DNA from: Roseibium album
GTDB lineage: Bacteria; Pseudomonadota; Alphaproteobacteria; Rhizobiales; Stappiaceae
Assembly (NCBI GenBank): GCA_001404055.1
Contig: CXTY01000036.1
Coordinates: 1 to 64,000, forward strand
Length of the DNA stretch: 64,000 nucleotides
Direction of reading: 5' to 3'
The position numbers were made by a program, and so were the translations under genes. Shown here in pieces: positions 1 through 64,000 of this stretch. The notes beneath the pieces were generated by a model. It saw only the letters and a list, made by a program, of their open reading frames with translations. It made no database searches and was not told where the DNA came from. Within the stretch, counting starts at the first letter, position 1. Each line of letters starts with the position of its first letter.

Positions 1-489
1 ACACAAAGACAGGGCCGGGTCTGCATACCAGAGAGCCAAAGCCCACCGTCCCGCCTGACCATTTGCACCTCCTGGCGCCGCCAAAGCCCACACTAGAGAT
101 CCGCAACCGCAGCTTTCTCCATAGAGGACCCGCCAAGCCCCCGCGACTTCCTCCTTCCGAGGTTTGTCAACGCGGGCCGATCTGTGCAAAACGGCGACTA
201 AGTCCCAGCGACCCGCATCGAAAAACCTTCAGGCGAGCGGCCATTCACTGCGCTAAAATCAGATGTCAGTTTAGCGGATTTTGCCGGTCACAGCCGCCTT
301 ACCTCATTTTCAGAAAAGGAAGGCTCGCGCGGATCTAGGGGCATTCATATTGACTAACGCGTCAGGCAGACGATTATTTCCCGATCTGTGAAGATGAGCC
401 TAGCTCTCTCTTAAGCAATCAGCTTATCAGGCCCCATAGGTACTGACAGAAAACAGATCCGAACATCGGGTTTGCGAGCCAGTCTCGGC
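1..489. other. Gene-free left edge
   Basis: I see no convincing gene, RNA or repeat here. Short open frames exist but have no recognisable domain, no good ribosome binding site and no neighbour relationship. The first real gene ends at 490 on the minus strand, so the stretch is probably the downstream flank of that operon plus part of an intergenic region cut by the window edge. Confidence 0.4.
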
Positions 490-858
490 TCAACCATCCG
501 GCGCAGTTTTCTTCGATCCCGGCTGCCAAGGCCATCGGCCGTATATCTCAAGACTGGTTGTCCAGCCGAGTACCGTTCGGATCAAGATAATTGCCAAAAG
601 TGTGCCCATACTTTCCATCGTCGGGGTCAGCGTCACCGTCTTGATGATTGTCGCAGCAACCAGCACTTCCAGTCCGATCAGAATTGTCCGCCCAAGGGCA
701 CTGCGGTAACGGGTTCTTGCCTCTGGATTTCTGTCCCCCAAAGTATCTCGGGCCCAAATTACTGTCGCTACGCAAAACCCGATTACCAGCAGCGCACCAG
801 CCGTGAGTTCCAACGAAACGATTACAAGAGGCACATAGGTCTCAATCAACTCATGCAT
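490..858 (-). CDS. DUF1622 family membrane protein (copy 1)
   Basis: This is a 122-residue integral membrane protein with three predicted hydrophobic helices (about residues 8-28, 57-75 and 82-100) and a C-terminal stretch with the motif GRWPWQ, which matches DUF1622. The function of the family is unknown. I chose the ATG at 858 because it lies inside the stop of the upstream gene (an ATGCATGA overlap), which implies translational coupling. The upstream neighbour is a same-length paralogue, so the two probably arose by tandem duplication and may form a hetero-oligomer (inference). Confidence 0.8.
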   Translation of the reverse strand: MHELIETYVPLVIVSLELTAGALLVIGFCVATVIWARDTLGDRNPEARTRYRSALGRTILIGLEVLVAATIIKTVTLTPTMESMGTLLAIILIRTVLGWTTSLEIYGRWPWQPGSKKTAPDG

Positions 859-1219
859 CGGGCATGGTCTCCCGTTGTTCGGCCTGCCAAGGCCAGCGGC
901 CTTCGACCTGAAGGCTGGTTGACCAACTGACGGCTGTGCGGATGACGACAAGGAACGCCAACGCCATCAAAGACGCGTAGGAGGCATCGAGGATGATGGA
1001 TTCAATCACGTCCGCAACTACCAGAATTTCAAGACCAAGAAGCAGGTCCATGCCAAAGCGCCCGCGAAATGCGTGAAATGCGACTTCCCGATCTTCCGCA
1101 CGCAATACCTGCGGATATTTGATTGTTGCGCGAACAAAGCCAACGACGATTACCGCCACGGCGAACACCTCAATAAAGGCGGTCGCCCCTTCCAGAATCT
1201 CACGAATATGTTCGATCAT
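851..1219 (-). CDS. DUF1622 family membrane protein (copy 2)
   Basis: This is a 122-residue membrane protein paralogous to its downstream neighbour. Shared features are the central RxxxGxxLLLGLEILV-type helix, a VxxTxxSWSTSL-like third helix and the terminal GRWPWQ motif. The start at 1219 is supported by a GGAGG about 9 bases upstream; a longer frame reaching 1261 lacks such a site. The thioredoxin-fold gene lies about 65 bases upstream on the same strand, so all three may be one transcript. DUF1622 has no assigned activity, and the sequence gives no further clue. Confidence 0.8.
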   Translation of the reverse strand: MIEHIREILEGATAFIEVFAVAVIVVGFVRATIKYPQVLRAEDREVAFHAFRGRFGMDLLLGLEILVVADVIESIILDASYASLMALAFLVVIRTAVSWSTSLQVEGRWPWQAEQRETMPDA

Positions 1220-1283
1220 TGAGCGTTTCCCTCCAGCAAGCGTGCCCACGACCAAGAGCAACCGTGGGCTTCAAATTGGATCC

Positions 1284-2303
1284 TCAGATCCCGTTGGGCC
1301 AACGCAATGGCTCGGTTGTGAAGGGTGCGCGCGGTGCCGAGCGTCGGGTCATTCCGTTTTCTTGCAAGCGGTACACAAACGGTTCGAAACGATCCCCGCC
1401 GAAGAACGGCTCGTCCTGATAGACCATCAGCGGAACGCCGCCGTGACCGGTTCGCGCCATTCCCTTGGCATTGTCAATCCAGACTTGGTCGACTTCCTCG
1501 GGATTGTCCCGGATGTATGCAATCGCCTCGTCATAATCGAGACCATCGGCCCGGTTCATATACTCTTTCACGTAATTCGGCCAGTGTCCCTTCGCGGGAT
1601 CGGTAGACCCAGCTGCACTCTTCGGGCTCACAACACCGCTCCAGATCAAATAGGAAACCTGATTAATATAGTCGATTGTCTTCCCTTTCAGCGAGGCATA
1701 GCAAGCCAGCCGTGTGACCCAGAAAATGTACGGCTGTTTCTCCGGCGGGTGCACACCGAGCCAATTCTCTGCACTCGGTTGCCAAACCTGCCAGATCGGG
1801 TCGGGTACAGGGAAGTTGAAAGGCACCCCCAGGAACTTTCCTTGCCGTTTGGTGTCCCAAACCGTATCGGGGACCTTGTAGGCAAGTCCGAAGAGGCCGC
1901 CGGCTTTGCCTTTACCACCCTTGGTCGAGCGAACAGCCACCGGCAAGACGGGCCGAATGTTCACATTGACGTTGTAGTTGGAGTTCAGCCAAACGAGCCG
2001 GTTCAATGCCAGATAACTGTAAGGGCTGCGCATCGACCAGAAGACATCGACTTCGAGCGGATCGTCCTCTGTCACGATCCGCGTCCGGCGTTCCGGCACA
2101 CCCTCCGCTTGGGGCGGATAAATATTGTCGTCGAAGTGTGTCCAAAGAAACGCGTTTGGATCACGTGCCGGGTCATCTGTCACTGGCATTGGCGGCAGTT
2201 CTGGAACCGCCGGATCGTTGGGCCAGGTCGTATCCAAGTTAGCGTTCAGTTTATCGTAAAGCTCCGGCGTTATCTTCGGAAATGTACCGCCTGCCTTTGT
2301 CAT
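1284..2303 (-). CDS. DsbA-like thioredoxin-fold protein (2-hydroxychromene-2-carboxylate isomerase / kappa GST type)
   Basis: This 339-residue protein has a motif WSMRSPYSYLA at about residues 89-99, where the HCCA isomerase and kappa-class GST family places its glutathione-activating serine. Near residue 290 the segment GHGGVPLMVY carries the cis-proline of a thioredoxin fold. No CxxC motif and no signal peptide are visible, so a cytoplasmic glutathione-dependent isomerase or transferase is more likely than a disulfide oxidase. It is longer than typical HCCA isomerases (about 200 residues) because of an extra N-terminal 80 residues and a long insert. A GGAG site precedes the ATG at 2303. The substrate is unknown. 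Confidence 0.75.
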   Translation of the reverse strand: MTKAGGTFPKITPELYDKLNANLDTTWPNDPAVPELPPMPVTDDPARDPNAFLWTHFDDNIYPPQAEGVPERRTRIVTEDDPLEVDVFWSMRSPYSYLALNRLVWLNSNYNVNVNIRPVLPVAVRSTKGGKGKAGGLFGLAYKVPDTVWDTKRQGKFLGVPFNFPVPDPIWQVWQPSAENWLGVHPPEKQPYIFWVTRLACYASLKGKTIDYINQVSYLIWSGVVSPKSAAGSTDPAKGHWPNYVKEYMNRADGLDYDEAIAYIRDNPEEVDQVWIDNAKGMARTGHGGVPLMVYQDEPFFGGDRFEPFVYRLQENGMTRRSAPRAPFTTEPLRWPNGI

Positions 2304-2734
2304 TTTGCGTCTCCTGGTCGTTAAATTGCTGCCAACTTAAGGGATTGGTCGGGTCACCAACTAAACAAACATCGATAAGAAAATGCGGATCATTCTGCCC
2401 CCACAATCCCCCCTAAGAAGAGAAACTTATATTAGAATAGGTAGTCCAAGTGTCTATTAGGCATTTCCCCAAGTGCAGTTAGGCAACGTTTCATGCCATT
2501 CGTCGGGCTCATGTTTGAATTGCAGGAAACTGATCGGCCCCGCTTGATTGAGCACGGTCGAATGTCCAATTTGGCTGCTAAAACGGGCGTTGACCACTCG
2601 GACTGCCAACGACCGCTTCGGGCCGGAATGTTCATGTCGTGTGAGGGCTGGAAGCGAGATTTCGCTGCAACTGGAACCAATGGCCGCTGTGCAGACAAGA
2701 CCACCTTTGCCTCATGCCTGCATCAGGCTTGGCG
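2304..2734. other. 430-bp intergenic region without a supported gene
   Basis: This separates two minus-strand genes. Short frames on both strands (for example 2432-2704 and 2493-2783) have no recognisable domain and only weak start sites. The composition is close to that of the neighbours. It probably holds the promoter of the thioredoxin-fold operon on the right-hand side of that gene. It could also be a decayed gene or a dispersed intergenic repeat, which I cannot judge without comparison to other genomes. Confidence 0.4.
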
Positions 2735-3775
2735 CTATACAGGGGGTCTAGAGTTCAAAATTCTGGATATCAGAGTCGCCTGATTGTGAGTCTGGGTTTT
2801 CTCAAACATCCGTCTCAACTGTGTTCGAACCGTATTCGAACTCACTCCAAGTGCGTCAGCTGCTGTCGCTAAATCGCGCCCTAATGCAATTTGCTCAGCT
2901 ACCTTTATCTGGGCCGCGCTCAGTTTGAAATTGGAGCCACCGCTTTCGAGGCTTTCCCTAAGCTTGGTTCGATCATCGAAAGACAACACGATATGTTCCT
3001 GCTCGCAATGTATCCAGCAAAACATAGGCAATCCATCCGGGTCATCGCCCAAAAGCACGACACTCGCGGGCTCGCGCAAGAAACCGCGCGGTAAATTGGT
3101 TGCAAGCCTACTTTTCCAGTGCGTGATAGACTCCTGAAGCACCTTGTCAAATGAGCGATTCTGCGCCCTTGGGCGATTACCAGAGATCGTCAACCCTTTG
3201 TGCTTGGGCAGACGTTCGCTTGCAAGTTCGTTCAAGCCTACCACCTTGCCGTATTGGTCCATTTCGATCTGCGGAACATCGCGTCGCCCTAAGTCCGGAA
3301 CCGCGACTACGAGACAAACAATCTTCCATTCATCGTCGATTCTTTGAACAATCTTGACTTCGTGCGAGAGGGGAGAGACGTGCATACCCGGGTGGTACTC
3401 GGTTGCAATCTGGTCATAGGTCACCCAGGCCATATCGCCTGACTTTTGGATTTGTACATTCTCCCATCTCAAGATCTTGGCGGCATCAAAGTTCTGAGGG
3501 TGCTGTCGAAACCCCTCCTCGAACTTCGCCCTTAAATCCTCCCAGCCGATGTGAACTCTGGTACCCACTTGGGGCCCTGACAGAATGCGGCGCACCTCAT
3601 GTCCATGATGCCAATGGCGAATGAATGCTTCGAAGTCGCCACGATAGTAGGCATCCTGTTCAGATCGCAGGAAACGCATGATCTCTTCGTCTTCTGCCGA
3701 CAGTGCCATTGATCGGTGCCTCGCAAGTACACTGCCATCGTACATTGAATTTGGATCGTGAGAATGGTGGTTCAT
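2735..3775 (-). CDS. LuxR-type transcriptional regulator with SnoaL-like N-terminal domain
   Basis: This 346-residue protein has two recognisable parts. Residues about 28-150 look like a SnoaL/NTF2-like alpha+beta barrel (DAYYRGDFEAFIRHW, then a WVTYDQIATEY strand). The last 60 residues are a LuxR-type helix-turn-helix (VAEQIALGRDLATAADALGV followed by SSNTVRTQLRRMFEKT). The middle segment is unassigned. The start at 3775 is chosen because its ATG overlaps the stop of the upstream 74-codon gene as ATGA. It may control neighbouring redox and glutathione genes (inference). SnoaL-like folds often bind small hydrophobic ligands, so a ligand-sensing role is plausible but not shown. Confidence 0.8.
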   Translation of the reverse strand: MNHHSHDPNSMYDGSVLARHRSMALSAEDEEIMRFLRSEQDAYYRGDFEAFIRHWHHGHEVRRILSGPQVGTRVHIGWEDLRAKFEEGFRQHPQNFDAAKILRWENVQIQKSGDMAWVTYDQIATEYHPGMHVSPLSHEVKIVQRIDDEWKIVCLVVAVPDLGRRDVPQIEMDQYGKVVGLNELASERLPKHKGLTISGNRPRAQNRSFDKVLQESITHWKSRLATNLPRGFLREPASVVLLGDDPDGLPMFCWIHCEQEHIVLSFDDRTKLRESLESGGSNFKLSAAQIKVAEQIALGRDLATAADALGVSSNTVRTQLRRMFEKTQTHNQATLISRILNSRPPV

Positions 3776-3996
3776 TTTGCGACGGGAGCACGCGTTGCCG
3801 TTCGGACGAATTCCCAGGGCCACCGCAGGGTCTCTGCGGAACATTTCTTCATCGCTCCCAGGCTGCTAACCGCGAGTGTACATAGGACCCGGCGACGGTG
3901 CTCTGCGCGCAGAATTGACCTGTCGAGCTCCTCTTGATCATACGTGTACCGGTTTTCACGTTTCGTTTGACTAAGTATGATTTGAGACAGGTCCAT
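3772..3996 (-). CDS. Small hypothetical protein, translationally coupled to the LuxR-type regulator
   Basis: This 74-residue protein is not recognised. The N-terminal half is polar and charged (an SQTKRENRYTYDQEELDRS segment); the C-terminal half is basic with a short hydrophobic patch (CTLAVSSLGAM) that is too short for a confident membrane helix. Two things support a real gene: a GGAGGA site 4 bases before the ATG at 3996, and an ATGA overlap between its stop and the regulator start. That arrangement suggests it is co-translated with, and may modulate, the regulator. Alternatively it is a leader peptide that sets regulator expression. Confidence 0.6.
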   Translation of the reverse strand: MDLSQIILSQTKRENRYTYDQEELDRSILRAEHRRRVLCTLAVSSLGAMKKCSAETLRWPWEFVRTATRAPVAK

Positions 3997-4434
3997 TGCT
4001 TCCTCCAAACTTGATGGGGCAACGATAGCCTCGGAAAATCACATCCGCTGTCACCCTTACGAGTGACAGTGTCGGTTCTTCCTGATTGGAGATTCGTGCG
4101 GGCCAAGAAGCCGAGGAAACGAACATCTGGAGAGTTTCACCAGCCAAACCAGAGTGAGCGTAACGTAAGTTAAGATAACTGATCCGCGGCTACTCGACTC
4201 AAATGGCATTAGTCTTGTGGACTACCTTTCTTGAATTTTCTCAAAATTCTGGGAGTGTTTTGCACGTTTCGAGTGCACTCGAAATCGTCCGCATTGGGCT
4301 CCCGTTCGTCTTTCGTTGCTCTGGTGATCAACGGCTGCTCCAGGCCAATCCTTTCATCATGACAGTACGAATTGCTGGCCAACACATGTTCGAGCTATCC
4401 TTGGCAAAAATATGTCAGTTATCAGGGAGGTTGC

Positions 4435-5235
4435 ATGGCCGGAAAGCAGGTTGTTTATCACATACCGGTTTGTCCGTTTTCGCAAAGGCTGGAGATCCTG
4501 CTGGCCTTGCGGGGCTTGGACGACGCCGTTGAATTTCGCGTGGTGGACATCACCAAACCGCGGGACCCGGAGCTCCTGGCGAAAACTCGAGGTTCAACAG
4601 CTTTACCTGTTCTGGAAACCTCCGGAGGAGCAGTTATCAAGGAAAGTCTGGTCATCCTAAGGTATCTGGACGAGGTACTTGAAGGGCAAGGACTCCGGCA
4701 CAGCGCCCCTTTGGAACATGCAATCGAGTCGATGCTGATCGCCCGTGAAGGCCCATTCACGATGGCAGGGTATCTTTATGTCATGAACCAGGACCCAAGT
4801 CGTCGCAAAGAACACCGTGACAAACTGCTTGGCCTTTACCGGGACATCAATGGTTTTCTAATGGAGCACAATCCGAAAGGAACGTATCTCTTCGACGATT
4901 TCGGACTTGCAGAGGCAGTGTTCACACCGATGTTCAAACGCTTCTGGTTCCTAAGCTACTACGAAGGCTTCGAACTTCCAGACGACAATGCATACGCTCG
5001 GGTGCGTGTGTGGTCAGAAGCCTGCATCTCACATCCAGCTACCAAACAGGTCAGCGAAGAAGAGATCGTCAAGCTTTACTATGACTATGCCCTGGGAGCA
5101 GGTAACGGGGCTTTGGTCGATGGCAGGGCCGTTTCAAGTTTCGCCTTTGAGCCAAAGTGGCAAGACCGCCCCTGGCCATCAAGAGACAAATATGCTGGGA
5201 CAGCATCCGACGCGGAACTGGGTTTAGTTGGCTAG
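4435..5235 (+). CDS. Glutathione S-transferase family protein
   Basis: This 266-residue cytoplasmic protein has an N-terminal thioredoxin-like domain (about residues 1-80) carrying CPFSQR near residue 13, i.e. a cysteine rather than serine or tyrosine at the catalytic position, as in omega- and beta-like classes. The cis-proline segment STALPVLE and the glutathione-contact motif ESLVILRYLDE follow. The remainder is the helical C-terminal domain, with a tail about 40 residues longer than usual. The start at 4435 is preceded by GGGAGG. It likely conjugates or reduces glutathione adducts of an electrophile; the substrate is unknown. The di-haem cytochrome follows about 90 bases downstream and may be co-transcribed. 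Confidence 0.85.
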   Translation: MAGKQVVYHIPVCPFSQRLEILLALRGLDDAVEFRVVDITKPRDPELLAKTRGSTALPVLETSGGAVIKESLVILRYLDEVLEGQGLRHSAPLEHAIESMLIAREGPFTMAGYLYVMNQDPSRRKEHRDKLLGLYRDINGFLMEHNPKGTYLFDDFGLAEAVFTPMFKRFWFLSYYEGFELPDDNAYARVRVWSEACISHPATKQVSEEEIVKLYYDYALGAGNGALVDGRAVSSFAFEPKWQDRPWPSRDKYAGTASDAELGLVG

Positions 5236-5327
5236 ACCGACCATGCCGCATTACCTCTCTCCGGCTAATGGTTTGCTATCCGTCGATCATTGCTCGTAAG
5301 CTTCTAACTTGTGGAGGGGGAAACATT

Positions 5328-6173
5328 ATGAAAGCGAAATATATACTTGGCGCACTGGCTCTTTTTATCGTACCGAGCATCAGCTTGGCGGAACCAAGTG
5401 TTGATCGGGGACGCTATCTCGTCGAAGGCATTGCCGGGTGCGGCAACTGTCACACACCCATGGGACCCAATGGGCCAGTCATGGACGCCAATCTGAGCGG
5501 GCGCCTTGTCGAAGAAAATCCCGCGTTTAAAGCTATTGCTCCGAATATTACACCCACGTCACGGATCGCCGGTTGGTCAGATGATGAACTTGCACGCGCA
5601 ATCAGGGAAGGTCTTCGTCCTGACGGATCCCTAATAGGTCCGCCAATGCCATTTACGATGTATCGTGGTCTATCTGACGATGACGTGATGAGCATGGTCC
5701 TCTACCTTCGCACGATCCCATCGGTCGACAATGACCCTGGCCAGAGTGAGTACAAGATTGCTTTGCCACCGGCATATGGACCGCCTGTGGGCTCCGTGCC
5801 ACACCCGGCGGAAGGTGTTACGATCGAATATGGGCAATACTTGGCGGGTCCGGTTGCGCACTGTATGGAATGTCATTCTCCGATGAGCCCAAAAGGGCCG
5901 ATGGTGGAGACTCATCTTGGTGCGGGAGGTTTTGAATTTCATGGCCCGTGGGGTGTATCCATAGCCTCCAACCTGACGAGCCATGAAGATGGATTGGCTG
6001 GCTACACGGACGCCGAAATCAAAACAATGATCGCCGAAGGCAAGCGTCCGGATGGAAAACCAATGCTCCCGCCGATGCCCTACGGTTATCTGGCACAGAT
6101 GAGCGATGACGACCTGAGCGCGATAGTGCTCTACCTTCAAAGTCTTCCGCCTCTGCCTGACTTCGAAGGTTAG
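5328..6173 (+). CDS. Exported di-haem c-type cytochrome
   Basis: This 281-residue protein has a Sec signal peptide (cleavage after about residue 21, ISLA) and two tandem cytochrome c domains. Haem-binding motifs are CGNCH at residues 38-42 and CMECH at 179-183. The repeats share PMPFTMYRGLSDDDVMSMVLYLR-like and PMPYGYLAQMSDDDL segments, which contain the likely distal methionine ligands. It is a periplasmic electron carrier resembling the cytochrome subunits of membrane alcohol or aldehyde dehydrogenases, but no dehydrogenase flavoprotein or quinoprotein lies next to it. A strong GGAGGGGG site precedes the ATG at 5328. Confidence 0.85.
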   Translation: MKAKYILGALALFIVPSISLAEPSVDRGRYLVEGIAGCGNCHTPMGPNGPVMDANLSGRLVEENPAFKAIAPNITPTSRIAGWSDDELARAIREGLRPDGSLIGPPMPFTMYRGLSDDDVMSMVLYLRTIPSVDNDPGQSEYKIALPPAYGPPVGSVPHPAEGVTIEYGQYLAGPVAHCMECHSPMSPKGPMVETHLGAGGFEFHGPWGVSIASNLTSHEDGLAGYTDAEIKTMIAEGKRPDGKPMLPPMPYGYLAQMSDDDLSAIVLYLQSLPPLPDFEG

Positions 6174-6208
6174 CACAGCATCGTTTCAGGTCTGTTGGTG
6201 ACAACCTG

Positions 6209-6235
6209 TGCGGGGCGACGGTAAATCGCCTCGCA
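6209..6235. terminator. Hairpin between convergent cytochrome c and hutC genes
   Basis: Two 10-base arms (TGCGGGGCGA and TCGCCTCGCA, one G-T pair) flank a 7-base loop. The site lies 36 bases after the cytochrome stop and about 190 bases beyond the hutC stop on the other strand. No long T-run follows, so the terminator call is moderate. Confidence 0.45.
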
Positions 6236-6426
6236 TGCTTGGCTATGTGCAGGAAAAGCAGACATTGACCGGCAAGACGGGCAATATCCGGTGTGGGTCG
6301 AAAACTACTACATACCATCCGCACATGGATATCCGTTTTCCTTCAACTGCATCCAAACCCGCCAGCCCGCTTACGGCCCCTTTTCGGACACACCTTCCAA
6401 GCGCGCAACTGACCACTAGCCCCTCC

Positions 6427-7128
6427 TTAAATCTCCGTCCGCATCCGATACCCCGGTGCATAGACAAGCCGCACATGCGTGATCGGCAGCGCACCCGACC
6501 AGGTGATGCGCTCCATCGAAAACAAGGCTGTTCCGGGAGCTGCATCCAGTTTCCGGGACATGCGTTCATCAGCATTGACGGCAAAGAATGACAGGTCGCC
6601 GTGGCTGTAGGGCGCGCTGTGCACCAGCCATTCGTTTGCGCTCACGTCTTCAAATGTCATGTCCCGCGCGCCAGGAGCTGCATCAAGGTTGATGTAGCGT
6701 TCTTCGAAGGCAAATGGCCGGTCGTCGGCAAAATGCAAAGTCTTCAGAAACAGGACATCCGCACCAAGCGTAACCTGGAAAGCACCGTGGAGCATTGGCG
6801 GCAAGGGCCGGAAGTCGCGTTCCAGCAGGCTGTGCCGGTAGGTCTTGCCCAGGGCCTCGACTTCTTCGCGAATAATCGGAATTGTCAAAGTGGCCCGTTG
6901 CGGCGGATTGAGGGCAACACGGGTGCCTGCCCGGCGCTTACGCACCACCAGACCGCTTTCGGCCAGGTCTCTCAGTGCGCGATTGACGGTGGTGCGGGCA
7001 CACCCAAATTCCTCGGCGAGATCGGCCTCATGGGGGATCTGTTCGCCTGGTTGCCAGACGCGGCTGTGTATGCGCCTGAGTAACTCAGCACGAATACCAG
7101 TCCAGGAATTTGTGTCCGCTGTTGTCAA
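6427..7128 (-). CDS. hutC: Histidine utilisation repressor HutC (GntR family)
   Basis: This 233-residue regulator has an N-terminal winged helix-turn-helix of GntR type (about residues 8-72; the recognition region reads FGCARTTVNRALRDLAESGL) followed by a UTRA ligand-binding domain of the HutC subfamily (about 90-230). HutC family members bind urocanate and release hut operators. The gene lies 15 bases downstream of hutF on the same strand, so it is probably autoregulated together with hutF. The best candidate operator is the palindrome between hutF and hutI at 8548-8567. Confidence 0.92.
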   Translation of the reverse strand: MTTADTNSWTGIRAELLRRIHSRVWQPGEQIPHEADLAEEFGCARTTVNRALRDLAESGLVVRKRRAGTRVALNPPQRATLTIPIIREEVEALGKTYRHSLLERDFRPLPPMLHGAFQVTLGADVLFLKTLHFADDRPFAFEERYINLDAAPGARDMTFEDVSANEWLVHSAPYSHGDLSFFAVNADERMSRKLDAAPGTALFSMERITWSGALPITHVRLVYAPGYRMRTEI

Positions 7129-7143
7129 AGTTCAGCCGTCCCG

Positions 7144-8523
7144 TTAGAGGCGATCGCGAAGCGAAGCCATGGTCGCGCGATACTTGTCGCGGATGGCGTC
7201 GCCTTTTACATGAATTCCGCCCTGAACAACATGCCGACCCGCCGACCAGACGTCAGAGACCATCCGGTCGTCACCGGCGAAGATAAAGGCGTCCAGTATC
7301 TCGTCACCTTCCCGGCCATCCAGATCGATGGCATTGCCGTCCAGTGCGACAAGATCGGCGCGTTGCCCGATTGCAATAGAACCCGCATCGCGCCCAACTG
7401 CCTGTGCACTGCCGGACGCAACATTTTCAAAAAGAACCCGGCCTGTTGATTTTTCACGCGTTGCAACGGAGGCGCGGCATTTGTCGCGAAGACGCTGGGA
7501 ATATTCCAATGTCCGCAATTCTTCCGACAGGGAAATCTGAATATTGGAATCGGATCCGATCCCGATACGACCTGCGTTTTCCAGATAACGGACGCCGTCG
7601 AATATCCCGTCACCGAGGCTCGATTCCGTGATGGGACACAGGCCGGCAACAGCGCCCGTTGCCGCAAGTCCGGTCGTTTCGTCAGGCGTCATCTGCGTAC
7701 AATGGATCAGGCACCAGTTCTGCGACACGTCATGATTGGCAAGTAGCCAATCGACTGGCCGCTTGCCTTTTGCGGCAACGACTTCGTCAACTTCGGCCAC
7801 CTGTTCTGCAAGATGCATGTGCAAGGGGCGATTGCCTGCAAGAGCAACAGCGCTTGCAAGCCCCGCCTCGTCAACAGCGCGCAGTGAATGCGGAGCAACG
7901 CCGATCACGGCATCGCCGGGGAGTGACTTCAGCGACCCCGCTGCCATGTCATGCAATTTCTGGAAACGTTCAAAATCATTTCCAAAACGGATCTGCCCGT
8001 GTGCGAGCGTTTGCTTGTCACAACCACCATACTGATAGAGGACAGGCAAATGTGTCAGGCCAATGCCTGTTTCCGCCGTTGCAGCCATGATCCTGTCTGA
8101 CATTTCAGCGAGATTGTCGTATGGCGAACCACCCGGCTGATGATGAAGGTAGTGGAACTCACCGACAGCTGCGTAACCGGCTTCAAGCATTTCCATTTGA
8201 ACAAATGCGGCAATCGCTTCGACGTCATCCGGTGTCAGCGCGTCCAGGAAGCGGAACATGATCTGCCGCCAGGTCCAGAAACTGTCGCGAACTTCAGCTC
8301 CCCGCCGCTCACTCATGCCTGCCATTGCCCGCTGAAAGGCATGACTGTGCAGGTTGGACGGTGCAGGAAGAAGTATGCCAACGCGACCTCCAGCGGGTGA
8401 GGCATCCCTGTCAATTGCAGAAATCCGGCCGTCAAGGTCCAGCGTGACGGCGACATTTTTCGCCCAGCCATCTGGCAGCAGCGCCTTGTCCGCAAAAATT
8501 GTCGCGCCTGAATCTGTCGACAT
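7144..8523 (-). CDS. hutF: Formimidoylglutamate deiminase HutF
   Basis: This 459-residue amidohydrolase hydrolyses N-formimidoyl-L-glutamate to N-formyl-L-glutamate and ammonia, the first step of the two-step HutF/HutG branch. Metal and catalytic motifs of the amidohydrolase fold are visible: HSHAFQRAMAGM near residue 60, HLAEQ near 240, HCTQM near 275 and GSDSNIQIS near 325. The start at 8523 follows a GAGGG site; a longer frame begins upstream inside the promoter and is unlikely. The gene is divergent from hutI and heads a hutF-hutC operon. Together with hutG it shows that this organism uses the formylglutamate route rather than HutG-type formiminoglutamase. Confidence 0.93.
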   Translation of the reverse strand: MSTDSGATIFADKALLPDGWAKNVAVTLDLDGRISAIDRDASPAGGRVGILLPAPSNLHSHAFQRAMAGMSERRGAEVRDSFWTWRQIMFRFLDALTPDDVEAIAAFVQMEMLEAGYAAVGEFHYLHHQPGGSPYDNLAEMSDRIMAATAETGIGLTHLPVLYQYGGCDKQTLAHGQIRFGNDFERFQKLHDMAAGSLKSLPGDAVIGVAPHSLRAVDEAGLASAVALAGNRPLHMHLAEQVAEVDEVVAAKGKRPVDWLLANHDVSQNWCLIHCTQMTPDETTGLAATGAVAGLCPITESSLGDGIFDGVRYLENAGRIGIGSDSNIQISLSEELRTLEYSQRLRDKCRASVATREKSTGRVLFENVASGSAQAVGRDAGSIAIGQRADLVALDGNAIDLDGREGDEILDAFIFAGDDRMVSDVWSAGRHVVQGGIHVKGDAIRDKYRATMASLRDRL

Positions 8524-8538
8524 ACTGCTTTTCCCTCG

Positions 8539-8568
8539 TTGACACGTTAATATGTGCATGCATATTAT
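8539..8568 (+). promoter_or_regulatory. Putative hutI promoter with overlapping HutC operator
   Basis: TTGACA at 8539-8544 and TATTAT at 8563-8568 are spaced by 18 bases, a near-consensus sigma-70 promoter reading toward hutI. A perfect inverted repeat with arms TAATATG and CATATTA (8548-8567, 6-base spacer) fills the space between and overlaps the -10 box, which is the position expected for a repressor site. Assignment to HutC is inferred from the flanking genes. Confidence 0.6.
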
Positions 8569-8603
8569 CTTATAACGCAATCTAATCAAGTCGGAGATGC
8601 TCC

Positions 8604-9809
8604 TTGTCCCAGCGCCTTTTGATCAACGCCAACCTTGCGACGCTTGCCGCGACTGGTGAGCCCTACGGCTTGATTGAGAACGGTGCAGTGCTGATCGACG
8701 GTGACCGGATAGGTTGGGCCGGACCCGTTTCAGATCTTCCGGAGAGCTATTCCAGTCTCGCAAAAGAAGATCTCGGTGGTCGTCTCATCACGCCTGGTCT
8801 GATTGATTGTCACACGCATGTTGTTTTTGGCGGTGACCGCGCACGCGAGTTTGAAATGCGGCTTGAAGGCGCAACTTACGAAGAAGTTGCACGTGCTGGC
8901 GGCGGCATTGTCTCAACCGTTTCAGCAACCCGTGCGGCAAGCGAAGAGGAACTGCTTTCGGCAGCCCTTGCCCGCGTAGACGCCCTGATTGCCGAAGGCG
9001 TCACGGCACTGGAAATCAAATCCGGCTACGGCCTGGATCAGGAAACCGAACTGCGCATGCTGCGCACCGCGCGCCGCATTGCAAGCGAACGACCCGTTCA
9101 CGTTCGCACCAGTTTCCTCGGCGCACATGCCGTTCCTCCGGAATACAAAGGACGGCCTGACACCTATCTGCGGGAGGTTTGCCTGCCAACGCTAGAGGCA
9201 GCGCATGCAGAGGGACTTGTTGATGCGGTCGATGGATTCTGTGAAGGGATCGCCTTTTCACCAGAACAGATCGCCCTGGTTTTCGATGCGGCCAGGGAAC
9301 TGGGCCTGCCCGTCAAACTCCATGCCGAGCAGCTGTCCAACCTCGGTGGAACCGCACTCGCAGCCTCCTACGGTGCGTTATCAGCCGACCATCTGGAATA
9401 TCTGGATGAAGCTGGCATCCAGGCCATGGCCGAAAGCGGGTCGGTTGCCGTCCTGCTTCCAGGTGCTTTCTACACACTTCGCGAAACCCAACAGCCGCCG
9501 CTGGAGCTCTTGAGAAAACACAAGGTGCCCATCGCACTGGCAACTGACTGCAATCCCGGGTCCTCTCCCCTCGCATCATTGCTGCTCACAATGAACATGG
9601 GCTGCACCTTGTTCCGCATGACACCGGAAGAGGCGCTGGCAGGCGTTACCCGCGAGGCCGCAAAAGCTCTTGGACTGGATGATCAGGGAACACTTGAAGC
9701 CGGGAAGCGGGCCGACCTTGCCATCTGGAATGTCAAACATCCGGCGGAGCTCAGCTACCGGATTGGTTTCAACGCACTTGATAAACGCATATTTGGAGGC
9801 TCTGAATGA
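8604..9809 (+). CDS. hutI: Imidazolonepropionase HutI
   Basis: This 401-residue metal-dependent amidohydrolase opens the ring of 4-imidazolone-5-propanoate to give N-formimidoyl-glutamate. Visible motifs are [10 protein letters not shown] (residues about 69-78), the SFLGAHAVP segment, [10 protein letters not shown] and ATDCNPGS. The start is a TTG at 8604 with GGAG 7 bases upstream. The nearest ATG, at 8597, is out of frame, so the TTG start is well supported. The stop overlaps the hutH start as ATGA, so translation is coupled. It is the first gene of the forward hut operon. Confidence 0.93.
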
Positions 9810-11362
9810 GCACCCTCACCCTGACGCCAGGCTCTGCAACGCTGGCGGACCTTGAACGAATTTACAGAGAACAGCTCCCGGTTCGTATCGACCGTTCCGC
9901 TGAAGCGGCCATCAACCTGGCCGCCGAAAGGGTCGCGATCGCCGCTAGCGGCGAAGACGCTGTATATGGTGTGAACACCGGCTTTGGTAAATTGGCCAGT
10001 GTCAAAATCGCGTCTGAAGATACGGCGACACTTCAACGCAATTTGATCCTGTCCCATTGCTGTGGGGTTGGCGAAGCACTGGACAACACGACCACGCGTT
10101 TGATGATGGCATTGAAGCTGCTTTCGCTTGGGCGAGGTGCATCCGGCGTACGCTTCGAAGTTCTCAAGCTGATCGAAGATTGCCTTGAGAAAGGTGTCAC
10201 GCCGGTTATCCCGTCTCAAGGCTCCGTTGGTGCATCTGGCGACCTTGCGCCGCTTGCCCATATGGCTGCAGTACTTCTCGGCGAAGGCGAAGCCGAGTTT
10301 GAAGGTGAACGTTTGCCGGGTAAGAAAGCGCTCGAGAAAGCCGGTCTTTCGCCCGTTGTGCTCGGTCCCAAGGAAGGTCTGGGGCTCATCAACGGCACAC
10401 AGTTTTCGACAGCCTGTGCGCTCGTTGCGCTCTTCGACACCTGGCGGTTGGCGGAAGCCACGCTTGCGACCGCAAGCCTTTCCACCGATGCCATCATGGG
10501 ATCAACTGCACCGCTGCTGCCGGAAATTCACGAGTTGCGCGGCCATCGCGGGCAGATCGAGGTCGCCAAGGCCATGCGCGACATCATGGACGGCTCTGAA
10601 ATCCGCGAAAGCCACCGCGAAGGCGATACCCGCGTTCAGGATCCCTATTGCATCCGCTGTCAGCCCCAAGTCGCAGGTGCCTGTGTTGACCTGTTGCGCA
10701 TGGCAGCCAGAACACTTGAGATCGAGGCTAATGCGGCAACGGACAATCCGCTCGTGTTAATCGAGGCCGATCGGATCGTTTCGGGCGGTAACTTTCACGC
10801 AGAACCGGTTGCCTTCGCAGCCGACCAGATCGCGTTGGCAATCGCTGAACTTGGAGCAATCGCCCAGCGCCGTGTCGCGCTTATGGTGGACCCGACCCTT
10901 TCGTTTGACTTACCACCGTTCCTCGCAAGGGACCCGGGCCTGAATTCCGGCATGATGATTGCCGAAGTCACGACCGCTGCACTGATGAGCGAGAACAAGC
11001 ACCTTGCGAACCCCTGTTCGACAGACTCCACACCAACCAGCGCCAATCAGGAAGACCATGTGTCCATGGCAGCCCACGGTGCGCGGCGATTGGCGCGGAT
11101 GAATACCAACCTGTCTCATATTCTTGGTGTCGAATTGCTCTGCGCCAGCGAAGGCATCGAGCACAGGGCTCCGCTGAAGACCAGCCCGGCCCTCCAAACG
11201 GTGATTGCCAAGCTTCGCGTGGACGTTCCCGCTCTTGAAAAAGACCGCTACATGGCCCCGGACCTTGAAGTCGCGGCCAGCCTGGTCAGATCCCGTGCAC
11301 TGGTTTCAGTGATTTCTGAAGATCACATGATCAAATTGGAATCCATCCATGCAGCCGGTTGA
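9806..11362 (+). CDS. hutH: Histidine ammonia-lyase HutH
   Basis: This 518-residue enzyme deaminates L-histidine to urocanate. The autocatalytic MIO prosthetic group forms from Ala143-Ser144-Gly145 in the motif [12 protein letters not shown]. The length fits the family (500-520). Further family marks are YGVNTGFG near residue 54, [11 protein letters not shown] near 280 and the NQEDHVSM loop near 415. GGAGG lies 6 bases before the ATG. It overlaps hutI by four bases and hutG by fourteen, indicating a tightly packed operon. Confidence 0.95.
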
Positions 11363-12194
11363 TGTTCTTCAGGGCGATGGCCCGATAATCCTGGGTGTTC
11401 CCCATTCGGGTACACATGTGCCGGAAGAAATTTGGGATCGGCTCAATTCGACCGGACACAAACTTGCCGATACTGACTGGCATGTTGACCGTCTTTATTC
11501 AGGGCTGTTGCCCGGCGTGACCATGGTGAAGGCCAATTTCCACCGCTATGTCATTGACGCCAACCGGGACCCGGAAGGTATCAGCCTCTACCCCGGACAA
11601 AACACAACGACTCTTTGTCCAACCACGGATTTCGATGGTCGGCCCATTTACCTGGAGGGACAGGAACCGGGAACGGAAGAAATCGAGTCCCGCCGCCTCG
11701 CCTGGCACGCCCCCTATCACGCAGCCCTGCAAGTTGAGCTTGAGCGCGTGAAAGTAAAACACGGGATCGCCATACTCTACGACTGCCACTCGATCCGTTC
11801 AAAGGTGCCATTTCTCTTTGAAGGAAAGCTGCCTGACTTCAGCACAGGTACAAACAACGGCTCAACCTGCGATCCGGCAATTGAAGACGCAGTTGTCAGG
11901 CTGACCAAATCAGCGCCGGGTTACACATCTGTATTGAACGGTCGTTTCAAGGGTGGCTGGACAACACGCCACTATGGCCGTCCTGCAGAAGGCTTTCACG
12001 CCATTCAGATGGAATTGGCCCAGTGCACTCACCTTTCAACAGAAGACACGCCCTTTTCCTATGACGAAGAAAAGGCATCAAAACTGCGTTCGCACCTGAA
12101 AGAGGTACTTGGAGCTTTGGAAAGCTGGGCTCTTGAAGCTGGCAGGGATGTTGCAGACGGCGCGCGAACCATAAATCAAATCGAACACCAGTGA
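11349..12194 (+). CDS. hutG: N-formylglutamate deformylase HutG
   Basis: This 281-residue member of the FGase family hydrolyses N-formyl-L-glutamate to glutamate and formate, the last hut step. Family motifs include VPHSGTHVP near residue 16, [10 protein letters not shown] near 40, DANRDPEG near 70 and the central YDCHSI motif near 145. The start overlaps hutH by 14 bases. The formate it releases could feed the formate dehydrogenase encoded a few kilobases downstream (inference from proximity and pathway chemistry). A second, diverged FGase-family protein is encoded at 50380-51177. Confidence 0.92.
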
Positions 12195-12204
12195 GGAGAT
12201 CGTG

Positions 12205-13878
12205 ATGTCCAATCCACGTCACAACACCCGCGATATTTTCCCGCCGACCGGCACAGAGCTCAATACCAAGTCCTGGCTGACGGAAGCGCCTTTGCGCATG
12301 TTGATGAACAACCTGCATCCGGATGTTGCTGAAAACCCGCATGAGCTGGTTGTCTATGGCGGTATTGGCCGCGCAGCTCGCACATGGCAGGACTTCGACA
12401 GGATCGTTGCCAGCCTGAAGCAACTTGACGAAGACGAAACACTGCTGGTCCAGTCCGGCAAACCGGTTGGTGTATTCAAGACCCACAAGGACGCGCCGCG
12501 TGTTCTGATAGCAAATTCGAACCTGGTGCCGAACTGGGCAAACTGGGATCACTTCCACGAACTCGATAAAAAGGGCCTGGCCATGTACGGCCAGATGACC
12601 GCCGGGTCCTGGATCTATATCGGCACGCAGGGCATCGTTCAGGGCACCTATGAAACCTTCATGGAAGCCGGACGTCAGCACTACGGTGGCGACCTGAAAG
12701 GACGCTGGATCCTGACCGGCGGTCTTGGCGGAATGGGCGGTGCGCAGCCGCTCGCAGCGGTCATGGCCGGTGCCTGCTGTCTTGCCGTTGAATGTGATGA
12801 AAAAAGCGCTGATTTCCGCCTCCGCACCCGTTATGTCGACGAAAAGACGCATTCCATTGACCAGGCACTGGAATTGATCGACGGCTGGACCAAGGCCGGG
12901 GAAGCAAAATCTGTTGCGTTGATCGGCAACGCAGCTGACGTCTTTGCCGAACTGGTCAAGCGCGGCGTAAAACCAGACATCGTCACTGACCAGACGTCCG
13001 CACACGATCCAATCAACGGCTACCTGCCGCAAGGCTGGACCGTCGCCGAATGGCGCTCCAAGGCCGAGACCGACCCGAAGGCGGTCGAAAAAGCCGCTCG
13101 CGCTTCCATGAAGGTGCATGTTGCCGCGATGGTCGACTTCTGGAATGCGGGCGTTCCAACCCTCGATTATGGCAACAACATCCGCCAGGTCGCCCTTGAA
13201 GAGGGCCTGGAGAACGCCTTTGCATTCCCCGGTTTTGTCCCGGCCTACATCCGACCGCTGTTTTGCCGCGGCGTCGGCCCGTTCCGCTGGTGCGCTCTGT
13301 CAGGTGATCCGGAGGACATCTACAAGACCGATGCCAAGGTGAAGGAACTCATTCCGGACGACCAGCATCTGCACAACTGGCTCGACATGGCACGTGAACG
13401 CATTTCGTTTCAGGGATTGCCGGCGCGTATCTGCTGGGTCGGCCTCGGCCAACGTCATCGTCTTGGTCTTGCTTTCAACGAAATGGTTCGCACCGGCGAA
13501 CTGAAAGCACCGATCGTGATCGGCCGGGATCACCTGGACAGCGGTTCGGTTGCTTCGCCCAACAGGGAAACAGAATCCATGCAGGACGGTTCGGATGCAG
13601 TTTCCGACTGGCCACTGCTGAACGCCCTTTTGAACACCGCGTCAGGTGCCACCTGGGTGTCGCTGCATCACGGCGGCGGTGTCGGCATGGGATTCTCGCA
13701 GCACTCCGGCATGGTCATCTGCTGTGACGGAACGGAAGACGCTGACCGGCGCATCGGTCGGGTGCTTTGGAACGACCCGGCAACGGGCGTGATGCGTCAC
13801 GCTGATGCCGGATACGAGATCGCGCTCGATTGCGCAAAAGAACAGGGGCTCAACCTGCCGGGAATTCTCGACCAGTAA
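12205..13878 (+). CDS. hutU: Urocanate hydratase HutU
   Basis: This 557-residue enzyme adds water to urocanate to form imidazolonepropionate, using tightly bound NAD+. The glycine-rich nucleotide-binding segment [13 protein letters not shown] lies near residue 173. The C-terminal segment with [17 protein letters not shown] near 352 and the [15 protein letters not shown] motif near 490 are characteristic. The ATG at 12205 is chosen over a GTG three bases upstream; an AGGAG site lies 6 bases before it. The gene ends 50 bases before a TRAP binding-protein gene, so the operon probably continues. Confidence 0.94.
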
Positions 13879-13928
13879 CATATCGGCAGAACACACTGAA
13901 ACCAGACCTTGAAATGAAGGGGAACACC

Positions 13929-15026
13929 ATGAAAAGACGTGATTTTCTGAAAGCAGGTGCAACAGGAACTGCTGCTGCAGCCGCAACCACACTGGCAGCA
14001 CCAGCAATTGCACAAGACGTACGCCAATGGCGCATGGTCACCGCATGGCCGAAGAACCTGCCAGGACCAGGCGTTGCCGCGCAGATGCTGGCTGACCGGA
14101 TCACTGCACTCTCCGGTGGCCGGATCGAAGTCAAACTCTTTGCCGCTGGCGAAATTGTTCCGGGCAACGGCGTGTTTGATGCAGTTGGTCAGGGAACTGC
14201 TGAGCTTTATCACGCGGTTCCAGCCTATTGGGGTTCCAAGTCCAAGGGCATCCTGCTGTTTGGTTCGCAACCTTTCGGATTGACGGCACCTGAACAGGCT
14301 GGCTGGCTGATCCATGGCGGTGGTCAGGCGCTTTATGACGAGATCTATTCGCGCTTCAACTTGAAGCCATTCCTATGCGGCAACTCAGGTCCACAATGGG
14401 CCGGCTGGTTCCGTACTGAGATCAACAGTGTCGACGATCTGAAGGGCCTGAAGTTCCGCTCAACCGGCCTCGCCTCAGAAATGTGCTCCAAGCTCGGTAT
14501 GGCGGTTCAGGCCATGAGCGGCCCTGCCATGTTCCAGGCCCTGCAGTCCGGCGCGCTTGATGCTGGTGAGTTCATTGGTCCTTGGACAGACAGTGCCCTT
14601 GGCTACTATCAGATTGCCAAGAACTACTATTGGCCGGGTGTTGGCGAACCTTCTTCCGCTGAAGAATGTGCCGTCAATCTCGACGCCTACAACGAGTTGC
14701 CGGACGACCTGAAAGAAGTCGTCGACCGGGCTTGCGCCAGTCTCTACAATGAAGTGCTGACCGAATACAACACCAAGCACGCTCAGGCATTGACCCAGCT
14801 GGTCAACGAGCATGACGTAATGGTCCGCAAACTTCCGGATGACGTAATAATCGCCATGGGCAACGCTGCTGGCGAAGTCATTGCAGACTTGCGCGCAAGC
14901 GACGACGAACTGGTTCAACGCATCACCGAAAGCTTCCTTGGCTACCGGAAACTGATGCGTGAATACATGCCATACGCAGACAATGGCCAGATGAACGCGC
15001 GTCTGCTCGACTACAAATACGACTGA
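13929..15026 (+). CDS. TRAP transporter solute-binding protein DctP (hut-linked)
   Basis: This 365-residue protein is a periplasmic receptor of a TRAP transporter, exported by the Tat route: it starts KRRDFLKAG, followed by an Ala-rich hydrophobic segment and an APAIA cleavage site near residue 29. Family marks are the LKGLKFRSTGL motif (the arginine pairs with the carboxylate of the ligand) and FQALQSGALDAGEF. It resembles the TakP-type receptors that bind 2-oxo acids or related carboxylates. It directly follows hutU, so urocanate or another histidine-derived carboxylate is a reasonable candidate ligand (inference only). The TRAP membrane genes follow after a repeat element. Confidence 0.88.
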   Translation: MKRRDFLKAGATGTAAAAATTLAAPAIAQDVRQWRMVTAWPKNLPGPGVAAQMLADRITALSGGRIEVKLFAAGEIVPGNGVFDAVGQGTAELYHAVPAYWGSKSKGILLFGSQPFGLTAPEQAGWLIHGGGQALYDEIYSRFNLKPFLCGNSGPQWAGWFRTEINSVDDLKGLKFRSTGLASEMCSKLGMAVQAMSGPAMFQALQSGALDAGEFIGPWTDSALGYYQIAKNYYWPGVGEPSSAEECAVNLDAYNELPDDLKEVVDRACASLYNEVLTEYNTKHAQALTQLVNEHDVMVRKLPDDVIIAMGNAAGEVIADLRASDDELVQRITESFLGYRKLMREYMPYADNGQMNARLLDYKYD

Positions 15027-15087
15027 AGTTAGCCGGCTAACTTCATACAAATACATGGAGGGACCATGCGGCCCCTCTTACTCTACG

Positions 15088-15200
15088 TTGTCATCCCCGC
15101 GAAGGCGGGGATCCAGAATCCACAAGCCTTGGAACCTTTTTCCAAGAAGCTGCGGCATACTGGTTCCCGGATCTCCGCTGCGCTCCGTCCGGGATGACAA
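15088..15200. repeat. Palindromic intergenic repeat element between dctP and dctQ
   Basis: A 113-bp element is bounded by perfect 10-base terminal inverted repeats (TTGTCATCCC and GGGATGACAA). It contains an internal hairpin, CCCCGC-GAAG-GCGGGG at 15095-15110, and a second GC-rich stem near the right end. This architecture matches the dispersed REP/RIME-like repeats common in alphaproteobacterial chromosomes. It sits inside an operon and would form strong RNA structure between the receptor and permease genes. Only one copy occurs in this window. Confidence 0.75.
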
Positions 15201-15276
15201 TTGAGAGATCTTCTGGTCCAACTCCGCTATGGGTAACACTGGATCTGAACCGACTTCTTAGGCAGGACAGAACGCG

Positions 15277-15780
15277 ATGGAAAAGCTGGCCAGCGCACTT
15301 GAGCGCGTCAATTTCGTAATAGGCAACACGCTCTGCTGGGCAGCTCTTGGCATGCTCCTGTTGCAGTTCGTGATCGTACTTTTGCGTTATGTCTTCGGCT
15401 ACAGCTTCATTTTTCTAGATGAAGGTGTTCTCTATTTCCACGCCGCGATCTTCATGCTCGGCGCCGGTTATACGTTCCTGGTGAATGCGCACGTCCGGGT
15501 TGATATTTTCTATGCCAAATGCACAGAGCGGACGAAGGCCAAGATTGACCTGTTCGGTCACCTCTTCCTGCTGACACCTGCTCTACTGGTCCTGATCTGG
15601 TTTTCCTGGCCCTCTGTTCGTGGAAGCTGGGTGATCCTTGAAGGCCCTATCTCGGTCGGCGGCATTCCGGCGTCCTTCCTGTTGAAGTCACTTATTCCTG
15701 CTTACTGCGTCTTGCTGTTGATCCAGGGACTGGCGGCCTTTATCCATGACATTCTTCGCCTGAAAGGCACACCCGCATGA
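15277..15780 (+). CDS. TRAP transporter small permease DctQ (hut-linked)
   Basis: This 167-residue membrane protein has four predicted helices (about 18-40, 50-72, 93-113 and 133-155) and the family motifs LRYVFGYSFIFLDE near residue 36 and VNAHVRVDIFY near 70. It forms the membrane complex with DctM. Its stop overlaps the dctM start by four bases (ATGA). It is separated from dctP by about 250 bases holding the repeat element, an unusual gap for a TRAP operon. Confidence 0.9.
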   Translation: MEKLASALERVNFVIGNTLCWAALGMLLLQFVIVLLRYVFGYSFIFLDEGVLYFHAAIFMLGAGYTFLVNAHVRVDIFYAKCTERTKAKIDLFGHLFLLTPALLVLIWFSWPSVRGSWVILEGPISVGGIPASFLLKSLIPAYCVLLLIQGLAAFIHDILRLKGTPA

Positions 15781-17327
15781 GCCTGCCTCTCGACCTCATC
15801 ATGTTCGGGGCCCTGATCGGATTTATTCTTCTGGGATACCCGGTCGCTTTCACCATCGCGGGTGTTGCGACCGGATTTGCCTTGCTTGGCTGGATGCTCG
15901 GCGACTTCAACATCCAGCTGATGGGCGCAATGGGACAGCGCTTTTTCGGCGTACTCACAAATCCGGTCTTGACGGCCATTCCGCTCTTTGTGCTGATGGG
16001 TGTCATTCTGGAGAAAAGCCGCATAGCGGAAGAGCTTCTGGAAACGATGGCTCGCCTGTTCGGAAAAATGAATGGTGGTCTCGGCGTCTCGGTCATTCTT
16101 GTCGGCGCACTTCTGGCGGCCTCTACAGGTATTGTCGGCGCAACGGTCGTTGCCATGGGCCTCATCGCACTGCCGACGATGTTGCGTAACGGCTATGACC
16201 CAAGACTCGCCTCAGGCATGGTTTGCACTGCTGGTACACTCGGCCAGATCATCCCACCTTCGACGCTCCTGATCATTCTTGCCGATGTGATGTCCAACGC
16301 TTTTCAGCAAGCGCAATATGCGCAGGGCAAATTCACGATTGAAACCATTTCTGTCGGCCAGACATTTGCCGCAGCCATGGTGCCGGGCCTGCTGCTGGTC
16401 GTTGTCTATTGTATTTACATTCTAGTCCGCGCCCGGCTGTTTCCTAGCGATGCGCCGGCCATGAAGGAGCATGTCGACAAGCCTTCGGGGAAGGAAGTCC
16501 TCGGCGCCATTGTTCCACCCATCCTGTTGATCTTCGCCGTTCTCGGCTCGATCCTCGGCGGCATAGCCTCACCCAATGAAGCCGCATCGGTTGGCGCCAT
16601 TGGTGCCATTTTGCTGGCTGGGCGTCGTCTGGGCATTTCAACCAGACTGATCATCCTTGCAACAGCAGCGCTGCTCGTTCTTGCCGTTGCGGCCACACTT
16701 CTCCCGGTCCGACTGCAACGCTCGGATGTCACTATCGGCGGGTATATCCTGGCTATCATCTATGCTGGACTTGGCGTTTTCGCGCTTGGTGTCGTGCTAC
16801 GCATTTTGAAAGCTGCAATTTCAGACGGGCTCCTGAAAGCCTCACTGCTTTCAACCCTCACAGTAACCTCGATGATCTTTGCCACCATCCTGATGGCAAG
16901 TTTCTTCTCTCTCGTATTTGTCGGTCTCGGTGGTGAAGACCGCGTCCACGCCATTCTCAACGAGATGCCAGGCGGGGCGACTGGCGCGCTGATCTTTGCC
17001 ATGCTGTTTGTCTTCGTGCTCGGCTTCTTTCTCGACTTTGTCGAAATATCGGTGATCCTTCTTCCGGTTCTGATCCCGCCACTCATCCTGATGGGCATAG
17101 ACCCGATCTGGCTGACGGTTCTGATCGCGATAAACCTGCAGACATCCTTCCTGACACCTCCATTCGGCTTTTCATTGTTTTATCTGCGGGGTGCAGCGCC
17201 GAAGGAAATCACCACCGGCCAGATTTATCGCGGCGTGGTTCCCTTCATTGGTTTGCAGATCCTGGCTGTCGGCATTCTCTGGCTCTTTCCGATCATCGCC
17301 ACCTGGCTACCTCGTTCGCTTTATTAA
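15777..17327 (+). CDS. TRAP transporter large permease DctM (hut-linked)
   Basis: This 516-residue multi-pass protein is the sodium-coupled transport subunit. It contains GALLAASTGIVGATVVAMG near residue 107 and IIPPSTLLIILADVM near 160 in the N-terminal half, and NLQTSFLTPPFGFSLFYL near 455 in the C-terminal half. It is about 80 residues longer than a typical DctM because of extra helices in the middle (roughly 275-345), a feature of the TakM-like subgroup, which agrees with the TakP-like receptor. It lies downstream of hutIHGU and dctPQ on the same strand. Confidence 0.9.
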   Translation: MSLPLDLIMFGALIGFILLGYPVAFTIAGVATGFALLGWMLGDFNIQLMGAMGQRFFGVLTNPVLTAIPLFVLMGVILEKSRIAEELLETMARLFGKMNGGLGVSVILVGALLAASTGIVGATVVAMGLIALPTMLRNGYDPRLASGMVCTAGTLGQIIPPSTLLIILADVMSNAFQQAQYAQGKFTIETISVGQTFAAAMVPGLLLVVVYCIYILVRARLFPSDAPAMKEHVDKPSGKEVLGAIVPPILLIFAVLGSILGGIASPNEAASVGAIGAILLAGRRLGISTRLIILATAALLVLAVAATLLPVRLQRSDVTIGGYILAIIYAGLGVFALGVVLRILKAAISDGLLKASLLSTLTVTSMIFATILMASFFSLVFVGLGGEDRVHAILNEMPGGATGALIFAMLFVFVLGFFLDFVEISVILLPVLIPPLILMGIDPIWLTVLIAINLQTSFLTPPFGFSLFYLRGAAPKEITTGQIYRGVVPFIGLQILAVGILWLFPIIATWLPRSLY

Positions 17328-17532
17328 GGCTCGACCCGACGAAAGCGAGAGCCTGGTCTAGGTCAGAAGGCACCAACTGCAATCAAAGCATGTTGGTTGT
17401 CCGGTGCGCTGTGAATAGTATGGCCTTGTGTCGACTAATCGACGGCTTGAGAGGAAATGGTTTTGGCCTGTAGCTGCCAAGCTTCCACAAAGCCGCGCAA
17501 ACGCAAAAAACAATGCTAGGGCGAAGGAAATC

Positions 17533-17913
17533 ATGGATCAGGATCTGTTTGAAAAAGGCTTGGAACAACGCAAGGCAACACTGGGTACAGAATATGTAGA
17601 GAAGAACCTGGAAGCCGCAGACGACTTCACGCGTCCCTTTCAGGAAGCCATGACGGCCTGGTGCTGGGGTTTTGGTTGGGGCGATGATGTGATCGACGCC
17701 AAGACCCGCTCCATGATGAACCTTGCCATGATAGGCGCGCTCGGCAAGATGACCGAGTGGGAAATCCATTGCAGGGGCGCTCTGAACAACGGCGTCACCA
17801 AGGAAGAAATCAGGGCAATCATTCACGTGGTTGGCATCTACTGCGGCGTGCCGCAATCCCTTGAATGCTTTCGAGTGGCCAAGAAAGTCCTCGAAGAGCA
17901 CAGCTCTGAATAA
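17533..17913 (+). CDS. Carboxymuconolactone decarboxylase / AhpD-like family protein
   Basis: This 126-residue small helical protein belongs to the CMD family, with the core motif TRSMMNLAMIGALGK near residue 57 and NGVTKEEIRAIIHVVGIYCGVP near 83. The AhpD-type CxxC is absent: a single Cys in YCGVP is retained, so a peroxidase role is unlikely and the PcaC-like branch fits better. The substrate is unknown. The ATG at 17533 is chosen because of an AGGAAA site 5 bases upstream. It lies about 205 bases after dctM and may share its transcript. A lactone or hydrolysis step on the imported compound is possible but unproven. Confidence 0.8.
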   Translation: MDQDLFEKGLEQRKATLGTEYVEKNLEAADDFTRPFQEAMTAWCWGFGWGDDVIDAKTRSMMNLAMIGALGKMTEWEIHCRGALNNGVTKEEIRAIIHVVGIYCGVPQSLECFRVAKKVLEEHSSE

Positions 17914-18041
17914 GACCAAACCTATCGCTGTTTTCCTGGCTTGCACCCGAAAACCTGCCTAAGTGGAACAAAGCGCAACTCAGGTGTGGATTTTTTTGTG
18001 TTTTACGTTATTTTTTCCCTTAGCCGGGAGAAAAAGCGAAA

Positions 18042-18749
18042 ATGAGCAGCTTCTGGGATGCGCTTGCCGGGTCGTTCGGTCTTGTCATTGCGCTTGATCC
18101 TGACCTGATGGAAATCATTGGCCTGTCAATGCGGGTCACCCTCACTGCTGTCTTTCTCGCTTGCCTCATTGGACTACCGCTCGGGGCCGCAGCCGGAACA
18201 TTTCGTTTTCCGGGTCGCACCCTGTTGTCGGTGGTCCTCAACGCGTTGATGGGGCTTCCTCCCGTCGTTGTTGGATTGTTTGTCTACCTGCTCCTATCTG
18301 CTTCCGGCCCGCTTGGGCCCTTGCGCCTGCTCTACACACCAACGGCAATGATCATTGCGCAGATGGTCATCGTGACGCCCATCGTCGCCGCGCTCACCCG
18401 GCAGGTTGTTGAGGACTTCAACAGCGAATACGCAGAGCAATTTGCGTCAATGGGCGTTGGACCGCTGGATCGACTGATGTCCCTTCTCTGGGATGGACGC
18501 TACAGCCTGCTGACCGTCGCATTGGCCGGCTTCGGGCGAGCTGTTGCTGAAGTTGGAGCCGTCATCATTGTCGGCGGCAACATCAATCATGTAACCCGGG
18601 TCATGACCACCACGATCGCACTGGAGACATCCAAGGGTAACCTGCAGTTGGCCATGGCGCTCGGCATTGTCCTTTTGACCATCGCTTTTGTCGTCAACGC
18701 CTGTGTCATGGGCCTTCGGGCCACTGCAGTGAGGTCAGCCTATGCGTGA
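18042..18749 (+). CDS. tupB: Tungstate ABC transporter permease TupB
   Basis: This 235-residue inner-membrane permease has five to six helices. The cytoplasmic coupling loop is recognisable near residue 135-165 (EYAEQFASMGVGPLDRLMSLLW, then GFGRAVAEVGAVIIVGG). It pairs with the ATPase encoded immediately downstream: its stop overlaps that start by eight bases. Assignment to tungstate rather than molybdate rests on the TupA-type binding protein in the same operon. Its position beside formate dehydrogenase genes suggests it supplies tungsten for the FDH cofactor. Confidence 0.88.
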   Translation: MSSFWDALAGSFGLVIALDPDLMEIIGLSMRVTLTAVFLACLIGLPLGAAAGTFRFPGRTLLSVVLNALMGLPPVVVGLFVYLLLSASGPLGPLRLLYTPTAMIIAQMVIVTPIVAALTRQVVEDFNSEYAEQFASMGVGPLDRLMSLLWDGRYSLLTVALAGFGRAVAEVGAVIIVGGNINHVTRVMTTTIALETSKGNLQLAMALGIVLLTIAFVVNACVMGLRATAVRSAYA

Positions 18750-19560
18750 CTTTGCATTTGACATGGCCACAGGTCCATCGGTTGGTCGCCAAAGAGACGA
18801 ACAGCAGCCTTTGCTGGAAGCCTGCAACATTGGCTTTACAGCCCGCGGCGAGCAGCTCTTGCACAATGTGGATATTGCCATCCGACAGGGTTCCAGGACG
18901 CTGATCGTTGGACCCAATGGTGCGGGTAAAAGCCTGCTGCTGCGCCTTCTTCATGGGCTGTTGCAACCAAGCGATGGAAAAGTGCTGTGGCAAGGCAACG
19001 CCCTCAACGCCAAAGCACAGCGTGCACAAGCGATGGTTTTCCAGAGACCGGTACTCTTGCGCCGTTCCGTATTTGCCAACATGAAGTTCGCACTTTCCGT
19101 TCGCGGATTGCGCGGCCAAAAGCGCTCCGACAAAATCCTGAGCGCGCTTGCATCAGCCGGGTTGAGCCATCTGTCCAACCGCCCTGCCCGTGTTCTCTCC
19201 GGCGGAGAACAGCAGCGTCTTGCTGTTGTGCGTGCACTGGCTTGCGATCCGGAGCTGCTTTTTCTGGATGAGCCCACGGCAAATCTTGATCCAGCCTCCA
19301 CTGCGGCTATCGAAGAACTCGTCCGGGACGCGAGTGCGCGGGGCGTGACAATTGTTCTTGTCACCCATGATGTTGGGCAAGCCCGGCGTCTCGGAGAAGA
19401 CTTGGTTTTTCTGCAGGATGGGCACGTTGCTGAGTCTGGACCAGCGCAGAAAATCTTGACTGAGCCGCAAAGCGAACCTGCGCGCGCCTGGCGTGAAGGG
19501 CGCATTTATCTTGGTCCGAATACTCAAAGTCTTTGCGATTTCCCAGGGAGCAAACTTTGA
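18742..19560 (+). CDS. tupC: Tungstate ABC transporter ATP-binding protein TupC
   Basis: This 272-residue ABC ATPase has Walker A GPNGAGKS near residue 57, signature LSGGEQQRLAVVRA near 153, Walker B ELLFLDEP near 173 and the switch histidine in LVTHDVG near 208. It powers the TupB permease. The first 25 residues are a polar extension before the ATPase fold. Its stop TGA overlaps the TTG start of tupA. The gene order is B-C-A, where most tup operons begin with tupA; this is an unusual but functional-looking arrangement. Confidence 0.88.
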   Translation: MRDFAFDMATGPSVGRQRDEQQPLLEACNIGFTARGEQLLHNVDIAIRQGSRTLIVGPNGAGKSLLLRLLHGLLQPSDGKVLWQGNALNAKAQRAQAMVFQRPVLLRRSVFANMKFALSVRGLRGQKRSDKILSALASAGLSHLSNRPARVLSGGEQQRLAVVRALACDPELLFLDEPTANLDPASTAAIEELVRDASARGVTIVLVTHDVGQARRLGEDLVFLQDGHVAESGPAQKILTEPQSEPARAWREGRIYLGPNTQSLCDFPGSKL

Positions 19561-20393
19561 TCACAAGACCTATTCTTGCATTTGTTTTTTCAGCATTGCT
19601 CTCGGCAGTCGCTTCACAATCAGCCAGCGCGGACGAGAACTTCATTATCGTTCAATCAACGACATCTACCCAGAACTCCGGTCTCTTCGACGACCTCCTG
19701 CCAAAATTTCAGGAAAAGTCCGGAATAGAAGTGCGGGTCGTGGCAGTCGGCACCGGACAGGCGATCAAGAACGCCACCAATGGCGACGGCGATGTCCTGC
19801 TTGTTCATTCCAGATCGTCAGAAGAAAAATTCGTTACTGACGGTCTCGGCATATCCCGCTCAGATGTCATGTACAACGACTTCGTGATTGTCGGCCCGCC
19901 ATCTGACCCAGCCGAGATCGCAGGTACCAAAAACGTCGTTGCGGCACTTCAAAAGATCGCCGAGACCGAAGCTATCTTTGCCTCCAGAGGAGACGACAGC
20001 GGAACGCACAAGGCCGAACTTCGCCTCTGGAAAGCCGCTGACATTGATGCAGTGTCCGCGTCGGGAAAGTGGTACCGGGAGACAGGGTCCGGCATGGGAG
20101 CAACCCTCAATACCGGCACCGGCATGGGCGCCTATGTCATGACCGACCGCGCAACCTGGATCGCATTCGGTAACAAAGGCGACTACCAGATAGCCGTTGA
20201 AGGTGACACTCGACTGTTCAACCAGTACGGCGTCATATTGGTGAACCCGGAAGCGCACCCGCATGTCAAAGCCACCATGGGCCAGAGTTTCATTGACTGG
20301 TTGCTGTCAAAGGAAGGACAAGCCGCCATCGCGTCTTTCAGGATCGATGATCAGCAGCTGTTTTTCCCAAATGGGAGCAAGGGGTCCAGCTGA
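19557..20393 (+). CDS. tupA: Tungstate-binding protein TupA
   Basis: This 278-residue periplasmic binding protein has a signal peptide (cleavage around ASADE, residue 26). The diagnostic N-terminal motif TTSTQNSGLFDDLLPKF leads into VAVGTGQA, the oxyanion-binding signature of TupA. The start is a TTG at 19557 with AGGGAG six bases upstream and a TTGA overlap with tupC; the upstream in-frame ATG at 19533 lies inside tupC and has a poorer site. It gives the operon its tungstate specificity. A shortened relative of this fold appears fused to a cytochrome at 31372-32151. Confidence 0.9.
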   Translation: MITRPILAFVFSALLSAVASQSASADENFIIVQSTTSTQNSGLFDDLLPKFQEKSGIEVRVVAVGTGQAIKNATNGDGDVLLVHSRSSEEKFVTDGLGISRSDVMYNDFVIVGPPSDPAEIAGTKNVVAALQKIAETEAIFASRGDDSGTHKAELRLWKAADIDAVSASGKWYRETGSGMGATLNTGTGMGAYVMTDRATWIAFGNKGDYQIAVEGDTRLFNQYGVILVNPEAHPHVKATMGQSFIDWLLSKEGQAAIASFRIDDQQLFFPNGSKGSS

Positions 20394-20428
20394 GATTTTG
20401 CAGAGACCGACTACCTTGTGTCTCAGCT
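20388..20428. terminator. Bidirectional hairpin between tupA and the small fdh-linked gene
   Basis: Perfect 8-base arms AGCTGAGA (20388-20395) and TCTCAGCT (20421-20428) span the tupA stop and the end of the convergent small gene; ATTTTCCC follows on the plus strand. The 25-base loop is long, so this is a moderate call for a terminator shared by the two convergent operons. Confidence 0.4.
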
Positions 20429-20555
20429 ATTTTCCCAAACGAACACTGGCACCGGTTGCCTGCTCCTCACTTGAAAAACCAACGTTGTTCAGGATTTGGC
20501 TGGCCCCGACGGCAATCACACCGACCGCAACAAAGGCAAGAAGCATCGCTTTCAT
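20427..20555 (-). CDS. 42-residue single-helix membrane protein coupled to WD40-cytochrome c gene
   Basis: This very short gene encodes a protein starting MKAMLLAFVAVGVIAVGAS, i.e. one hydrophobic helix (about residues 4-18), and ending in a polar tail with NNVGFSSEEQATGA. Its ATG overlaps the stop of the WD40-cytochrome gene as ATGA, and an AGAGGT site lies just upstream. These are strong signs that it is translated. It may be a small subunit anchoring the periplasmic cytochrome, or the hydrophobic segment may be a signal peptide releasing a tiny periplasmic peptide. I do not recognise a named family. Confidence 0.65.
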   Translation of the reverse strand: MKAMLLAFVAVGVIAVGASQILNNVGFSSEEQATGASVRLGK

Positions 20556-21907
20556 AGTTTACCTCTACCAGATTTTTCTTCGGCCGTTGCCGCTTTCAGA
20601 TAATCAATAAGATCTAAGCGATCCTCAGACTGGATAATCCGCTGCATCGGCATTTTTGTACCCGGAATGAAGTGATCGGGTCCATCCAGAAAGAGTTGAT
20701 CGATGGTCTCTGCTGACCAGATGATATCAGATCCGTTCAAAGTCTCCGAATAGGCGTATCCGGGCAGTGTACCTGCCCTGCGCCCGAACACTTTATGGAG
20801 CGTCGGACCGGCTTTGCGTCCGCCATCTACTGTTAGTGCGTGACAGATGGAGCATTTGCGGGCGAATTGACGTTCTCCATTGGACATGTCTTCAGGTTTT
20901 TGCAAAAACACAGGCGTTTCAGTCGCCATAGGATCGTAGGAAGCAAGGTCGGCAACGGGCCAGGAATAGACGATATCTTCGATACCACCTGCGTGAAGAA
21001 CCTCACCGTCTTTTGAAAAGGCGAGCGCCCAAACCGGCCCCTTCAAGGCCGCCTTGAAGTCCGTTTCTATCGACCAGTCCAGCGTGTTGAAGACAGTGAT
21101 AAAACCATGCCCATCTCCCGTTGCCAGTTTTGTACCGTCCGGACTGAGTGTCATTGCCAGGATTGGTCTTCGTTCGAGCGCAAAATCATGCATTCGTTCT
21201 CCGGTTGCCAGGTCGAGCACACGCGTCACTCCATCTTGCGATCCGTATGCAAGCCAGCTCTCCGATTGTCCGTTCGCGCTCCCCAGAACCATGACGTTGA
21301 TACCAAAGCCATTGCGGTCAACGATACGTTTTTCAGTCGCGTGCCTCAGGTCCCACAGCTTGATGGAACCATCAACGGACGCTGAATAAAGCCAGTCACC
21401 ATCTCCTGAAAAGACGACCATATTGACCCCTGAGGTGTGACCGGAAAGAAACTTCGGCGCACTGCCGTCCATAGGCCACAGACCTATTCGCGAATCCCAG
21501 CTTGCACTGGCAACCAGCTTGCGATCGGGTGAAACAGCAAGTCCCATGATTTTTGCGGTGTGACCTTCGAGCCGCACTTTCGACCGGTCCTTCAAGTTCC
21601 ACAGGATCAGGTCATTATCGTCACCAGCAGAAACGATCTGCTCCCCATCGATGAATTTGACGACTTTTACCGCCGCTTCGTGTCCTTCCAGCCATTGAGG
21701 CAAACGTCCCTCCCAGATACCGACGGAGTTGTCGAAACTGGCAGTCGCGACTGATCCGTTATCTGGTGAAACAGCGATACCCATTACGGGGCCACCATGA
21801 CCTTTCAGCGTTTGAAAGTCGGCGGCGAAACTGTGCTGTAGACTGAGGGTGACGATACAAAACGCCGCCAAGGACATTACAAAATGTCTTGCTACTGCTC
21901 GGATCAT
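20552..21907 (-). CDS. Periplasmic WD40-repeat protein with C-terminal cytochrome c domain
   Basis: This protein of about 451 residues has a signal peptide (MSLAAFC to HSFAAD), then roughly seven WD40 blades (for example LASASWDSRIGLWPMDG, LYSASVDGSIKLWDL) and a class I cytochrome c domain over the last 110 residues with CSICH and a distal methionine probably in GTKMPMQ. A beta-propeller fused to a haem domain suggests electron transfer docked to a partner. It directly follows FDH gamma on the same strand, so it may accept electrons from or scaffold the formate dehydrogenase. The start is uncertain: 21907 fits the signal peptide best; an in-frame ATG also lies at 21973. Confidence 0.8.
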   Translation of the reverse strand: MIRAVARHFVMSLAAFCIVTLSLQHSFAADFQTLKGHGGPVMGIAVSPDNGSVATASFDNSVGIWEGRLPQWLEGHEAAVKVVKFIDGEQIVSAGDDNDLILWNLKDRSKVRLEGHTAKIMGLAVSPDRKLVASASWDSRIGLWPMDGSAPKFLSGHTSGVNMVVFSGDGDWLYSASVDGSIKLWDLRHATEKRIVDRNGFGINVMVLGSANGQSESWLAYGSQDGVTRVLDLATGERMHDFALERRPILAMTLSPDGTKLATGDGHGFITVFNTLDWSIETDFKAALKGPVWALAFSKDGEVLHAGGIEDIVYSWPVADLASYDPMATETPVFLQKPEDMSNGERQFARKCSICHALTVDGGRKAGPTLHKVFGRRAGTLPGYAYSETLNGSDIIWSAETIDQLFLDGPDHFIPGTKMPMQRIIQSEDRLDLIDYLKAATAEEKSGRGKL

Positions 21908-21987
21908 TGATTTCAAGGTCAGCGGGGTAGCGCTGGTACACGTTTCGGGATCAGAACTGGTCAGGGCACACATCGTCGCGCTCGTAC

Positions 21988-23211
21988 CTATTCAGCTGGA
22001 ACCGCGTTTTTGCCGTCGGCTTCTTTTTGAGCCTCTTCGACTTCCTCAACCCACAAACCGTGGTGCTCACGAGCCCATTGGAGCTCGACTTCGCCGGATC
22101 CCATGGCGTCATAGGCTCCTTCCATACCGACAGAACCGATGTAGATATGCGCCAGAACCATCGCGATCATCAGGAAGGCAACAACAGCGTGCCAGAGCTG
22201 CGCATATTGCATTTCTTCATGCGGCGCCAGCTCCGTTGCCAACGTGCCAAAGCCGAAAAGCTGTGGCAGGCCGGTTGCATTCAACGCCTCGAAGGTCCCC
22301 GCAAACATGGGGAAGTCGAACGGAAACAGCAGAGAAATCCCGGTGGCAGAGATTGAAGCGCCCAGAAGGATCACGCCCCAGAAAATCATCTTTTGACCAA
22401 AATTGAATTTTCTTGCTGGTGGATGCACACCCTTTTTCAATAGACCACCGCCTTGAGCGATCCATTTCAAGTCCGTCTTGTTCGGAATGTTATGGGCAAC
22501 CCACATCACGAAGACCATGATGAGGCCAAGCATGAACGCCCAGGCAACGTTGTTGTGGATCCACTTCGAGGCGAGTGCGAGCGGCGCAAACGCGTCCTTG
22601 CCGATAAGCGGGATAATGGCAAAACGTCCAAACAGCGTGAGAAGCCCCGTGAGACCAAGCAGAATGAACGACCCGGCGAGCAACCAATGGCCAAAGCGTT
22701 CTATTGCTTTGAACCGGGTGATGGTTTGTCCCGTTTTTTGCCCGTCGATGCGGACACGTCCGCGTATCAGATAGAAAAGCGCGAGAAGAACAAGCGTTGC
22801 GGCGAGCAATATGGAGCCATAGGTCAGCAATGGTCCTTTCCGCCAGGCAAGCCAGCGCATGCCGCCATCCTGCATCAGGACGGTCGCGGCCTTGCCACCG
22901 GAAGACACCGTGACGTCCGCTGATCCATAGCGCAGCGAGCGCCAGAGTTCGGGATCCGATACCCCACCAAGTGTTCCGAGTTGTGAAGATATGGCAGCGG
23001 CCGAATTCGGGTCACCAGTCGCGTTGCGGCGGAAATCGTAGTCCACCTTTTCGCCGCGCTGGCGTTTCATGATGTCGTCCAGTGTCTGCGCCCCGCCAGT
23101 GGGTGCACGCTCGCCTGCCTGCACCTGCGCGTCGTCAGCGCCAGCGTCTTGCGCAAAGCCCTGAACCAGAAAGGCAAGAAGAACGACACACGCCAATGCC
23201 AACCGTGTCAT
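21988..23211 (-). CDS. Formate dehydrogenase gamma subunit (cytochrome b556)
   Basis: This 407-residue protein comprises a signal peptide (cleavage near FAQDAG), a periplasmic N-terminal region of about 100 residues not present in E. coli FdnI, and a four-helix di-haem cytochrome b core (about residues 120-385). Candidate haem-ligand histidines lie in ERFGHWLL, KWIHNNVAW, QLWHAVV and LAHIYIG. It carries electrons from the alpha/beta subunits to quinone. It lies downstream of alpha and beta with a 140-base gap. A GAGGG site precedes the ATG. Confidence 0.9.
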   Translation of the reverse strand: MTRLALACVVLLAFLVQGFAQDAGADDAQVQAGERAPTGGAQTLDDIMKRQRGEKVDYDFRRNATGDPNSAAAISSQLGTLGGVSDPELWRSLRYGSADVTVSSGGKAATVLMQDGGMRWLAWRKGPLLTYGSILLAATLVLLALFYLIRGRVRIDGQKTGQTITRFKAIERFGHWLLAGSFILLGLTGLLTLFGRFAIIPLIGKDAFAPLALASKWIHNNVAWAFMLGLIMVFVMWVAHNIPNKTDLKWIAQGGGLLKKGVHPPARKFNFGQKMIFWGVILLGASISATGISLLFPFDFPMFAGTFEALNATGLPQLFGFGTLATELAPHEEMQYAQLWHAVVAFLMIAMVLAHIYIGSVGMEGAYDAMGSGEVELQWAREHHGLWVEEVEEAQKEADGKNAVPAE

Positions 23212-23352
23212 GACCGGACCCTCAAATCTTAAATCACTGGAGAAAAGCGAGGCAGCACCAAGCCGCCCCGCTTTCGCATTTTGTCAGATAAAGCGGAGTA
23301 AGAGCATGGCTGCCTGACTTGAAGCCAGACGGCAGCCATGCCGAGCCACCGA

Positions 23353-23946
23353 TTACCCGCCTTTTTGGCCATAAGCTGTGCCCCAGCCCCAGGCGCCCGA
23401 GCCGAAGCCACGGGCCACCACGCGCTCACGATAAATGGCTGACACGACGTCGCCATCACCCGCGAGCAGAGCTTTGGTGGAACACATTTCGGCGCAGAGC
23501 GGCAGTTTGCCTTCGGCGATACGGTTGCGGCCGTATTTCGCGAACTCTGCGGTCGAGTTGTTTTCTTCCGGACCACCGGCACAGAAGGTGCATTTGTCCA
23601 TCTTTCCGCGTGATCCGAAATTGCCCGCTTGCGGGAATTGCGGCGCACCGAAAGGACAGGCGTAGAAGCAGTAGCCGCAGCCAATGCAAAGGTCCTTGGA
23701 GTGCAGGACCACACCTTCTTCGGTCTGGTAGAAACAATCGACCGGGCACACCGCCATGCACGGTGCATCCGAACAATGCATGCAGGCGACCGAGATCGAC
23801 CGTTCACCAGGTCTACCATCATTGATGGTCACCACGCGGCGGCGGTTGATACCCCAGGGCACCTCATGCTCGTTCTTACAAGCCGTAACGCAGGCATTGC
23901 ATTCAATGCAGCGCTCGGCGTCACAAAGGAACTTTGATCTAGCCAT
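23353..23946 (-). CDS. Formate dehydrogenase beta subunit (four 4Fe-4S ferredoxin)
   Basis: This 197-residue iron-sulfur protein has cysteine groups for four clusters: CIECNACVTAC, CMHCSDAPCMAVCPVDC, CIGCGYCFYACPFG and a last set in CTFC plus CAEMC. It lacks the C-terminal membrane helix of E. coli FdnH, ending in a glycine- and aromatic-rich tail instead, so it probably binds to gamma by contact. It relays electrons from the pterin site of alpha to the haems of gamma. GGAGG lies 7 bases before the ATG, and the alpha gene ends only 12 bases upstream. Confidence 0.92.
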   Translation of the reverse strand: MARSKFLCDAERCIECNACVTACKNEHEVPWGINRRRVVTINDGRPGERSISVACMHCSDAPCMAVCPVDCFYQTEEGVVLHSKDLCIGCGYCFYACPFGAPQFPQAGNFGSRGKMDKCTFCAGGPEENNSTAEFAKYGRNRIAEGKLPLCAEMCSTKALLAGDGDVVSAIYRERVVARGFGSGAWGWGTAYGQKGG

Positions 23947-23958
23947 CGTGTGTCCTCC

Positions 23959-26850
23959 TTACGCTGCAGAGATCTTGCAGAGAGTCGCTTTGGACTCCTG
24001 CATCTGGGTCACTGAATCATAGCCATAAGTCTGAGCAGTATTGGAGCTCTCGCCAAGCACATATGGATCAGCACCCTTGGGATACTTGTCCCTTCGGTCC
24101 TCACCCTGATAATGCCCACCGAAGTGGAACGGCATGAAAGCAACGCCCTCTCCGACCCTTTCGGTCACCATCGCCATCACCTTGACCTTGCCCTTTTCAG
24201 GACCTTCGACCCAGACCTGAGCGCCGTCACGCACCCCGAGATTGTTGGCATCCCGCGGATTGATTTCGACGAACATGTCCTGCTGAAGTTCAGCAAGCCA
24301 TGGGTTCGACCGGGTTTCATCACCACCACCTTCATATTCCACGAGGCGTCCGGAGGTCAGGATCATCGGATAGTCTTTCGAGAAATCCTGCTTCTGGATC
24401 GAGGCATAAAGGGTGGGCAGGCGATAGAATTTCCGATCTTCGTAGGTCGGATAGTCTGCCACCAGGTCCCGGCGGTTGGTGTAGAGCGGCTCGCGATGAA
24501 GCGGCACCGGATCCGGGAACGTCCAGACCACGGCACGGGCCTTGGCGTTGCCGAACGGAGCACAACCATGCTTGATCGCAACCCTCTGGATACCGCCGGA
24601 AAGGTCGGTTTTCCAGTTGGTCTTCGGACCGGCGACGGCCTCGATAGCAGCCCTTTCATCGTCTGTTAGATCACCATCCCATCCGAGATCCATCAGCATC
24701 TGCATGGTGAATTCAGGATAGCCATCCTGAATTTCAGCACCAGGGTTGGAAACACCATCTGCAAGCAGATTGGCCCCATCCCTTTCAACACCGAACCGGG
24801 CACGGAAGCACAAGCCGCCTTCTGCAACAGGCTTGGACATGTCGTAGAGGTTCGGCGTTCCCGGATGTTTCATTTCCGGTGTGCCCCAGCACGGCCACGG
24901 CATACCGTAGTATTCGCCGTCATTCGGACCACCGATCGCCTGAAGCGTCGTCCGGTCGAATGTGTGCTGGTTCGCCATGTGCGCCTTGATCCGCTCTGGT
25001 GACTGGCCGGTGTAGCCAATTGTCCACAGACCGCGGTTAAATTCGCGGGTGATGCTTTCGACATTCGGTGTTTCGGCATCTTCCATCTCGATGTTGCGGA
25101 AGAGACGATCACCCCAGCCGAACTTGTTCGCAAATTTTGCCATGATCACATGATCGGGCAGGCTTTCGAACAGCGGATCGACCACCTTGTCGCGCCATTG
25201 GAAAGAGCGGTTCGACGCCGTGACGGAGCCACGGGTTTCGAACTGCGTACAGGCGGGAAGCAAGTAGACCCCGTCTGTCCGATCATGAAGAACGGCAGAA
25301 ACGGTCGGATACGGATCAACTACGACCAGTGTATCCAGTTTTTCCATCGCCGTTTTCATTTCGGTCATACGCGTCTGCGAGTTCGGAGCGTGTCCCCAAA
25401 GCACCATGGCACGCACCGCATTGGGGTTATCGGTGTTGGCCGGATCTTCCAGCACACCATCAATCCAACGGCTGACCGGAATACCGGTCAGGTTCATGAG
25501 GTTCTTGTCCTTGCCGTCGGACCCTTTGACGGTTTCGAACTGGGCTTTCAGCCAATCCGGATCTTCTTCCCAGACCCTTGACCAATGCGCCCAGGCACCA
25601 GCACTCAGGCCATAGTAGCCCGGCAAGGTGTGGCTCAACACACCAAGGTCCGTTGCGCCCTGCACATTGTCATGACCACGGAAAATGTTGGTACCACCAC
25701 CCGAGGTACCCATATTGCCAAGTGCAAGCTGCAATATGCAGTAGGCGCGGGTGTTGTTATTACCGTTGGTGTGCTGCGTACCACCCATGCACCAGATGAC
25801 GGTACCAGGACGGTTGTTTGCCAGCGTCCGCGCAACGCGCCTCATCTGGCTCTCGGGCGTTCCAGTGACACGTTCAACTTCATCCGGTGTCCATTTCGCG
25901 ACTTCTTCGCGAATCTGATCCATGCCCCAGACACGCGTGCGGATGAATTCCTTGTCTTCCCAGCCATTCTGGAAAATGTGCCAGAGGATCCCCCAGACCA
26001 GGGCAACGTCTGTTCCCGGACGGAAACGCACATATTCATCGGCATGAGCAGCTGTTCGGGTGAACCGCGGATCGCACACGATCAAAGGCGCGTTGTTGTG
26101 CTCCTTGGCGCGCAGTACATGCAATAGGGAAACCGGATGAGCTTCAGCCGGGTTACCACCAATGATGAAAATCGCCTTGGAATTATGGATGTCGTTGTAG
26201 CTGTTGGTCATGGCGCCGTAGCCCCATGTGTTGGCTACGCCGGCAACAGTTGTCGAATGACAGATACGGGCCTGGTGATCAACGTTGTTGGTGCCCCAAT
26301 AGGCAGCGAATTTGCGGAAAAGATAGGCCTGCTCATTGCTGTGCTTGGCAGAGCCGAGCCAGTAAACGCTATCAGGTCCGCTTTCTTCGCGGATTTGCAT
26401 CATCTGGTCGCCGATCTCGTTGATGGCTTCGTCCCAGCTGATCCGCTTCCACTCTCCGCCTTCCTTTTTCATCGGATATTTCAGGCGGCGTTCGCCATGC
26501 GCGTGTTCGCGCACCGATGCGCCCTTGGCGCAGTGAGCTCCAAGATTGAACGGGCTGTCCCATCCCGGTTCCTGGCCAACCCAAACACCGTTCTTAACCT
26601 CGGCCATGACAGTACAACCCACCGAGCAGTGGGTGCACACTGACTTCACCAGGTCAACGGCCTCATTTGCCGATTGTGCCTGAACTTTGGTAACTGAACC
26701 GCCAGTCGCGGTTATGGCGGCCAAACCGCCTGCTGCGAGACCGGAACCTTTCAGAAATGTCCGACGATCTACCGATTTGTGTGCAGTGTCTCTAAGGATA
26801 CTTGCACCCTGGGGGCGTCGCGCGACCCCATTGGTCTTTTTCCTAAGCAT
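23959..26850 (-). CDS. Formate dehydrogenase alpha subunit (Mo/W-bis-MGD, Tat-exported)
   Basis: This 963-residue catalytic subunit oxidises formate to CO2. It carries a Tat signal (DRRTFLKGSG, residues 28-37), a proximal 4Fe-4S site at Cys72, Cys75, Cys79 and Cys107, and the active-site pair Cys197-His198 in RICHSTTVAG. Cysteine replaces selenocysteine, so no SelB system is needed. The C-terminal molybdopterin-dinucleotide domain (about 835-950) is intact. The gene is flanked by its TAT-target and TorD-like chaperone genes and, across the beta and gamma genes, by tungstate import genes, so tungsten is a likely metal. It resembles the three-subunit Fdh3-type enzymes of Methylobacterium. Confidence 0.94.
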   Translation of the reverse strand: MLRKKTNGVARRPQGASILRDTAHKSVDRRTFLKGSGLAAGGLAAITATGGSVTKVQAQSANEAVDLVKSVCTHCSVGCTVMAEVKNGVWVGQEPGWDSPFNLGAHCAKGASVREHAHGERRLKYPMKKEGGEWKRISWDEAINEIGDQMMQIREESGPDSVYWLGSAKHSNEQAYLFRKFAAYWGTNNVDHQARICHSTTVAGVANTWGYGAMTNSYNDIHNSKAIFIIGGNPAEAHPVSLLHVLRAKEHNNAPLIVCDPRFTRTAAHADEYVRFRPGTDVALVWGILWHIFQNGWEDKEFIRTRVWGMDQIREEVAKWTPDEVERVTGTPESQMRRVARTLANNRPGTVIWCMGGTQHTNGNNNTRAYCILQLALGNMGTSGGGTNIFRGHDNVQGATDLGVLSHTLPGYYGLSAGAWAHWSRVWEEDPDWLKAQFETVKGSDGKDKNLMNLTGIPVSRWIDGVLEDPANTDNPNAVRAMVLWGHAPNSQTRMTEMKTAMEKLDTLVVVDPYPTVSAVLHDRTDGVYLLPACTQFETRGSVTASNRSFQWRDKVVDPLFESLPDHVIMAKFANKFGWGDRLFRNIEMEDAETPNVESITREFNRGLWTIGYTGQSPERIKAHMANQHTFDRTTLQAIGGPNDGEYYGMPWPCWGTPEMKHPGTPNLYDMSKPVAEGGLCFRARFGVERDGANLLADGVSNPGAEIQDGYPEFTMQMLMDLGWDGDLTDDERAAIEAVAGPKTNWKTDLSGGIQRVAIKHGCAPFGNAKARAVVWTFPDPVPLHREPLYTNRRDLVADYPTYEDRKFYRLPTLYASIQKQDFSKDYPMILTSGRLVEYEGGGDETRSNPWLAELQQDMFVEINPRDANNLGVRDGAQVWVEGPEKGKVKVMAMVTERVGEGVAFMPFHFGGHYQGEDRRDKYPKGADPYVLGESSNTAQTYGYDSVTQMQESKATLCKISAA

Positions 26851-26972
26851 ATTGCCCTACCTTGCTTGTACCAGAATTGATACGGCTGGGTTTTCGGTGA
26901 ACCGGCCATCGGGCGTCACGCAACCATCGGCCGGGGCAGTCTTAATAGAGTCCAGTAAAACCGGGGAGCCAG

Positions 26973-27173
26973 TTAGAACCGGGCGCTGTCGTAATAGGCG
27001 CGCGTATGCGCGGTATCTTGCATCTTGTCCGATGAAGGATCAGGTACGGCTGCCTCAGCTGTTCCCGCTGTGGCTGTCGCCGCCACGGCAACTGGAGCCG
27101 ACATGGCTGCAAGCTTCAAAAAATCCCGGCGGCCTGTCCCCTCCCTGGGGTCCGCCTTTTCGGGTCGTTTCAT
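26973..27173 (-). CDS. Formate dehydrogenase region TAT target protein
   Basis: This 66-residue peptide contains a twin-arginine motif GRRDFLKLA at about residues 15-23, a hydrophobic Ala-rich stretch, and a short tail ending in HTRAYYDSARF. This pattern matches the small family found next to alpha genes of respiratory formate dehydrogenases. Its role is not established; a carrier of folded cofactor proteins or a spare Tat signal has been considered in general. GGAGG precedes the ATG at 27173. It lies directly upstream of the alpha gene and downstream of the chaperone gene. Confidence 0.85.
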   Translation of the reverse strand: MKRPEKADPREGTGRRDFLKLAAMSAPVAVAATATAGTAEAAVPDPSSDKMQDTAHTRAYYDSARF

Positions 27174-27232
27174 TTTCGCAATCCTCCTCTCCCAAGGGCG
27201 GTCGGAACCGCCGAAAAAAGCTACTTTCCTCG

Positions 27233-27841
27233 TCAATTGGGCAGCATGGCGAACGCCTCGGCCTCAACCTCCATGAATTGCTTCCCAAGTGATCCCACGG
27301 CTCCGTAAAAAACGGAGCTTTTTGTCGCTTCAAGGTCTGTAAAAAAGTGAATGGCCCACGGTTCGATGTGGGCATTGAAAAATGCTCTTTGTTCGGCAAC
27401 AGATGTCACTGTTCCAAACTTTCCAACGATCATGCCTCCCATCATCTCCATGAGAGAGGCGATATTGTCTTCCGGTTCATATTTTCCCTCAGACCGCTGA
27501 ATTCCACGCTGGGTCATTTCGCTGCGCAGATTGGCCAGGGGTTTTTCATTCAGGAAACCGGTCAGATAGTGGCTCGCATAAGGCAGCAATTCACCGCGGC
27601 CCAGACCGATAAAGAGGTTGTTGAATTCGCGTTCAGCGGTTTCGGGTGAAGTGACGGATGCAATCCTGGAGAGAAGACCAAGCGCACGTCCAATAGGGGT
27701 GTCTTCCGCTCTAAGATCACTGATCTGACCAAGCAGCAACGCTTCCACCGGCTTTGCCAGTATCAATCCCAGAAATTCGTAGAGATCTGCTCGTGCCTGA
27801 TCTTCAGGATCGATCACATATTCCCTAACCACTGCGGACAT
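27233..27841 (-). CDS. TorD/DmsD-family redox enzyme maturation chaperone
   Basis: This 202-residue all-helical cytoplasmic protein has the TorD-family pattern: an N-terminal RADLYEFLGLILAKP and a central EFNNLFIGLGRGELLPYASHYLTG, close to the family core ExxxLFxGP...PxxSxY. Such proteins bind Tat signal peptides and hold molybdo/tungsto enzymes until the cofactor is inserted. The client is almost certainly the FDH alpha subunit encoded next door. The start at 27841 follows GGGAGG by ten bases; an upstream in-frame codon at 27865 has no good site. Confidence 0.85.
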   Translation of the reverse strand: MSAVVREYVIDPEDQARADLYEFLGLILAKPVEALLLGQISDLRAEDTPIGRALGLLSRIASVTSPETAEREFNNLFIGLGRGELLPYASHYLTGFLNEKPLANLRSEMTQRGIQRSEGKYEPEDNIASLMEMMGGMIVGKFGTVTSVAEQRAFFNAHIEPWAIHFFTDLEATKSSVFYGAVGSLGKQFMEVEAEAFAMLPN

Positions 27842-27905
27842 CCGCGATGTTCCTCCCTCGCGCACGGTTTCAACTCAAATTTCTGCCCGAAAATCGACTT
27901 CAGTA

Positions 27906-28586
27906 TTATGAGTAGTCGAACCTGATACGGCGCCTCGTTAAGTGAGGTTCTTCGTCCGCTTCCACTGGGGCAGTAGATATCAAATCAAGATGGACCGCGC
28001 CTTCATTGTCAGATTGCACGAAATCATCACCCTGCGTCAAATGAATAGTACCTTTTCCTTTTTGGATATAATCATTGTGCGTTGCATCATTATCTTTGTC
28101 GATTGAAGTAGTACTACTTTCGTCTGCCGCACTAATACTTAGCTCAGGCACTTCGGGGTCAGCCTGCTCTTCTTCGTTCACAACTTCTGCGAACTTATCG
28201 AACATGCCTTTGCCGACCTGATAGACAGTCTGCAGATCAGAAACGACTGTCGCTGCGTCAGTAAAATCCTCGCCGTAGTCAATCAATCCATCGAGGTTCG
28301 CCAGAACCGGGTTCAATCCCCAAAGCCTGCGCAGGGCGCGGCGGCGCAATCTTTCCGGTATTGCAGTCGACAGAAATCGGGAAAAATCATCTTCTTCACT
28401 CAGCGTATCTGGATCCGGAAGACCCAGCTCCGCCAATATCTCTTCGTCGGACTTCTCGGCCTGTTTCTCCTGGAGTTCAGACTGAGCCACTGCTTCCTGT
28501 TCGGCCTTGTCGGCGTCCTCAGCCTTGCGCACGGCTGCTTTCCGCCGGGACCAGAAATCTGAACCTGTGTCGTCAGTGCCACTCAT
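27906..28586 (-). CDS. DUF3306 family protein
   Basis: This 226-residue soluble, acidic protein has a charged helical N-terminus (SGTDDTGSDFWSRRKAAVRKAED and a likely coiled coil up to residue 45), then the conserved DUF3306 core: FSRFLSTAIPERLRRRALRRLWGLNPVLANLDGLIDYGEDFTD. The last 100 residues are low-complexity and acidic, rich in Asp, Glu, Ser and Thr. DUF3306 genes are known to accompany DUF3305 and formate dehydrogenase genes; the function is unknown. It sits 32 bases downstream of the DUF3305 gene. Confidence 0.85.
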   Translation of the reverse strand: MSGTDDTGSDFWSRRKAAVRKAEDADKAEQEAVAQSELQEKQAEKSDEEILAELGLPDPDTLSEEDDFSRFLSTAIPERLRRRALRRLWGLNPVLANLDGLIDYGEDFTDAATVVSDLQTVYQVGKGMFDKFAEVVNEEEQADPEVPELSISAADESSTTSIDKDNDATHNDYIQKGKGTIHLTQGDDFVQSDNEGAVHLDLISTAPVEADEEPHLTRRRIRFDYS

Positions 28587-28617
28587 GGTTTCATACCGTT
28601 CACTAATCCCAGACCAC

Positions 28618-29187
28618 TCACTGTAATGTGTCCTTCGGTTTTCTGCCGGGCGCCCGGTAAACGTCGCTCATCTGCCTGATACGCGCGTCCCCGATGCCGT
28701 CCTCTTCCAGGTCGATCCGTTTCTTGTCACGTTTGCGCTTGATGAAAATCTCATCCTGATGATGCAATTCGACGAACTCCCGCACCCACGCGATCAGCCC
28801 CGCCGGCATTGGAACCTTCTCAACCATGACTTCACTGGAATCGGCATAGTCCTGACCTTCGTAGGCTGAAGCTGTCAGCAACATCACGTCAATCGGAATA
28901 TCGTTTTCAATTTCGTCGGCCGGGCGCATCACCACATAAACGGACGGTATTTTGTCTGACAGGGCAGTCAGATAAGCTTCAGTGTCGGTGCGATGAAGCT
29001 CCAGATCCAGCGTCGCTGCATGATACTCAACGGCATCCCCCTCCCGTCGCAGGACAGCCCAGTCCGCAGCCCTGGCACCAGGCAGAAGTGACACAGGGCG
29101 CCACGCCCATTTCTGCCACTTCGTTACGCCAGGCAATCTTCTCACCACAACACCCACAGGCATTGTGCGTTTTCGTTCGCTCGTCAC
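28618..29187 (-). CDS. DUF3305 family protein
   Basis: This protein of about 189 residues has the DUF3305 opening MPVGVVVRRLPGVTKWQKWAWRPVSLLPGA and the segment EAYLTALSDKIPSVYVVMR. It is cytoplasmic, with a basic C-terminus (KRKRDKKRIDLEEDG). The function is unknown; it is regularly found with DUF3306 and FDH genes. The start is uncertain: a GTG at 29187 has GGAGGA ten bases upstream, whereas the ATG at 29163 fits the conserved domain edge. It is divergent from the polyferredoxin gene across about 200 bases that must hold both promoters. Confidence 0.8.
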   Translation of the reverse strand: MTSERKRTMPVGVVVRRLPGVTKWQKWAWRPVSLLPGARAADWAVLRREGDAVEYHAATLDLELHRTDTEAYLTALSDKIPSVYVVMRPADEIENDIPIDVMLLTASAYEGQDYADSSEVMVEKVPMPAGLIAWVREFVELHHQDEIFIKRKRDKKRIDLEEDGIGDARIRQMSDVYRAPGRKPKDTLQ

Positions 29188-29390
29188 AGCGGCTCGCTCC
29201 TCCCACCGGCCGACCTTTTGTTCGGCTTCTTGGTGTTTCCCTAATGCTGTAGCAAGCCGCATAAAATTCAACCCCCGCAGAAGTCGTACTTGACGTAAGT
29301 GGACAACCACCATTGTTATGGAGCATGGACATTTGAACCTCCGGCAACAAGAATCTGGAGGCAGCTGTCTTGGGAGAGGACGCGCTAACA

Positions 29391-31355
29391 ATGGAAAACA
29401 GCAAGATTCTGCTGTGCGATTGCCTGAAAAGTCAGTCGATCGACGCAGAACAATTGGAAGCTGCGACGGGAATCACGTGTTCGAAAGTTCATTCCGAACT
29501 GTGCCGATCCGAAGCTGCTGCAGTCGAAGACGCACTTCAGGCAAGCAACGTAATCATCGCCTGCCAGCAGGAACGACAAACATTTGAAGAGTTTGCCGAG
29601 GAACTGGAAGTTAGTGCTCCCAGCTTCATTGACCTGCGGGACAGGGCCGGTTGGACACAAAGCACCGGTTCCACCACGCCGAAGATGGCGGCCCTGATAG
29701 CAGAAGCGGCACTTGAAGAACCCGGCACAAAAATCATTGAAGTTTCCAGCAGCGGCACGTGCCTCATACTCGGCGAACCAGACGCCGCGCTGTCAGCCGC
29801 AGCCCACTTATGCGATCTGTTGAGCGTGACCGTTCTTCTCGATCCACTGTCGGAGTTACCGCTTGTAGATGACAGGCGCTTCGATGTCGTCAAGGGCCAG
29901 ATCAAGTCGGCAACCGGCGCGCTTGGCCAATTCAACCTGTCTTTTGATGGTTTGCAGGAACGCATTCCCGGAGGTCGCGGGGATTTTGCCTGGACCCAGC
30001 CACGCAGCGGCGGACGGACAGTCTGTGACGTCGTACTGGACCTACGACGTGACCCGCCGCTTTTTCCCGCCGCTGGCAAGCGGGAAGGATATCTACGTGC
30101 CGACCCGGGCAATTTCGAGGCCCGTACAAAAGCACTTCTGGAGGCTTCCCAGCTAATCGGAACATTTGAGAAGCCGATTTACGTCAAGCTGGACGAACAA
30201 CTCTGTGCCCACTCCCGCGCACAAAAGTCCGGCTGCACCCGTTGCCTGGATCTTTGCCCAACGGGCGCACTCGCACCGGACGGTGATCACGTCTCTGTGG
30301 ATGCCATGGTTTGCGCAGGATGCGGCAATTGCTCTGCGGTTTGCCCTTCAGGCGCGATTTCTTACGACGCACCAGCCGTTACCCATACCTTTCGGCGTAT
30401 TCAGACACTCGCAGAGACCTGGCGCAAACTCAGCGCGGATATCCCTCATCTGCTTGTTCACAACACCGGTCACGGCGCCGAATTGATCAGCTTGAGCGCG
30501 CGCTACGGCAGAGGCCTGCCAGCCGATGTCATTCCGCTGGAAATGTCGGCACTTGCCAGTTTTGGTCACGCCGAAGCCTTGAGTGCCCTCGCATGCGGCT
30601 TTGGCTCAGTAACGATCCTGCTTTCTCCTGAAACGGAGGGAGAAGGCCTTCCGTTTCAGGTGGACCTGGCAAATTCGATTGCGGGCGAGGCACAGGTAAA
30701 TCTGATCGAACCGAGCGATCCGGATCAGTTGGAAGCCGCTCTTTTCCGGGAAAACACTTCTCCGGCCCGGGAGAAAACCATCTTGCCTGTTGGTTCGAGA
30801 CGGCAGATCACACGGCTGGCAGCAAAGTCTCTCGTCGCAGCTGATGCCGTATTGCCCCTGCCAGCAAATGCTCCCTATGGAGCTGTCAATCTGAACCTGG
30901 ACAGCTGCACCCTGTGCTTGTCCTGCGTCTCCCTTTGCCCCTCCGGGGCGCTAAAGGAAAACCCGGACCTACCGCAACTCAGTTTTCAGGAAGACGCCTG
31001 CCTGCAATGTGGGATTTGCGTGAAAATCTGTCCCGAAAAAGCGCTTGCGCTCGAGCCGCGGCTCAATCTTGGTGATGATGCACTGGCACCGCAGATCCTG
31101 AAAGAAGAAGAACCATTTTCCTGCATTGAATGCGGCAAGCCCTTCGGCGTGCGCTCAACTGTTGAGCGGTTAACCGAAAAGCTCGTCGGCAACCACTCCA
31201 TGTTCAAGGACAACAAGGCCGCTCGGCTTATCCAGATGTGCGAAGACTGCAGGGTCAACGCCGTTTATCACTCAGAAGATAACCCGTTCGCTGGTGGTGA
31301 ACGCCCACGCGTGCGCACAACCGACGACTATATCAGCAAGCGGCGTGATCATTGA
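29391..31355 (+). CDS. Large 4Fe-4S polyferredoxin of the formate dehydrogenase island
   Basis: This 654-residue cytoplasmic protein has an N-terminal cysteine-bearing domain of about 260 residues, with the early motif LCDCLKS resembling the start of HdrA-like proteins. Ferredoxin modules follow in two blocks: CTRCLDLCPTGAL and CAGCGNCSAVCPSGAI near residues 280-330, then CTLCLSCVSLCPSGAL and CLQCGICVKICPEKAL near 510-560. A C-terminal zinc-ribbon-like pair follows (CIECGKPF and CEDC). It could carry several 4Fe-4S clusters and act as an electron conduit or Fe-S donor for FDH maturation. The start at ATG 29391 is preferred to a TTG 21 bases upstream. Confidence 0.82.
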   Translation: MENSKILLCDCLKSQSIDAEQLEAATGITCSKVHSELCRSEAAAVEDALQASNVIIACQQERQTFEEFAEELEVSAPSFIDLRDRAGWTQSTGSTTPKMAALIAEAALEEPGTKIIEVSSSGTCLILGEPDAALSAAAHLCDLLSVTVLLDPLSELPLVDDRRFDVVKGQIKSATGALGQFNLSFDGLQERIPGGRGDFAWTQPRSGGRTVCDVVLDLRRDPPLFPAAGKREGYLRADPGNFEARTKALLEASQLIGTFEKPIYVKLDEQLCAHSRAQKSGCTRCLDLCPTGALAPDGDHVSVDAMVCAGCGNCSAVCPSGAISYDAPAVTHTFRRIQTLAETWRKLSADIPHLLVHNTGHGAELISLSARYGRGLPADVIPLEMSALASFGHAEALSALACGFGSVTILLSPETEGEGLPFQVDLANSIAGEAQVNLIEPSDPDQLEAALFRENTSPAREKTILPVGSRRQITRLAAKSLVAADAVLPLPANAPYGAVNLNLDSCTLCLSCVSLCPSGALKENPDLPQLSFQEDACLQCGICVKICPEKALALEPRLNLGDDALAPQILKEEEPFSCIECGKPFGVRSTVERLTEKLVGNHSMFKDNKAARLIQMCEDCRVNAVYHSEDNPFAGGERPRVRTTDDYISKRRDH

Positions 31356-31371
31356 GCCAGATGAATGGACA

Positions 31372-32151
31372 TCACTGGTACTGGATGGGAGCCCCAAGGT
31401 CGGCGGGTGGTATGCGCGAGACGAATGCCAGAATGGCATCCAGTTCGTTGAGCGTTAGTTCAAGCGGCACGATGGGCGGTGGTCTGGAAACATCGAAGGG
31501 TTCGGTAACGCCCACTATCATGGTGAATGACGGATGGGGATTCAGCGAGAAAAATGCCTCGAACCGGTCCTGCCAATCTGAAAAACTGCGCATGATTGCA
31601 AATGAAGGAGTCGAACCGATTGTTGTCAGGCGTGTCGCCTCATTGACCATGTGGCAGCGTCCACAATGGCTGACAGCCAGCTGCTCGCCGCGGATCGCGT
31701 CACCAGCGAGCGCGACAGTTTCAGCGGTCTTCGGTGTGGCAACTGCAGCCGTAAACAACACCTTGCCGTCTGATCGGAAGCCTTCAATCGTCTTTCGCCC
31801 AATATCACCGGTTATCCAGTCTTCGAAGCGGGAAAGGTGCTCGTTTCGCGTGCTCTGCACTTCAAGATACCAGTTATCGCCGCTACCAGAAAAAACCGGC
31901 GTGCCGCGACCAGCCATTGAAAACCTGGCGTCCGCATCGGCAGTTTCTTCGACAAGTTCGATCCGTATTCCTGTCTTGAGGGAAAACCGCGGCAGCAAGT
32001 GCTTTAGGAACCCGGTCGAAACAAGCGCGCCGGGTGCACCCAATTTGAAAGACCTGGAATTGGCTTTTCCCGGTTCAGAATATGCGAAGCCAAGAAACAG
32101 GCTCAACACGAACACCAAAAATAAACGGCAGCACACGCGCACCTCCCTCAC
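31372..32151 (-). CDS. Exported mono-haem cytochrome c with TupA-like N-terminal domain
   Basis: This 259-residue protein has a signal peptide to about residue 25. Residues 32-135 resemble a shortened anion-binding protein: TGFLKHLLPRFSLKTGIRIELV aligns with the start of TupA (SGLFDDLLPKFQEKSGIEVRVV), and FEDWITGDIGRKTIEGFRSDGKVLF aligns with the TupA end (FIDWLLSKEGQAAIASFRIDDQQLF); the middle of the fold is missing. The C-terminal half has the haem motif CGRCH near residue 163 and a methionine-containing segment. It is convergent with the polyferredoxin and divergent from DUF6494. Its role is unknown; it may sense or link oxyanion status to electron flow (inference). Confidence 0.75.
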   Translation of the reverse strand: MREVRVCCRLFLVFVLSLFLGFAYSEPGKANSRSFKLGAPGALVSTGFLKHLLPRFSLKTGIRIELVEETADADARFSMAGRGTPVFSGSGDNWYLEVQSTRNEHLSRFEDWITGDIGRKTIEGFRSDGKVLFTAAVATPKTAETVALAGDAIRGEQLAVSHCGRCHMVNEATRLTTIGSTPSFAIMRSFSDWQDRFEAFFSLNPHPSFTMIVGVTEPFDVSRPPPIVPLELTLNELDAILAFVSRIPPADLGAPIQYQ

Positions 32152-32228
32152 GTTGCCGGCAGATGCCGCAAGGGTAGGTTCTCAATCCCCAAGCCGTCAA
32201 TCCTCATGCAGATAACAAGGAGATCAGG

Positions 32229-32417
32229 ATGTCTGACGATTTCAACATGTCCATGCGCAAGTTTCTGAAACAGGTTGGGGTTACTTCCCAGCAAGCAATC
32301 GAAAAGGCGGTCAGGGATGCAGGTTCCTCTGGTGGCAAGACCTTTAAGGTGAAGGCCGTTGTCACCATCGAGGAACTCGGGCTCGAACACGTGGTAACCG
32401 GCGAAATCGAGGGGTAA
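32229..32417 (+). CDS. DUF6494 family small protein
   Basis: This 62-residue cytoplasmic protein has the family pattern FNMSMRKFLKQVGVTSQQAIEKAVRDA followed by a short beta-rich tail (FKVKAVVTIEELGLEHVVTGEIEG). The function is unknown. An AAGGAG site lies 9 bases upstream of the ATG at 32229. It heads a compact forward operon with Mrp (7-base gap), the ligase-like protein and DUF6505, so all four probably act together in FDH or Fe-S maturation. Confidence 0.82.
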   Translation: MSDDFNMSMRKFLKQVGVTSQQAIEKAVRDAGSSGGKTFKVKAVVTIEELGLEHVVTGEIEG

Positions 32418-32424
32418 AGCCGAA

Positions 32425-33516
32425 GTGCCTCTGACACGCGAAACCGTTCTGAATGCCCTTGGCACAGTCGTGGATCCGGCGACAGGTGAAAGCATCGCCG
32501 CCTCCGGAATGATGCGCGCGCTGCAGATCAACAATGGGTCGATCCGCTTCGTCCTTGAAATTGATCCTGGCCGCATAACGGAGATGGAAACCCTGAAGGT
32601 GGAGGCTGAAGAAAAACTCGGAGTGCTTGAAGGCTGTGAAACCGTTCAAGTCATTCTCACTTCGCATTCCAAACAGCCCAGCCAGCCATCAAAGCCAGCC
32701 TCTCCCGAACCGATCAAACCGCGCCCCGCCCAACCAGGCACATCAGGACCGCAAAAGGTTCCTGGTATCGAACGGGTGATTGCCATTGCTTCTGGCAAGG
32801 GTGGTGTCGGCAAATCCACTGTTGCAGCCAATCTTGCCTGCGCACTGGCAGCAGAGGGTCGTAAGGTCGGTCTTCTGGATGCGGACGTCTACGGACCATC
32901 CCAACCGAAGATGCTCGGTATTTCGGGACGCCCGACGTCTCCAGACGGCCAGATGATCCTGCCCTTGCGCAATCACGGCGTCACGATGATGTCCATCGGC
33001 CTGATGACTTCAGGAGACCAGGCGGTTGTCTGGCGCGGTCCGATGCTGATCGGCGCCCTGCAGCAGATGATGGCGCAGGTGCAATGGGGTGCGCTTGATG
33101 TTTTGATCGTCGACCTGCCACCGGGCACGGGAGACGTCCAGATGACGCTCAGCCAGAAGTTCGTCGTAGATGGGGCAATCATTGTGTCGACCCCACAAGA
33201 CGTTGCGCTGCTGGACGCACGCAAGGGCATCGACATGTTTCAGCAGATGAGTGTGCCGATTGTCGGTATGATCGAAAACATGTCGACCCACATCTGCACA
33301 AATTGCGGCCATGAAGAACATGTCTTCGGACATGGCGGTGTTGCAGCCGAAGCTGAAAAGCTCGGAGTGCCGTTGCTGGCGGAAATCCCGCTCCATCTCA
33401 ACATCCGCCTTGCAAGCGATGGCGGAACGCCCTTGGCAGTCAAGGCGCCTGACACCCCAGAGGCAGACGCCTTCCACCGGCTTGCCAAGTCACTGGTTGA
33501 AGGAGGACACGCGTGA
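32425..33516 (+). CDS. Mrp/ApbC-family Fe-S carrier P-loop ATPase
   Basis: This 363-residue protein has an N-terminal MIP18-like (DUF59) domain (about 1-85), a proline-rich linker (about 90-115) and a MinD/Mrp ATPase domain with deviant Walker A GKGGVGKST near residue 127. It has the C-terminal cluster-binding CTNC motif near residue 290 in HICTNCGHEEHVFG. Family members bind and transfer 4Fe-4S clusters. The start is a GTG at 32425 with AGGGG upstream. Because it sits inside this operon it may be a dedicated Fe-S supplier for the FDH subunits, separate from any housekeeping copy. Confidence 0.9.
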   Translation: MPLTRETVLNALGTVVDPATGESIAASGMMRALQINNGSIRFVLEIDPGRITEMETLKVEAEEKLGVLEGCETVQVILTSHSKQPSQPSKPASPEPIKPRPAQPGTSGPQKVPGIERVIAIASGKGGVGKSTVAANLACALAAEGRKVGLLDADVYGPSQPKMLGISGRPTSPDGQMILPLRNHGVTMMSIGLMTSGDQAVVWRGPMLIGALQQMMAQVQWGALDVLIVDLPPGTGDVQMTLSQKFVVDGAIIVSTPQDVALLDARKGIDMFQQMSVPIVGMIENMSTHICTNCGHEEHVFGHGGVAAEAEKLGVPLLAEIPLHLNIRLASDGGTPLAVKAPDTPEADAFHRLAKSLVEGGHA

Positions 33517-34214
33517 GCGAGCTCCAACTTCCGCCGCTCTTTCAGGCAGATCCTTTGACCGGCGCAGCAGATCCCTTCGAACGGGCCATAGCACAGGCCA
33601 TTTTGGGCACGGATCCGGGGACTGTCGTCTACAACCTGTCAGGTGAAATTTTGCGGGCCAGCCTCATTTTGGCGCCCGAAGTCCCGCTAGAAGAGGCCAT
33701 GGCCATGCTGCCTGTTTGCGGGCTCGGATTTCAGGCCGCCCTCGGCACGCTGGCGCCTCCTGAAGTCGCTGTCCATCTCCAATGGGATGGCACAATCCGC
33801 GTGAACGGTGCCGTCTGCGGCCGTATGCGGGTCAAGGCGTCAGAGACCAACCCGGCGACCCAACCCGATTGGCTGGTCGTTGGTTTGGAAGTCGCCATGA
33901 CCAGCCCGGAAAAGAACCCTGGCGAGGACCCGGACCAGACAAGTCTGCAGGAAGAAGGTTGCGCCGAGATCACGGCTGAACAACTCGTGGAATGCTGGGT
34001 TCGTCATTCGCTCTATTGGATCAACCGTTGGCTTGACGAAGGCTCCAGACCCGTTCACGCCGAATGGCGCGGGTTGGTACAGGAACTCGGCGAGCCAATC
34101 GAGGTCGACGGTTACTCCGGCACCTTTGTCGGCACCGACGAGAACTTTGGCATGTTGCTTCGCACGGGTGAGGATACCATCCTGATCCCTCTCTCAAGTC
34201 GGCTGGAAGGATGA
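33513..34214 (+). CDS. Biotin/lipoate-protein ligase-like protein
   Basis: This 233-residue protein is related to the BPL/LPL ligase fold: residues 40-130 contain PLEEAMAMLPVCGLGFQAALG and the core strand HLQWDGTIRVNGAVCGRMRV. This core matches the position of KWPND...GRKxxGI in BirA, but the catalytic lysines are replaced (Gln before Trp, Val in GAVCG), so ordinary biotin or lipoate ligation is doubtful. The C-terminal domain (about 160-230) ends with GTFVGTDENFGMLLRTGEDTILIPL, like the small beta domain of BirA. The start is a GTG overlapping the Mrp stop. The function in the FDH island is unknown. Confidence 0.78.
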   Translation: MSELQLPPLFQADPLTGAADPFERAIAQAILGTDPGTVVYNLSGEILRASLILAPEVPLEEAMAMLPVCGLGFQAALGTLAPPEVAVHLQWDGTIRVNGAVCGRMRVKASETNPATQPDWLVVGLEVAMTSPEKNPGEDPDQTSLQEEGCAEITAEQLVECWVRHSLYWINRWLDEGSRPVHAEWRGLVQELGEPIEVDGYSGTFVGTDENFGMLLRTGEDTILIPLSSRLEG

Positions 34215-34219
34215 CAATT

Positions 34220-34696
34220 ATGAAACTTGCCCGCGCCATTCATCTGGACGACAGCGACCGCAATGTCTTTTTCTCCCCGGCGCGTACCGGGGAATGGTGT
34301 CTTTCCGGCGGTTTCGAATTCTCCGACTGGAGCGAAGCCGATCTTACCGGCAAGGCCCGGCAGGCTTTTGCCAATGGCTGGCTTGGCCTGGAGAGCTTTG
34401 GCCGCGTCACTTTCGTTGCGATCACGCCAATCGAGGAAAGCGAATATTCGGAACTCATCGAAAGCCTCTGCCAGCATTTCGTCGATGTCTATGGTGCGCC
34501 TTCGCTCGAAGCCGGGCGCGGTGTTGCAATGGAAGAGCTCAAGTTCATGGCAGACCTTTGCGCGGACCATCCGGAAAACACTCTTTTGGCTGTTCAGCGG
34601 GAACTGTCGGAAGAAGGTGTGCGCGAAAGCTACAGAGCTATAGAAGCACCGGAAGCTGAGCTGGATCTCGTTGCGATGCATGGTGATGTTGAGTAA
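34220..34696 (+). CDS. DUF6505 family protein
   Basis: This 158-residue cytoplasmic protein begins MKLARAIHLDDSDRNVFF and has the conserved segment EFSDWSEADLTGKARQAFANGWLGLESFGRVTFV, which matches DUF6505. The function is unknown. The start at 34220 is chosen because GGAAGGA lies 8 bases upstream; an ATG at 34211, nine bases earlier, sits on that site. It is the last member of the DUF6494-Mrp-ligase-DUF6505 operon. The C-terminal 60 residues are helical and acidic. Confidence 0.8.
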   Translation: MKLARAIHLDDSDRNVFFSPARTGEWCLSGGFEFSDWSEADLTGKARQAFANGWLGLESFGRVTFVAITPIEESEYSELIESLCQHFVDVYGAPSLEAGRGVAMEELKFMADLCADHPENTLLAVQRELSEEGVRESYRAIEAPEAELDLVAMHGDVE

Positions 34697-34766
34697 CCGG
34701 GCGACCAGCTGCCAGGCTTTGTCTGCGGAACTGAGTGCATTACAAAACAGAGTGTTGGAAATTGCG

Positions 34767-35786
34767 ATGAAACTAAATTTTTTCCATGTCACTTTCTTGG
34801 TAATGCTGTTGACGATTCCAGGAATATCCTCTGCTTCTGAAACAGTGTTTGGGTACTCCATTGAGTTGGACATTGTGTATGGCCAAGGCAAGGTTTCTCC
34901 TGATGGAACGATTGTCACCCGCGATCTTCAGTTAGACGTTTACTCGCCATCAAGCGAAAACGCTGATTATACTGGGTCGCTGAAATTGAATGATGGCCCC
35001 TTCCCGGCGGTCATTTATGTTCACGGCGGCGCCCACCACAGGGGTGGTCGCCGGGTCGAGCCCTTCAGACTCGAAGCCGCTGTGCATTCCAGGCCTGAAG
35101 ATTACGCCCGCCTTTTGGCACCGCTTGGATACGTCGTTTTTGTCGTCGAGTATCGGCTTGCAACAGAAAGCCCGGAGCCCGACCTGGAACCAGGTGAAGA
35201 AGGTCTTTTGGAAGATGTAGAATCCTACATTACCCCGGAGGTCTTTGAAGCAACCGTTCGAGCGCGAAATGCGATGGGTCTCGAACCACTCGAAAACACT
35301 CCCGAGGACAAGTTATTCCTTTGGAAAGCGGGAATGGCGGGTGCCGAAGACGTACTCAACGCAATCAAATTTGTCTCGGAAAATGCTGCAAGATTTAACA
35401 TTGATCCGTCAAAAATTGCGCTTGGAGGGCATTCTGCAGGAGGTGGAATTACTCTGAACGTCGGACTCGGCATGAACGCACCTGTTGCTGCAATTTTTCC
35501 TCTTTCAGGTCCCGACATTCTTTTCGAGCATGATGCCATCGCCCGGAACACCGAACTACCTCCGACATTGTTGATTTATTCGCAGTTTGACGAGCACACT
35601 CAGCTGGGCCAACTGCCGAATATTATTTCGCTTCTGCGCAAAGCCCATGCAGACTTTCAACTGGCTTGGGTTCCGGGATTTGCTCATTTTTATCCATACA
35701 ACGCGCCTTCGCTTGGCGACGATGGAACGCGAATGTCTGTTGGTGACAGGATTGTCAAATTTCTAGAGCAAAACTTAAAGAAGTAA
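34767..35786 (+). CDS. Exported alpha/beta-hydrolase (esterase/lipase-like)
   Basis: This 339-residue protein has a signal peptide (cleavage near SSASE, residue 23). The oxyanion-hole motif is YVHGGAHHRGG near residue 95, the nucleophile elbow GHSAGG near 225, the acid is probably Asp in YSQFDEH near 275 and the histidine lies in GFAHFYP near 312. This is the BD-FAE/carboxylesterase type of alpha/beta hydrolase. It acts in the periplasm or outside; the substrate is unknown. The composition is more AT-rich than the genes to its left, and it stands alone, which may hint at separate acquisition. Confidence 0.82.
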   Translation: MKLNFFHVTFLVMLLTIPGISSASETVFGYSIELDIVYGQGKVSPDGTIVTRDLQLDVYSPSSENADYTGSLKLNDGPFPAVIYVHGGAHHRGGRRVEPFRLEAAVHSRPEDYARLLAPLGYVVFVVEYRLATESPEPDLEPGEEGLLEDVESYITPEVFEATVRARNAMGLEPLENTPEDKLFLWKAGMAGAEDVLNAIKFVSENAARFNIDPSKIALGGHSAGGGITLNVGLGMNAPVAAIFPLSGPDILFEHDAIARNTELPPTLLIYSQFDEHTQLGQLPNIISLLRKAHADFQLAWVPGFAHFYPYNAPSLGDDGTRMSVGDRIVKFLEQNLKK

Positions 35787-36044
35787 CCTGATAGCCTCCA
35801 GAAATAGTGTGGATTACGCGGATCGGGAATGTGTCTGCCGAGGGTCTCATGGCTTCCGGCATCCGACCCTGCAACACCACAAGAAGCAGAACCGACATCT
35901 GGTTTGCCATGGCGACTTGTTCTGCCAAAGCAGCGATAAACTTCGCCTCACAAACGCGTCACGGAAACCGCTCATTTATTTATTTCCATGTGATCGAGAA
36001 CATCCCCAAGTAAGCGCTGCAGCAGTTTTTTCATTCGGGAGCTA
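35787..36044. other. Short intergenic region without a supported gene
   Basis: Short plus-strand frames cover part of this stretch but show no recognisable domain. A GGGAG just before 36045 serves the next gene. Nothing else is evident. Confidence 0.35.
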
Positions 36045-36557
36045 ATGACGATCATGACGACAATCACCTCCGAAACACGCCTCACAAGTTCCTTGCCAGC
36101 GATCAATGCCAATACGCTGGGGCTCATGTTCATATCAGGGTTCTTTGCCACAATTGCTTTTGACCTTTGGGGGCAAGTCATCAGCCCAGGTCTTGGCTTT
36201 GCCAACCTGTCACCGCACGGATTGGCCAAAAGCCTGCTGGGCAGCCTAGGTCTGCCAAACGGTAATTTCGCCGGGTATTTCGTCCACTTCTATCTGGTTG
36301 GCTTGATCGGTTATCCCATTGGCTGGATGTTCATCTTCGCCCCGCTCTGGAAGCGGATCGTCGGCCAGACGCACTGGTTACTGCCTTCCGCGATTTACGG
36401 CCTTGGCCTTTGGGTGTTTGCCATCGGTGGTATCACGTCGCTCGCAGGCCTTCCCTTCTTCCTGAACTTCTCCGGCATCGTCTGGGTCGCCCTCGTCGGC
36501 CACGTTCTCTATGGGATCATTCTGGTCGCAACACTCAAGGTCATCGACCGAACCTGA
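36045..36557 (+). CDS. Hypothetical inner-membrane protein
   Basis: This 170-residue protein has four predicted helices (about 27-47, 75-100, 115-133 and 140-163). Its character is hydrophobic with Gly-rich loops such as LWGQVISPGLGFANLSPHGLAKSLLG. I do not recognise a specific family. The start is either 36045, with a GGGAG only 3 bases away, or 36054, 9 bases later. The gene is followed by a good intrinsic terminator, so it appears to be a single-gene or end-of-operon unit. Confidence 0.65.
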   Translation: MTIMTTITSETRLTSSLPAINANTLGLMFISGFFATIAFDLWGQVISPGLGFANLSPHGLAKSLLGSLGLPNGNFAGYFVHFYLVGLIGYPIGWMFIFAPLWKRIVGQTHWLLPSAIYGLGLWVFAIGGITSLAGLPFFLNFSGIVWVALVGHVLYGIILVATLKVIDRT

Positions 36558-36662
36558 GTAATCCGATTTCGATCAGCGCGGGAGCTGCCTTTAATGGTCG
36601 CTCCATCCAGTGGCCTTTTTCGTTTGCGCACTAACTGCCGCAAGCAGGGCAAATGACAAGAC

Positions 36663-36693
36663 AACACCTGGCGTTTTTCCGACGCCGGGTGTT
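36663..36693 (+). terminator. Intrinsic terminator after the small membrane protein gene
   Basis: Arms AACACCTGGCGT and ACGCCGGGTGTT pair with one G-T pair across a 7-base loop and are followed by a T-run (TTTTTGC). The hairpin is about 105 bases after the stop codon at 36557. Confidence 0.75.
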
Positions 36694-37899
36694 TTTGCAT
36701 TCGGCACCGATCGCATCAAATTTTTAGGCGGCTACTATGAACCGCGCCACATCGACAACGAGATCCTGCAACTTCTGGACAGATGAAATTAGTAACCTCA
36801 CAAACAGTTTTAAGCTCGTGTCGCTTCCTGATACTGCCAGTTCCGGTCTTAAGTGCATGCCACCTTGCACGGCGTATTCTCATAATCTGTGCGGTTAACT
36901 GGCCATTCCGGTACAAGCCCCCATCCATGTTACAGCCCCGTTTGTCAGGTGCTCTGCTTTCTGCACCAGCGCGTTGCATTTTTTCTTATACCGAAATTTT
37001 TTGCAGTCCCCATCTGTGTTGGGCGCAGGATGCCAAGTCCTGAGTTTCTTAAACCAAGGAGAGTGATTTGAAGGCCACAGTCTGAGATCCAGGCACGGGC
37101 CAAACGGTCAATTTTAGAACCTGCACAAGCAACCGACATGGAGAAAAGGCCGACAGGCAACCATGAAAGGTTGAGTGTGGCAGCGACGCTCATCGGTTCG
37201 GCTTAACTCTGGCTGAAACACAAAATTTTATGGTCTGAAAAACCACGGACGCGGCCCAAGGTCGCCCGGGACCGGGCTCATATTTGATTACTATCATTAC
37301 TTATATTTACAAGTATTATTTTTCCATACCAAAATAAATTTATAGTAAAAATATATCTCGAGATTACTCGCGTTTTCAAAGTGGATCCTCCAGGTATTTT
37401 TCATCAAACTCATCGCATTGCGCTTTGCGCTTGCGATAGAAATCACGAGTATAAAAAAATCTTATAATTTCAAATAGTTAAATGAATAGACTCAAAATGA
37501 TTGCGTTCACATGCACGTAACATACGAGATATGGCTAAATTCAATGAAAAATCCAATATCGCACCAAGATTCAACTCATTGGTAAAATAAAGTAAAGTGA
37601 GTCGATGCATATGGGTATGGTGCACTCGCATAACAAGCCCCTTAAACTGTTTGTGAAATTTCGTTAAATTTTGTTGATTTTCAATGTGTTGCATAAATAT
37701 GACTCTCCGATTCAATATTCGAAATTGAAATTTTTGGGGTTGAGAATCAAATCCCAAACTGCCTTTTAGAGAGCGCGACATTCAAGTCAGGTATCAAATA
37801 CCTAAAGCTTGAAGTTTTTAAGTTTCTTGAATGGAAAAATTTGAAGTATTCGAATCACTCCTTTCGAGATCTGCGAACACTCTATGTTGGAGATAGGTA
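36694..37899. other. 1.2-kb AT-rich gene-free region upstream of the porin
   Basis: This stretch has no convincing gene. Frames at 36716-36979 and 37470-37781 (minus) lack domains and good start sites. From about 37280 to 37880 the base composition turns markedly AT-rich, unlike everything else in the window. It probably contains the promoter and a long regulatory leader of the porin, and possibly a small RNA. A recombination scar or acquired DNA is an alternative. Confidence 0.5.
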
Positions 37900-39048
37900 A
37901 TGAATTTTAAGAGCTTGATGCTCGGCGCTGCGACAGCAGCTGCTGCAACCACCGCCCAGGCAGCCGACCTTCCGGTTGCTCCCGAGCCGGTTGATTACGT
38001 CCGTGTGTGTGATGCATACGGCGCGCGTTTCTACTACATTCCTGGCACTGAAACCTGCCTGCGCGTCGGCGGCCGTGTTCGTACACAGTTCGTTGTGAAC
38101 AACGTCACGGAAGACGGCGCTTGGGGCGACCGCGACTCTGATGGTTACTCCTGGCTTGCTCGTGGCTACCTCTACCTCGATGCTCGCACAGCTACCGAAT
38201 TTGGTACTCTGCGCACATATATTGCCATGTATGGATCCTCCACGAACGGCGACAACTCTAGCTTTACGCTCGACAACGCCTACATTCAGTGGGGCGGTTT
38301 GACTGCTGGGCGTCTTGGTTCAAACTTCGACATCTACACCGGTCAGGCCTTCATCGGCGTTGTTGACCGTGACTGGTCTGATGAAACATTGAACCAGATT
38401 GCCTACACCGCTGCTTTCGGCAACGGCTTCTCAGCAACCATTGCTGCTGAAGATCGTTCAAACCGTGAAGTTGGCGCTTACGGTGGAACGCGTACACCGG
38501 ATCTTGTCGCTGCGCTGGGCGTTACCCAGGGCTGGGGTTCTGCACAGTTGTCTGGTGCGTTGCATCAGGTCTACCCGGACACCGCCAACAACAACGCCAC
38601 TGGCGGCGAAGATAACTTCGGCTTCGCACTTGGTGCAGGTGTCGTGTTCAACTTGCCGACGGCGAGCTCCGGTTCGAACATCTACTTCCAGGGTTTCTAT
38701 GCTGACGGTGCTTTGCACTATATCGGTGAAGGCATCACTGGAACGACAGGTGTTTCAGACTACACTGGCGACGACACCAACAGCGGTTTCTCCCTGTCCT
38801 CTGGTGTATACGTTCAGGCAACCCAGACCATCGGCCTGGCGCTTGACGGCTCCTACGCTCAAGTTGACATGGACCAGAATGCCGCCATTGGCGATGTGAC
38901 TCGCTACGCGATCGATGGTTCTGTACAGTGGACACCAGTCTCCGGTTTCGCAATCGGTGCCGACGTTGGTTACGCCAACACCGACATCGATAATTCCGGT
39001 GACACTGACGAGCTGTTGTTCGGTGTTCGTCTGCAGAGAACGTTCTAA
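37900..39048 (+). CDS. Outer-membrane porin, Brucella Omp2 type (Porin_2 family)
   Basis: This 382-residue protein has a signal peptide (cleavage after TAQA, residue 22). The mature start ADLPVAPEPVDYVRVCDAYGARFYYIPGTETCLRVGGRVR is typical of Hyphomicrobiales porins, with a pair of cysteines likely forming a disulfide. Multiple amphipathic strands follow and the protein ends in a terminal phenylalanine (LQRTF) as recognised by the BAM machinery. It forms general diffusion channels. A GGAG lies upstream of the ATG. Codon use is biased in the way expected for an abundant protein, and strong hairpins follow it. Confidence 0.93.
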   Translation: MNFKSLMLGAATAAAATTAQAADLPVAPEPVDYVRVCDAYGARFYYIPGTETCLRVGGRVRTQFVVNNVTEDGAWGDRDSDGYSWLARGYLYLDARTATEFGTLRTYIAMYGSSTNGDNSSFTLDNAYIQWGGLTAGRLGSNFDIYTGQAFIGVVDRDWSDETLNQIAYTAAFGNGFSATIAAEDRSNREVGAYGGTRTPDLVAALGVTQGWGSAQLSGALHQVYPDTANNNATGGEDNFGFALGAGVVFNLPTASSGSNIYFQGFYADGALHYIGEGITGTTGVSDYTGDDTNSGFSLSSGVYVQATQTIGLALDGSYAQVDMDQNAAIGDVTRYAIDGSVQWTPVSGFAIGADVGYANTDIDNSGDTDELLFGVRLQRTF

Positions 39049-39104
39049 TCAGGAAACGTCCTCCTGACTGAGGTCATTGACCTCCTTGACCTCTGGTCAG
39101 TCAG

Positions 39105-39134
39105 CGGCCCGGCAGGATCCAAACTGCCGGGCCG
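39105..39134 (+). terminator. Hairpin downstream of the porin
   Basis: Perfect 11-base GC-rich arms CGGCCCGGCAG and CTGCCGGGCCG flank an 8-base loop, about 57 bases after the porin stop. The run that follows is mixed (TCCCCTATTCC), so it may act as an RNA-stabilising end as well as a terminator. Confidence 0.6.
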
Positions 39135-39228
39135 TCCCCTATTCCAGAGATGAATAAGGGCGCCCGCGCGATGCAGTTTATAAAACGAAAATTAAGCCGC
39201 TCGGATTTTCAATTCCCAAGACAAAACC

Positions 39229-40746
39229 CTAATTGCAGCCCTCACGTGCCCAGGCGCGAAGCGCTTCTTTGAAAACACCGCCATAGGGGTGTTTTTTCGA
39301 AACTTCCGTTTTTTCGCCTGCCAGATAGGTCTGTGCCTGTTCACAAAGGTTGGCCTGGTCCCACTGATGGCAGGAGGAACAGTCCTTGTTTTTCCAGACA
39401 TCCTCCGGCAAGCCATCAATTGGCGGGAACCTGGGAGAGCCCGTGATGAGCTCAGCAATGCTCCTCGTCGCAATCTCCGGATCTCCAACACCAAGCGGCG
39501 CATTGAACACAACTACGCCAGACGACCCAGGGCCGGGGTCTTGCGGTTCTGAAGCTTCAGGCTCTGACGCCACGACAGGTGGTGGGTCTGCGATCGGATC
39601 AGTCCTCTGTTGGTTCCCCAAGATTGACTGAAGTTCAAGACGTGCAAGTTCCGAGAATGCGCCTTTGGGGAATGCATCGAGATAGGTCTGATAAGCTTCG
39701 GCCGTTCCTGCCCGGCGCGCCTGCTCGATCAAGTCGCGCTCTGCATCAGCCGGATCGACCGGTTTGGGCTTAGCCGCTTCAACCTTAGGCACAGTCGGCT
39801 TTGGCTGCAGTTCCTTTGACATAAGTTCCTGCAAAAGTTCGCGGGCTTCGTGTGTATATGGATTGTTGGGACTGGCACGCAGAAACAAAAGCACCTGAAC
39901 TGGATCACGGCTCATCCGTACAGAGTCCCAGAGCTGACGGATCTGGAGATCTTCCGGTGACGGCACCACGGCGGGAACAAACTGGAAATCGACGGTCAGG
40001 GACGATGTGTCCCAGGGCGTTTGAAGGCCACCTGTTTCTGAAAGAACCTCGACACGAACATCCTTGAACAGCGCTTCAATGGGAACTCCCGGTGTCGAAA
40101 TCCGCTGTGCAAGCGCTTCGGTGAATGGGCTGTTCGATCCAGCACCGTCAACGGCAATCTCACCCGGGGCCGTCGAATACGCGAGATATGTTCCAGTGGG
40201 TGCTTTCATCTCGGCGAGACCGTTGTCGCTAAGATCCGGGATCGACACGAATGGATTGTTCCGGCAGGCGTCGAGGATGAAGATATTCGTCTGGTTCCGG
40301 GCAGAGAACATCTGACGAAGAACAGCATGCGCCGGAACCCCAACTAGGCTCAGGTCAGCAGCATCGTGGATATCAATGTCAACCGGAAGAAGATAGTTGG
40401 TCCCGAAGGACTGGACGCCGTGACCTGCATAGTAGAACAGCCCAGTTGCGTCGTCCCCGGCATCGCGAAGCTCGCGGCCGAACGCTGAAATCGCCCGGAT
40501 CAGTTCATTCTGCGTCGCCTCTGTAACCAGCGTAACGTCAAAACCCACTTTCCGGAGGGAATTGGCCATGAGTTCCGCATCATTGACCGGATTGTCCAGG
40601 GCCGTGACGTTTGTGTAGGAGCCATTGCCAATGATCAACGCGAGCCGTGGATCAGTATCTGCGTATGCAGGCAATTGCGCGACAAGCAGCAAAAATGCCG
40701 GAACAAGGATTGCAACAATTTGGCGTATGGTCAGGCTATTCGACAA
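39229..40746 (-). CDS. Exported caspase-like (peptidase C14) protein with C-terminal CxxCH motif
   Basis: This protein of about 505 residues has a signal peptide (LTIRQIVAILVPAFLLLVAQ), then a caspase-type domain to about residue 245 with the catalytic dyad His109 in YYAGHGVQ and Cys161 in LDACRNNPF. A helical region of TPR-like character follows (SRDPVQVLLFLRASP, then EAYQTYLDAFPKGAFSELARLEL). A Pro-rich linker leads to a C-terminal segment with CSSCH at 456-460 and two further cysteines. A TTG at 40746, inside the end of the upstream gene, gives the best signal peptide; an in-frame ATG at 40782 would lengthen it. It overlaps and is co-oriented with the YceI-OmpA gene. The role is unknown. 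Confidence 0.78.
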   Translation of the reverse strand: MSNSLTIRQIVAILVPAFLLLVAQLPAYADTDPRLALIIGNGSYTNVTALDNPVNDAELMANSLRKVGFDVTLVTEATQNELIRAISAFGRELRDAGDDATGLFYYAGHGVQSFGTNYLLPVDIDIHDAADLSLVGVPAHAVLRQMFSARNQTNIFILDACRNNPFVSIPDLSDNGLAEMKAPTGTYLAYSTAPGEIAVDGAGSNSPFTEALAQRISTPGVPIEALFKDVRVEVLSETGGLQTPWDTSSLTVDFQFVPAVVPSPEDLQIRQLWDSVRMSRDPVQVLLFLRASPNNPYTHEARELLQELMSKELQPKPTVPKVEAAKPKPVDPADAERDLIEQARRAGTAEAYQTYLDAFPKGAFSELARLELQSILGNQQRTDPIADPPPVVASEPEASEPQDPGPGSSGVVVFNAPLGVGDPEIATRSIAELITGSPRFPPIDGLPEDVWKNKDCSSCHQWDQANLCEQAQTYLAGEKTEVSKKHPYGGVFKEALRAWAREGCN

Positions 40747-41800
40747 TAGTGAACTCGATCCGACGGTTGCGACGCTTGCCATCCGGGGTATCGTTCGTTG
40801 CCACTGGTCGCGTTTCTCCGTATCCAACGCTTTTAATCCGGTCTTCAGATATCTCTCCAGAAGTTAAGTATCGTGTCACGGCCGCAGCGCGGCGCTTTGA
40901 TAATCCCATGTTGCGGGATGCGCCGCCATCGCTGTCAGTGTGGCCTGCGACCTCAATAACAAGATCCGGACAGCGAGAGATGATGTCAATGAGGCTATCG
41001 AGGAGTGGCTCGCTGCGCGCATCAAGCTGCGATCTTCCACTCGGAAAGTAGATATTGTCAGTGCGCGACAATATTTCGAACCGGCCCTCACACGCTTCAT
41101 GGTCAAACGCGCCCTCCGGTTCAAGCGCCGTTTCAGCAGCTTTCTGTTGAGGAGTCGATGCTGTCTTTTCAGCTATCTGGATTCCCCCCTGGTTTCTGGA
41201 AAACATAAAATCGAAGGTTACCGTCGCAGACGGCACAATGACCACATTTGCAGCTTCCTCCAGTTTCTTGATTCCGCCGTCGAAACCGAATTCAGACGCA
41301 GCCACTGAGATCGGCGCCCCGGTCGAAACCGCGACAAGGTCGTCATTCATCAGCGTGACCACAACTTCGTTTTCAAGCGTCTTGGAGACACCATGAAGCT
41401 CCAAAGTGAAGGTCAGTGGAATGGTTTTACGGCGTACAACAGGCAGGTCTGCAAGCACCGATGGATCAATCTGGGCCGTGATCACGGCTTCGGGAAATTG
41501 AAAGGTTTCGAAAAACAGGAACCGCATGCGGACATTCCGGAGATCGATCTTGGTATCGACCGAATCCAGAAAGATCCTGATTTCAGCTGCGCCGGACTCG
41601 TTGATTGCACCCTCAAACTGAACAAACCCGCTCGACTCAACCTTGGTCAGGTTCTTGACTGATTGAAACCGGAGTGAAGACGCTTCAGGCTGAAGTGTCC
41701 AACCTTGTTCAAAGAAATTTTCGTCTGCACCTGCCGACAGCGGTAGCATTAATAGGAATGCAAACAGGAACGCCGGCAAAACGGACCGAACAATCGTCAT
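40736..41800 (-). CDS. YceI-like lipocalin domain fused to OmpA C-terminal domain
   Basis: This 354-residue exported protein has a signal peptide (cleavage near GADE, residue 26) and a YceI-like beta-barrel domain (about 30-200; opening WTLQPEASSLRFQSVKN and including FPEAVITAQIDPSV). After a linker, the OmpA peptidoglycan-binding domain (about 240-354) contains NIYFPSGRSQLD, the motif VAGHTDSDGGASRNMGLSKRRA and the end RRIEFTIV. This would tether a ligand-binding barrel to the cell wall. The start at 41800 has a GGAG site; longer frames are less likely. It overlaps the caspase-like gene by 11 bases, suggesting a joint envelope function (inference). Confidence 0.85.
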   Translation of the reverse strand: MTIVRSVLPAFLFAFLLMLPLSAGADENFFEQGWTLQPEASSLRFQSVKNLTKVESSGFVQFEGAINESGAAEIRIFLDSVDTKIDLRNVRMRFLFFETFQFPEAVITAQIDPSVLADLPVVRRKTIPLTFTLELHGVSKTLENEVVVTLMNDDLVAVSTGAPISVAASEFGFDGGIKKLEEAANVVIVPSATVTFDFMFSRNQGGIQIAEKTASTPQQKAAETALEPEGAFDHEACEGRFEILSRTDNIYFPSGRSQLDARSEPLLDSLIDIISRCPDLVIEVAGHTDSDGGASRNMGLSKRRAAAVTRYLTSGEISEDRIKSVGYGETRPVATNDTPDGKRRNRRIEFTIVE

Positions 41801-41991
41801 CTTCCACTCCATCTGCCTTTGCACGAAACCACGCAGGGCACGAAACTTCACCGAACTGCGCCCTTACTTTGCGTAATTCGAATGTTACAAAGTTATTGGT
41901 TCAATGCAACTTTTCTGGAGAAAGTCCCGTAGCAAACAGCGGATTAGGGTTCGAACTGCGAAAACTGAGAATGTGAATTTTATCAAGTGCC

Positions 41992-42969
41992 TCAATGTTC
42001 GCTGGGTGGCGATGGTTTTGGTCGCAGATTGTTCCAGATCGGCAAGATGACCTTTGCTGCCAGCGGAATCAGGGCAAGACCCAGGGCCAGGCCGAACACA
42101 CCATCGAGCGCAGCTGTCACGACCCACTTGATAACGCCCTCAAACTGGCCAACGGCATGAGCAATGGCGTAAGCGATATCGTGAATAATCCCGTAGAGCG
42201 TACCCATCCCCAACACGTCGAATCCGTGAATGATGATGGATCCCCCAACCCAGAGCATTGCTGCTGTACCGATGGTCATGAGAATCTTCAAAAAACCAGG
42301 CATCGCCTTAACGATACCTCTACCCAGTGAACGGATCACCGAAAAATCGCTCTCGCGCGACATATGCAAGCCGACGTCATCTGCTTTAACGATAAGTGCG
42401 ACTGACCCATAGACCATCACTGTGATGCCAATGGCGACAACGGCAAGCGTTGAAGCCTCCATCCAGATGTTGCTGTCAGGAATTTCGGCCAAGGCAATGG
42501 TCATGATCTCTGCTGACAGAATGAAATCGGTTTTGATGGCACCCGATACCTTCTGCTCTTCCAGATGGGTCGGGTTCTCGACAAGGTTTTCTGGAATGTC
42601 GACGTCATGATGATGTGGCACGAACAGGTGATAGACCTTTTCAGCACCTTCGAAACACAAATAGGCGCCACCAAGCATCAACAGAGGAGTAATACTCCAG
42701 GGGGCAAAGGTATTCAAAAGCAGTCCGGCAGGCAGCAAGAAGAGAAGTTTATTCTTGAGCGATCCCTTTGCAATGCGCCAGACAATGGGCAGTTCCCGGG
42801 CGGCCTTGAAACCTGTGACATATTTGGGCGTGACAGCGGCATCATCAATAACGGCACCGGCAGCTTTTGCCCCAGCCTTCGCGGCCTGTCCTATAACATC
42901 ATCGACCGATGCAGCAGCGACTTTTGCAATAGCAGCAACATCGTCGAGAAGGGCAAGCAATCCGCTCAT
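41992..42969 (-). CDS. DUF808 family inner-membrane protein (YedI-like)
   Basis: This 325-residue membrane protein has a characteristic start MSGLLALLDDVAAIAKVAAASVDDV followed by AGVIDDAAVTPKYVTGF-like residues, as in E. coli YedI. Several hydrophobic helices lie in the middle and C-terminal parts, and a histidine-rich loop (HHHDVDIPENL) is near residue 120. The function is unknown. GGAG precedes the ATG. The gene is separated from the YceI-OmpA operon and from the alcohol dehydrogenase by intergenic regions, so it appears to be its own unit. Confidence 0.88.
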   Translation of the reverse strand: MSGLLALLDDVAAIAKVAAASVDDVIGQAAKAGAKAAGAVIDDAAVTPKYVTGFKAARELPIVWRIAKGSLKNKLLFLLPAGLLLNTFAPWSITPLLMLGGAYLCFEGAEKVYHLFVPHHHDVDIPENLVENPTHLEEQKVSGAIKTDFILSAEIMTIALAEIPDSNIWMEASTLAVVAIGITVMVYGSVALIVKADDVGLHMSRESDFSVIRSLGRGIVKAMPGFLKILMTIGTAAMLWVGGSIIIHGFDVLGMGTLYGIIHDIAYAIAHAVGQFEGVIKWVVTAALDGVFGLALGLALIPLAAKVILPIWNNLRPKPSPPSEH

Positions 42970-43080
42970 GGCAACTCCGGTCGTAAAAATTGAACTATTG
43001 GAAGTAATAGCTACGCATTAATACGACTCACGGCAAGTGCTCACGATCCGTTGCACAGCCTGGAGTTCGGAAACAGAAAT

Positions 43081-43108
43081 TGAAAAATGAAAAATGAAAA
43101 ATGAAAAA
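43081..43108. repeat. Tandem 7-base repeat (TGAAAAA x4)
   Basis: Four uninterrupted copies of TGAAAAA lie about 110 bases upstream of the DUF808 start and just beyond the alcohol dehydrogenase terminator. On the minus strand they read as runs of T, forming the tail of that terminator. Such short repeats can slip in length. Confidence 0.7.
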
Positions 43109-43152
43109 TAAGGAACGCCAAGCGCCGATAAGGCAACGCAGCGCTCCTTATT
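43107..43152 (-). terminator. Intrinsic terminator of the amine-type operon
   Basis: The stem arms AATAAGGA and TCCTTATT are extended inward by partly complementary GC-rich bases and lie 4 bases after the alcohol dehydrogenase stop. On the minus strand the hairpin is followed by TTTTTC repeats. Confidence 0.6.
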
Positions 43153-43155
43153 CAA

Positions 43156-44319
43156 TCAGACTGTCCCCAGTTGCGCCTTGTCGAAGATTTCCAGCGCGCC
43201 GGCTTTTGTCAGCTCCACCGGATTGCCGCCGGCGGTTGGATCAACGATAGCCATTTCGGCAATCAGGTCCCGCTTCGCATCATCGACCTTGAGACCGGCC
43301 AAAGTGTGCGGCACCTCGAGGTCACTGCGGAGTTTCATGACGGTATCCAGAACACCCCTGTAACCGCCAGAGATACCGAGGAACCCAGCCAAACGTTCGA
43401 ACTTCTGTTCGATGGCTGGTTTGTTGAATTGCAGCACATAGGGCATGAAAACAGCGTTGGTCATGCCGTGATGGGTATCGTAGAGCGCACCTACCGGATG
43501 AGACAGAGAGTGGATCGCACCCAGTCCCTTCTGGAAGGCAACCGCACCCATGGCGGCAGCGCTCATCAGATGACCACGCGCTTCCAGATCAGAACCATCA
43601 GCTGCGACCTTTGGCAGGTTTTCCAGAACCAACCGGATACCCTCCAGAGCAATTCCTTCGGACATCGGATGATACATCGGTGCGGAATAGGCTTCCAGGC
43701 AATGCGCAAGCGCGTCCATGCCAGTTCCAACCGTAATAAAACGCGGCATGCCGACTGTCAGTTCCGGATCGCAGATCACAATTTCGGGGAGCATCTTGGG
43801 GTGGAAAATCACCTTCTTGGTGTGGGTCGCCTCATTGGTGACGACACCCGCGCGGCCAACTTCCGAGCCGGTTCCTGCCGTGGTTGGAACAGCCACGATA
43901 GGCGCGATGCCGGTGGGATCGGCGCGTGTCCACCAGTCACCGACGTCTTCAAAATCCCAGATCGGACGCGTCTGGCCGGACATGAAGGCAATCAGCTTGC
44001 CCGCATCCAGACCGGAGCCACCGCCAAAGGCAATCACACCGTCGTGGTTACCTTCCTTGAAGGCCGCCACGCCAGCTTCAATATTGCTGTCGACCGGGTT
44101 CGGTTTGACGTCCGAAAAGACGGCAGCAGAAAGGCCATCAGCCTTGAGGCTGGCAATCGCCTCGGCGACCATAGGCAGACTGGCAAGGCCCGGGTCTGTA
44201 ACCAGGAGCGGGTTGGACATTCCGACTGCCTTTACGGAGTCGGCAAGTTCCTTGATACGGCCAACGCCGAAACGCACGGTTGTCGGGTAAGACCAGTTTA
44301 CAGAAGGAAGTGAGCTCAT
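43156..44319 (-). CDS. Iron-containing alcohol dehydrogenase
   Basis: This 387-residue group III alcohol dehydrogenase has the NAD-binding segment GGGSGLDAGK near residue 98 and PTTAGTGSEV near 145. The metal-binding histidines lie in MDALAHCLEAY near 200 and HSLSHPVGALYDTHHG near 270. It oxidises or reduces a primary alcohol or aldehyde with NAD. It lies 35 bases after the aldehyde dehydrogenase gene on the same strand and just before a terminator, so it is the last gene of the operon. In context it would convert an alcohol group of the imported compound to the aldehyde used by its neighbour. Confidence 0.92.
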   Translation of the reverse strand: MSSLPSVNWSYPTTVRFGVGRIKELADSVKAVGMSNPLLVTDPGLASLPMVAEAIASLKADGLSAAVFSDVKPNPVDSNIEAGVAAFKEGNHDGVIAFGGGSGLDAGKLIAFMSGQTRPIWDFEDVGDWWTRADPTGIAPIVAVPTTAGTGSEVGRAGVVTNEATHTKKVIFHPKMLPEIVICDPELTVGMPRFITVGTGMDALAHCLEAYSAPMYHPMSEGIALEGIRLVLENLPKVAADGSDLEARGHLMSAAAMGAVAFQKGLGAIHSLSHPVGALYDTHHGMTNAVFMPYVLQFNKPAIEQKFERLAGFLGISGGYRGVLDTVMKLRSDLEVPHTLAGLKVDDAKRDLIAEMAIVDPTAGGNPVELTKAGALEIFDKAQLGTV

Positions 44320-44354
44320 GTGCGCACCAAACTAGAAGTCAAAGGGATCCCGCG

Positions 44355-45743
44355 TCAGTGTTCGACGCGGAAGTGGAAGGATTTCGGCCGTGTCAGATTA
44401 TGGAAGCCGATTTCAGACAAGGCACCGCCTTTGCCCGTATCCTTGACACCAGTCCAGACCAGTGCCGGATCGAGATAGTCGCACCTGTTCATGAAAACGG
44501 TTCCGGTTTCGACCTTGTCACCAATTTCTGCAGCTGCCTCGACATCCTCGGTCCAGATCGAAGCAGTCAGACCATAGGGGCTGTCGTTCATGAACTGCAG
44601 CGCTTCTTCGTCGTCCTTGACTTTCATGATGCCAACGACAGGGCCGAAGCTTTCTTCCCGCATGACAGACATCTGGTGATTCACGTCGGTCAGCACCTGC
44701 GGGGCAAGATAAGGCGAACCATCCTTGTCTTCCGCAAATGTGGAGGTATCGATGTGTCCCTTGGCACCCTTGCGCAGGGCCTCCTGGGTCTGTTCACGCA
44801 CCCAGGCAGCAAATCGCGCTTGCGCCATCGGACCGAGAGTAGTCGCCACATCCAGAGGATTGCCGAGTTTGTATTGGCTCGTCAGGTCGACGAAACCGTC
44901 GACAAACTGGTCGAACAGGCTTTCATGAACATAAACCCGCTCAATGCCACAACAGCACTGGCCCGAGTTGAAGAAGGCGCCGTCCACCAGGTTTTCAACC
45001 GCATAGTTAAGATCCGCATCGGCACGCACATAGGCCGGGTCCTTGCCACCAAGTTCAAGCCCGAGTGAGGCAAAGGTGCCGGCAAGCGCTTTTTCGATGG
45101 CCCTGCCACCGGCAACGGAACCCGTGAAATTGACATGATCAATCAGGCCGGAGCCGAGAAGCTTCTCGGTGCCTGAATGGGTCAGAACGATGTTCTGAAA
45201 AACGCCCTTTGGCAGGCCTGCGATTTCGAATGCCTTGGCAAGACGCTCGCCCACCAGAAGGGTTTGCGCTGCATGTTTCAAGATGACAACGTTGCCGGAC
45301 ATCAGCGCAGGCATAAGGGTGTTGATCGCCGTCATGAACGGGTAGTTCCAGGGCGCTATCACCATCACGATGCCAAGCGGAACACGTTTAAGGTAGCGCT
45401 TGAAGCCGGACTTGTCTGTGCGTTCGATATCGGCAAGCGCGCTTTCGGCGGTCGCCGCACAATATTCCGTGCGCTCCGTCGTGCCGCCGAGTTCTCCGCC
45501 ATAGCGGATCGGTCGACCCATCTGCCAGGCGATTTCGGGCACGACTTCGTCGTTCATGGCCGTCAAGGCTTCCAGGGCCTTTTCGCAATAGGCAACGCGC
45601 TCCGCAATGGAAAGGGCTGCCCAGCCGATCTGCGCACTTCGGGCCGCCGAGACGGTGGCCTCAACGGCTGCACCATCCAATGCGGGACGTTCGGCATAAA
45701 CCGACCCGTCGATGGGGGAGATCAGTTTGATCACGTCTGACAT
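44355..45743 (-). CDS. NAD(P)-dependent aldehyde dehydrogenase
   Basis: This 462-residue member of the ALDH superfamily has the cofactor motif FTGSVAGGRAIEKA near residue 215, the general-base glutamate in LELGGKDPAYV near 240 and catalytic Cys in FFNSGQCCCGIE near 275. It oxidises an aldehyde to the acid. The start at 45743 is an ATG with an AGAGG site; a TTG six bases upstream is less likely. It lies between the glutamine-synthetase-like ligase and the alcohol dehydrogenase, matching ALDH genes in gamma-glutamyl-amine pathways such as puuC. Confidence 0.92.
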   Translation of the reverse strand: MSDVIKLISPIDGSVYAERPALDGAAVEATVSAARSAQIGWAALSIAERVAYCEKALEALTAMNDEVVPEIAWQMGRPIRYGGELGGTTERTEYCAATAESALADIERTDKSGFKRYLKRVPLGIVMVIAPWNYPFMTAINTLMPALMSGNVVILKHAAQTLLVGERLAKAFEIAGLPKGVFQNIVLTHSGTEKLLGSGLIDHVNFTGSVAGGRAIEKALAGTFASLGLELGGKDPAYVRADADLNYAVENLVDGAFFNSGQCCCGIERVYVHESLFDQFVDGFVDLTSQYKLGNPLDVATTLGPMAQARFAAWVREQTQEALRKGAKGHIDTSTFAEDKDGSPYLAPQVLTDVNHQMSVMREESFGPVVGIMKVKDDEEALQFMNDSPYGLTASIWTEDVEAAAEIGDKVETGTVFMNRCDYLDPALVWTGVKDTGKGGALSEIGFHNLTRPKSFHFRVEH

Positions 45744-45816
45744 TTTCAAGACCTCTCATGGCCGCATCTTTATGTGCAGCGCGTCGAAAGTGGTTGGCTC
45801 TATCTCTTGACCGGCG

Positions 45817-47184
45817 TTAGGCCCGCTCAAACCCGCGAGCGATTTCGTAGTCCGTGACCGCCCGGTCAAATTCCTCAATTTCCCATTCCGCTGCGCGCGC
45901 GTAATGTTCAACGACTTCGTCGGTGAAAGCTTCACGCAGGAATTTCGATTTCCGCAAGGTTTCCCGTGCTTCTCGCAAGGTGTGCGGAATTTCTCTGGCG
46001 CGCTTGGCCTCGTAAACGTCGCCAGACGTCGGCGGATCAAGCGGCAGTTTTTCTTCAATACCTTTCAGGCCCGCTGCGATCATGACAGATAGCGCCAGAT
46101 AAGGGTTCAGATCCGACCCGCCGATGCGGCATTCAACACGCAAGCCCTTGGTACCCTCGCCGCACAGACGGAAACCAGCCGTTCGGTTATCGATGGACCA
46201 GACGGTTTTTGTCGGCGCAAAAGTGCCTTTCTGGAAACGCTTGTAGCTGTTGATATAGGGAGCCAGAAAGTAGGTGTACTCCGGCGCATATTTGATCAAT
46301 CCAGCCAGGTAGTGGCACATCATCTCCGACATGCCGTACTCGCCCTTTTCGTCGCAAAAGACGTTGTTGCCGTCTTTGTCGAACATGGACTGGTGCACAT
46401 GCGAGGAAGACCCGACCTTGTCGCTGCGCCACTTGGCCAGGAACGAAGCCGACCGGCCTTTGGCCCAGGAGATCTCTTTTACAGCCTGCTTGGCGATGGT
46501 GTGGAACTCTGCCGTGTCCAACGCCGGGGCATATTTTATGTTGAGTTCTTCCTGACCCGTTTCGGCTTCGCCCTTGGTGTTCTCGACCGGAATTCCCGCT
46601 TTGTAGAGATGATTGCGGATCGGACGCATGACGTCCTCTTCCTTGGTCGTCTGGAGGATGTGATAATCCTCGTTGTATCCGGAGATCGGCTCCAGATCAC
46701 GGAAACCGCTTTTGCGCATGTCGTCATAGCTTTTCTCGAACAGGAAGAACTCCAGTTCGGTCGCCATGATTGGCGTCAGGCCCAATTCATCAAGACGGGC
46801 AATTTGCCGTTTCAACATCGCGCGTGGTGAATGCGGAACGTCCTTGTGCGTGTGGTGATCCTGCACATCGCAGATCACCATGGCTGTTCCCTCAAGCCAC
46901 GGAACAAGACGAAGCGTTGCCAGATCCGGCTTCATGACATAGTCGCCATAACCGCCCGACCAGCTGGTCGCTGCAAAGCCTTCGACCGTGTACATTTCCA
47001 GGTCGGTCGCCAGCAAATAATTGCAGCAATGTGTCTCTTTGAAAGCACTGTCGACAAAGTGCTGGGCATGGAAGCGCTTGCCCATCAGCCGCCCTTGCAT
47101 GTCGACGATACACGTGAGCACCGTATCGATCTCGCCTGAAGAAACGAGAGTTTTCAGTGCGTCAAAAGTCAGGTTGCCAGGCAT
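45817..47184 (-). CDS. Glutamine-synthetase-family ligase (gamma-glutamyl-amine synthetase type)
   Basis: This 455-residue enzyme belongs to the glutamine synthetase superfamily: metal-site motif MATELEFFLF near residue 145, HVHQSMFD near 270, NSYKRFQKGTFAPT near 325 and the adenine-contact region RVECRIGGSDLNPYLA near 370. It has the opening of PuuA/IpuC-type enzymes that join glutamate to amines rather than to ammonia. It would start catabolism of an imported amine by forming a gamma-glutamyl amide. Neighbouring genes encode the transporter, aldehyde dehydrogenase, alcohol dehydrogenase and an amide hydrolase-like protein. The exact amine is unknown. Confidence 0.85.
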   Translation of the reverse strand: MPGNLTFDALKTLVSSGEIDTVLTCIVDMQGRLMGKRFHAQHFVDSAFKETHCCNYLLATDLEMYTVEGFAATSWSGGYGDYVMKPDLATLRLVPWLEGTAMVICDVQDHHTHKDVPHSPRAMLKRQIARLDELGLTPIMATELEFFLFEKSYDDMRKSGFRDLEPISGYNEDYHILQTTKEEDVMRPIRNHLYKAGIPVENTKGEAETGQEELNIKYAPALDTAEFHTIAKQAVKEISWAKGRSASFLAKWRSDKVGSSSHVHQSMFDKDGNNVFCDEKGEYGMSEMMCHYLAGLIKYAPEYTYFLAPYINSYKRFQKGTFAPTKTVWSIDNRTAGFRLCGEGTKGLRVECRIGGSDLNPYLALSVMIAAGLKGIEEKLPLDPPTSGDVYEAKRAREIPHTLREARETLRKSKFLREAFTDEVVEHYARAAEWEIEEFDRAVTDYEIARGFERA

Positions 47185-47281
47185 CTTCTAGTGTTCCCAG
47201 TTGGGCGGTCATTAGTTGGAAAGTCAAAGCCCCTGGCCCGGACTGATTTGATCCGGACCAGGAATAATGCTCACGATTGCA

Positions 47282-48331
47282 TTAGCTGTAGCGGTAAGGA
47301 CGCCCGGCTTTCTGCATGTCCGCGTTGTACTTCTTGAAGATATCGACAACTTTCGCCTTGAGCGGAGATTCAGAAGCGATCTCATCCCAGAAAGCTGTCG
47401 CAGCTTCTTCAACAGTTGCCCACTGTGCGTCAGGTATGGAGGTCAGCTCCATCTTGGTACCGTTCACGCGCAGAGCAGCTTCACCGCCCCAATACCACCA
47501 CTGACGATAATAATGAGAGGCATCCATTGCGAGCTGCAACAGAGTTTTCAGGTGATCCGGAAGTTCGTTCCAGCGCTCCTGATTGGCGAAGAAGGAACCT
47601 GCCCAGGCACCGGAGATGTTGTTGGTCAGGAAGTAGTTGGTCACGTCTGCCCAGCCAACAGTGTAATCTTCGGTGATGCCCGACCAGGCAACACCGTCAA
47701 GTTCACCGGTCTGAACAGCAACTTCAATGTCTTCCCACGGCAGGGTAACCGGTACAACACCGAACTGGCTCAGGAAACGACCAGCCGTCGGGAAGGTGAA
47801 GACGCGCTTGCCTTTCAGGTCTTCCAGGCTACGGATCGGGTCTTTGGTTGCGAAGTGACAAGGGTCCCAGGCACCAGCGGAAATGTGCTTCACGCCTACC
47901 TTGGCATATTCTTCTTCCCAGATTTCCTTGAGCCCGTACTGGTTGAACAGAACCGGCACATCAAGGGAATAGCGGGATGCGAACGGGAAGTAGCCGCCGA
48001 ACACTGTCAGTTCCGTCGGTGACGCCATGGAATCATCATCAGACTGCACGGCATCGATTGTGCCCTGCTGCATTGCACGGAACAATTCACCGGTCGGAAC
48101 CAGCTGATCAGCCGTGTAAAGCTCAATCACCATCTCACCGTTGGCTGCCTTGTTGAAGGCATCGATATGCGGCTTGATCACGTGCTCGGCCAATGCTGGA
48201 CCAGCATAAGTCTGCAGGCGCCACTTGATCTGTGTCTGGCCGTGAACGGCAGGAGCCGCGAGCGTGGTGGCACCGGCGGCAGCAACTGTGCCAACACCAG
48301 CTTTTTTCAGAAAATCACGTCTATTGGTCAT
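47282..48331 (-). CDS. TRAP transporter solute-binding protein DctP (amine-module)
   Basis: This 349-residue Tat-exported receptor has the signal NRRDFLKKAG, an Ala-rich segment and APAVHG cleavage near residue 31. Family marks are EDLKGKRVFTFPTAG near 165, with Arg at the expected carboxylate contact, and VQTGELDGVAWSG near 210. It binds an organic acid or zwitterion for the TRAP complex encoded by the two genes upstream on the same strand. The gene order on the transcript is FGase-like, DctQ, DctM, DctP, GS, ALDH, ADH. AGGGGAA lies before the ATG. Confidence 0.88.
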   Translation of the reverse strand: MTNRRDFLKKAGVGTVAAAGATTLAAPAVHGQTQIKWRLQTYAGPALAEHVIKPHIDAFNKAANGEMVIELYTADQLVPTGELFRAMQQGTIDAVQSDDDSMASPTELTVFGGYFPFASRYSLDVPVLFNQYGLKEIWEEEYAKVGVKHISAGAWDPCHFATKDPIRSLEDLKGKRVFTFPTAGRFLSQFGVVPVTLPWEDIEVAVQTGELDGVAWSGITEDYTVGWADVTNYFLTNNISGAWAGSFFANQERWNELPDHLKTLLQLAMDASHYYRQWWYWGGEAALRVNGTKMELTSIPDAQWATVEEAATAFWDEIASESPLKAKVVDIFKKYNADMQKAGRPYRYS

Positions 48332-48450
48332 CTTAAATTCCCCTAGTTTCGGTTACATTCCTTGCGGTCCGACCGTATTCCCGGCTCTGGTTAAACCGCT
48401 TACTCAACTCCGTTTAATCCGGATGTTGTTATTGTTGTCCCTCAACTCCG

Positions 48451-49791
48451 CTACCGCCCGTAAACTAGGTCCGGCAGCCAAAGCGCGATTTGCGGGAAAG
48501 TCATTACGAGCACCAGCGCAAGGATCATGACGAGGACAAATGGCGTGATTGAGCCATAGATGTCCCTCATCGTGATGTCCTTGGGCGCCATGGCTCGCAT
48601 CAAAAAGAGATTGTAGCCAAACGGCGGCGTCATATACGCAATCTGTGTTGTGATCGTGTAGAGCACGCCGTACCAGATCAAAACGTCACCGCGCGGCATG
48701 CCCAGGTCCAGTGTTCCGACCAGCGGCACATAGAGCGGTGCCACGATCACCAGCATCGCCGTATCATCCAGGAATGTCCCCATCACCAGGAAGGACAGCT
48801 GCATCAGGATCAGGATCATCCAGGGAGACAGTCCAAGCTGGTCGGTAAAGAGGTTCTCGATCGCCTTGACCGCACCCAGCCCATCAAACACCGCACCAAA
48901 ACCAAGCGCAGCAAGGATGATCCACATGAACATGCAGGAGATTCCAAGCGTGTTTTTCACGCAGAGTGTCAGGATACCCAGTGTCAGACGCCTTCGGACG
49001 ATCGAGGCAACCAGCGCCGTCAACGCACCGATGGCCGATGCTTCCACGAGGCTCGTATAACCCATTACGAACGGCACCATCATGGCCGCGAAGATTGCGA
49101 TCGGCAGGATGCCCGCAAGCAGAAGCCGATACTTTTCATGGCTCGACGCGTTGCGCTCTTCAGGAGGCAATGCGGGGCCAAGTTCAGGCTGCGCCTTGCA
49201 CCTGACAGCGATGTAAAAAATGAACATCGCTGCCATCATCAAGCCAGGCAAAATACCGGCAAGCCAGAGTTGACCGACAGGCGCGCGCGCGATCATTGCG
49301 TATAGAACCAGAACGACGGAAGGCGGCACAAGTATGCCCAAGGACGACCCTGCCTGGATCACCCCCGTCACCATGCGCTTGTCGTATTTTCGCTTCAAAA
49401 GCTCAGGCAATGCGATTGTCGCACCGATCGCCATTCCGGCAACCGAAAGTCCGTTCATTGCTGAAATCAGAACCATCAGCAGGATCGTACCGATGGCAAG
49501 ACCACCGTTTATCGGCCCCATCCAGACATGGAACATCTTGTAGAGATCGTCGGCAATCTTGGTTTCCGACAGGATATAGCCCATGAAGATGAACATTGGC
49601 AGCGTCAGCAGCGGATACCACTTCATCAGCTTCATGGCTGCCGAGAACGGAATATCTCCACCGCCAGTACCCCAAAGCGAAAGCGCCGCGACTGCCGCAA
49701 TGGCACCAATGGCACCGAAAACGCGCTGCCCGGTCAGGAGCATCAGCATCATCGACGAGAACATGAGAAGAGCGATCAACTCATAGGACAT
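48451..49791 (-). CDS. TRAP transporter large permease DctM (amine-module)
   Basis: This 446-residue multi-helix permease of ordinary DctM length has the motifs GMAIGATIALPELLKR near residue 125, AGSSLGILVPPSVVLVLYAMIAR near 150 and TTQIAYMTPPFGYNLFLMRA near 395. Its start overlaps the dctQ stop (ATGA), so translation is coupled. About 120 bases separate it from the binding-protein gene downstream, and I see no strong terminator there. Confidence 0.9.
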   Translation of the reverse strand: MSYELIALLMFSSMMLMLLTGQRVFGAIGAIAAVAALSLWGTGGGDIPFSAAMKLMKWYPLLTLPMFIFMGYILSETKIADDLYKMFHVWMGPINGGLAIGTILLMVLISAMNGLSVAGMAIGATIALPELLKRKYDKRMVTGVIQAGSSLGILVPPSVVLVLYAMIARAPVGQLWLAGILPGLMMAAMFIFYIAVRCKAQPELGPALPPEERNASSHEKYRLLLAGILPIAIFAAMMVPFVMGYTSLVEASAIGALTALVASIVRRRLTLGILTLCVKNTLGISCMFMWIILAALGFGAVFDGLGAVKAIENLFTDQLGLSPWMILILMQLSFLVMGTFLDDTAMLVIVAPLYVPLVGTLDLGMPRGDVLIWYGVLYTITTQIAYMTPPFGYNLFLMRAMAPKDITMRDIYGSITPFVLVMILALVLVMTFPQIALWLPDLVYGR

Positions 49792-50387
49792 CAGATCGTC
49801 TCTCCCTTGATACGGGCGATATCTTTCAGGAGTTCAGAGACGGCCTGCAGAAGCATCAGGAAAAATCCAAAAATCATGACAAATTTGACCGGCCATAGGT
49901 AAGGCCGCCATGCAGTCGGGCTGCGCTCGATATAACCAAGCTTCTCGCCTGCGGCCTCAGGCCCGCCAGTCACAAAAGCGACAATCAGGTCCCAGTAAAA
50001 AACGAAAGGTTCCTTGCCGAAATACCCGAGGGAATAGGCGGTCGAGTTCAGCGCGCCATAAAGAAGTACGCCCAGATAGAAAATCAGCAGAAGCACGGTA
50101 AATGCGTCAACCCAGGCTTTTTTCTTCACACTCCATTCGGCGTAGAAAAGGTCCATCCGGACATTGGAGCCGAGCTGAACCGAGTAGGGTCCACCGAGGA
50201 TATAGTAAGCCACCATCGCAAACTGGGCGACTTCCAGCGTCCAGAGAGAGGGGTTGAAGAATGTCTTTGAAATCGACGACCAGAGCAAAATCGCGGCCAT
50301 CACGAAGATACCCCACATGATGATCCTGCCCAGGCCTCGATTGAAACCGTCAACCAGACGAACATAGAGGCAAGCTGCTTTACGCAT
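49791..50387 (-). CDS. TRAP transporter small permease DctQ (amine-module)
   Basis: This 198-residue membrane protein has four helices (about 22-42, 55-75, 95-115 and 165-185). The family motif region is YYILGGPYSVQLGSNVRMDLFY near residue 66. It is longer than the hut-linked DctQ because of a loop between helices 3 and 4 (about 120-160). The start at 50387 has GGAGG five bases upstream and overlaps the stop of the FGase-like gene by eight bases. Confidence 0.88.
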   Translation of the reverse strand: MRKAACLYVRLVDGFNRGLGRIIMWGIFVMAAILLWSSISKTFFNPSLWTLEVAQFAMVAYYILGGPYSVQLGSNVRMDLFYAEWSVKKKAWVDAFTVLLLIFYLGVLLYGALNSTAYSLGYFGKEPFVFYWDLIVAFVTGGPEAAGEKLGYIERSPTAWRPYLWPVKFVMIFGFFLMLLQAVSELLKDIARIKGETI

Positions 50388-51177
50388 CTGCGCCTCCATT
50401 GCTGTCTGCAAAGCCAGCTTGAGCTGCACGCGCCAGGATCGGCGCCAGCATGTTGGTCCAATTTGCTTCTTCTGCTGCTGTTTTGACTTCGTCGTTCCGA
50501 ATTTCAATCATCAGGCAGGGCAGTTGTCGGTCTTCGCCGTGGCGGCGGATGGTGTAATAGACCCCATCAGACGGCGCATAGGGTTCGTTGTCACCGACAG
50601 TCAGATCCCCGCGCGCCTTCAGATCTGCAACGACCGGATCCGATAAACGGCGATCGTTATCTGAAATCAGTCCGATCTCCCAAGGCCTGCTATTGCCCTT
50701 ATAGACCGGTGTAAAGGAATGAACGGAAACAACAGCGGTTGGAATGCCAAGGTCCTTGCGCCGGTTTAGCAATTTGTCGATCGCCTTGTGAAAAGGCCTG
50801 TGCGCTAGATTGAGCCGGAAAGCCTTCTCATCGGCGGAAAGGTCCTGGTTACCCGCAATCTGTGTTGTTTCACTCAGACACGGGATCAGGTCGGCACGGC
50901 TCTCTTCCCGGTTACAATCGATGATCAATCTCGAAACAGTGGTGTAGACCAGCGGCGAGTCCAGGCTTTCCGACAGGCCCTTGGCGACGCCCAAAGCACC
51001 CGGATCCCAGGCAATATGCGCGGACTTGTCAGCCTCCGAAACACCGAGCGATGTATCATAGGGAGGTGGAAAAAAATTCGAAGCATGGTCGCAGACCAAC
51101 ACAAAAGGGCCTTTCCCTTCTGCGTTTTCCACCGTGACAGCCCTGGCCATTCCGCCTGTCAAAGGGCTCACTCCCAT
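50380..51177 (-). CDS. N-formylglutamate amidohydrolase family protein (amine-module)
   Basis: This 265-residue protein of the FGase family has VLVCDHASNFFP near residue 27, the SRLIIDCNREES metal-site segment near 82 and VVSVHSFTPVY near 145. It differs clearly from HutG encoded in the same window. It heads the operon with the TRAP and gamma-glutamyl genes, so it more likely cleaves a gamma-glutamyl or N-acyl amide than formylglutamate (inference). It is divergent from the RpiR regulator. The start at 51177 has a G-rich site; an internal ATG at 51150 is a less likely alternative. Confidence 0.85.
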   Translation of the reverse strand: MGVSPLTGGMARAVTVENAEGKGPFVLVCDHASNFFPPPYDTSLGVSEADKSAHIAWDPGALGVAKGLSESLDSPLVYTTVSRLIIDCNREESRADLIPCLSETTQIAGNQDLSADEKAFRLNLAHRPFHKAIDKLLNRRKDLGIPTAVVSVHSFTPVYKGNSRPWEIGLISDNDRRLSDPVVADLKARGDLTVGDNEPYAPSDGVYYTIRRHGEDRQLPCLMIEIRNDEVKTAAEEANWTNMLAPILARAAQAGFADSNGGADA

Positions 51178-51212
51178 TCCCCACTCCCCGAAAAACCTTC
51201 GCCGGATTTTTT

Positions 51213-51267
51213 TGTAATGTTTATTACAGGATTGCCGACTTTAATAAGATCTGTAATATTTGATACG
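51213..51267. promoter_or_regulatory. Putative RpiR operator between divergent operons
   Basis: A perfect inverted repeat TGTAAT-GTTT-ATTACA lies at 51213-51228 and a second partial copy starting TGTAATATTT at 51252. These resemble known RpiR/HexR operators of the TGTAAT...ATTACA type. Their position between the FGase-like operon and the RpiR gene fits autoregulation and pathway control. Confidence 0.6.
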
Positions 51268-51326
51268 CAGATGAAGCTGCTGTCAAATGAAATTCGACGT
51301 GGTGGAACACAAAAAGGCACATTCAT

Positions 51327-52196
51327 ATGGAACGCCCTCTTCTGGACGACATTCGGGACCGGCTGGACGAATTTACCGTGACTGAAAAGAAGGCAGCCCA
51401 CGCTCTAATGGCGAACTATCCGATGCAGGGATTGGGAACCGTTGCCAACTTTGCAGAGGCTGCAGGTGTCAGCTCTCCGACAATCCTCCGGTTTGTTGCC
51501 AGATTGGGGTTTCCGGGCTTTGCCGAGTTCCAGAAAAAGCTTCGGGGTGAACTGGAAAGCCAGTTGAACTCACCGCTTGCACGCAGCGCGGAGCTTGCTG
51601 ACGACCCGAAAGGTGATCCCCATGTGGGTCAACTTCTGGAAAATGTCCGGGAAACCTTTGCGCATCTGCCCAAGGCCGAGATAACGGGGCTCGTCAAGCT
51701 ACTTTCCGATGAACGCAAGGCCATCCATGTGATCGGTGGCCGCTTCACTGACGGTCTGGCGCGTTACATGGCGGCTCATCTGAGAATCGTCCGCCCCAAC
51801 GTCACGCATATTGCCGGCCAGCAGGGAAACTGGCTGGATCAACTCATCGGGCTTGGCCCGAAGGACGTCGTGCTGGTGTTTGATATTCGACGCTATCAGG
51901 CTGAAATCATCCAGTTTGCCAAGGCCGCTGCAAAACAGGGCGCTACAGTCGCCTTGGTTACTGACAGCTGGATGTCGCCTGTTGGGCGCATTGCAAGTCA
52001 CGTGCTGCCAGCGCGTGTTGCGGTCCCCTCACCCTGGGATTCTTCACTGGCGCTGATGGCAATCGCAGAAGTGCTGATTGCCGGAGTGACCCGCGAAAAT
52101 CAACAGAGCGCACAAGAGCGCATGCGTGCCCTCGAAGCGCTGCGAAATGAAATTGACCCTTCAACGGAAGACAGAGGGACAGGGCCGGATATCTGA
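51327..52196 (+). CDS. MurR/RpiR family transcriptional regulator
   Basis: This 289-residue regulator has an N-terminal helix-turn-helix of RpiR type (about residues 1-77, with TVANFAEAAGVSSPTILRFVARLGFPGF) and a C-terminal SIS domain (about 120-260) that binds a phosphosugar or similar metabolite (AIHVIGGRFTDGLARYMA and SPVGRIASHVLPARV). It is divergent from the TRAP and gamma-glutamyl operon and probably represses it through the palindromes at 51213-51267. The ATG at 51327 is the first in frame. Confidence 0.9.
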   Translation: MERPLLDDIRDRLDEFTVTEKKAAHALMANYPMQGLGTVANFAEAAGVSSPTILRFVARLGFPGFAEFQKKLRGELESQLNSPLARSAELADDPKGDPHVGQLLENVRETFAHLPKAEITGLVKLLSDERKAIHVIGGRFTDGLARYMAAHLRIVRPNVTHIAGQQGNWLDQLIGLGPKDVVLVFDIRRYQAEIIQFAKAAAKQGATVALVTDSWMSPVGRIASHVLPARVAVPSPWDSSLALMAIAEVLIAGVTRENQQSAQERMRALEALRNEIDPSTEDRGTGPDI

Positions 52197-52373
52197 AAAC
52201 ACCACGGCTTCAAAAAGGTGGGCATGACAGCAGAAAGTAGAATTGCGCAAAGGTGGGACAATCGAATGATCTTATGATTGGACCAATTTAGCTGGTCGAA
52301 TAGCGACCATGATCTAAAGGGCTGAGATAACCGAACTCGATTTTTTACAAAAACAAATTTTCAAGAGCGGCAT

Positions 52374-53279
52374 ATGAGTGGGGCAACAGTTGACAACGTG
52401 ATCGGCATATATGGAAGCGGAACTGCGTTCGGTTTCGCGCTGCAGACAGGCAACAGGCGCTGTGACGCACATCTGGACCTGACTGACCTTCACTCCGATC
52501 TTTCATCAGTAATAGAAACAATTCAGACCGGCCTGCGATCACTCGCAGACAAGGCGAAGGTCGATATTGCCTTCCTTGAAGACGTGCCGACCTATCTTGG
52601 GCTATCGGGTATCAACAGCTTGCAAGATGCTGAAACGGTCAAGTCAGGTTTATCTTTGAAGCACGCGGTTGTTGAAGACGATCGACGAAGTGTGGTCACC
52701 GGCGCACTTGGCACGGAAAATGGTTCAGTTGTGTCAATCGGTACCGGTTCATTTGTGTCGCGACAGATCAACGGCGAAGCACGACTGATCGGTGGATATG
52801 GCACTGTGCTGGGAAATGAAGCTTCAGGCAGCTGGCTCGGAAAAAAACTGCTTGAACGCGTCCTCCACTGCGAAGACGGCCTGGTTAAGTCCAGCGCGAT
52901 CATCCGGAACACCTGGGAAACGTTTGACGGGGCGCCAGATAAACTCATGGACTTCGCTCAGTCAGCCAGCCCGGGAGAGTTTGCAACATTTGCACCCGCA
53001 ATCACTGACGCAGCTCACAAAGAGGACCCAAACGCCCGATACCTGATGCGTCTGGGTACAGCCTACATCAAGCGCAGCCTTGAAACACTCGAGTACAGGC
53101 CAGGTGAGGTCATTTGCCTGATAGGCGAATTTGCAGAGGAATATGCTGCTCTTTTGCCCAAACCCATTTCTGAAGGTCTGCGGCGACCAAAGGGAACCCC
53201 TTTGGATGGAGCCATTCAACTCGCTCAAAAGCTGAGTTCAGCCGGGTTGGGGTCATCCGGATCATCGAACAGTGTATAG
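52374..53279 (+). CDS. BadF/BcrA-type ATPase-fold protein with degenerate kinase motifs
   Basis: This 301-residue protein resembles alphaproteobacterial N-acetylglucosamine kinases of the BadF/BadG/BcrA family: YLGLSGINS near residue 75, GSVVSIGTGSFVSR near 118 and GGYGTVLGNEASGSWLGKKLL near 140 are well conserved. However, the first phosphate motif, normally DGGGT, reads YGSGT at residues 14-18, and the adenosine motif GGL reads GEF near 245. Loss of the metal-binding aspartate argues for a catalytically impaired or regulatory protein. It is downstream of the RpiR gene and may be co-expressed with it. Confidence 0.75.
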   Translation: MSGATVDNVIGIYGSGTAFGFALQTGNRRCDAHLDLTDLHSDLSSVIETIQTGLRSLADKAKVDIAFLEDVPTYLGLSGINSLQDAETVKSGLSLKHAVVEDDRRSVVTGALGTENGSVVSIGTGSFVSRQINGEARLIGGYGTVLGNEASGSWLGKKLLERVLHCEDGLVKSSAIIRNTWETFDGAPDKLMDFAQSASPGEFATFAPAITDAAHKEDPNARYLMRLGTAYIKRSLETLEYRPGEVICLIGEFAEEYAALLPKPISEGLRRPKGTPLDGAIQLAQKLSSAGLGSSGSSNSV

Positions 53280-53304
53280 ACAGCTTGAACCAAGTCAGGT
53301 TCAG

Positions 53305-53326
53305 TCGGGTGGTCGGAACCACCCGA
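53305..53326. terminator. Hairpin between convergent genes
   Basis: Perfect 9-base arms TCGGGTGGT and ACCACCCGA enclose a 4-base loop, between the stop of the BadF-like gene and the end of the BlaR1-like gene. No T-run of note; it probably serves both directions. Confidence 0.55.
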
Positions 53327-53336
53327 ACACCATGCC

Positions 53337-54491
53337 TTAGTTAGGGCGTTGCCCAACCGTATTGATTGTTTCCAGTCGTTCAAGATTGATGATCGCTGAA
53401 AGCATCAGTCGGTCCTGGCTCCAGTCAGCCGGTTTTTGGATCGACAAAGCCGACACGAAAATGATCGCGATCATTGGCAGAACAACAAGACCCAGCACAC
53501 CCCAATGCGGACGAACCCTGCCGGTGTCCAACAGCGCTTCAACGCGCCTGCGGAGCTTTTGCGAGGGCGAACGTCTCAGCAACCGATCCTGGACTTCAAG
53601 CAGGGCAACAGCGGCCACGCTGCCTGTGCGATCACGGGCAATCTGCTCCTGCCGCTTCTTCAGGCCAGATTGCGCTGCCCGCAAGAGACACATGCAATAG
53701 GACCTGAGATCCACGTTACCATTTTCAGTGACTTTCTGGTCGCAGGCAAGCTCACGGAGCCGTTCCACTTCCGACTTCCAGACATAATAGAACGGGTTCC
53801 AGAAGAACAACGGACGCAGCATTTCCAGTCCGATTTCCCATGCAACGTCACCTTGCCGCAAGTGCTGGAACTCATGTTTTAGCACAAGCTTCAAATCGTC
53901 GGGTTCAGCAAGAAGATCTGACGGTATCACTACATAGTGACGGAACAGACCGCGCGCAGAAAACGGCACCAGTGCGAAATCAGACAAGAGCAACTGAACG
54001 CGCCCAAGCCGCCGCCAGCTATGACAACCAGACAGCATGCGGTTCAAGCGGACAAAACTGGAAACCAGACGCAGACTGAAGTAAGCAAAGCCGGCAAACA
54101 GGAACAAGGCGATCCCGATACCCAAACCCGGTGCCATCGTCAGAATGCTTTCAGTCAGACGGGCGCGCAGCCCAAGAAGAGACTGAAAATCCTCTGCTGG
54201 AATGGCGATGCCACCGCGCAAATATTGCGAAACTGCATAGTCCGCCAGGTTGACCGACATTGCAGATGGTACAACTTCGGAAACCAGCATGTGCTGATAG
54301 ACAACAGCAGCGAACGGCGACAGGATAAAAATGGCAAAAAGCCCGTTCAGAAGTCCAAGTTGCACTGTGAATGCAAGCTTGTTTCCGAAACGGGCTATCA
54401 ACACCTTCACTGCCAACCACACCAAAGCCGTGATGGCGAGTGTGATATTCAGATCGAAGTAAACATCAAAAACCTGGTTAAGTAGCGTCAT
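53337..54491 (-). CDS. BlaR1/MecR1-type M56 zinc metallopeptidase sensor
   Basis: This 384-residue membrane protein has helices in the first 180 residues and an M56 peptidase domain with the zinc motif HEFQHLRQGD near residue 208 and a downstream glutamate in ERLRELACDQ near 250. Such proteins sense a signal and cleave the partner BlaI repressor. The extracellular beta-lactam-binding domain of staphylococcal BlaR1 is absent, so a different stimulus is likely. The start at 54491 overlaps the BlaI-type gene and has a GGAGGA site. The C-terminal residues form one more helix. Confidence 0.85.
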   Translation of the reverse strand: MTLLNQVFDVYFDLNITLAITALVWLAVKVLIARFGNKLAFTVQLGLLNGLFAIFILSPFAAVVYQHMLVSEVVPSAMSVNLADYAVSQYLRGGIAIPAEDFQSLLGLRARLTESILTMAPGLGIGIALFLFAGFAYFSLRLVSSFVRLNRMLSGCHSWRRLGRVQLLLSDFALVPFSARGLFRHYVVIPSDLLAEPDDLKLVLKHEFQHLRQGDVAWEIGLEMLRPLFFWNPFYYVWKSEVERLRELACDQKVTENGNVDLRSYCMCLLRAAQSGLKKRQEQIARDRTGSVAAVALLEVQDRLLRRSPSQKLRRRVEALLDTGRVRPHWGVLGLVVLPMIAIIFVSALSIQKPADWSQDRLMLSAIINLERLETINTVGQRPN

Positions 54492-54873
54492 CTGTCCTCC
54501 TCCTGACCAGTAACGCTCGAATCTTTTCCAGTTCGTCCTCCGACAGTTCGTATTCGTCGACGAGACGCGCGACGAGCGAAGCCGGCGTACCGTCAAACAA
54601 TTTTTCTGAGAGATTACGAAGAGAACGGGACTGGTAGGTATCCTTGGTCAGCCGTGGGGAATAGATGAATGTTTTGCCTTCTTTGCGACTGTCCACGAAC
54701 CCTTTTTCATCCAGTATCCGCATGATCGTGGCACAGGACGTATAGGCAAGTTTTCTCTCCGGCGGAAGACATGCCAAGATGTCCCGCACAGAACCTTCGC
54801 CGATTTTCCAGAGTTCTGTCATGAACTCCAGTTCGACTTCGGTCAAAAACTCGTTGCTTTTACGCTTTCTCAT
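54478..54873 (-). CDS. BlaI/MecI-family transcriptional repressor
   Basis: This 131-residue winged-helix repressor opens with LTEVELEFMTELWKIGEGSVRDILACLP, followed by YTSCATIMRILDEKGFVDSRKEGKTFIYSP as the wing, and has a C-terminal dimerisation helix (TPASLVARLVDEYELSEDELEKIRALL). It is normally inactivated by cleavage by the coupled M56 sensor. It overlaps that gene, forming the usual I-R1 pair. No beta-lactamase or penicillin-binding-protein gene lies nearby, so its target operon is elsewhere or unknown. Confidence 0.88.
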   Translation of the reverse strand: MRKRKSNEFLTEVELEFMTELWKIGEGSVRDILACLPPERKLAYTSCATIMRILDEKGFVDSRKEGKTFIYSPRLTKDTYQSRSLRNLSEKLFDGTPASLVARLVDEYELSEDELEKIRALLVRRRTDDAT

Positions 54874-54977
54874 TTCAGTCCTGTGTCACTAGCGGAATGG
54901 ATGTGGCTCACAACATCTATTCTTGCACTATCTTTCGGGAAATATCTATTTCCTTCGTTGGAAAATCTTCGGGTATC

Positions 54978-55256
54978 TCAAACTTTCCAGAAACAGAACG
55001 CACCCCATGCGAAACTTAACGCCAAAGGCCACCAAAGCGGTTCCCCTACTAACCCCAGCCAAGCCAGGAAGATATAGGCCGTGCCGAGCAACGTAATGAA
55101 GAGACGGTCACCACGTGTTGTATCCAGTCTGAGGATACCCTGGCGGGCAGCGCCGCCGGGATATCGAATTTCCAAAACAGTCAGGAGGCCGATAGCACTA
55201 AAGATTCCAATGAACAGCAGCGCAGTCGGCCAGGTCCAGGCCATCCAACCAAGCAT
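54978..55256 (-). CDS. glpU: GlpU-like DUF2160 membrane protein
   Basis: This 92-residue integral membrane protein has helices at about residues 8-25, 50-68 and 72-90 and the DUF2160 pattern (IRYPGGAARQGILRLDTTRGDRLFI). It is known as a small conserved member of rhizobial glycerol ABC transporter operons; its role is not established. It starts one base into the glpQ stop (TGATG). It is the last gene of the glp operon on this strand. Confidence 0.8.
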   Translation of the reverse strand: MLGWMAWTWPTALLFIGIFSAIGLLTVLEIRYPGGAARQGILRLDTTRGDRLFITLLGTAYIFLAWLGLVGEPLWWPLALSFAWGAFCFWKV

Positions 55257-56053
55257 CACACTCTCCCTAGGGCAAAGCCCTTGGCAATGTAGTTACGGAC
55301 AAAGTAGATCACGATTGCGCCGGGAATGATGGTCAGGGTCCCGGCGGCCGCCAGAAGCCCGAGTTCATAGCCCGCGGAGGAGGCGGTCCGGGTCATTACG
55401 GCAGCAATAGGTTTGGCAGCAACGGCTGTCAGGGTTTTCGCAAGCAGCAGTTCCACCCATGAGAACATGAAGCAGAAGAATGCCGCCACACCGACACCGG
55501 CCTTGATCGACGGCAGGAAGATCGTCGTGAAAAACCGCGGGAAGGAATATCCGTCCACATAGGCCGTTTCATCGAGTTCTTTCGGTACGCCGCTCATGAA
55601 ACCTTCCAGGATCCAGACTGCAAGCGGCACGTTAAAGAGACAGTGCGCAAGTGCCACGGCGATGTGTGTGTCGAACAGGCCGACCGCCGAGTAGAGCTGA
55701 AAGAATGGCAAGGCAAAGACCGCTGCAGGCGCCATCCGGTTGGTCAGCAGCCAGAAGAACAGCTGCTTGTCACCGATGAAACTATAGCGTGAGAACGCAT
55801 AGGCTGCTGGCAAAGCTACAAGAACCGAAATCACCGTGTTCATCGTCACATAGATGATCGAGTTGATGTAGCCCCAATACCAGGTCGGATCGGTAAAGAT
55901 CTCGATATAGTTTGCCAGCGTCCATGTTTGCGGAAACAAGGAGAATCCTGCCAGAATCTCATTGGTCGTTTTGAAACTCATCGCGACGAGCCAGTAGATC
56001 GGCAGCATCAGGAAGAGGATATAGAGAGCGGGAACCAGGCTTTTTGCTCGCAT
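55256..56053 (-). CDS. glpQ: Glycerol ABC transporter permease GlpQ
   Basis: This 265-residue inner-membrane permease has six helices and the ABC coupling motif (EAA-like) ELDETAYVDGYSFPRFFTTIFLPSIKAGV near residues 155-183. It is a MalG-type partner of GlpP. GAGGAG precedes the ATG. The gene order matches the glycerol transporter described in Rhizobium, except for the position of the binding-protein gene. It is translationally close to glpP (11-base gap). Confidence 0.86.
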   Translation of the reverse strand: MRAKSLVPALYILFLMLPIYWLVAMSFKTTNEILAGFSLFPQTWTLANYIEIFTDPTWYWGYINSIIYVTMNTVISVLVALPAAYAFSRYSFIGDKQLFFWLLTNRMAPAAVFALPFFQLYSAVGLFDTHIAVALAHCLFNVPLAVWILEGFMSGVPKELDETAYVDGYSFPRFFTTIFLPSIKAGVGVAAFFCFMFSWVELLLAKTLTAVAAKPIAAVMTRTASSAGYELGLLAAAGTLTIIPGAIVIYFVRNYIAKGFALGRV

Positions 56054-56064
56054 GACGGTTCTCC

Positions 56065-56931
56065 TCAGGACTTGTTATCGTTCATCGTCATCAACGTGTA
56101 GAACAGCCAGGAGGCGAACAACGTGATGGCGAAATAGATGAGGGACATGGCTGCCGCCGGTCCAAGGTCGAACTGTCCAAGCGCGATCTTCACAAGATCG
56201 ATGGAAAGCAGCGTGGTCGAGTTGCCAGGACCACCACCGGTCAGAACGAATGGCTCGGTGTAGATGTTGAAACTGTCCATGAAGCGCAGCAGAACGGCGA
56301 TCGTCAGAACAGTTTTCATCTTGGGCAGCTGAATGAAGCGGAAAATGGCCAGGTTGGACGCACCGTCAATTTCGGCCGCCTGATAGTAGGCGTTCGGGAT
56401 TGAGACAAGACCGGCATAGGCCAACAGCACCACCAGCGACGTCCAATGCCAGACATCCATGATGATGATGGTTACCCAGGCAGCAACAGGGTCCTGGGTC
56501 ATGTCGTAGGAAATGCCCAGTGTATGGTTCAGGAAATATCCAAGCAGACCGATATCCGGCAACGTGAAGATGTTCCACATGGCGCCAACCACGTTCCATG
56601 GAATGAGCATCGGCAGAGCCATTGTAACCAGGCAGATCGGAACCCATGGTCCCTGCTTTGGCATGGCTAGCGCGATTGCAATTCCAAGCGGTACTTCGAT
56701 GATCAGGATCATGAAAGTGAAGAAGAACTGACGACCGAGAGCGGCATGAAAGCGGTCGGACCGCAATATTTGCTCGAACCAGTCCAGCCCCTGCCAGAAG
56801 AACAGGTTGTCACCGAATGTCTCCTGAACGGAGTAGTTCACCACGGTCATCATTGGAATGAGCGCGTTGAATGCCACCAGCAAGAGCACGGGCAGTACAA
56901 AAATCCAGGCGCGTTGATTTTGCGTTTTCAT
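56065..56931 (-). CDS. glpP: Glycerol ABC transporter permease GlpP
   Basis: This 288-residue MalF-type permease has six helices. The coupling loop YYQAAEIDGASNLAIFRFIQLPKMKTV is near residue 185. The start ATG at 56931 overlaps the glpT stop by four bases (ATGA). A longer frame starting further upstream inside glpT is less likely. It forms the membrane channel with GlpQ. Confidence 0.86.
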   Translation of the reverse strand: MKTQNQRAWIFVLPVLLLVAFNALIPMMTVVNYSVQETFGDNLFFWQGLDWFEQILRSDRFHAALGRQFFFTFMILIIEVPLGIAIALAMPKQGPWVPICLVTMALPMLIPWNVVGAMWNIFTLPDIGLLGYFLNHTLGISYDMTQDPVAAWVTIIIMDVWHWTSLVVLLAYAGLVSIPNAYYQAAEIDGASNLAIFRFIQLPKMKTVLTIAVLLRFMDSFNIYTEPFVLTGGGPGNSTTLLSIDLVKIALGQFDLGPAAAMSLIYFAITLFASWLFYTLMTMNDNKS

Positions 56932-58019
56932 CACACGCCCTCCGCTTGCGTGCTGGCCAGCCAACCGTCTTTGTAAAGCCGGGTCTGGGATTGTTTGAAC
57001 TCAAGCTTCACCGCGTCACCTGCGTTTGGTGCTTCGCCATCCAGGATGGCGTGAACCCGGCTGCCATGGGCGATTGCCTCAACGACCTTGTGACGGCCGA
57101 TATCCGAAACCTTGCGCACGTGGGCTTCCACCCCGTCGCCGTTCTGGGAAACCGAGACGAATTCAGGCCGGATGCCAACTTCCGCACTCCCATCGACGAC
57201 GCCAGTCGCCGGCCCTTCCAGGTCGACCTGTTCACCGCCGAAGAAGGCACCACCACCTTGAACTTCGCAGGGCAGCACATTCATGCCCGGAGAACCGATA
57301 AAGTGACCGACAAAGGTGTGGGCGGGCCGTTCAAAAAGTTCCACCGGAGTGCCGATCTGAACGACCTCGCCGTCCTGCATCACCACCACCTGGTCCGCAA
57401 AGGTGAGGGCTTCCGTCTGGTCGTGGGTCACATAGATCATGGTCGCCTTGACCCGCTGGTGCAGTTCTTTCAGTTTCGAGCGGAGTTTCCACTTCAGATG
57501 CGGATCGATCACTGTCAGCGGTTCGTCGAACATGACGACGTTGACGTCCTCGCGTACCAGGCCGCGTCCCATGGAAATTTTCTGTTTGTTGTCCGGGGAC
57601 AGGTTCGCTGCCCGCGTCGACAACATCTCGGTCACTTCCAGCATTTCGGCAATCGACGTGACACGGCGTTTGACGATGTCTTCATCGCGACCACGGTTGC
57701 GCAATGGAAAGGCCAGATTGTCGTAAACCGTCATCGTGTCGTAGATGACCGGGAACTGGAAAACCTGGGCAATGTTGCGTTTTGCCGGCGGCAGTTCAGT
57801 GACATCCTGATCGTCGAACAGGATCTTGCCCTCGGAGGGAACAAGCAGACCGGAGATGATATTCAGCAAAGTCGACTTGCCGCAACCGGATGGACCCAGA
57901 AGCGCATATGCGCCGCCGTTGTCCCAGGTCAGGTCAATTTTCTTCAGTGCATAGTCAGCGTCGCTCGACGGATTGGGACTGTAACTGTGACGAAGATTGG
58001 AGAGTTTGATTTGTGCCAT
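56931..58019 (-). CDS. glpT: Glycerol ABC transporter ATP-binding protein GlpT
   Basis: This 362-residue ABC ATPase of the MalK type has an ABC domain (Walker A GPSGCGKST near residue 38, Walker B VVMFDEP near 160) and a C-terminal TOBE-like regulatory domain (about 240-350). The signature motif reads LSPDNKQKI instead of LSGGQ, so it is degenerate; the partner GlpS has a canonical one. Two different ATPases in one operon are a known feature of this transporter type. GAGGAG precedes the ATG. Confidence 0.85.
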   Translation of the reverse strand: MAQIKLSNLRHSYSPNPSSDADYALKKIDLTWDNGGAYALLGPSGCGKSTLLNIISGLLVPSEGKILFDDQDVTELPPAKRNIAQVFQFPVIYDTMTVYDNLAFPLRNRGRDEDIVKRRVTSIAEMLEVTEMLSTRAANLSPDNKQKISMGRGLVREDVNVVMFDEPLTVIDPHLKWKLRSKLKELHQRVKATMIYVTHDQTEALTFADQVVVMQDGEVVQIGTPVELFERPAHTFVGHFIGSPGMNVLPCEVQGGGAFFGGEQVDLEGPATGVVDGSAEVGIRPEFVSVSQNGDGVEAHVRKVSDIGRHKVVEAIAHGSRVHAILDGEAPNAGDAVKLEFKQSQTRLYKDGWLASTQAEGV

Positions 58020-58031
58020 GATTTTTTCTCC

Positions 58032-59096
58032 TCAAGCCGCAAACTGGCCGTCGGGCGCAAAGAAGAAACAGTGGCTCGGATCCAGATAGAAAGTGTGGAC
58101 TTCGCCGACGAAGTAAGGGTGCACGCCAGGTGCCAGTGACACCCAGGACTGTCCGTCCATGTCAAAGTGAGCGCTGCTTTCAGACCCACTGAGTTCTGTC
58201 ACCAGAACGTTGCCTTCCAGACGCACGGAATTCTCAGGCGTTTCGACCGGCATCACATGGTTGGGCCTGATCGCCAGTGTGTAGACACCATCAGACAAAC
58301 CCGCAGCCGCCCCGGACACTGCCCATCGGGTGGCGTCATTCAGGATAACCGTGTCACCTTGCTTGGTAACCTTGGCTGTATTGATCGGAGGGTTGGAGAA
58401 CACTTTTGCAGCGTCGAGATCTCTCGGCTTGCGGTAGATGTCCGCAGTAGGTCCGAACTGGACCACATTTCCATCGGTCATCAAAGCAGTGCGCCCACCC
58501 AGCAACAACGCTTCTTCGGGCTCAGATGTTGCATAAACAACCACTGCGCCACGGCCTGCGAAAAGTTCCGGCAACTGGTCGCGCAATTCTTCGCGAAGCT
58601 TGTAATCCAGGTTTGCGAGTGGTTCGTCCAGGAACACAGCGTCGCTTTCCTTCACAATGGCGCGCGCCAGAGCTGTGCGCTGCTGCTGTCCACCGGAAAG
58701 TTCATGCGGCTTGCGATTCAGATATGGCTTCAGTTTCAGGATGTTCGCGGCTTCTTCCACCCGTCCTGCAATCTCTGACTTGGCAACACCTGAAACTTTC
58801 AGCGGTGAAGCGATATTGTCGTAGACCGACATATGCGGATAGTTGACGAAAAACTGGTGAACCAGGCTGATATTGCGTTTTTGCGCTGACAGATTTGAAA
58901 CATCCTTGCCATTCAGGATGATCTGCCCGGATGCCAGGCTATCAAGGCCGGCCATCAATTTGATCAGCGAAGTTTTTCCTGAACCGGTTTCTCCGAGGAG
59001 AACATTGAATTGGCCGGTTTCAAGCGTCAGGCTCGTGTTTTTGACATGAGTGATGCCCTGCACACGCTTGCAGACGTTTTTTAGTTCAAGTGTCAT
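58032..59096 (-). CDS. glpS: Glycerol ABC transporter ATP-binding protein GlpS
   Basis: This 354-residue MalK-type ATPase has Walker A GETGSGKTS near residue 35, the canonical signature LSGGQQQRTALARA near 138 and Walker B AVFLDEPLANLD near 158, followed by a C-terminal beta domain (about 240-350). Together with GlpT it probably forms an asymmetric heterodimer with one canonical and one degenerate signature site. It starts about 125 bases after the glpV stop, with a hairpin in the gap. Confidence 0.86.
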   Translation of the reverse strand: MTLELKNVCKRVQGITHVKNTSLTLETGQFNVLLGETGSGKTSLIKLMAGLDSLASGQIILNGKDVSNLSAQKRNISLVHQFFVNYPHMSVYDNIASPLKVSGVAKSEIAGRVEEAANILKLKPYLNRKPHELSGGQQQRTALARAIVKESDAVFLDEPLANLDYKLREELRDQLPELFAGRGAVVVYATSEPEEALLLGGRTALMTDGNVVQFGPTADIYRKPRDLDAAKVFSNPPINTAKVTKQGDTVILNDATRWAVSGAAAGLSDGVYTLAIRPNHVMPVETPENSVRLEGNVLVTELSGSESSAHFDMDGQSWVSLAPGVHPYFVGEVHTFYLDPSHCFFFAPDGQFAA

Positions 59097-59172
59097 AGAT
59101 ATTAGCCCGCGTCCGTACAGGAACCATTTGTGGAACTTCGGTCCCTCGGCCTGTCACATTCGGATCGGTGAT

Positions 59173-59195
59173 GGACCGGGGACAAACCCCGGTCC
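59173..59195 (-). promoter_or_regulatory. Intercistronic hairpin between glpV and glpS
   Basis: Perfect 9-base arms GGACCGGGG and CCCCGGTCC enclose a 5-base loop, 28 bases after the glpV stop. No T-run follows. Such hairpins stabilise or partially terminate mRNA so that a binding protein is made in excess over the membrane components. Confidence 0.6.
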
Positions 59196-59222
59196 GGTTC
59201 TTGTTTGAGCAACGCTCGGTTC

Positions 59223-60959
59223 TTACTGAGCCCAGCGTGCGACCAGGTCGTCGTAGTTCACAGTCTGGCCCTGCGGCTTCTCGTTGTCGAGTTTCGCCTT
59301 TGGAGCACCCGGCTTGGACAGCCATTCCTGCGGATCCGACTCTTCGTTGAGACGCGGACCACAACCACCGTAAACGTTGGCACGTTCGTCAGCCTGCTGC
59401 ATGCGGGCCATGACGATGTCCATTTCTTCCGCGAGACGATTCATTGCCTCTTGCGGAGTGAACGCACCTGAGTTCACGTCACCGATTTGCTGCCACCAGA
59501 TCTGGGCCAGCTTCGGATAATCCGGAACGTTAATTCCGGTTGGCGACCAGGCTACACGATCCGGGGAGCGATAGAACTCAACCAGACCACCCAGTTTTCC
59601 TGCACGCTCGGTGAAGGACTCGTGGTTGACAGTACTGTCACGAATGAAGGTGAGACCAACATGGCTCTTCTTCACGTCAACAGTCTTGGAAACGACGAAC
59701 TGAGCATAAAGCCATGCAGCTTTCGCACGATCTTCTGGAGTGGACTTCAAAATGGTCCAGGAACCCACGTCCTGATAACCAACTTTCTGACCTTCTTCCC
59801 AATAAGGACCATGCGGGCTTGGAGCCATGCGCCACAGCGGCGTACCCTCGTCATCCACCGTGTTGTTGCCTTCGGACTTCGGCTTCACCATGTCAGCGGT
59901 AAAGGCTGTGTACCAGAAGATCTGCTGGGCAACGTTGCCCTGGCTGAGAGCCGGCAGAGACTGGTAGAAGTCAAAGCTTGCAGCTCCTGGAGGCGCATAG
60001 TTGCGCAGCCATTCGTCCCACTTGCGGATCGCGTAAACAGCCGCAGGGCCGTTTGCTGCACCACCGCGTGATACGGACGCACCAACCGGGTTACAAGTAC
60101 CGGCTTCCATGCGGATGCCCCACTCGTCGACAGGTATGCCGTTCGGCTCACCCTTGTCGCCGGCACCAGCCATGGACAACCAGGCATCAGTCATACGCCA
60201 ACCAAGGTCGGGAGCACGCTTGCCGTAATCCATGTGACCATAAATGGCGACACCGTCGACTTCCTTGACGTCCTTGCTGAAGAATTCAGCAATGTCTTCA
60301 TAAGCCGACCAGTTGACCGGAACACCCAGGTCATAGCCGTATTTGTCCTTGAAGGCCTTTTTCAGGTCTTCACGGTCGAACCAGTCTTTACGGAACCAGT
60401 AAAGGTTCGCGAACTGCTGATCAGGAAGCTGGTAGAGGTCACCATCAGGGCCAGTAGTAAACTGCGTGCCCATGAAATCACTCAGGTCGAGACCCGGGTT
60501 GGTGACGTCCTTGGCGTTGCCGCCCATCCAGTCTGTCAGGTTGTAAGCCAACTGCAGACGGGAATGCGTACCGATAAGGTCGGAATCGTTGACATAGGCG
60601 TCATAGAGGTTCCGGCCGGTCTGCATCTGTGTCTGCACCGCCTGAACAACTTCACCTTCACCGAGGATCTGGTGGTTGACCTTGATGCCCGTGATTTCCT
60701 CAAAGGCCTTGGTCAGGACTTCCGACTCATACGAGTGCGTCGGAATACCTTCAGACAGTACGTTTACTTCCATGCCACTGAACGGCTGCGCCGCATCGAT
60801 GAACCACTGCATTTCTGCAAGCTGCTCATCTTTGGTCAGTACGGATGGCTGGAATTCCTGGTCGATCCATTTTTTTGCCGCCGCTTCGTCGGCAAAAGCG
60901 GACCCTGCTCCCGCAAGTACAGCACCAGCTGCAACTGCGGAGAGTAGATACTTACGCAT
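59223..60959 (-). CDS. glpV: Glycerol ABC transporter substrate-binding protein GlpV
   Basis: This 578-residue periplasmic binding protein has a signal peptide (cleavage near SAFADE, residue 23). It is unusually long for an ABC receptor, as is normal for the GlpV family, and contains GEGEVVQAVQTQMQTG near residue 100 and LYQLPDQQFANLYWFRKDWFD near 180. It delivers glycerol or a similar polyol to GlpPQ. The start at 60959 has GGAGG 8 bases upstream. It is the first gene of the operon, divergent from the reductase gene. Confidence 0.86.
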   Translation of the reverse strand: MRKYLLSAVAAGAVLAGAGSAFADEAAAKKWIDQEFQPSVLTKDEQLAEMQWFIDAAQPFSGMEVNVLSEGIPTHSYESEVLTKAFEEITGIKVNHQILGEGEVVQAVQTQMQTGRNLYDAYVNDSDLIGTHSRLQLAYNLTDWMGGNAKDVTNPGLDLSDFMGTQFTTGPDGDLYQLPDQQFANLYWFRKDWFDREDLKKAFKDKYGYDLGVPVNWSAYEDIAEFFSKDVKEVDGVAIYGHMDYGKRAPDLGWRMTDAWLSMAGAGDKGEPNGIPVDEWGIRMEAGTCNPVGASVSRGGAANGPAAVYAIRKWDEWLRNYAPPGAASFDFYQSLPALSQGNVAQQIFWYTAFTADMVKPKSEGNNTVDDEGTPLWRMAPSPHGPYWEEGQKVGYQDVGSWTILKSTPEDRAKAAWLYAQFVVSKTVDVKKSHVGLTFIRDSTVNHESFTERAGKLGGLVEFYRSPDRVAWSPTGINVPDYPKLAQIWWQQIGDVNSGAFTPQEAMNRLAEEMDIVMARMQQADERANVYGGCGPRLNEESDPQEWLSKPGAPKAKLDNEKPQGQTVNYDDLVARWAQ

Positions 60960-61084
60960 CTGCATCTCCTCCCGTGAGATTGTATGAGCCGTTTCTATTC
61001 GGCTGGCCATACTTGGACACACGGTCGCCATGTTGTCAAACTAATTTTTTAGTAGATATTCAATTTTTGGGAAAATTCTTCCAA

Positions 61085-61102
61085 CCAATTGTTTTTAATT
61101 GG
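61085..61102 (-). promoter_or_regulatory. Palindrome in the glpV upstream region
   Basis: A perfect inverted repeat CCAATT-GTTTTT-AATTGG lies about 126 bases upstream of the glpV start in an AT-rich promoter region. It could be an operator for the glp operon or a terminator-like element; no regulator gene lies next to it. Confidence 0.35.
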
Positions 61103-61516
61103 CTTTTATACGAGTCACCTTAGTAAAAACAGCACTCTTTTTAGTCTGCGAACCCGTATTCTGAGACTCAGTGTGACACAAATCTGGCAAAATTGGAAGC
61201 GCGAATGAACTTTCGAGACTTTCATTTCAATGCGCAAGAAGCTTCATTTACCCTTCTTTCGCAACGCAAAACGAAATCGAATCCTCAATACCGCACCGCA
61301 ACATCAACAATACGCACTGCTACGTGGCGCGATCTGCAAGTCAATCGACACTTATTGCTTTGAACTTTTTGGCACCGAACTTTGTCTTCCCCATTGAAGG
61401 AGTGAGCGAGTCATCAATGTGCGTGGCTGGCCGCTACCAAATCCAAAGGTGTTATGCGTAGATGCAACAATCGAAGGCCACTTCAAATGCGACGGCAGTG
61501 AATGCAAGGAAAAGAG
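61103..61516. other. Divergent intergenic region, glp and reductase promoters
   Basis: About 410 bases with no supported gene separate the palindrome from the reductase start. The region is AT-rich near the glp side. Both divergent genes must be promoted from here; I could not pick out convincing -35 and -10 pairs. Confidence 0.35.
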
Positions 61517-62572
61517 ATGAAGGTTTCAACTGATACGCCCGTGTTGGTAACCGGTGCGACCGGATACGTGGCCGGCTGGCTGGTGAAACACCTTCTGGAA
61601 TCCGGCGTGACTGTTCATGCAGCTGTTCGCGATCCTCAAAATACTACGAAGACTGAACATCTGACCAAGATAGCGGCCTGCTCTGCAGGAGACATCAGAT
61701 TCTTCAAAGCCGACCTTCTCGAACAAGGTTCCTATGCCAAGGCTATGGCAGGGTGTTCGCTCGTTTTTCATACAGCCTCCCCCTTCAAAATCAATGTCAA
61801 AGACCCGCAAAAAGAACTGGTCGATCCGGCAGTGAAAGGCACCCGCAATGTAATGGAGACAGCGACTACCACACCAAGCGTAAAGCGCGTTGTTGTGACC
61901 AGCTCGGTAGCTGCAATCAATACAGATGCAATAGATTGCGTAAACGCACCTGGTGGTGTTCTGACTGAAGGGATCTGGAATACAACAGCTTCCCTTTCCT
62001 ACCAGCCTTACAGCTATTCAAAGACACTGGCTGAAAAGGTAGCCTGGAAAATCGCTAAGGAGCAGGATCAGTTCACGCTGGTCACAGTCAATCCTTCCCT
62101 TGTCATCGGACCGGCACTTGCGAACGAACCGACGTCAGAAAGCTTCAAAATTGTTCGCCAGATGGGTGACGGCACCATGAAACAGGGTGCACCGAAACTT
62201 GGCATCGGTGCAGTTGACGTCCGTGATCTCGCCCAGGCACATGTTGCTGCCGGATTTACGCCCGAAGCAGAAGGCCGACACATCGTTTCTGGTCACAACA
62301 CCAACATATTGGAACTCGGCAAGGCGCTCATCAAAAAATACGGCCACACACACCCTGTGCCGCGTAATTCTCTGCCGAAATGGGTTGTCTGGCTGGTTGG
62401 TCCGGTCATGGGTGACATTTCACGAAAGTTCGTCAGCAGAAACGTGGATGTGAAATGGCGGGCGGACAATTCCAAGAGCAAACGTGCGCTCGGTGTAACC
62501 TATCGGCCAATGCAAGAGTCCATGGAGGACATGTTCCAGCAGATGATCGACGCCAACACGTTCAAGAAATAG
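61517..62572 (+). CDS. NAD(P)-dependent epimerase/reductase, extended SDR (dihydroflavonol-4-reductase-like)
   Basis: This 351-residue protein has the extended-SDR Rossmann motif VTGATGYVAGW near residue 10, the catalytic Tyr-Lys in PYSYSKTLAEK near 170 and the TSSVAAI segment near 125. Similar bacterial proteins reduce aldehydes or ketones, and the plant relatives reduce dihydroflavonols. The substrate is not evident. The start at 61517 has an AAGGA site; an upstream in-frame ATG is less likely. It stands alone, divergent from glp. Confidence 0.85.
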   Translation: MKVSTDTPVLVTGATGYVAGWLVKHLLESGVTVHAAVRDPQNTTKTEHLTKIAACSAGDIRFFKADLLEQGSYAKAMAGCSLVFHTASPFKINVKDPQKELVDPAVKGTRNVMETATTTPSVKRVVVTSSVAAINTDAIDCVNAPGGVLTEGIWNTTASLSYQPYSYSKTLAEKVAWKIAKEQDQFTLVTVNPSLVIGPALANEPTSESFKIVRQMGDGTMKQGAPKLGIGAVDVRDLAQAHVAAGFTPEAEGRHIVSGHNTNILELGKALIKKYGHTHPVPRNSLPKWVVWLVGPVMGDISRKFVSRNVDVKWRADNSKSKRALGVTYRPMQESMEDMFQQMIDANTFKK

Positions 62573-62671
62573 TCGCCCATCACGGCCTGCCCACTCGGAA
62601 TGGAAAACGGGGCAACTCACAATGAAGCGCCCCGCATTCTTTTCAGTTCAATCGCAACTTGTTCAGCTCAA

Positions 62672-63808
62672 TTACATCTTGCACTCAGCCGCATAAGCAT
62701 CCGAGTGGCCGGTCAGTGCTGTGGCAATGATCTTGTTGGTGAAGACGTCACCTTCCTTGATCACCTCGCGGACATAAATGTCCTGCACTGGATGGTGGTT
62801 CGGGCCAAAGGCAAAATCGCCACGCGTTGACGAGAACTCTGCCGCTTTCAGGGCAGCGCGGAACGCATCCGCATCGTTCACATCCGCCTTGCCCAAGGCA
62901 GACAAAAGCAGGTTGGCCGTGTCGAAGCCCTGTGATGCATAAAGTGACGGTAGGCGGCCATATTCGGCCTGGAAACTTTCAACGAAGGCCTTGTTGGTCT
63001 CGTTGTCGATATCCTTGTTCCACTGACTGGTGTTCTTCACACCAAGAGCCGCATCGCCAACAGCCTGCAGAATACCCTGATCAAATGAGAATGCAGGGCC
63101 GACGACCGGAAGATCGATACCGCTGTCTGCATATTGCTTCAGGAAGGAAATCCCCATGCCACCAGGCAGGAAGAAGAAGACACTGTCTGCGCCTGATGCA
63201 CGGATTTGTGCAAGTTCCGCAGCATAATCAGTCTGGCCGAGCTTGGTGAAGATCTCACCAGCCAGATCACCGCCATAAAAGCGTTTGTAGCCTGTCAGAG
63301 CGTCTTTTCCGGCGGGATAGTTCGGCGCCAGAATGAAGCTGTTCTTGTAACCGGTTTCCTTGGCATAGGCGCCGGCTGCCTCGTGCAGATTGTCGTTCTG
63401 CCAGGCGACGTTGAAATAGTTCGGATGACAGCCCTTGCCGGCAAGAGCCGACGGCCCGGCATTCGGCGACAGGTAGAATTTGCCCTGAGCGGTCACGGAT
63501 GGAACCACCGCCATGGCGAGGTTGGACCAGATGATACCGGTCAAGACGTCAACTTTTTCCGACTGAACCAATTTGTCAGCCAGCTGTACGGCAATATCCG
63601 GCTTCCGCTGGTCATCTTCAATGATGACTTCGAGATCCTTGTTGCCCGACTGTTTCACGGCAAGCATGAAACCATCGCGCACATCGATACCAAGGCCGGC
63701 GCCACCACCGGACAGCGTTGTAATCATCCCGACCTTGACCGGCTCGGCTATTGCGGCTCCGGACAAAATAGCCAGCACGCTTGCTGCTGCAGCAAGTCTT
63801 TTCAACAT
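62672..63808 (-). CDS. ABC transporter substrate-binding protein, branched-chain amino acid type
   Basis: This 378-residue receptor of the LivJ/LivK type has a signal peptide (cleavage near AIAEP, residue 21), followed by VKVGMITTLSGGGAGLG and later LSPNAGPSALAGKGCHPNYF, with a disulfide-capable cysteine, and VFFFLPGGMGISFLKQYADSG. The opening matches receptors for amides, aromatic acids or amino acids rather than strict leucine binding. The start at 63808 has GAGGGG. No permease or ATPase gene is present in the window; it may continue beyond the edge. Confidence 0.85.
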   Translation of the reverse strand: MLKRLAAAASVLAILSGAAIAEPVKVGMITTLSGGGAGLGIDVRDGFMLAVKQSGNKDLEVIIEDDQRKPDIAVQLADKLVQSEKVDVLTGIIWSNLAMAVVPSVTAQGKFYLSPNAGPSALAGKGCHPNYFNVAWQNDNLHEAAGAYAKETGYKNSFILAPNYPAGKDALTGYKRFYGGDLAGEIFTKLGQTDYAAELAQIRASGADSVFFFLPGGMGISFLKQYADSGIDLPVVGPAFSFDQGILQAVGDAALGVKNTSQWNKDIDNETNKAFVESFQAEYGRLPSLYASQGFDTANLLLSALGKADVNDADAFRAALKAAEFSSTRGDFAFGPNHHPVQDIYVREVIKEGDVFTNKIIATALTGHSDAYAAECKM

Positions 63809-64000
63809 ATGAAATCCCCTCATTTAAGACAATTCGGGCTCTCTGATGAAGCCCGTTAGCTGACACTCTATCGACAGTTTCGTCGATGGGAAACCTGCAA
63901 TTGACTGAATGGTAAAATCTGTATCTGTCGGTTTTCAACTTGAAAGACGGAAATGAAGACCGCAGCTTAAAGCGTCGTTCTGACGCGCCAGAGTTCGGGG

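Follow-up and report, generated by a model that had tools for sequence, protein, structure and literature searches.

The island at 18042-34696 of the window, by which we mean the whole stretch of 64,000 nucleotides of Roseibium album DNA analysed here, probably encodes an FDH3-type formate dehydrogenase together with a dedicated cytosolic set for the assembly and activation of this Tat-exported molybdenum or tungsten enzyme. Metal-dependent formate dehydrogenases catalyse the conversion between CO2 and formate. The association of the genes is not due to chance, as seen in our 172-genome and 80-locus surveys, and their order is conserved. This co-occurrence fits maturation, regulation or electron transfer and does not tell them apart; we infer the role of every accessory gene. 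The sets surveyed were 172 genomes of the class, 80 loci in the locus survey, 57 full-flank loci around the polyferredoxin gene, 40 class loci and 20 hand-chosen loci of the phylum.

The initial annotation had described one block of about 16.7 kb. Its inventory is real, each element being found in place by Pfam or NCBIfam profiles, or as the best available match where the score was below the cut-off (Table 1). The elements form several strand-alternating blocks and not one operon. The tup genes lie on the plus strand (18042-20393) and are followed by a minus-strand cassette running from the WD40-cytochrome through DUF3305 (20552 to about 29163), then by a plus-strand set (about 29391-34696) broken by a single minus-strand gene (31372-32151). 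A plus-strand ORF at 31352-32215 matches no family and is probably the shadow of this minus-strand cytochrome-like gene.

Table 1. Features of the formate dehydrogenase island (coordinates in the window)
Feature	Coordinates	Strand	Profile match or other basis
TupB-like ABC permease	18042..18749	+	NF038017 246.9 bits (cut-off 100); NF041773 TupB 177.9 (cut-off 320)
TupC-like ABC ATPase	18742..19560	+	Pfam ABC_tran 7e-32; between tupB- and tupA-like genes
TupA-like binding protein	19533..20393	+	NF041772 220.6 bits (cut-off 400); PBP_like_2 3.2e-45
WD40 beta-propeller-cytochrome c fusion	20552..21973	-	WD40 1.6e-39; Cytochrom_C 6e-9
FdhC gamma subunit, cytochrome b561 type	21988..23211	-	TIGR01583 140.4 bits (cut-off 115.85)
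FdhB beta subunit, FDH3 type	23353..23946	-	NF038355 345.5 bits (cut-off 240)
FdhA catalytic subunit, Tat motif RRTFLK	23959..26850	-	Molybdopterin 6.1e-51, Molydop_binding, Fe4S4
FDH-region Tat-target peptide	26973..27236, likely start near 27173	-	TIGR02811 36.1 bits (cut-off 48.45)
TorD/NarJ-family chaperone	27233..27865	-	PF02613 2.8e-25, 89.4 bits (gathering 22.2)
DUF3306	27906..28586	-	PF11748 5.2e-20, 72.9 bits, above gathering score
DUF3305	28618..29163, frame open to 29391, likely ATG 29163	-	PF11749 5.1e-39, 134.2 bits, above gathering score
Polyferredoxin, probable HdrA relative	29391..31355	+	
Putative c-type cytochrome	31372..32151	-	apparent signal peptide, one CxxCH; PF00034 sub-threshold
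DUF6494, 62 aa	32229..32417	+	PF20104 6.4e-30, 103.8 bits, above gathering score
Mrp/ApbC-type Fe-S carrier ATPase	32425..33516	+	PF10609 1.7e-98, 329.4 bits
Degenerate biotin/lipoate ligase-like protein	33513..34214	+	PF16917 + DUF4444, 1.8e-76
DUF6505	34211..34696	+	PF20115 1.6e-76, 255.7 bits, above gathering score

Profile matches predict an FDH3-type enzyme of three subunits, as had been annotated: FdhB and FdhC exceed their own cut-offs and FdhA carries the Pfam domains listed in Table 1. FdhA scored under the cut-off of the general FDH-alpha equivalog (TIGR01591, 485.8 versus 666.25 bits), but TIGR01591 is not FDH3-specific and this shortfall therefore weakens only the claim of a TIGR01591 equivalog. 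The cysteine of its RICH motif is at what we presume to be the metal-ligand position. The adjacent Tat-target peptide does match TIGR02811, although below the cut-off, and was matched at 54 of the 57 full-flank loci.

The partners that follow the enzyme most closely are DUF3305 and DUF3306. FDH3-beta was above its cut-off in 24 of the 172 class genomes, and each of the two families occurred in 27, including all 24 of these. G071 and G125 have DUF3305/DUF3306 without FDH3-beta above the cut-off, and no FDH was found within 12 kb around DUF3305 in G125. In G127, where FDH3-beta is below the cut-off or absent, a 9 kb stretch has FdhA at the contig end, so the gap may come from the assembly. At the 57 full-flank loci, DUF3305 and DUF3306 were always present, FdhA in 56 cases and TorD in 55. 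The core made of DUF3305, DUF3306, the polyferredoxin, TorD and FdhABC is pan-proteobacterial; the add-on genes (Mrp, pseudo-ligase, DUF6505, DUF6494 and DUF6352) are mostly alphaproteobacterial. DUF3305 also matches the DUF3305 part of a MobA-DUF3305 fusion model (NF011058, 8e-26); FdhD and MobA matches occurred in 6 of the 40 class loci, and FdhD lies on a different contig of this genome.

The polyferredoxin comprises an N-terminal four-cysteine domain, a degenerate dinucleotide domain, two double [4Fe-4S] modules and a C-terminal CxxC..CxxC. It is a probable relative of HdrA, the A subunit of the methanogen heterodisulfide reductase, to which it gives a fold match, a weak profile match and a ferredoxin module match. 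The HdrA profile gave E 0.0014 for the whole sequence and 0.032 for the stretch, over residues 43-152 only; the Foldseek match reached E 7.8e-14, yet with an rmsd of about 30 A and a global TM of 0.19-0.24. Unlike HdrA, it lacks the FAD-binding glycine motif, lviGGGvagiqaA of HdrA being paired with lvlGaaevaleaA, and it stands in the context of an exported FDH. One could imagine that the polyferredoxin, Mrp and the cytochromes form a working electron route of the FDH instead of an assembly set, perhaps by linking formate to ferredoxin in the cytosol as the HdrA part does in methanogen Fdh-Hdr complexes. Indeed, in each of the seven best fold matches of the polyferredoxin the matched chain is the A chain of a heterodisulfide reductase complex, 7bkb and 7bkd among them representing Fdh-Hdr-Fwd, and in 31 polyferredoxin sequences the 16 ferredoxin cysteines and two further four-cysteine groups are invariant. 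However, with its Tat motif FdhA would work on one side of the membrane and the polyferredoxin, predicted to be cytosolic from its lack of a visible export signal, on the other, which makes electron transfer less likely for the accessory set. The missing flavin motif, and the remaining unassigned proteins, among which we noticed no redox motif, also speak against such a route, which we consider unlikely. The dedicated maturation and electron-transfer system first suggested is favoured by co-occurrence, in some genomes even where the genes are unlinked, but its electron-transfer part is less likely and DUF6494 is non-specific.

The pseudo-ligase was found in 18 of the 172 genomes (16 with FDH3-beta, all 18 with DUF3305), DUF6505 above its cut-off in 16 (14 and 15, respectively) and DUF6352 in 22 (19 and 21). 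All three are nearly confined to FDH3-beta genomes (Fisher p 1e-12 to 1e-20). The pseudo-ligase was counted at 125.8 bits or more, weaker matches such as those of G028 and G159 (about 95 bits) being scored as absent; the PF16917 match of G087, which retains KWPND and the second lysine, and the DUF6505 match of G091, below the cut-off, were excluded. DUF6494 behaved differently: FDH3-beta is missing from 13 of the 31 genomes that have it, and DUF3305 too from 10 of the 31, and the idea that all the listed DUFs are FDH-specific was rejected. The co-occurrence with fdh that the initial annotation proposed as a check is borne out for DUF3305, DUF3306, the ligase-like gene and DUF6505, but not as a specific trait of DUF6494. 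At the 57 full-flank loci the add-on was frequent (Mrp 50, pseudo-ligase 52, DUF6505 51, DUF6494 46). Of the 24 FDH3-beta genomes, 10 have no DUF6505 and 8 no pseudo-ligase at the scoring threshold applied; G075 has FDH3-beta without DUF6352, DUF6505 or a high-scoring pseudo-ligase, and the add-on is therefore not always required.

An alternative is a looser neighbourhood, in which FDH3, TorD, DUF3305, DUF3306 and the polyferredoxin form the true set, and DUF6494, Mrp, the ligase-like gene and DUF6505 are an unrelated operon that some lineages retain close by and that spreads along with it. We consider this quite improbable. The add-on is absent in 15 of the 20 hand-chosen phylum loci and from a core-only island on a Diaphorobacter plasmid, for which the gene table is incomplete, and the distribution of DUF6494 points the same way. 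However, DUF6352, DUF6505 and the pseudo-ligase track FDH3 across families, in some genomes without linkage: the single contig of G028 has both DUF6352 and DUF6505 as well as FDH3-beta, from which the first lies about 280 kb away and the second about 378 kb. Moreover, among the five records of plasmid-borne islands, those of Sinorhizobium and Bradyrhizobium have DUF3305 followed by DUF6352, DUF6505 and the ligase-like gene in one close-packed run.

The add-on proteins themselves provide several clues. The label "ligase-like" is right as to family (PF16917/DUF4444) but misleading as to function. Over 82 copies, the GRGRxGR loop is gapped in every one; a lysine stands at the KWPND position in 2, at the GAK position in 5 and at both in none. 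The alignments covered 17 of the 18 counted genomes, all but G071. We take this loop and the two lysines to be the ligase motifs, and all three motifs are seen in the genome's own ligase. In view of the loss of the loop and of the lysine pair, an active biotin/lipoate ligase was rejected. A homologous structure is PDB 3bfm (9.6e-82; presumably gene TM1040_0394), a biotin protein ligase-like protein of the same family whose title gives no function; the FDH3 neighbourhood of this family is what the present analysis adds. The AF2 model of DUF6505 is confident (pLDDT 91.5), and comparison with the PDB gave nothing at E <= 0.001, the best match reaching 0.2; the fold is possibly new. The island Mrp has both the P-loop GKGGVGKS and the CxxC motif, scores 331.7 bits against NF008669 (below the cut-off of 348) and is the second of two strong copies in this genome. 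In a tree of 21 of the 62 island copies with the class copies, these two fall in different groups, but the island group (support 0.96-0.98) also contains housekeeping copies L165 and L170 beside the long branch L129, so monophyly of the island Mrp is unsupported. Two other families have Mrp immediately upstream of DUF3305, in 5 of the 20 hand-chosen loci. Searches found no DUF6352 in the window or in its genome; a strict replacement of DUF6352 by Mrp is weakened by the presence of both in the neighbourhood in G057 (L024), G148 (L031) and G135 (L046) and in L131.

The reading we favour is a set devoted to assembly and activation. FdhA would be built in the cytoplasm and then exported by Tat. 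General enzymes encoded elsewhere (FdhD, MobA, MobB, MoeA) would make and sulfurate the bis-MGD cofactor, and DUF3305, DUF3306 and TorD would handle the cofactor or apo-FdhA. For activation, the cytosolic polyferredoxin would be the source of low-potential electrons or else of clusters; Mrp would act in Fe-S loading, and the pseudo-ligase with DUF6505 would be a non-catalytic scaffold or a cofactor-binding unit. Once the enzyme is exported, the electrons of formate would pass from FdhA to FdhB and FdhC, then to quinone and/or the WD40-cytochrome c. More tentatively, and with considerable doubt, we speculate that the set is a molybdo/tungsto-enzyme activation machine not recognised before, in which a flavin-free descendant of HdrA works with a dead biotin/lipoate ligase fold and DUF6505, repurposed as holder of the cofactor or apo-enzyme, DUF6352 and the second Mrp having related jobs. 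The low-potential cytosolic electrons of the HdrA descendant may then serve reductive sulfuration or activation of the metal centre of FDH3 before Tat export, with DUF6352 as a possible new type of helper for Fe-S clusters.

No physiological reductant for the sulfuration of the FDH cofactor is, to our knowledge, established, and the polyferredoxin is a concrete candidate. In vitro, this sulfuration requires a reductant besides sulfide, as described for FdhD/FdsC with the E. coli and Rhodobacter capsulatus enzymes (PMC12140954); activation of bis-MGD is common to both cases, whereas the polyferredoxin and the unassigned proteins of the island are not mentioned in the sections of that paper on sulfuration. 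A report in BMC Evol Biol 2015 (PMC4464133) places DUF3305/DUF3306 upstream of the linked dmsD-fdhGHI operons at 60%. The operons in that account resemble ours in having DUF3305, DUF3306, the fdh-tat peptide, TorD/DmsD and a fer4 gene as neighbours, but that paper contains none of DUF6494, DUF6505 and DUF6352, and its passages on the operons make no mention of the pseudo-ligase, Mrp or the WD40-cytochrome. Tungstate import and alpha-subunit maturation limit the production of M. extorquens W-FDH1 in E. coli (PMC13396061); this enzyme is a heterodimer, unlike the three-subunit, Tat-motif FDH3 type found here. For alpha-subunit maturation, the nine accessory genes of the window, or ten if DUF6352 is counted, would offer a list of parts, and the island, conserved and sometimes plasmid-borne, gives testable jobs to DUF3305, DUF3306, DUF6352, DUF6505 and the 3bfm protein. 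Our search of an open-access paper collection returned no paper naming DUF6494, DUF6505, DUF6352, DUF4444, TM1040_0394 or "biotin protein ligase-like".

As for the metal, the tungstate uptake genes tupBCA were annotated correctly in that an importer is present, but TupB and TupA are below the NCBI curated equivalog cut-offs and the importer is therefore named only Tup-like; the TupB profile is the second-best model for its gene and the TupA profile the best for its own. The importer would supply tungstate or molybdate, and the bound metal would be W or Mo. That the island serves metal supply and sensing, its accessory genes acting as regulators or sensors of Mo/W instead of building the enzyme, is very improbable: TupA matches lie near 25 of the 57 full-flank loci and a PBP_like-HTH regulator near 7 (and 3 of the 40 class loci), but both are variable neighbours whereas DUF3305, DUF3306 and the polyferredoxin are constant, and Pfam finds no DNA-binding domain in the unassigned proteins of the window.

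Two unusual cytochromes had also been noted. The first is the WD40-cytochrome c fusion. The second has one CxxCH and a sub-threshold Cytochrom_C match (17.1 bits, cut-off 21.3), and searching its sequence against the PDB gave nothing better than E 0.2. Each gene was matched at 34 of the 57 full-flank loci, and the WD40-cytochrome c is possibly a periplasmic electron acceptor.

The formate dehydrogenase (FDH) island has two layers: a core found across the Proteobacteria and an add-on found mostly in Alphaproteobacteria. DUF3305 was found in 61 of 398 genomes of the phylum, and among 20 loci hand-picked from these 61 genomes and then mapped, DUF3305, DUF3306, the polyferredoxin and FdhA were present in every one, with TorD in the stretch of 18. 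The ligase-like protein and DUF6505 were present in only five of the 20 (loci L201 and L207-L210, of which four belong to the same family or order as the window) and absent from the other 15, hence the distinction between core and add-on. The association of FDH, DUF3305, DUF3306, fer4, the fdh tat peptide and the chaperone has already been published (PMC4464133). No paper on DUF6494, DUF6505 or DUF6352 was found in the open-access literature searched, and as far as that literature goes the add-on module and its statistics, the membership of DUF6352, the lost motifs and the second copy of Mrp are new. L201 (genome G232; window's phylum, different class) holds an island of the alpha type, in which Mrp, pseudo-ligase and DUF6505 adjoin tup-fdhD-mobA, which suggests inter-class transfer.

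Pfam and NCBIfam scans located the genes listed in the initial annotation where it had placed them. The divergent DUF3305 and polyferredoxin starts are about 230 bases apart. By their coordinates, the frames of Mrp and the ligase-like gene overlap by four bases, as do those of the ligase-like gene and DUF6505, suggesting that the three are translationally coupled.

Layout of the FDH island and its flanks (window positions)
Feature	Position	Strand	Remark
TRAP transporter DctP, DctQ, DctM	13830-17327		left of the Tup-like genes
Tup-like ABC importer		+	leftmost in island
WD40-propeller/cytochrome c fusion, FdhC, FdhB, FdhA, Tat-target short peptide, TorD-family chaperone, DUF3306, DUF3305		-	order left to right; likely DUF3305 start 29163
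Polyferredoxin, DUF6494, Mrp, ligase-like protein, DUF6505		+	right part, order left to right; likely polyferredoxin start 29391, from translation
Cytochrome-like gene	31372-32151	-	within the plus-strand set
Esterase/alpha-beta-hydrolase frame	34671-35786		overlaps DUF6505 end

We then asked how faithfully these families accompany the enzyme, searching one set of 172 class genomes for every family. FDH3-beta, the FdhB marker of this FDH, exceeded its cut-off in 24 genomes. DUF3305 and DUF3306 occupied an identical 27, covering all 24 (p 2.2e-26). Of the three remaining genomes (G071, G125 and G127), the two mapped for FDH were G127, with FdhA at a contig end, and G125, with no FDH in the 12 kb around DUF3305. 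The ligase-like protein, counted at 125.8 bits or more and leaving out G087, whose match kept the ligase residues, was present in 18 genomes, with FDH3-beta in 16 (p 7.5e-15) and DUF3305 in all 18 (p 4.3e-18). DUF6505 exceeded its cut-off in 16, with FDH3-beta in 14 (p 1.6e-12) and DUF3305 in 15 (p 1.9e-13). The reading of the island as one dedicated system is supported for DUF3305, DUF3306, the ligase-like protein and DUF6505, and gave way for DUF6494, which was found in 31 genomes, where only 18 carry FDH3-beta and 21 carry DUF3305. The role of the DUF6494 family must be wider than FDH, since its genes occur without FDH3-beta and, in the five such genomes scanned (L050, L053, L055, L056, L057), beside unrelated neighbours. 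The few genes scanned there were of ABC importer, aminotransferase class IV, FG-GAP repeat and malate dehydrogenase type; three of the five genomes measure 1.2-1.6 Mb.

A further member, DUF6352 (PF19879), turned up when recurrent neighbours of island loci were annotated. It shares a stretch with the ligase-like gene in 13 of 40 mapped class loci and was found in 22 of the 172 genomes, with FDH3-beta in 19 (p 6.8e-18) and DUF3305 in 21 (p 1.3e-20); the same search did not find it in the window's genome. Shared ancestry could produce such figures; in a reduced set with one genome per listed family (G000-G138), which lessens this effect and does not remove it, p ranged from 2.5e-21 to 1.8e-9 for DUF3305, pseudo-ligase, DUF6505 and DUF6352. 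Mere hitch-hiking is argued against by the single-contig genome G028, where DUF6352 and DUF6505 co-occur with FDH3-beta unlinked, about 280 kb and 378 kb away.

By NCBIfam, FdhB clearly belongs to the FDH3 beta subunits, FdhC exceeds its cut-off and FdhA scores under the general FDH-alpha cut-off. FdhA looks like a Cys enzyme, because its RICH motif occupies what we take to be the place of Sec-His in E. coli FdhN. As to the tungstate import also claimed, Tup-like genes are indeed there; their assignment falls under curated cut-offs, and tungstate as substrate is therefore not proven.

In Tat molybdoenzymes in general, cofactor and cluster are installed in the cytoplasm. Since FdhA carries a Tat motif (RRTFLK), it would be loaded with both there, ahead of export. 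No export signal was visible by eye in the polyferredoxin and Mrp translations, which would be best explained if both act before export. DUF3305 is linked to cofactor biosynthesis by the NCBIfam MobA-DUF3305 model, which joins it to MobA, and by 6 of 40 class loci in which FdhD and MobA lie nearby. In PMC12140954, sulfuration of R. capsulatus FDH in vitro failed with sulfide alone and succeeded with a low-potential reductant. A low-potential cytosolic polyferredoxin could supply the electrons for this step; it is a natural candidate, in a role that we regard as possible and rather less probable than its contrary.

Two double-cluster modules of the polyferredoxin hold 16 cysteines, all invariant across 31 sequences, as are N-terminal C10, C12, C39 and C59 and C-terminal C579/C582/C618/C621. 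The top seven PDB matches of its confident AlphaFold2 model (pLDDT 89.6) are heterodisulfide reductase complex A chains (E 7.8e-14 to 2.4e-9). Because global TM is low (0.19-0.24) and rmsd large (near 30 A) despite these E values, we take the matches to indicate like domains in a different arrangement. The N-terminal 259 residues, used as a profile, matched two sequences of HdrA (E 0.0014 and 0.0015, with 0.03 for the best stretch) and had no other match below 0.3. Residues 43-152 are aligned; they take in the latter half of the Cys domain and the beginning of the dinucleotide fold, and HdrA's GGG motif is not preserved there. Descent from HdrA is probable, not proven, and we predict that flavin binding was lost and flavin is absent. 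Residues 330-480 may resemble MvhD.

For the ligase-like family one structure has been solved (3bfm), and its title calls the function unknown. We aligned 82 copies, from the class and named loci, against the biotin ligase of the window's genome: the GRGRRGR loop was gapped in all 82, the KWPND lysine kept in two, a second lysine in five and both in none, so a real ligase is unlikely. The DUF6505 model is confident (pLDDT 91.5), and its search against the PDB gave no match at E <= 0.001 (best 0.2), which is compatible with a new fold, a missing match not being proof.

Mrp has a second, differently arranged link to this FDH: in five of the 20 hand-picked phylum loci (L191, L195, L196, L199, L200) it immediately precedes DUF3305 and shares its strand. 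Besides the island Mrp, the window's genome has one other strong Mrp gene, located on another contig, about 4 kb from fdhD of an fdhD-mobA-mobB-moeA run (L061, G000:C14:264336-272438). Among 12 genomes checked, the four with an island-slot Mrp and no DUF6352 (G000, G022, G096, G154) had two Mrps each, and the eight with DUF6352 had one, except G148 with two. That DUF6352 and Mrp replace each other is no more than suggested, because both coexist in locus L131 and in G057, G135 and G148 (Mrp in the FDH or ligase-like neighbourhood), and because the Mrp tree, in which the two copies of the window's genome fall into separate groups, does not show island Mrps as one group. This also makes the boldest reading of the island, a new activation machine with related jobs for DUF6352 and a second Mrp, somewhat less likely, and we hold it to be improbable.

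A polyferredoxin-alignment scan with one genome per species confirmed at least 436 relatives. The best 80 of these, biased to close relatives and mainly Rhodobacterales by title, included 57 loci above 21 kb, with FdhA, FdhB and FdhC at 56 each, TorD at 55, DUF3305 and DUF3306 at 57 each, Tat peptide at 54, Mrp at 50, pseudo-ligase at 52, DUF6505 at 51, DUF6494 at 46, TupA and TupB at 25 each, WD40-cytochrome and cytochrome-like gene at 34 each, DUF6352 at three and FdhD at two. The polyferredoxin also occurred in 79 plasmid records, five of which were examined for gene order in the incomplete PLSDB tables. Sagittula stellata and Alloyangia pacifica plasmids keep the window's order from c-type cytochrome to DUF6505, the latter listed without the cytochrome-like gene; one Sinorhizobium and one Bradyrhizobium plasmid carry TorD-DUF3306-DUF3305-DUF6352-DUF6505-ligase-like as a single close-packed run; for a Diaphorobacter (Betaproteobacteria) plasmid only core, FdhD and MobA are listed. 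On Alloyangia pacifica plasmid plas3 (L152), tusA-family, glp, mobB and fdhF-type formate dehydrogenase genes adjoin the island, and the plasmid therefore holds a second FDH gene set. Window-type islands also turn up under the labels Flavobacteriales MAG and Litoricola MAG (L132, visible only as far as the cytochrome-like gene, and L137), reflecting either transfer or mis-binning. In L137:1-22007 four separate FdhA matches follow one another, and this fdhA is possibly frameshifted or duplicated.
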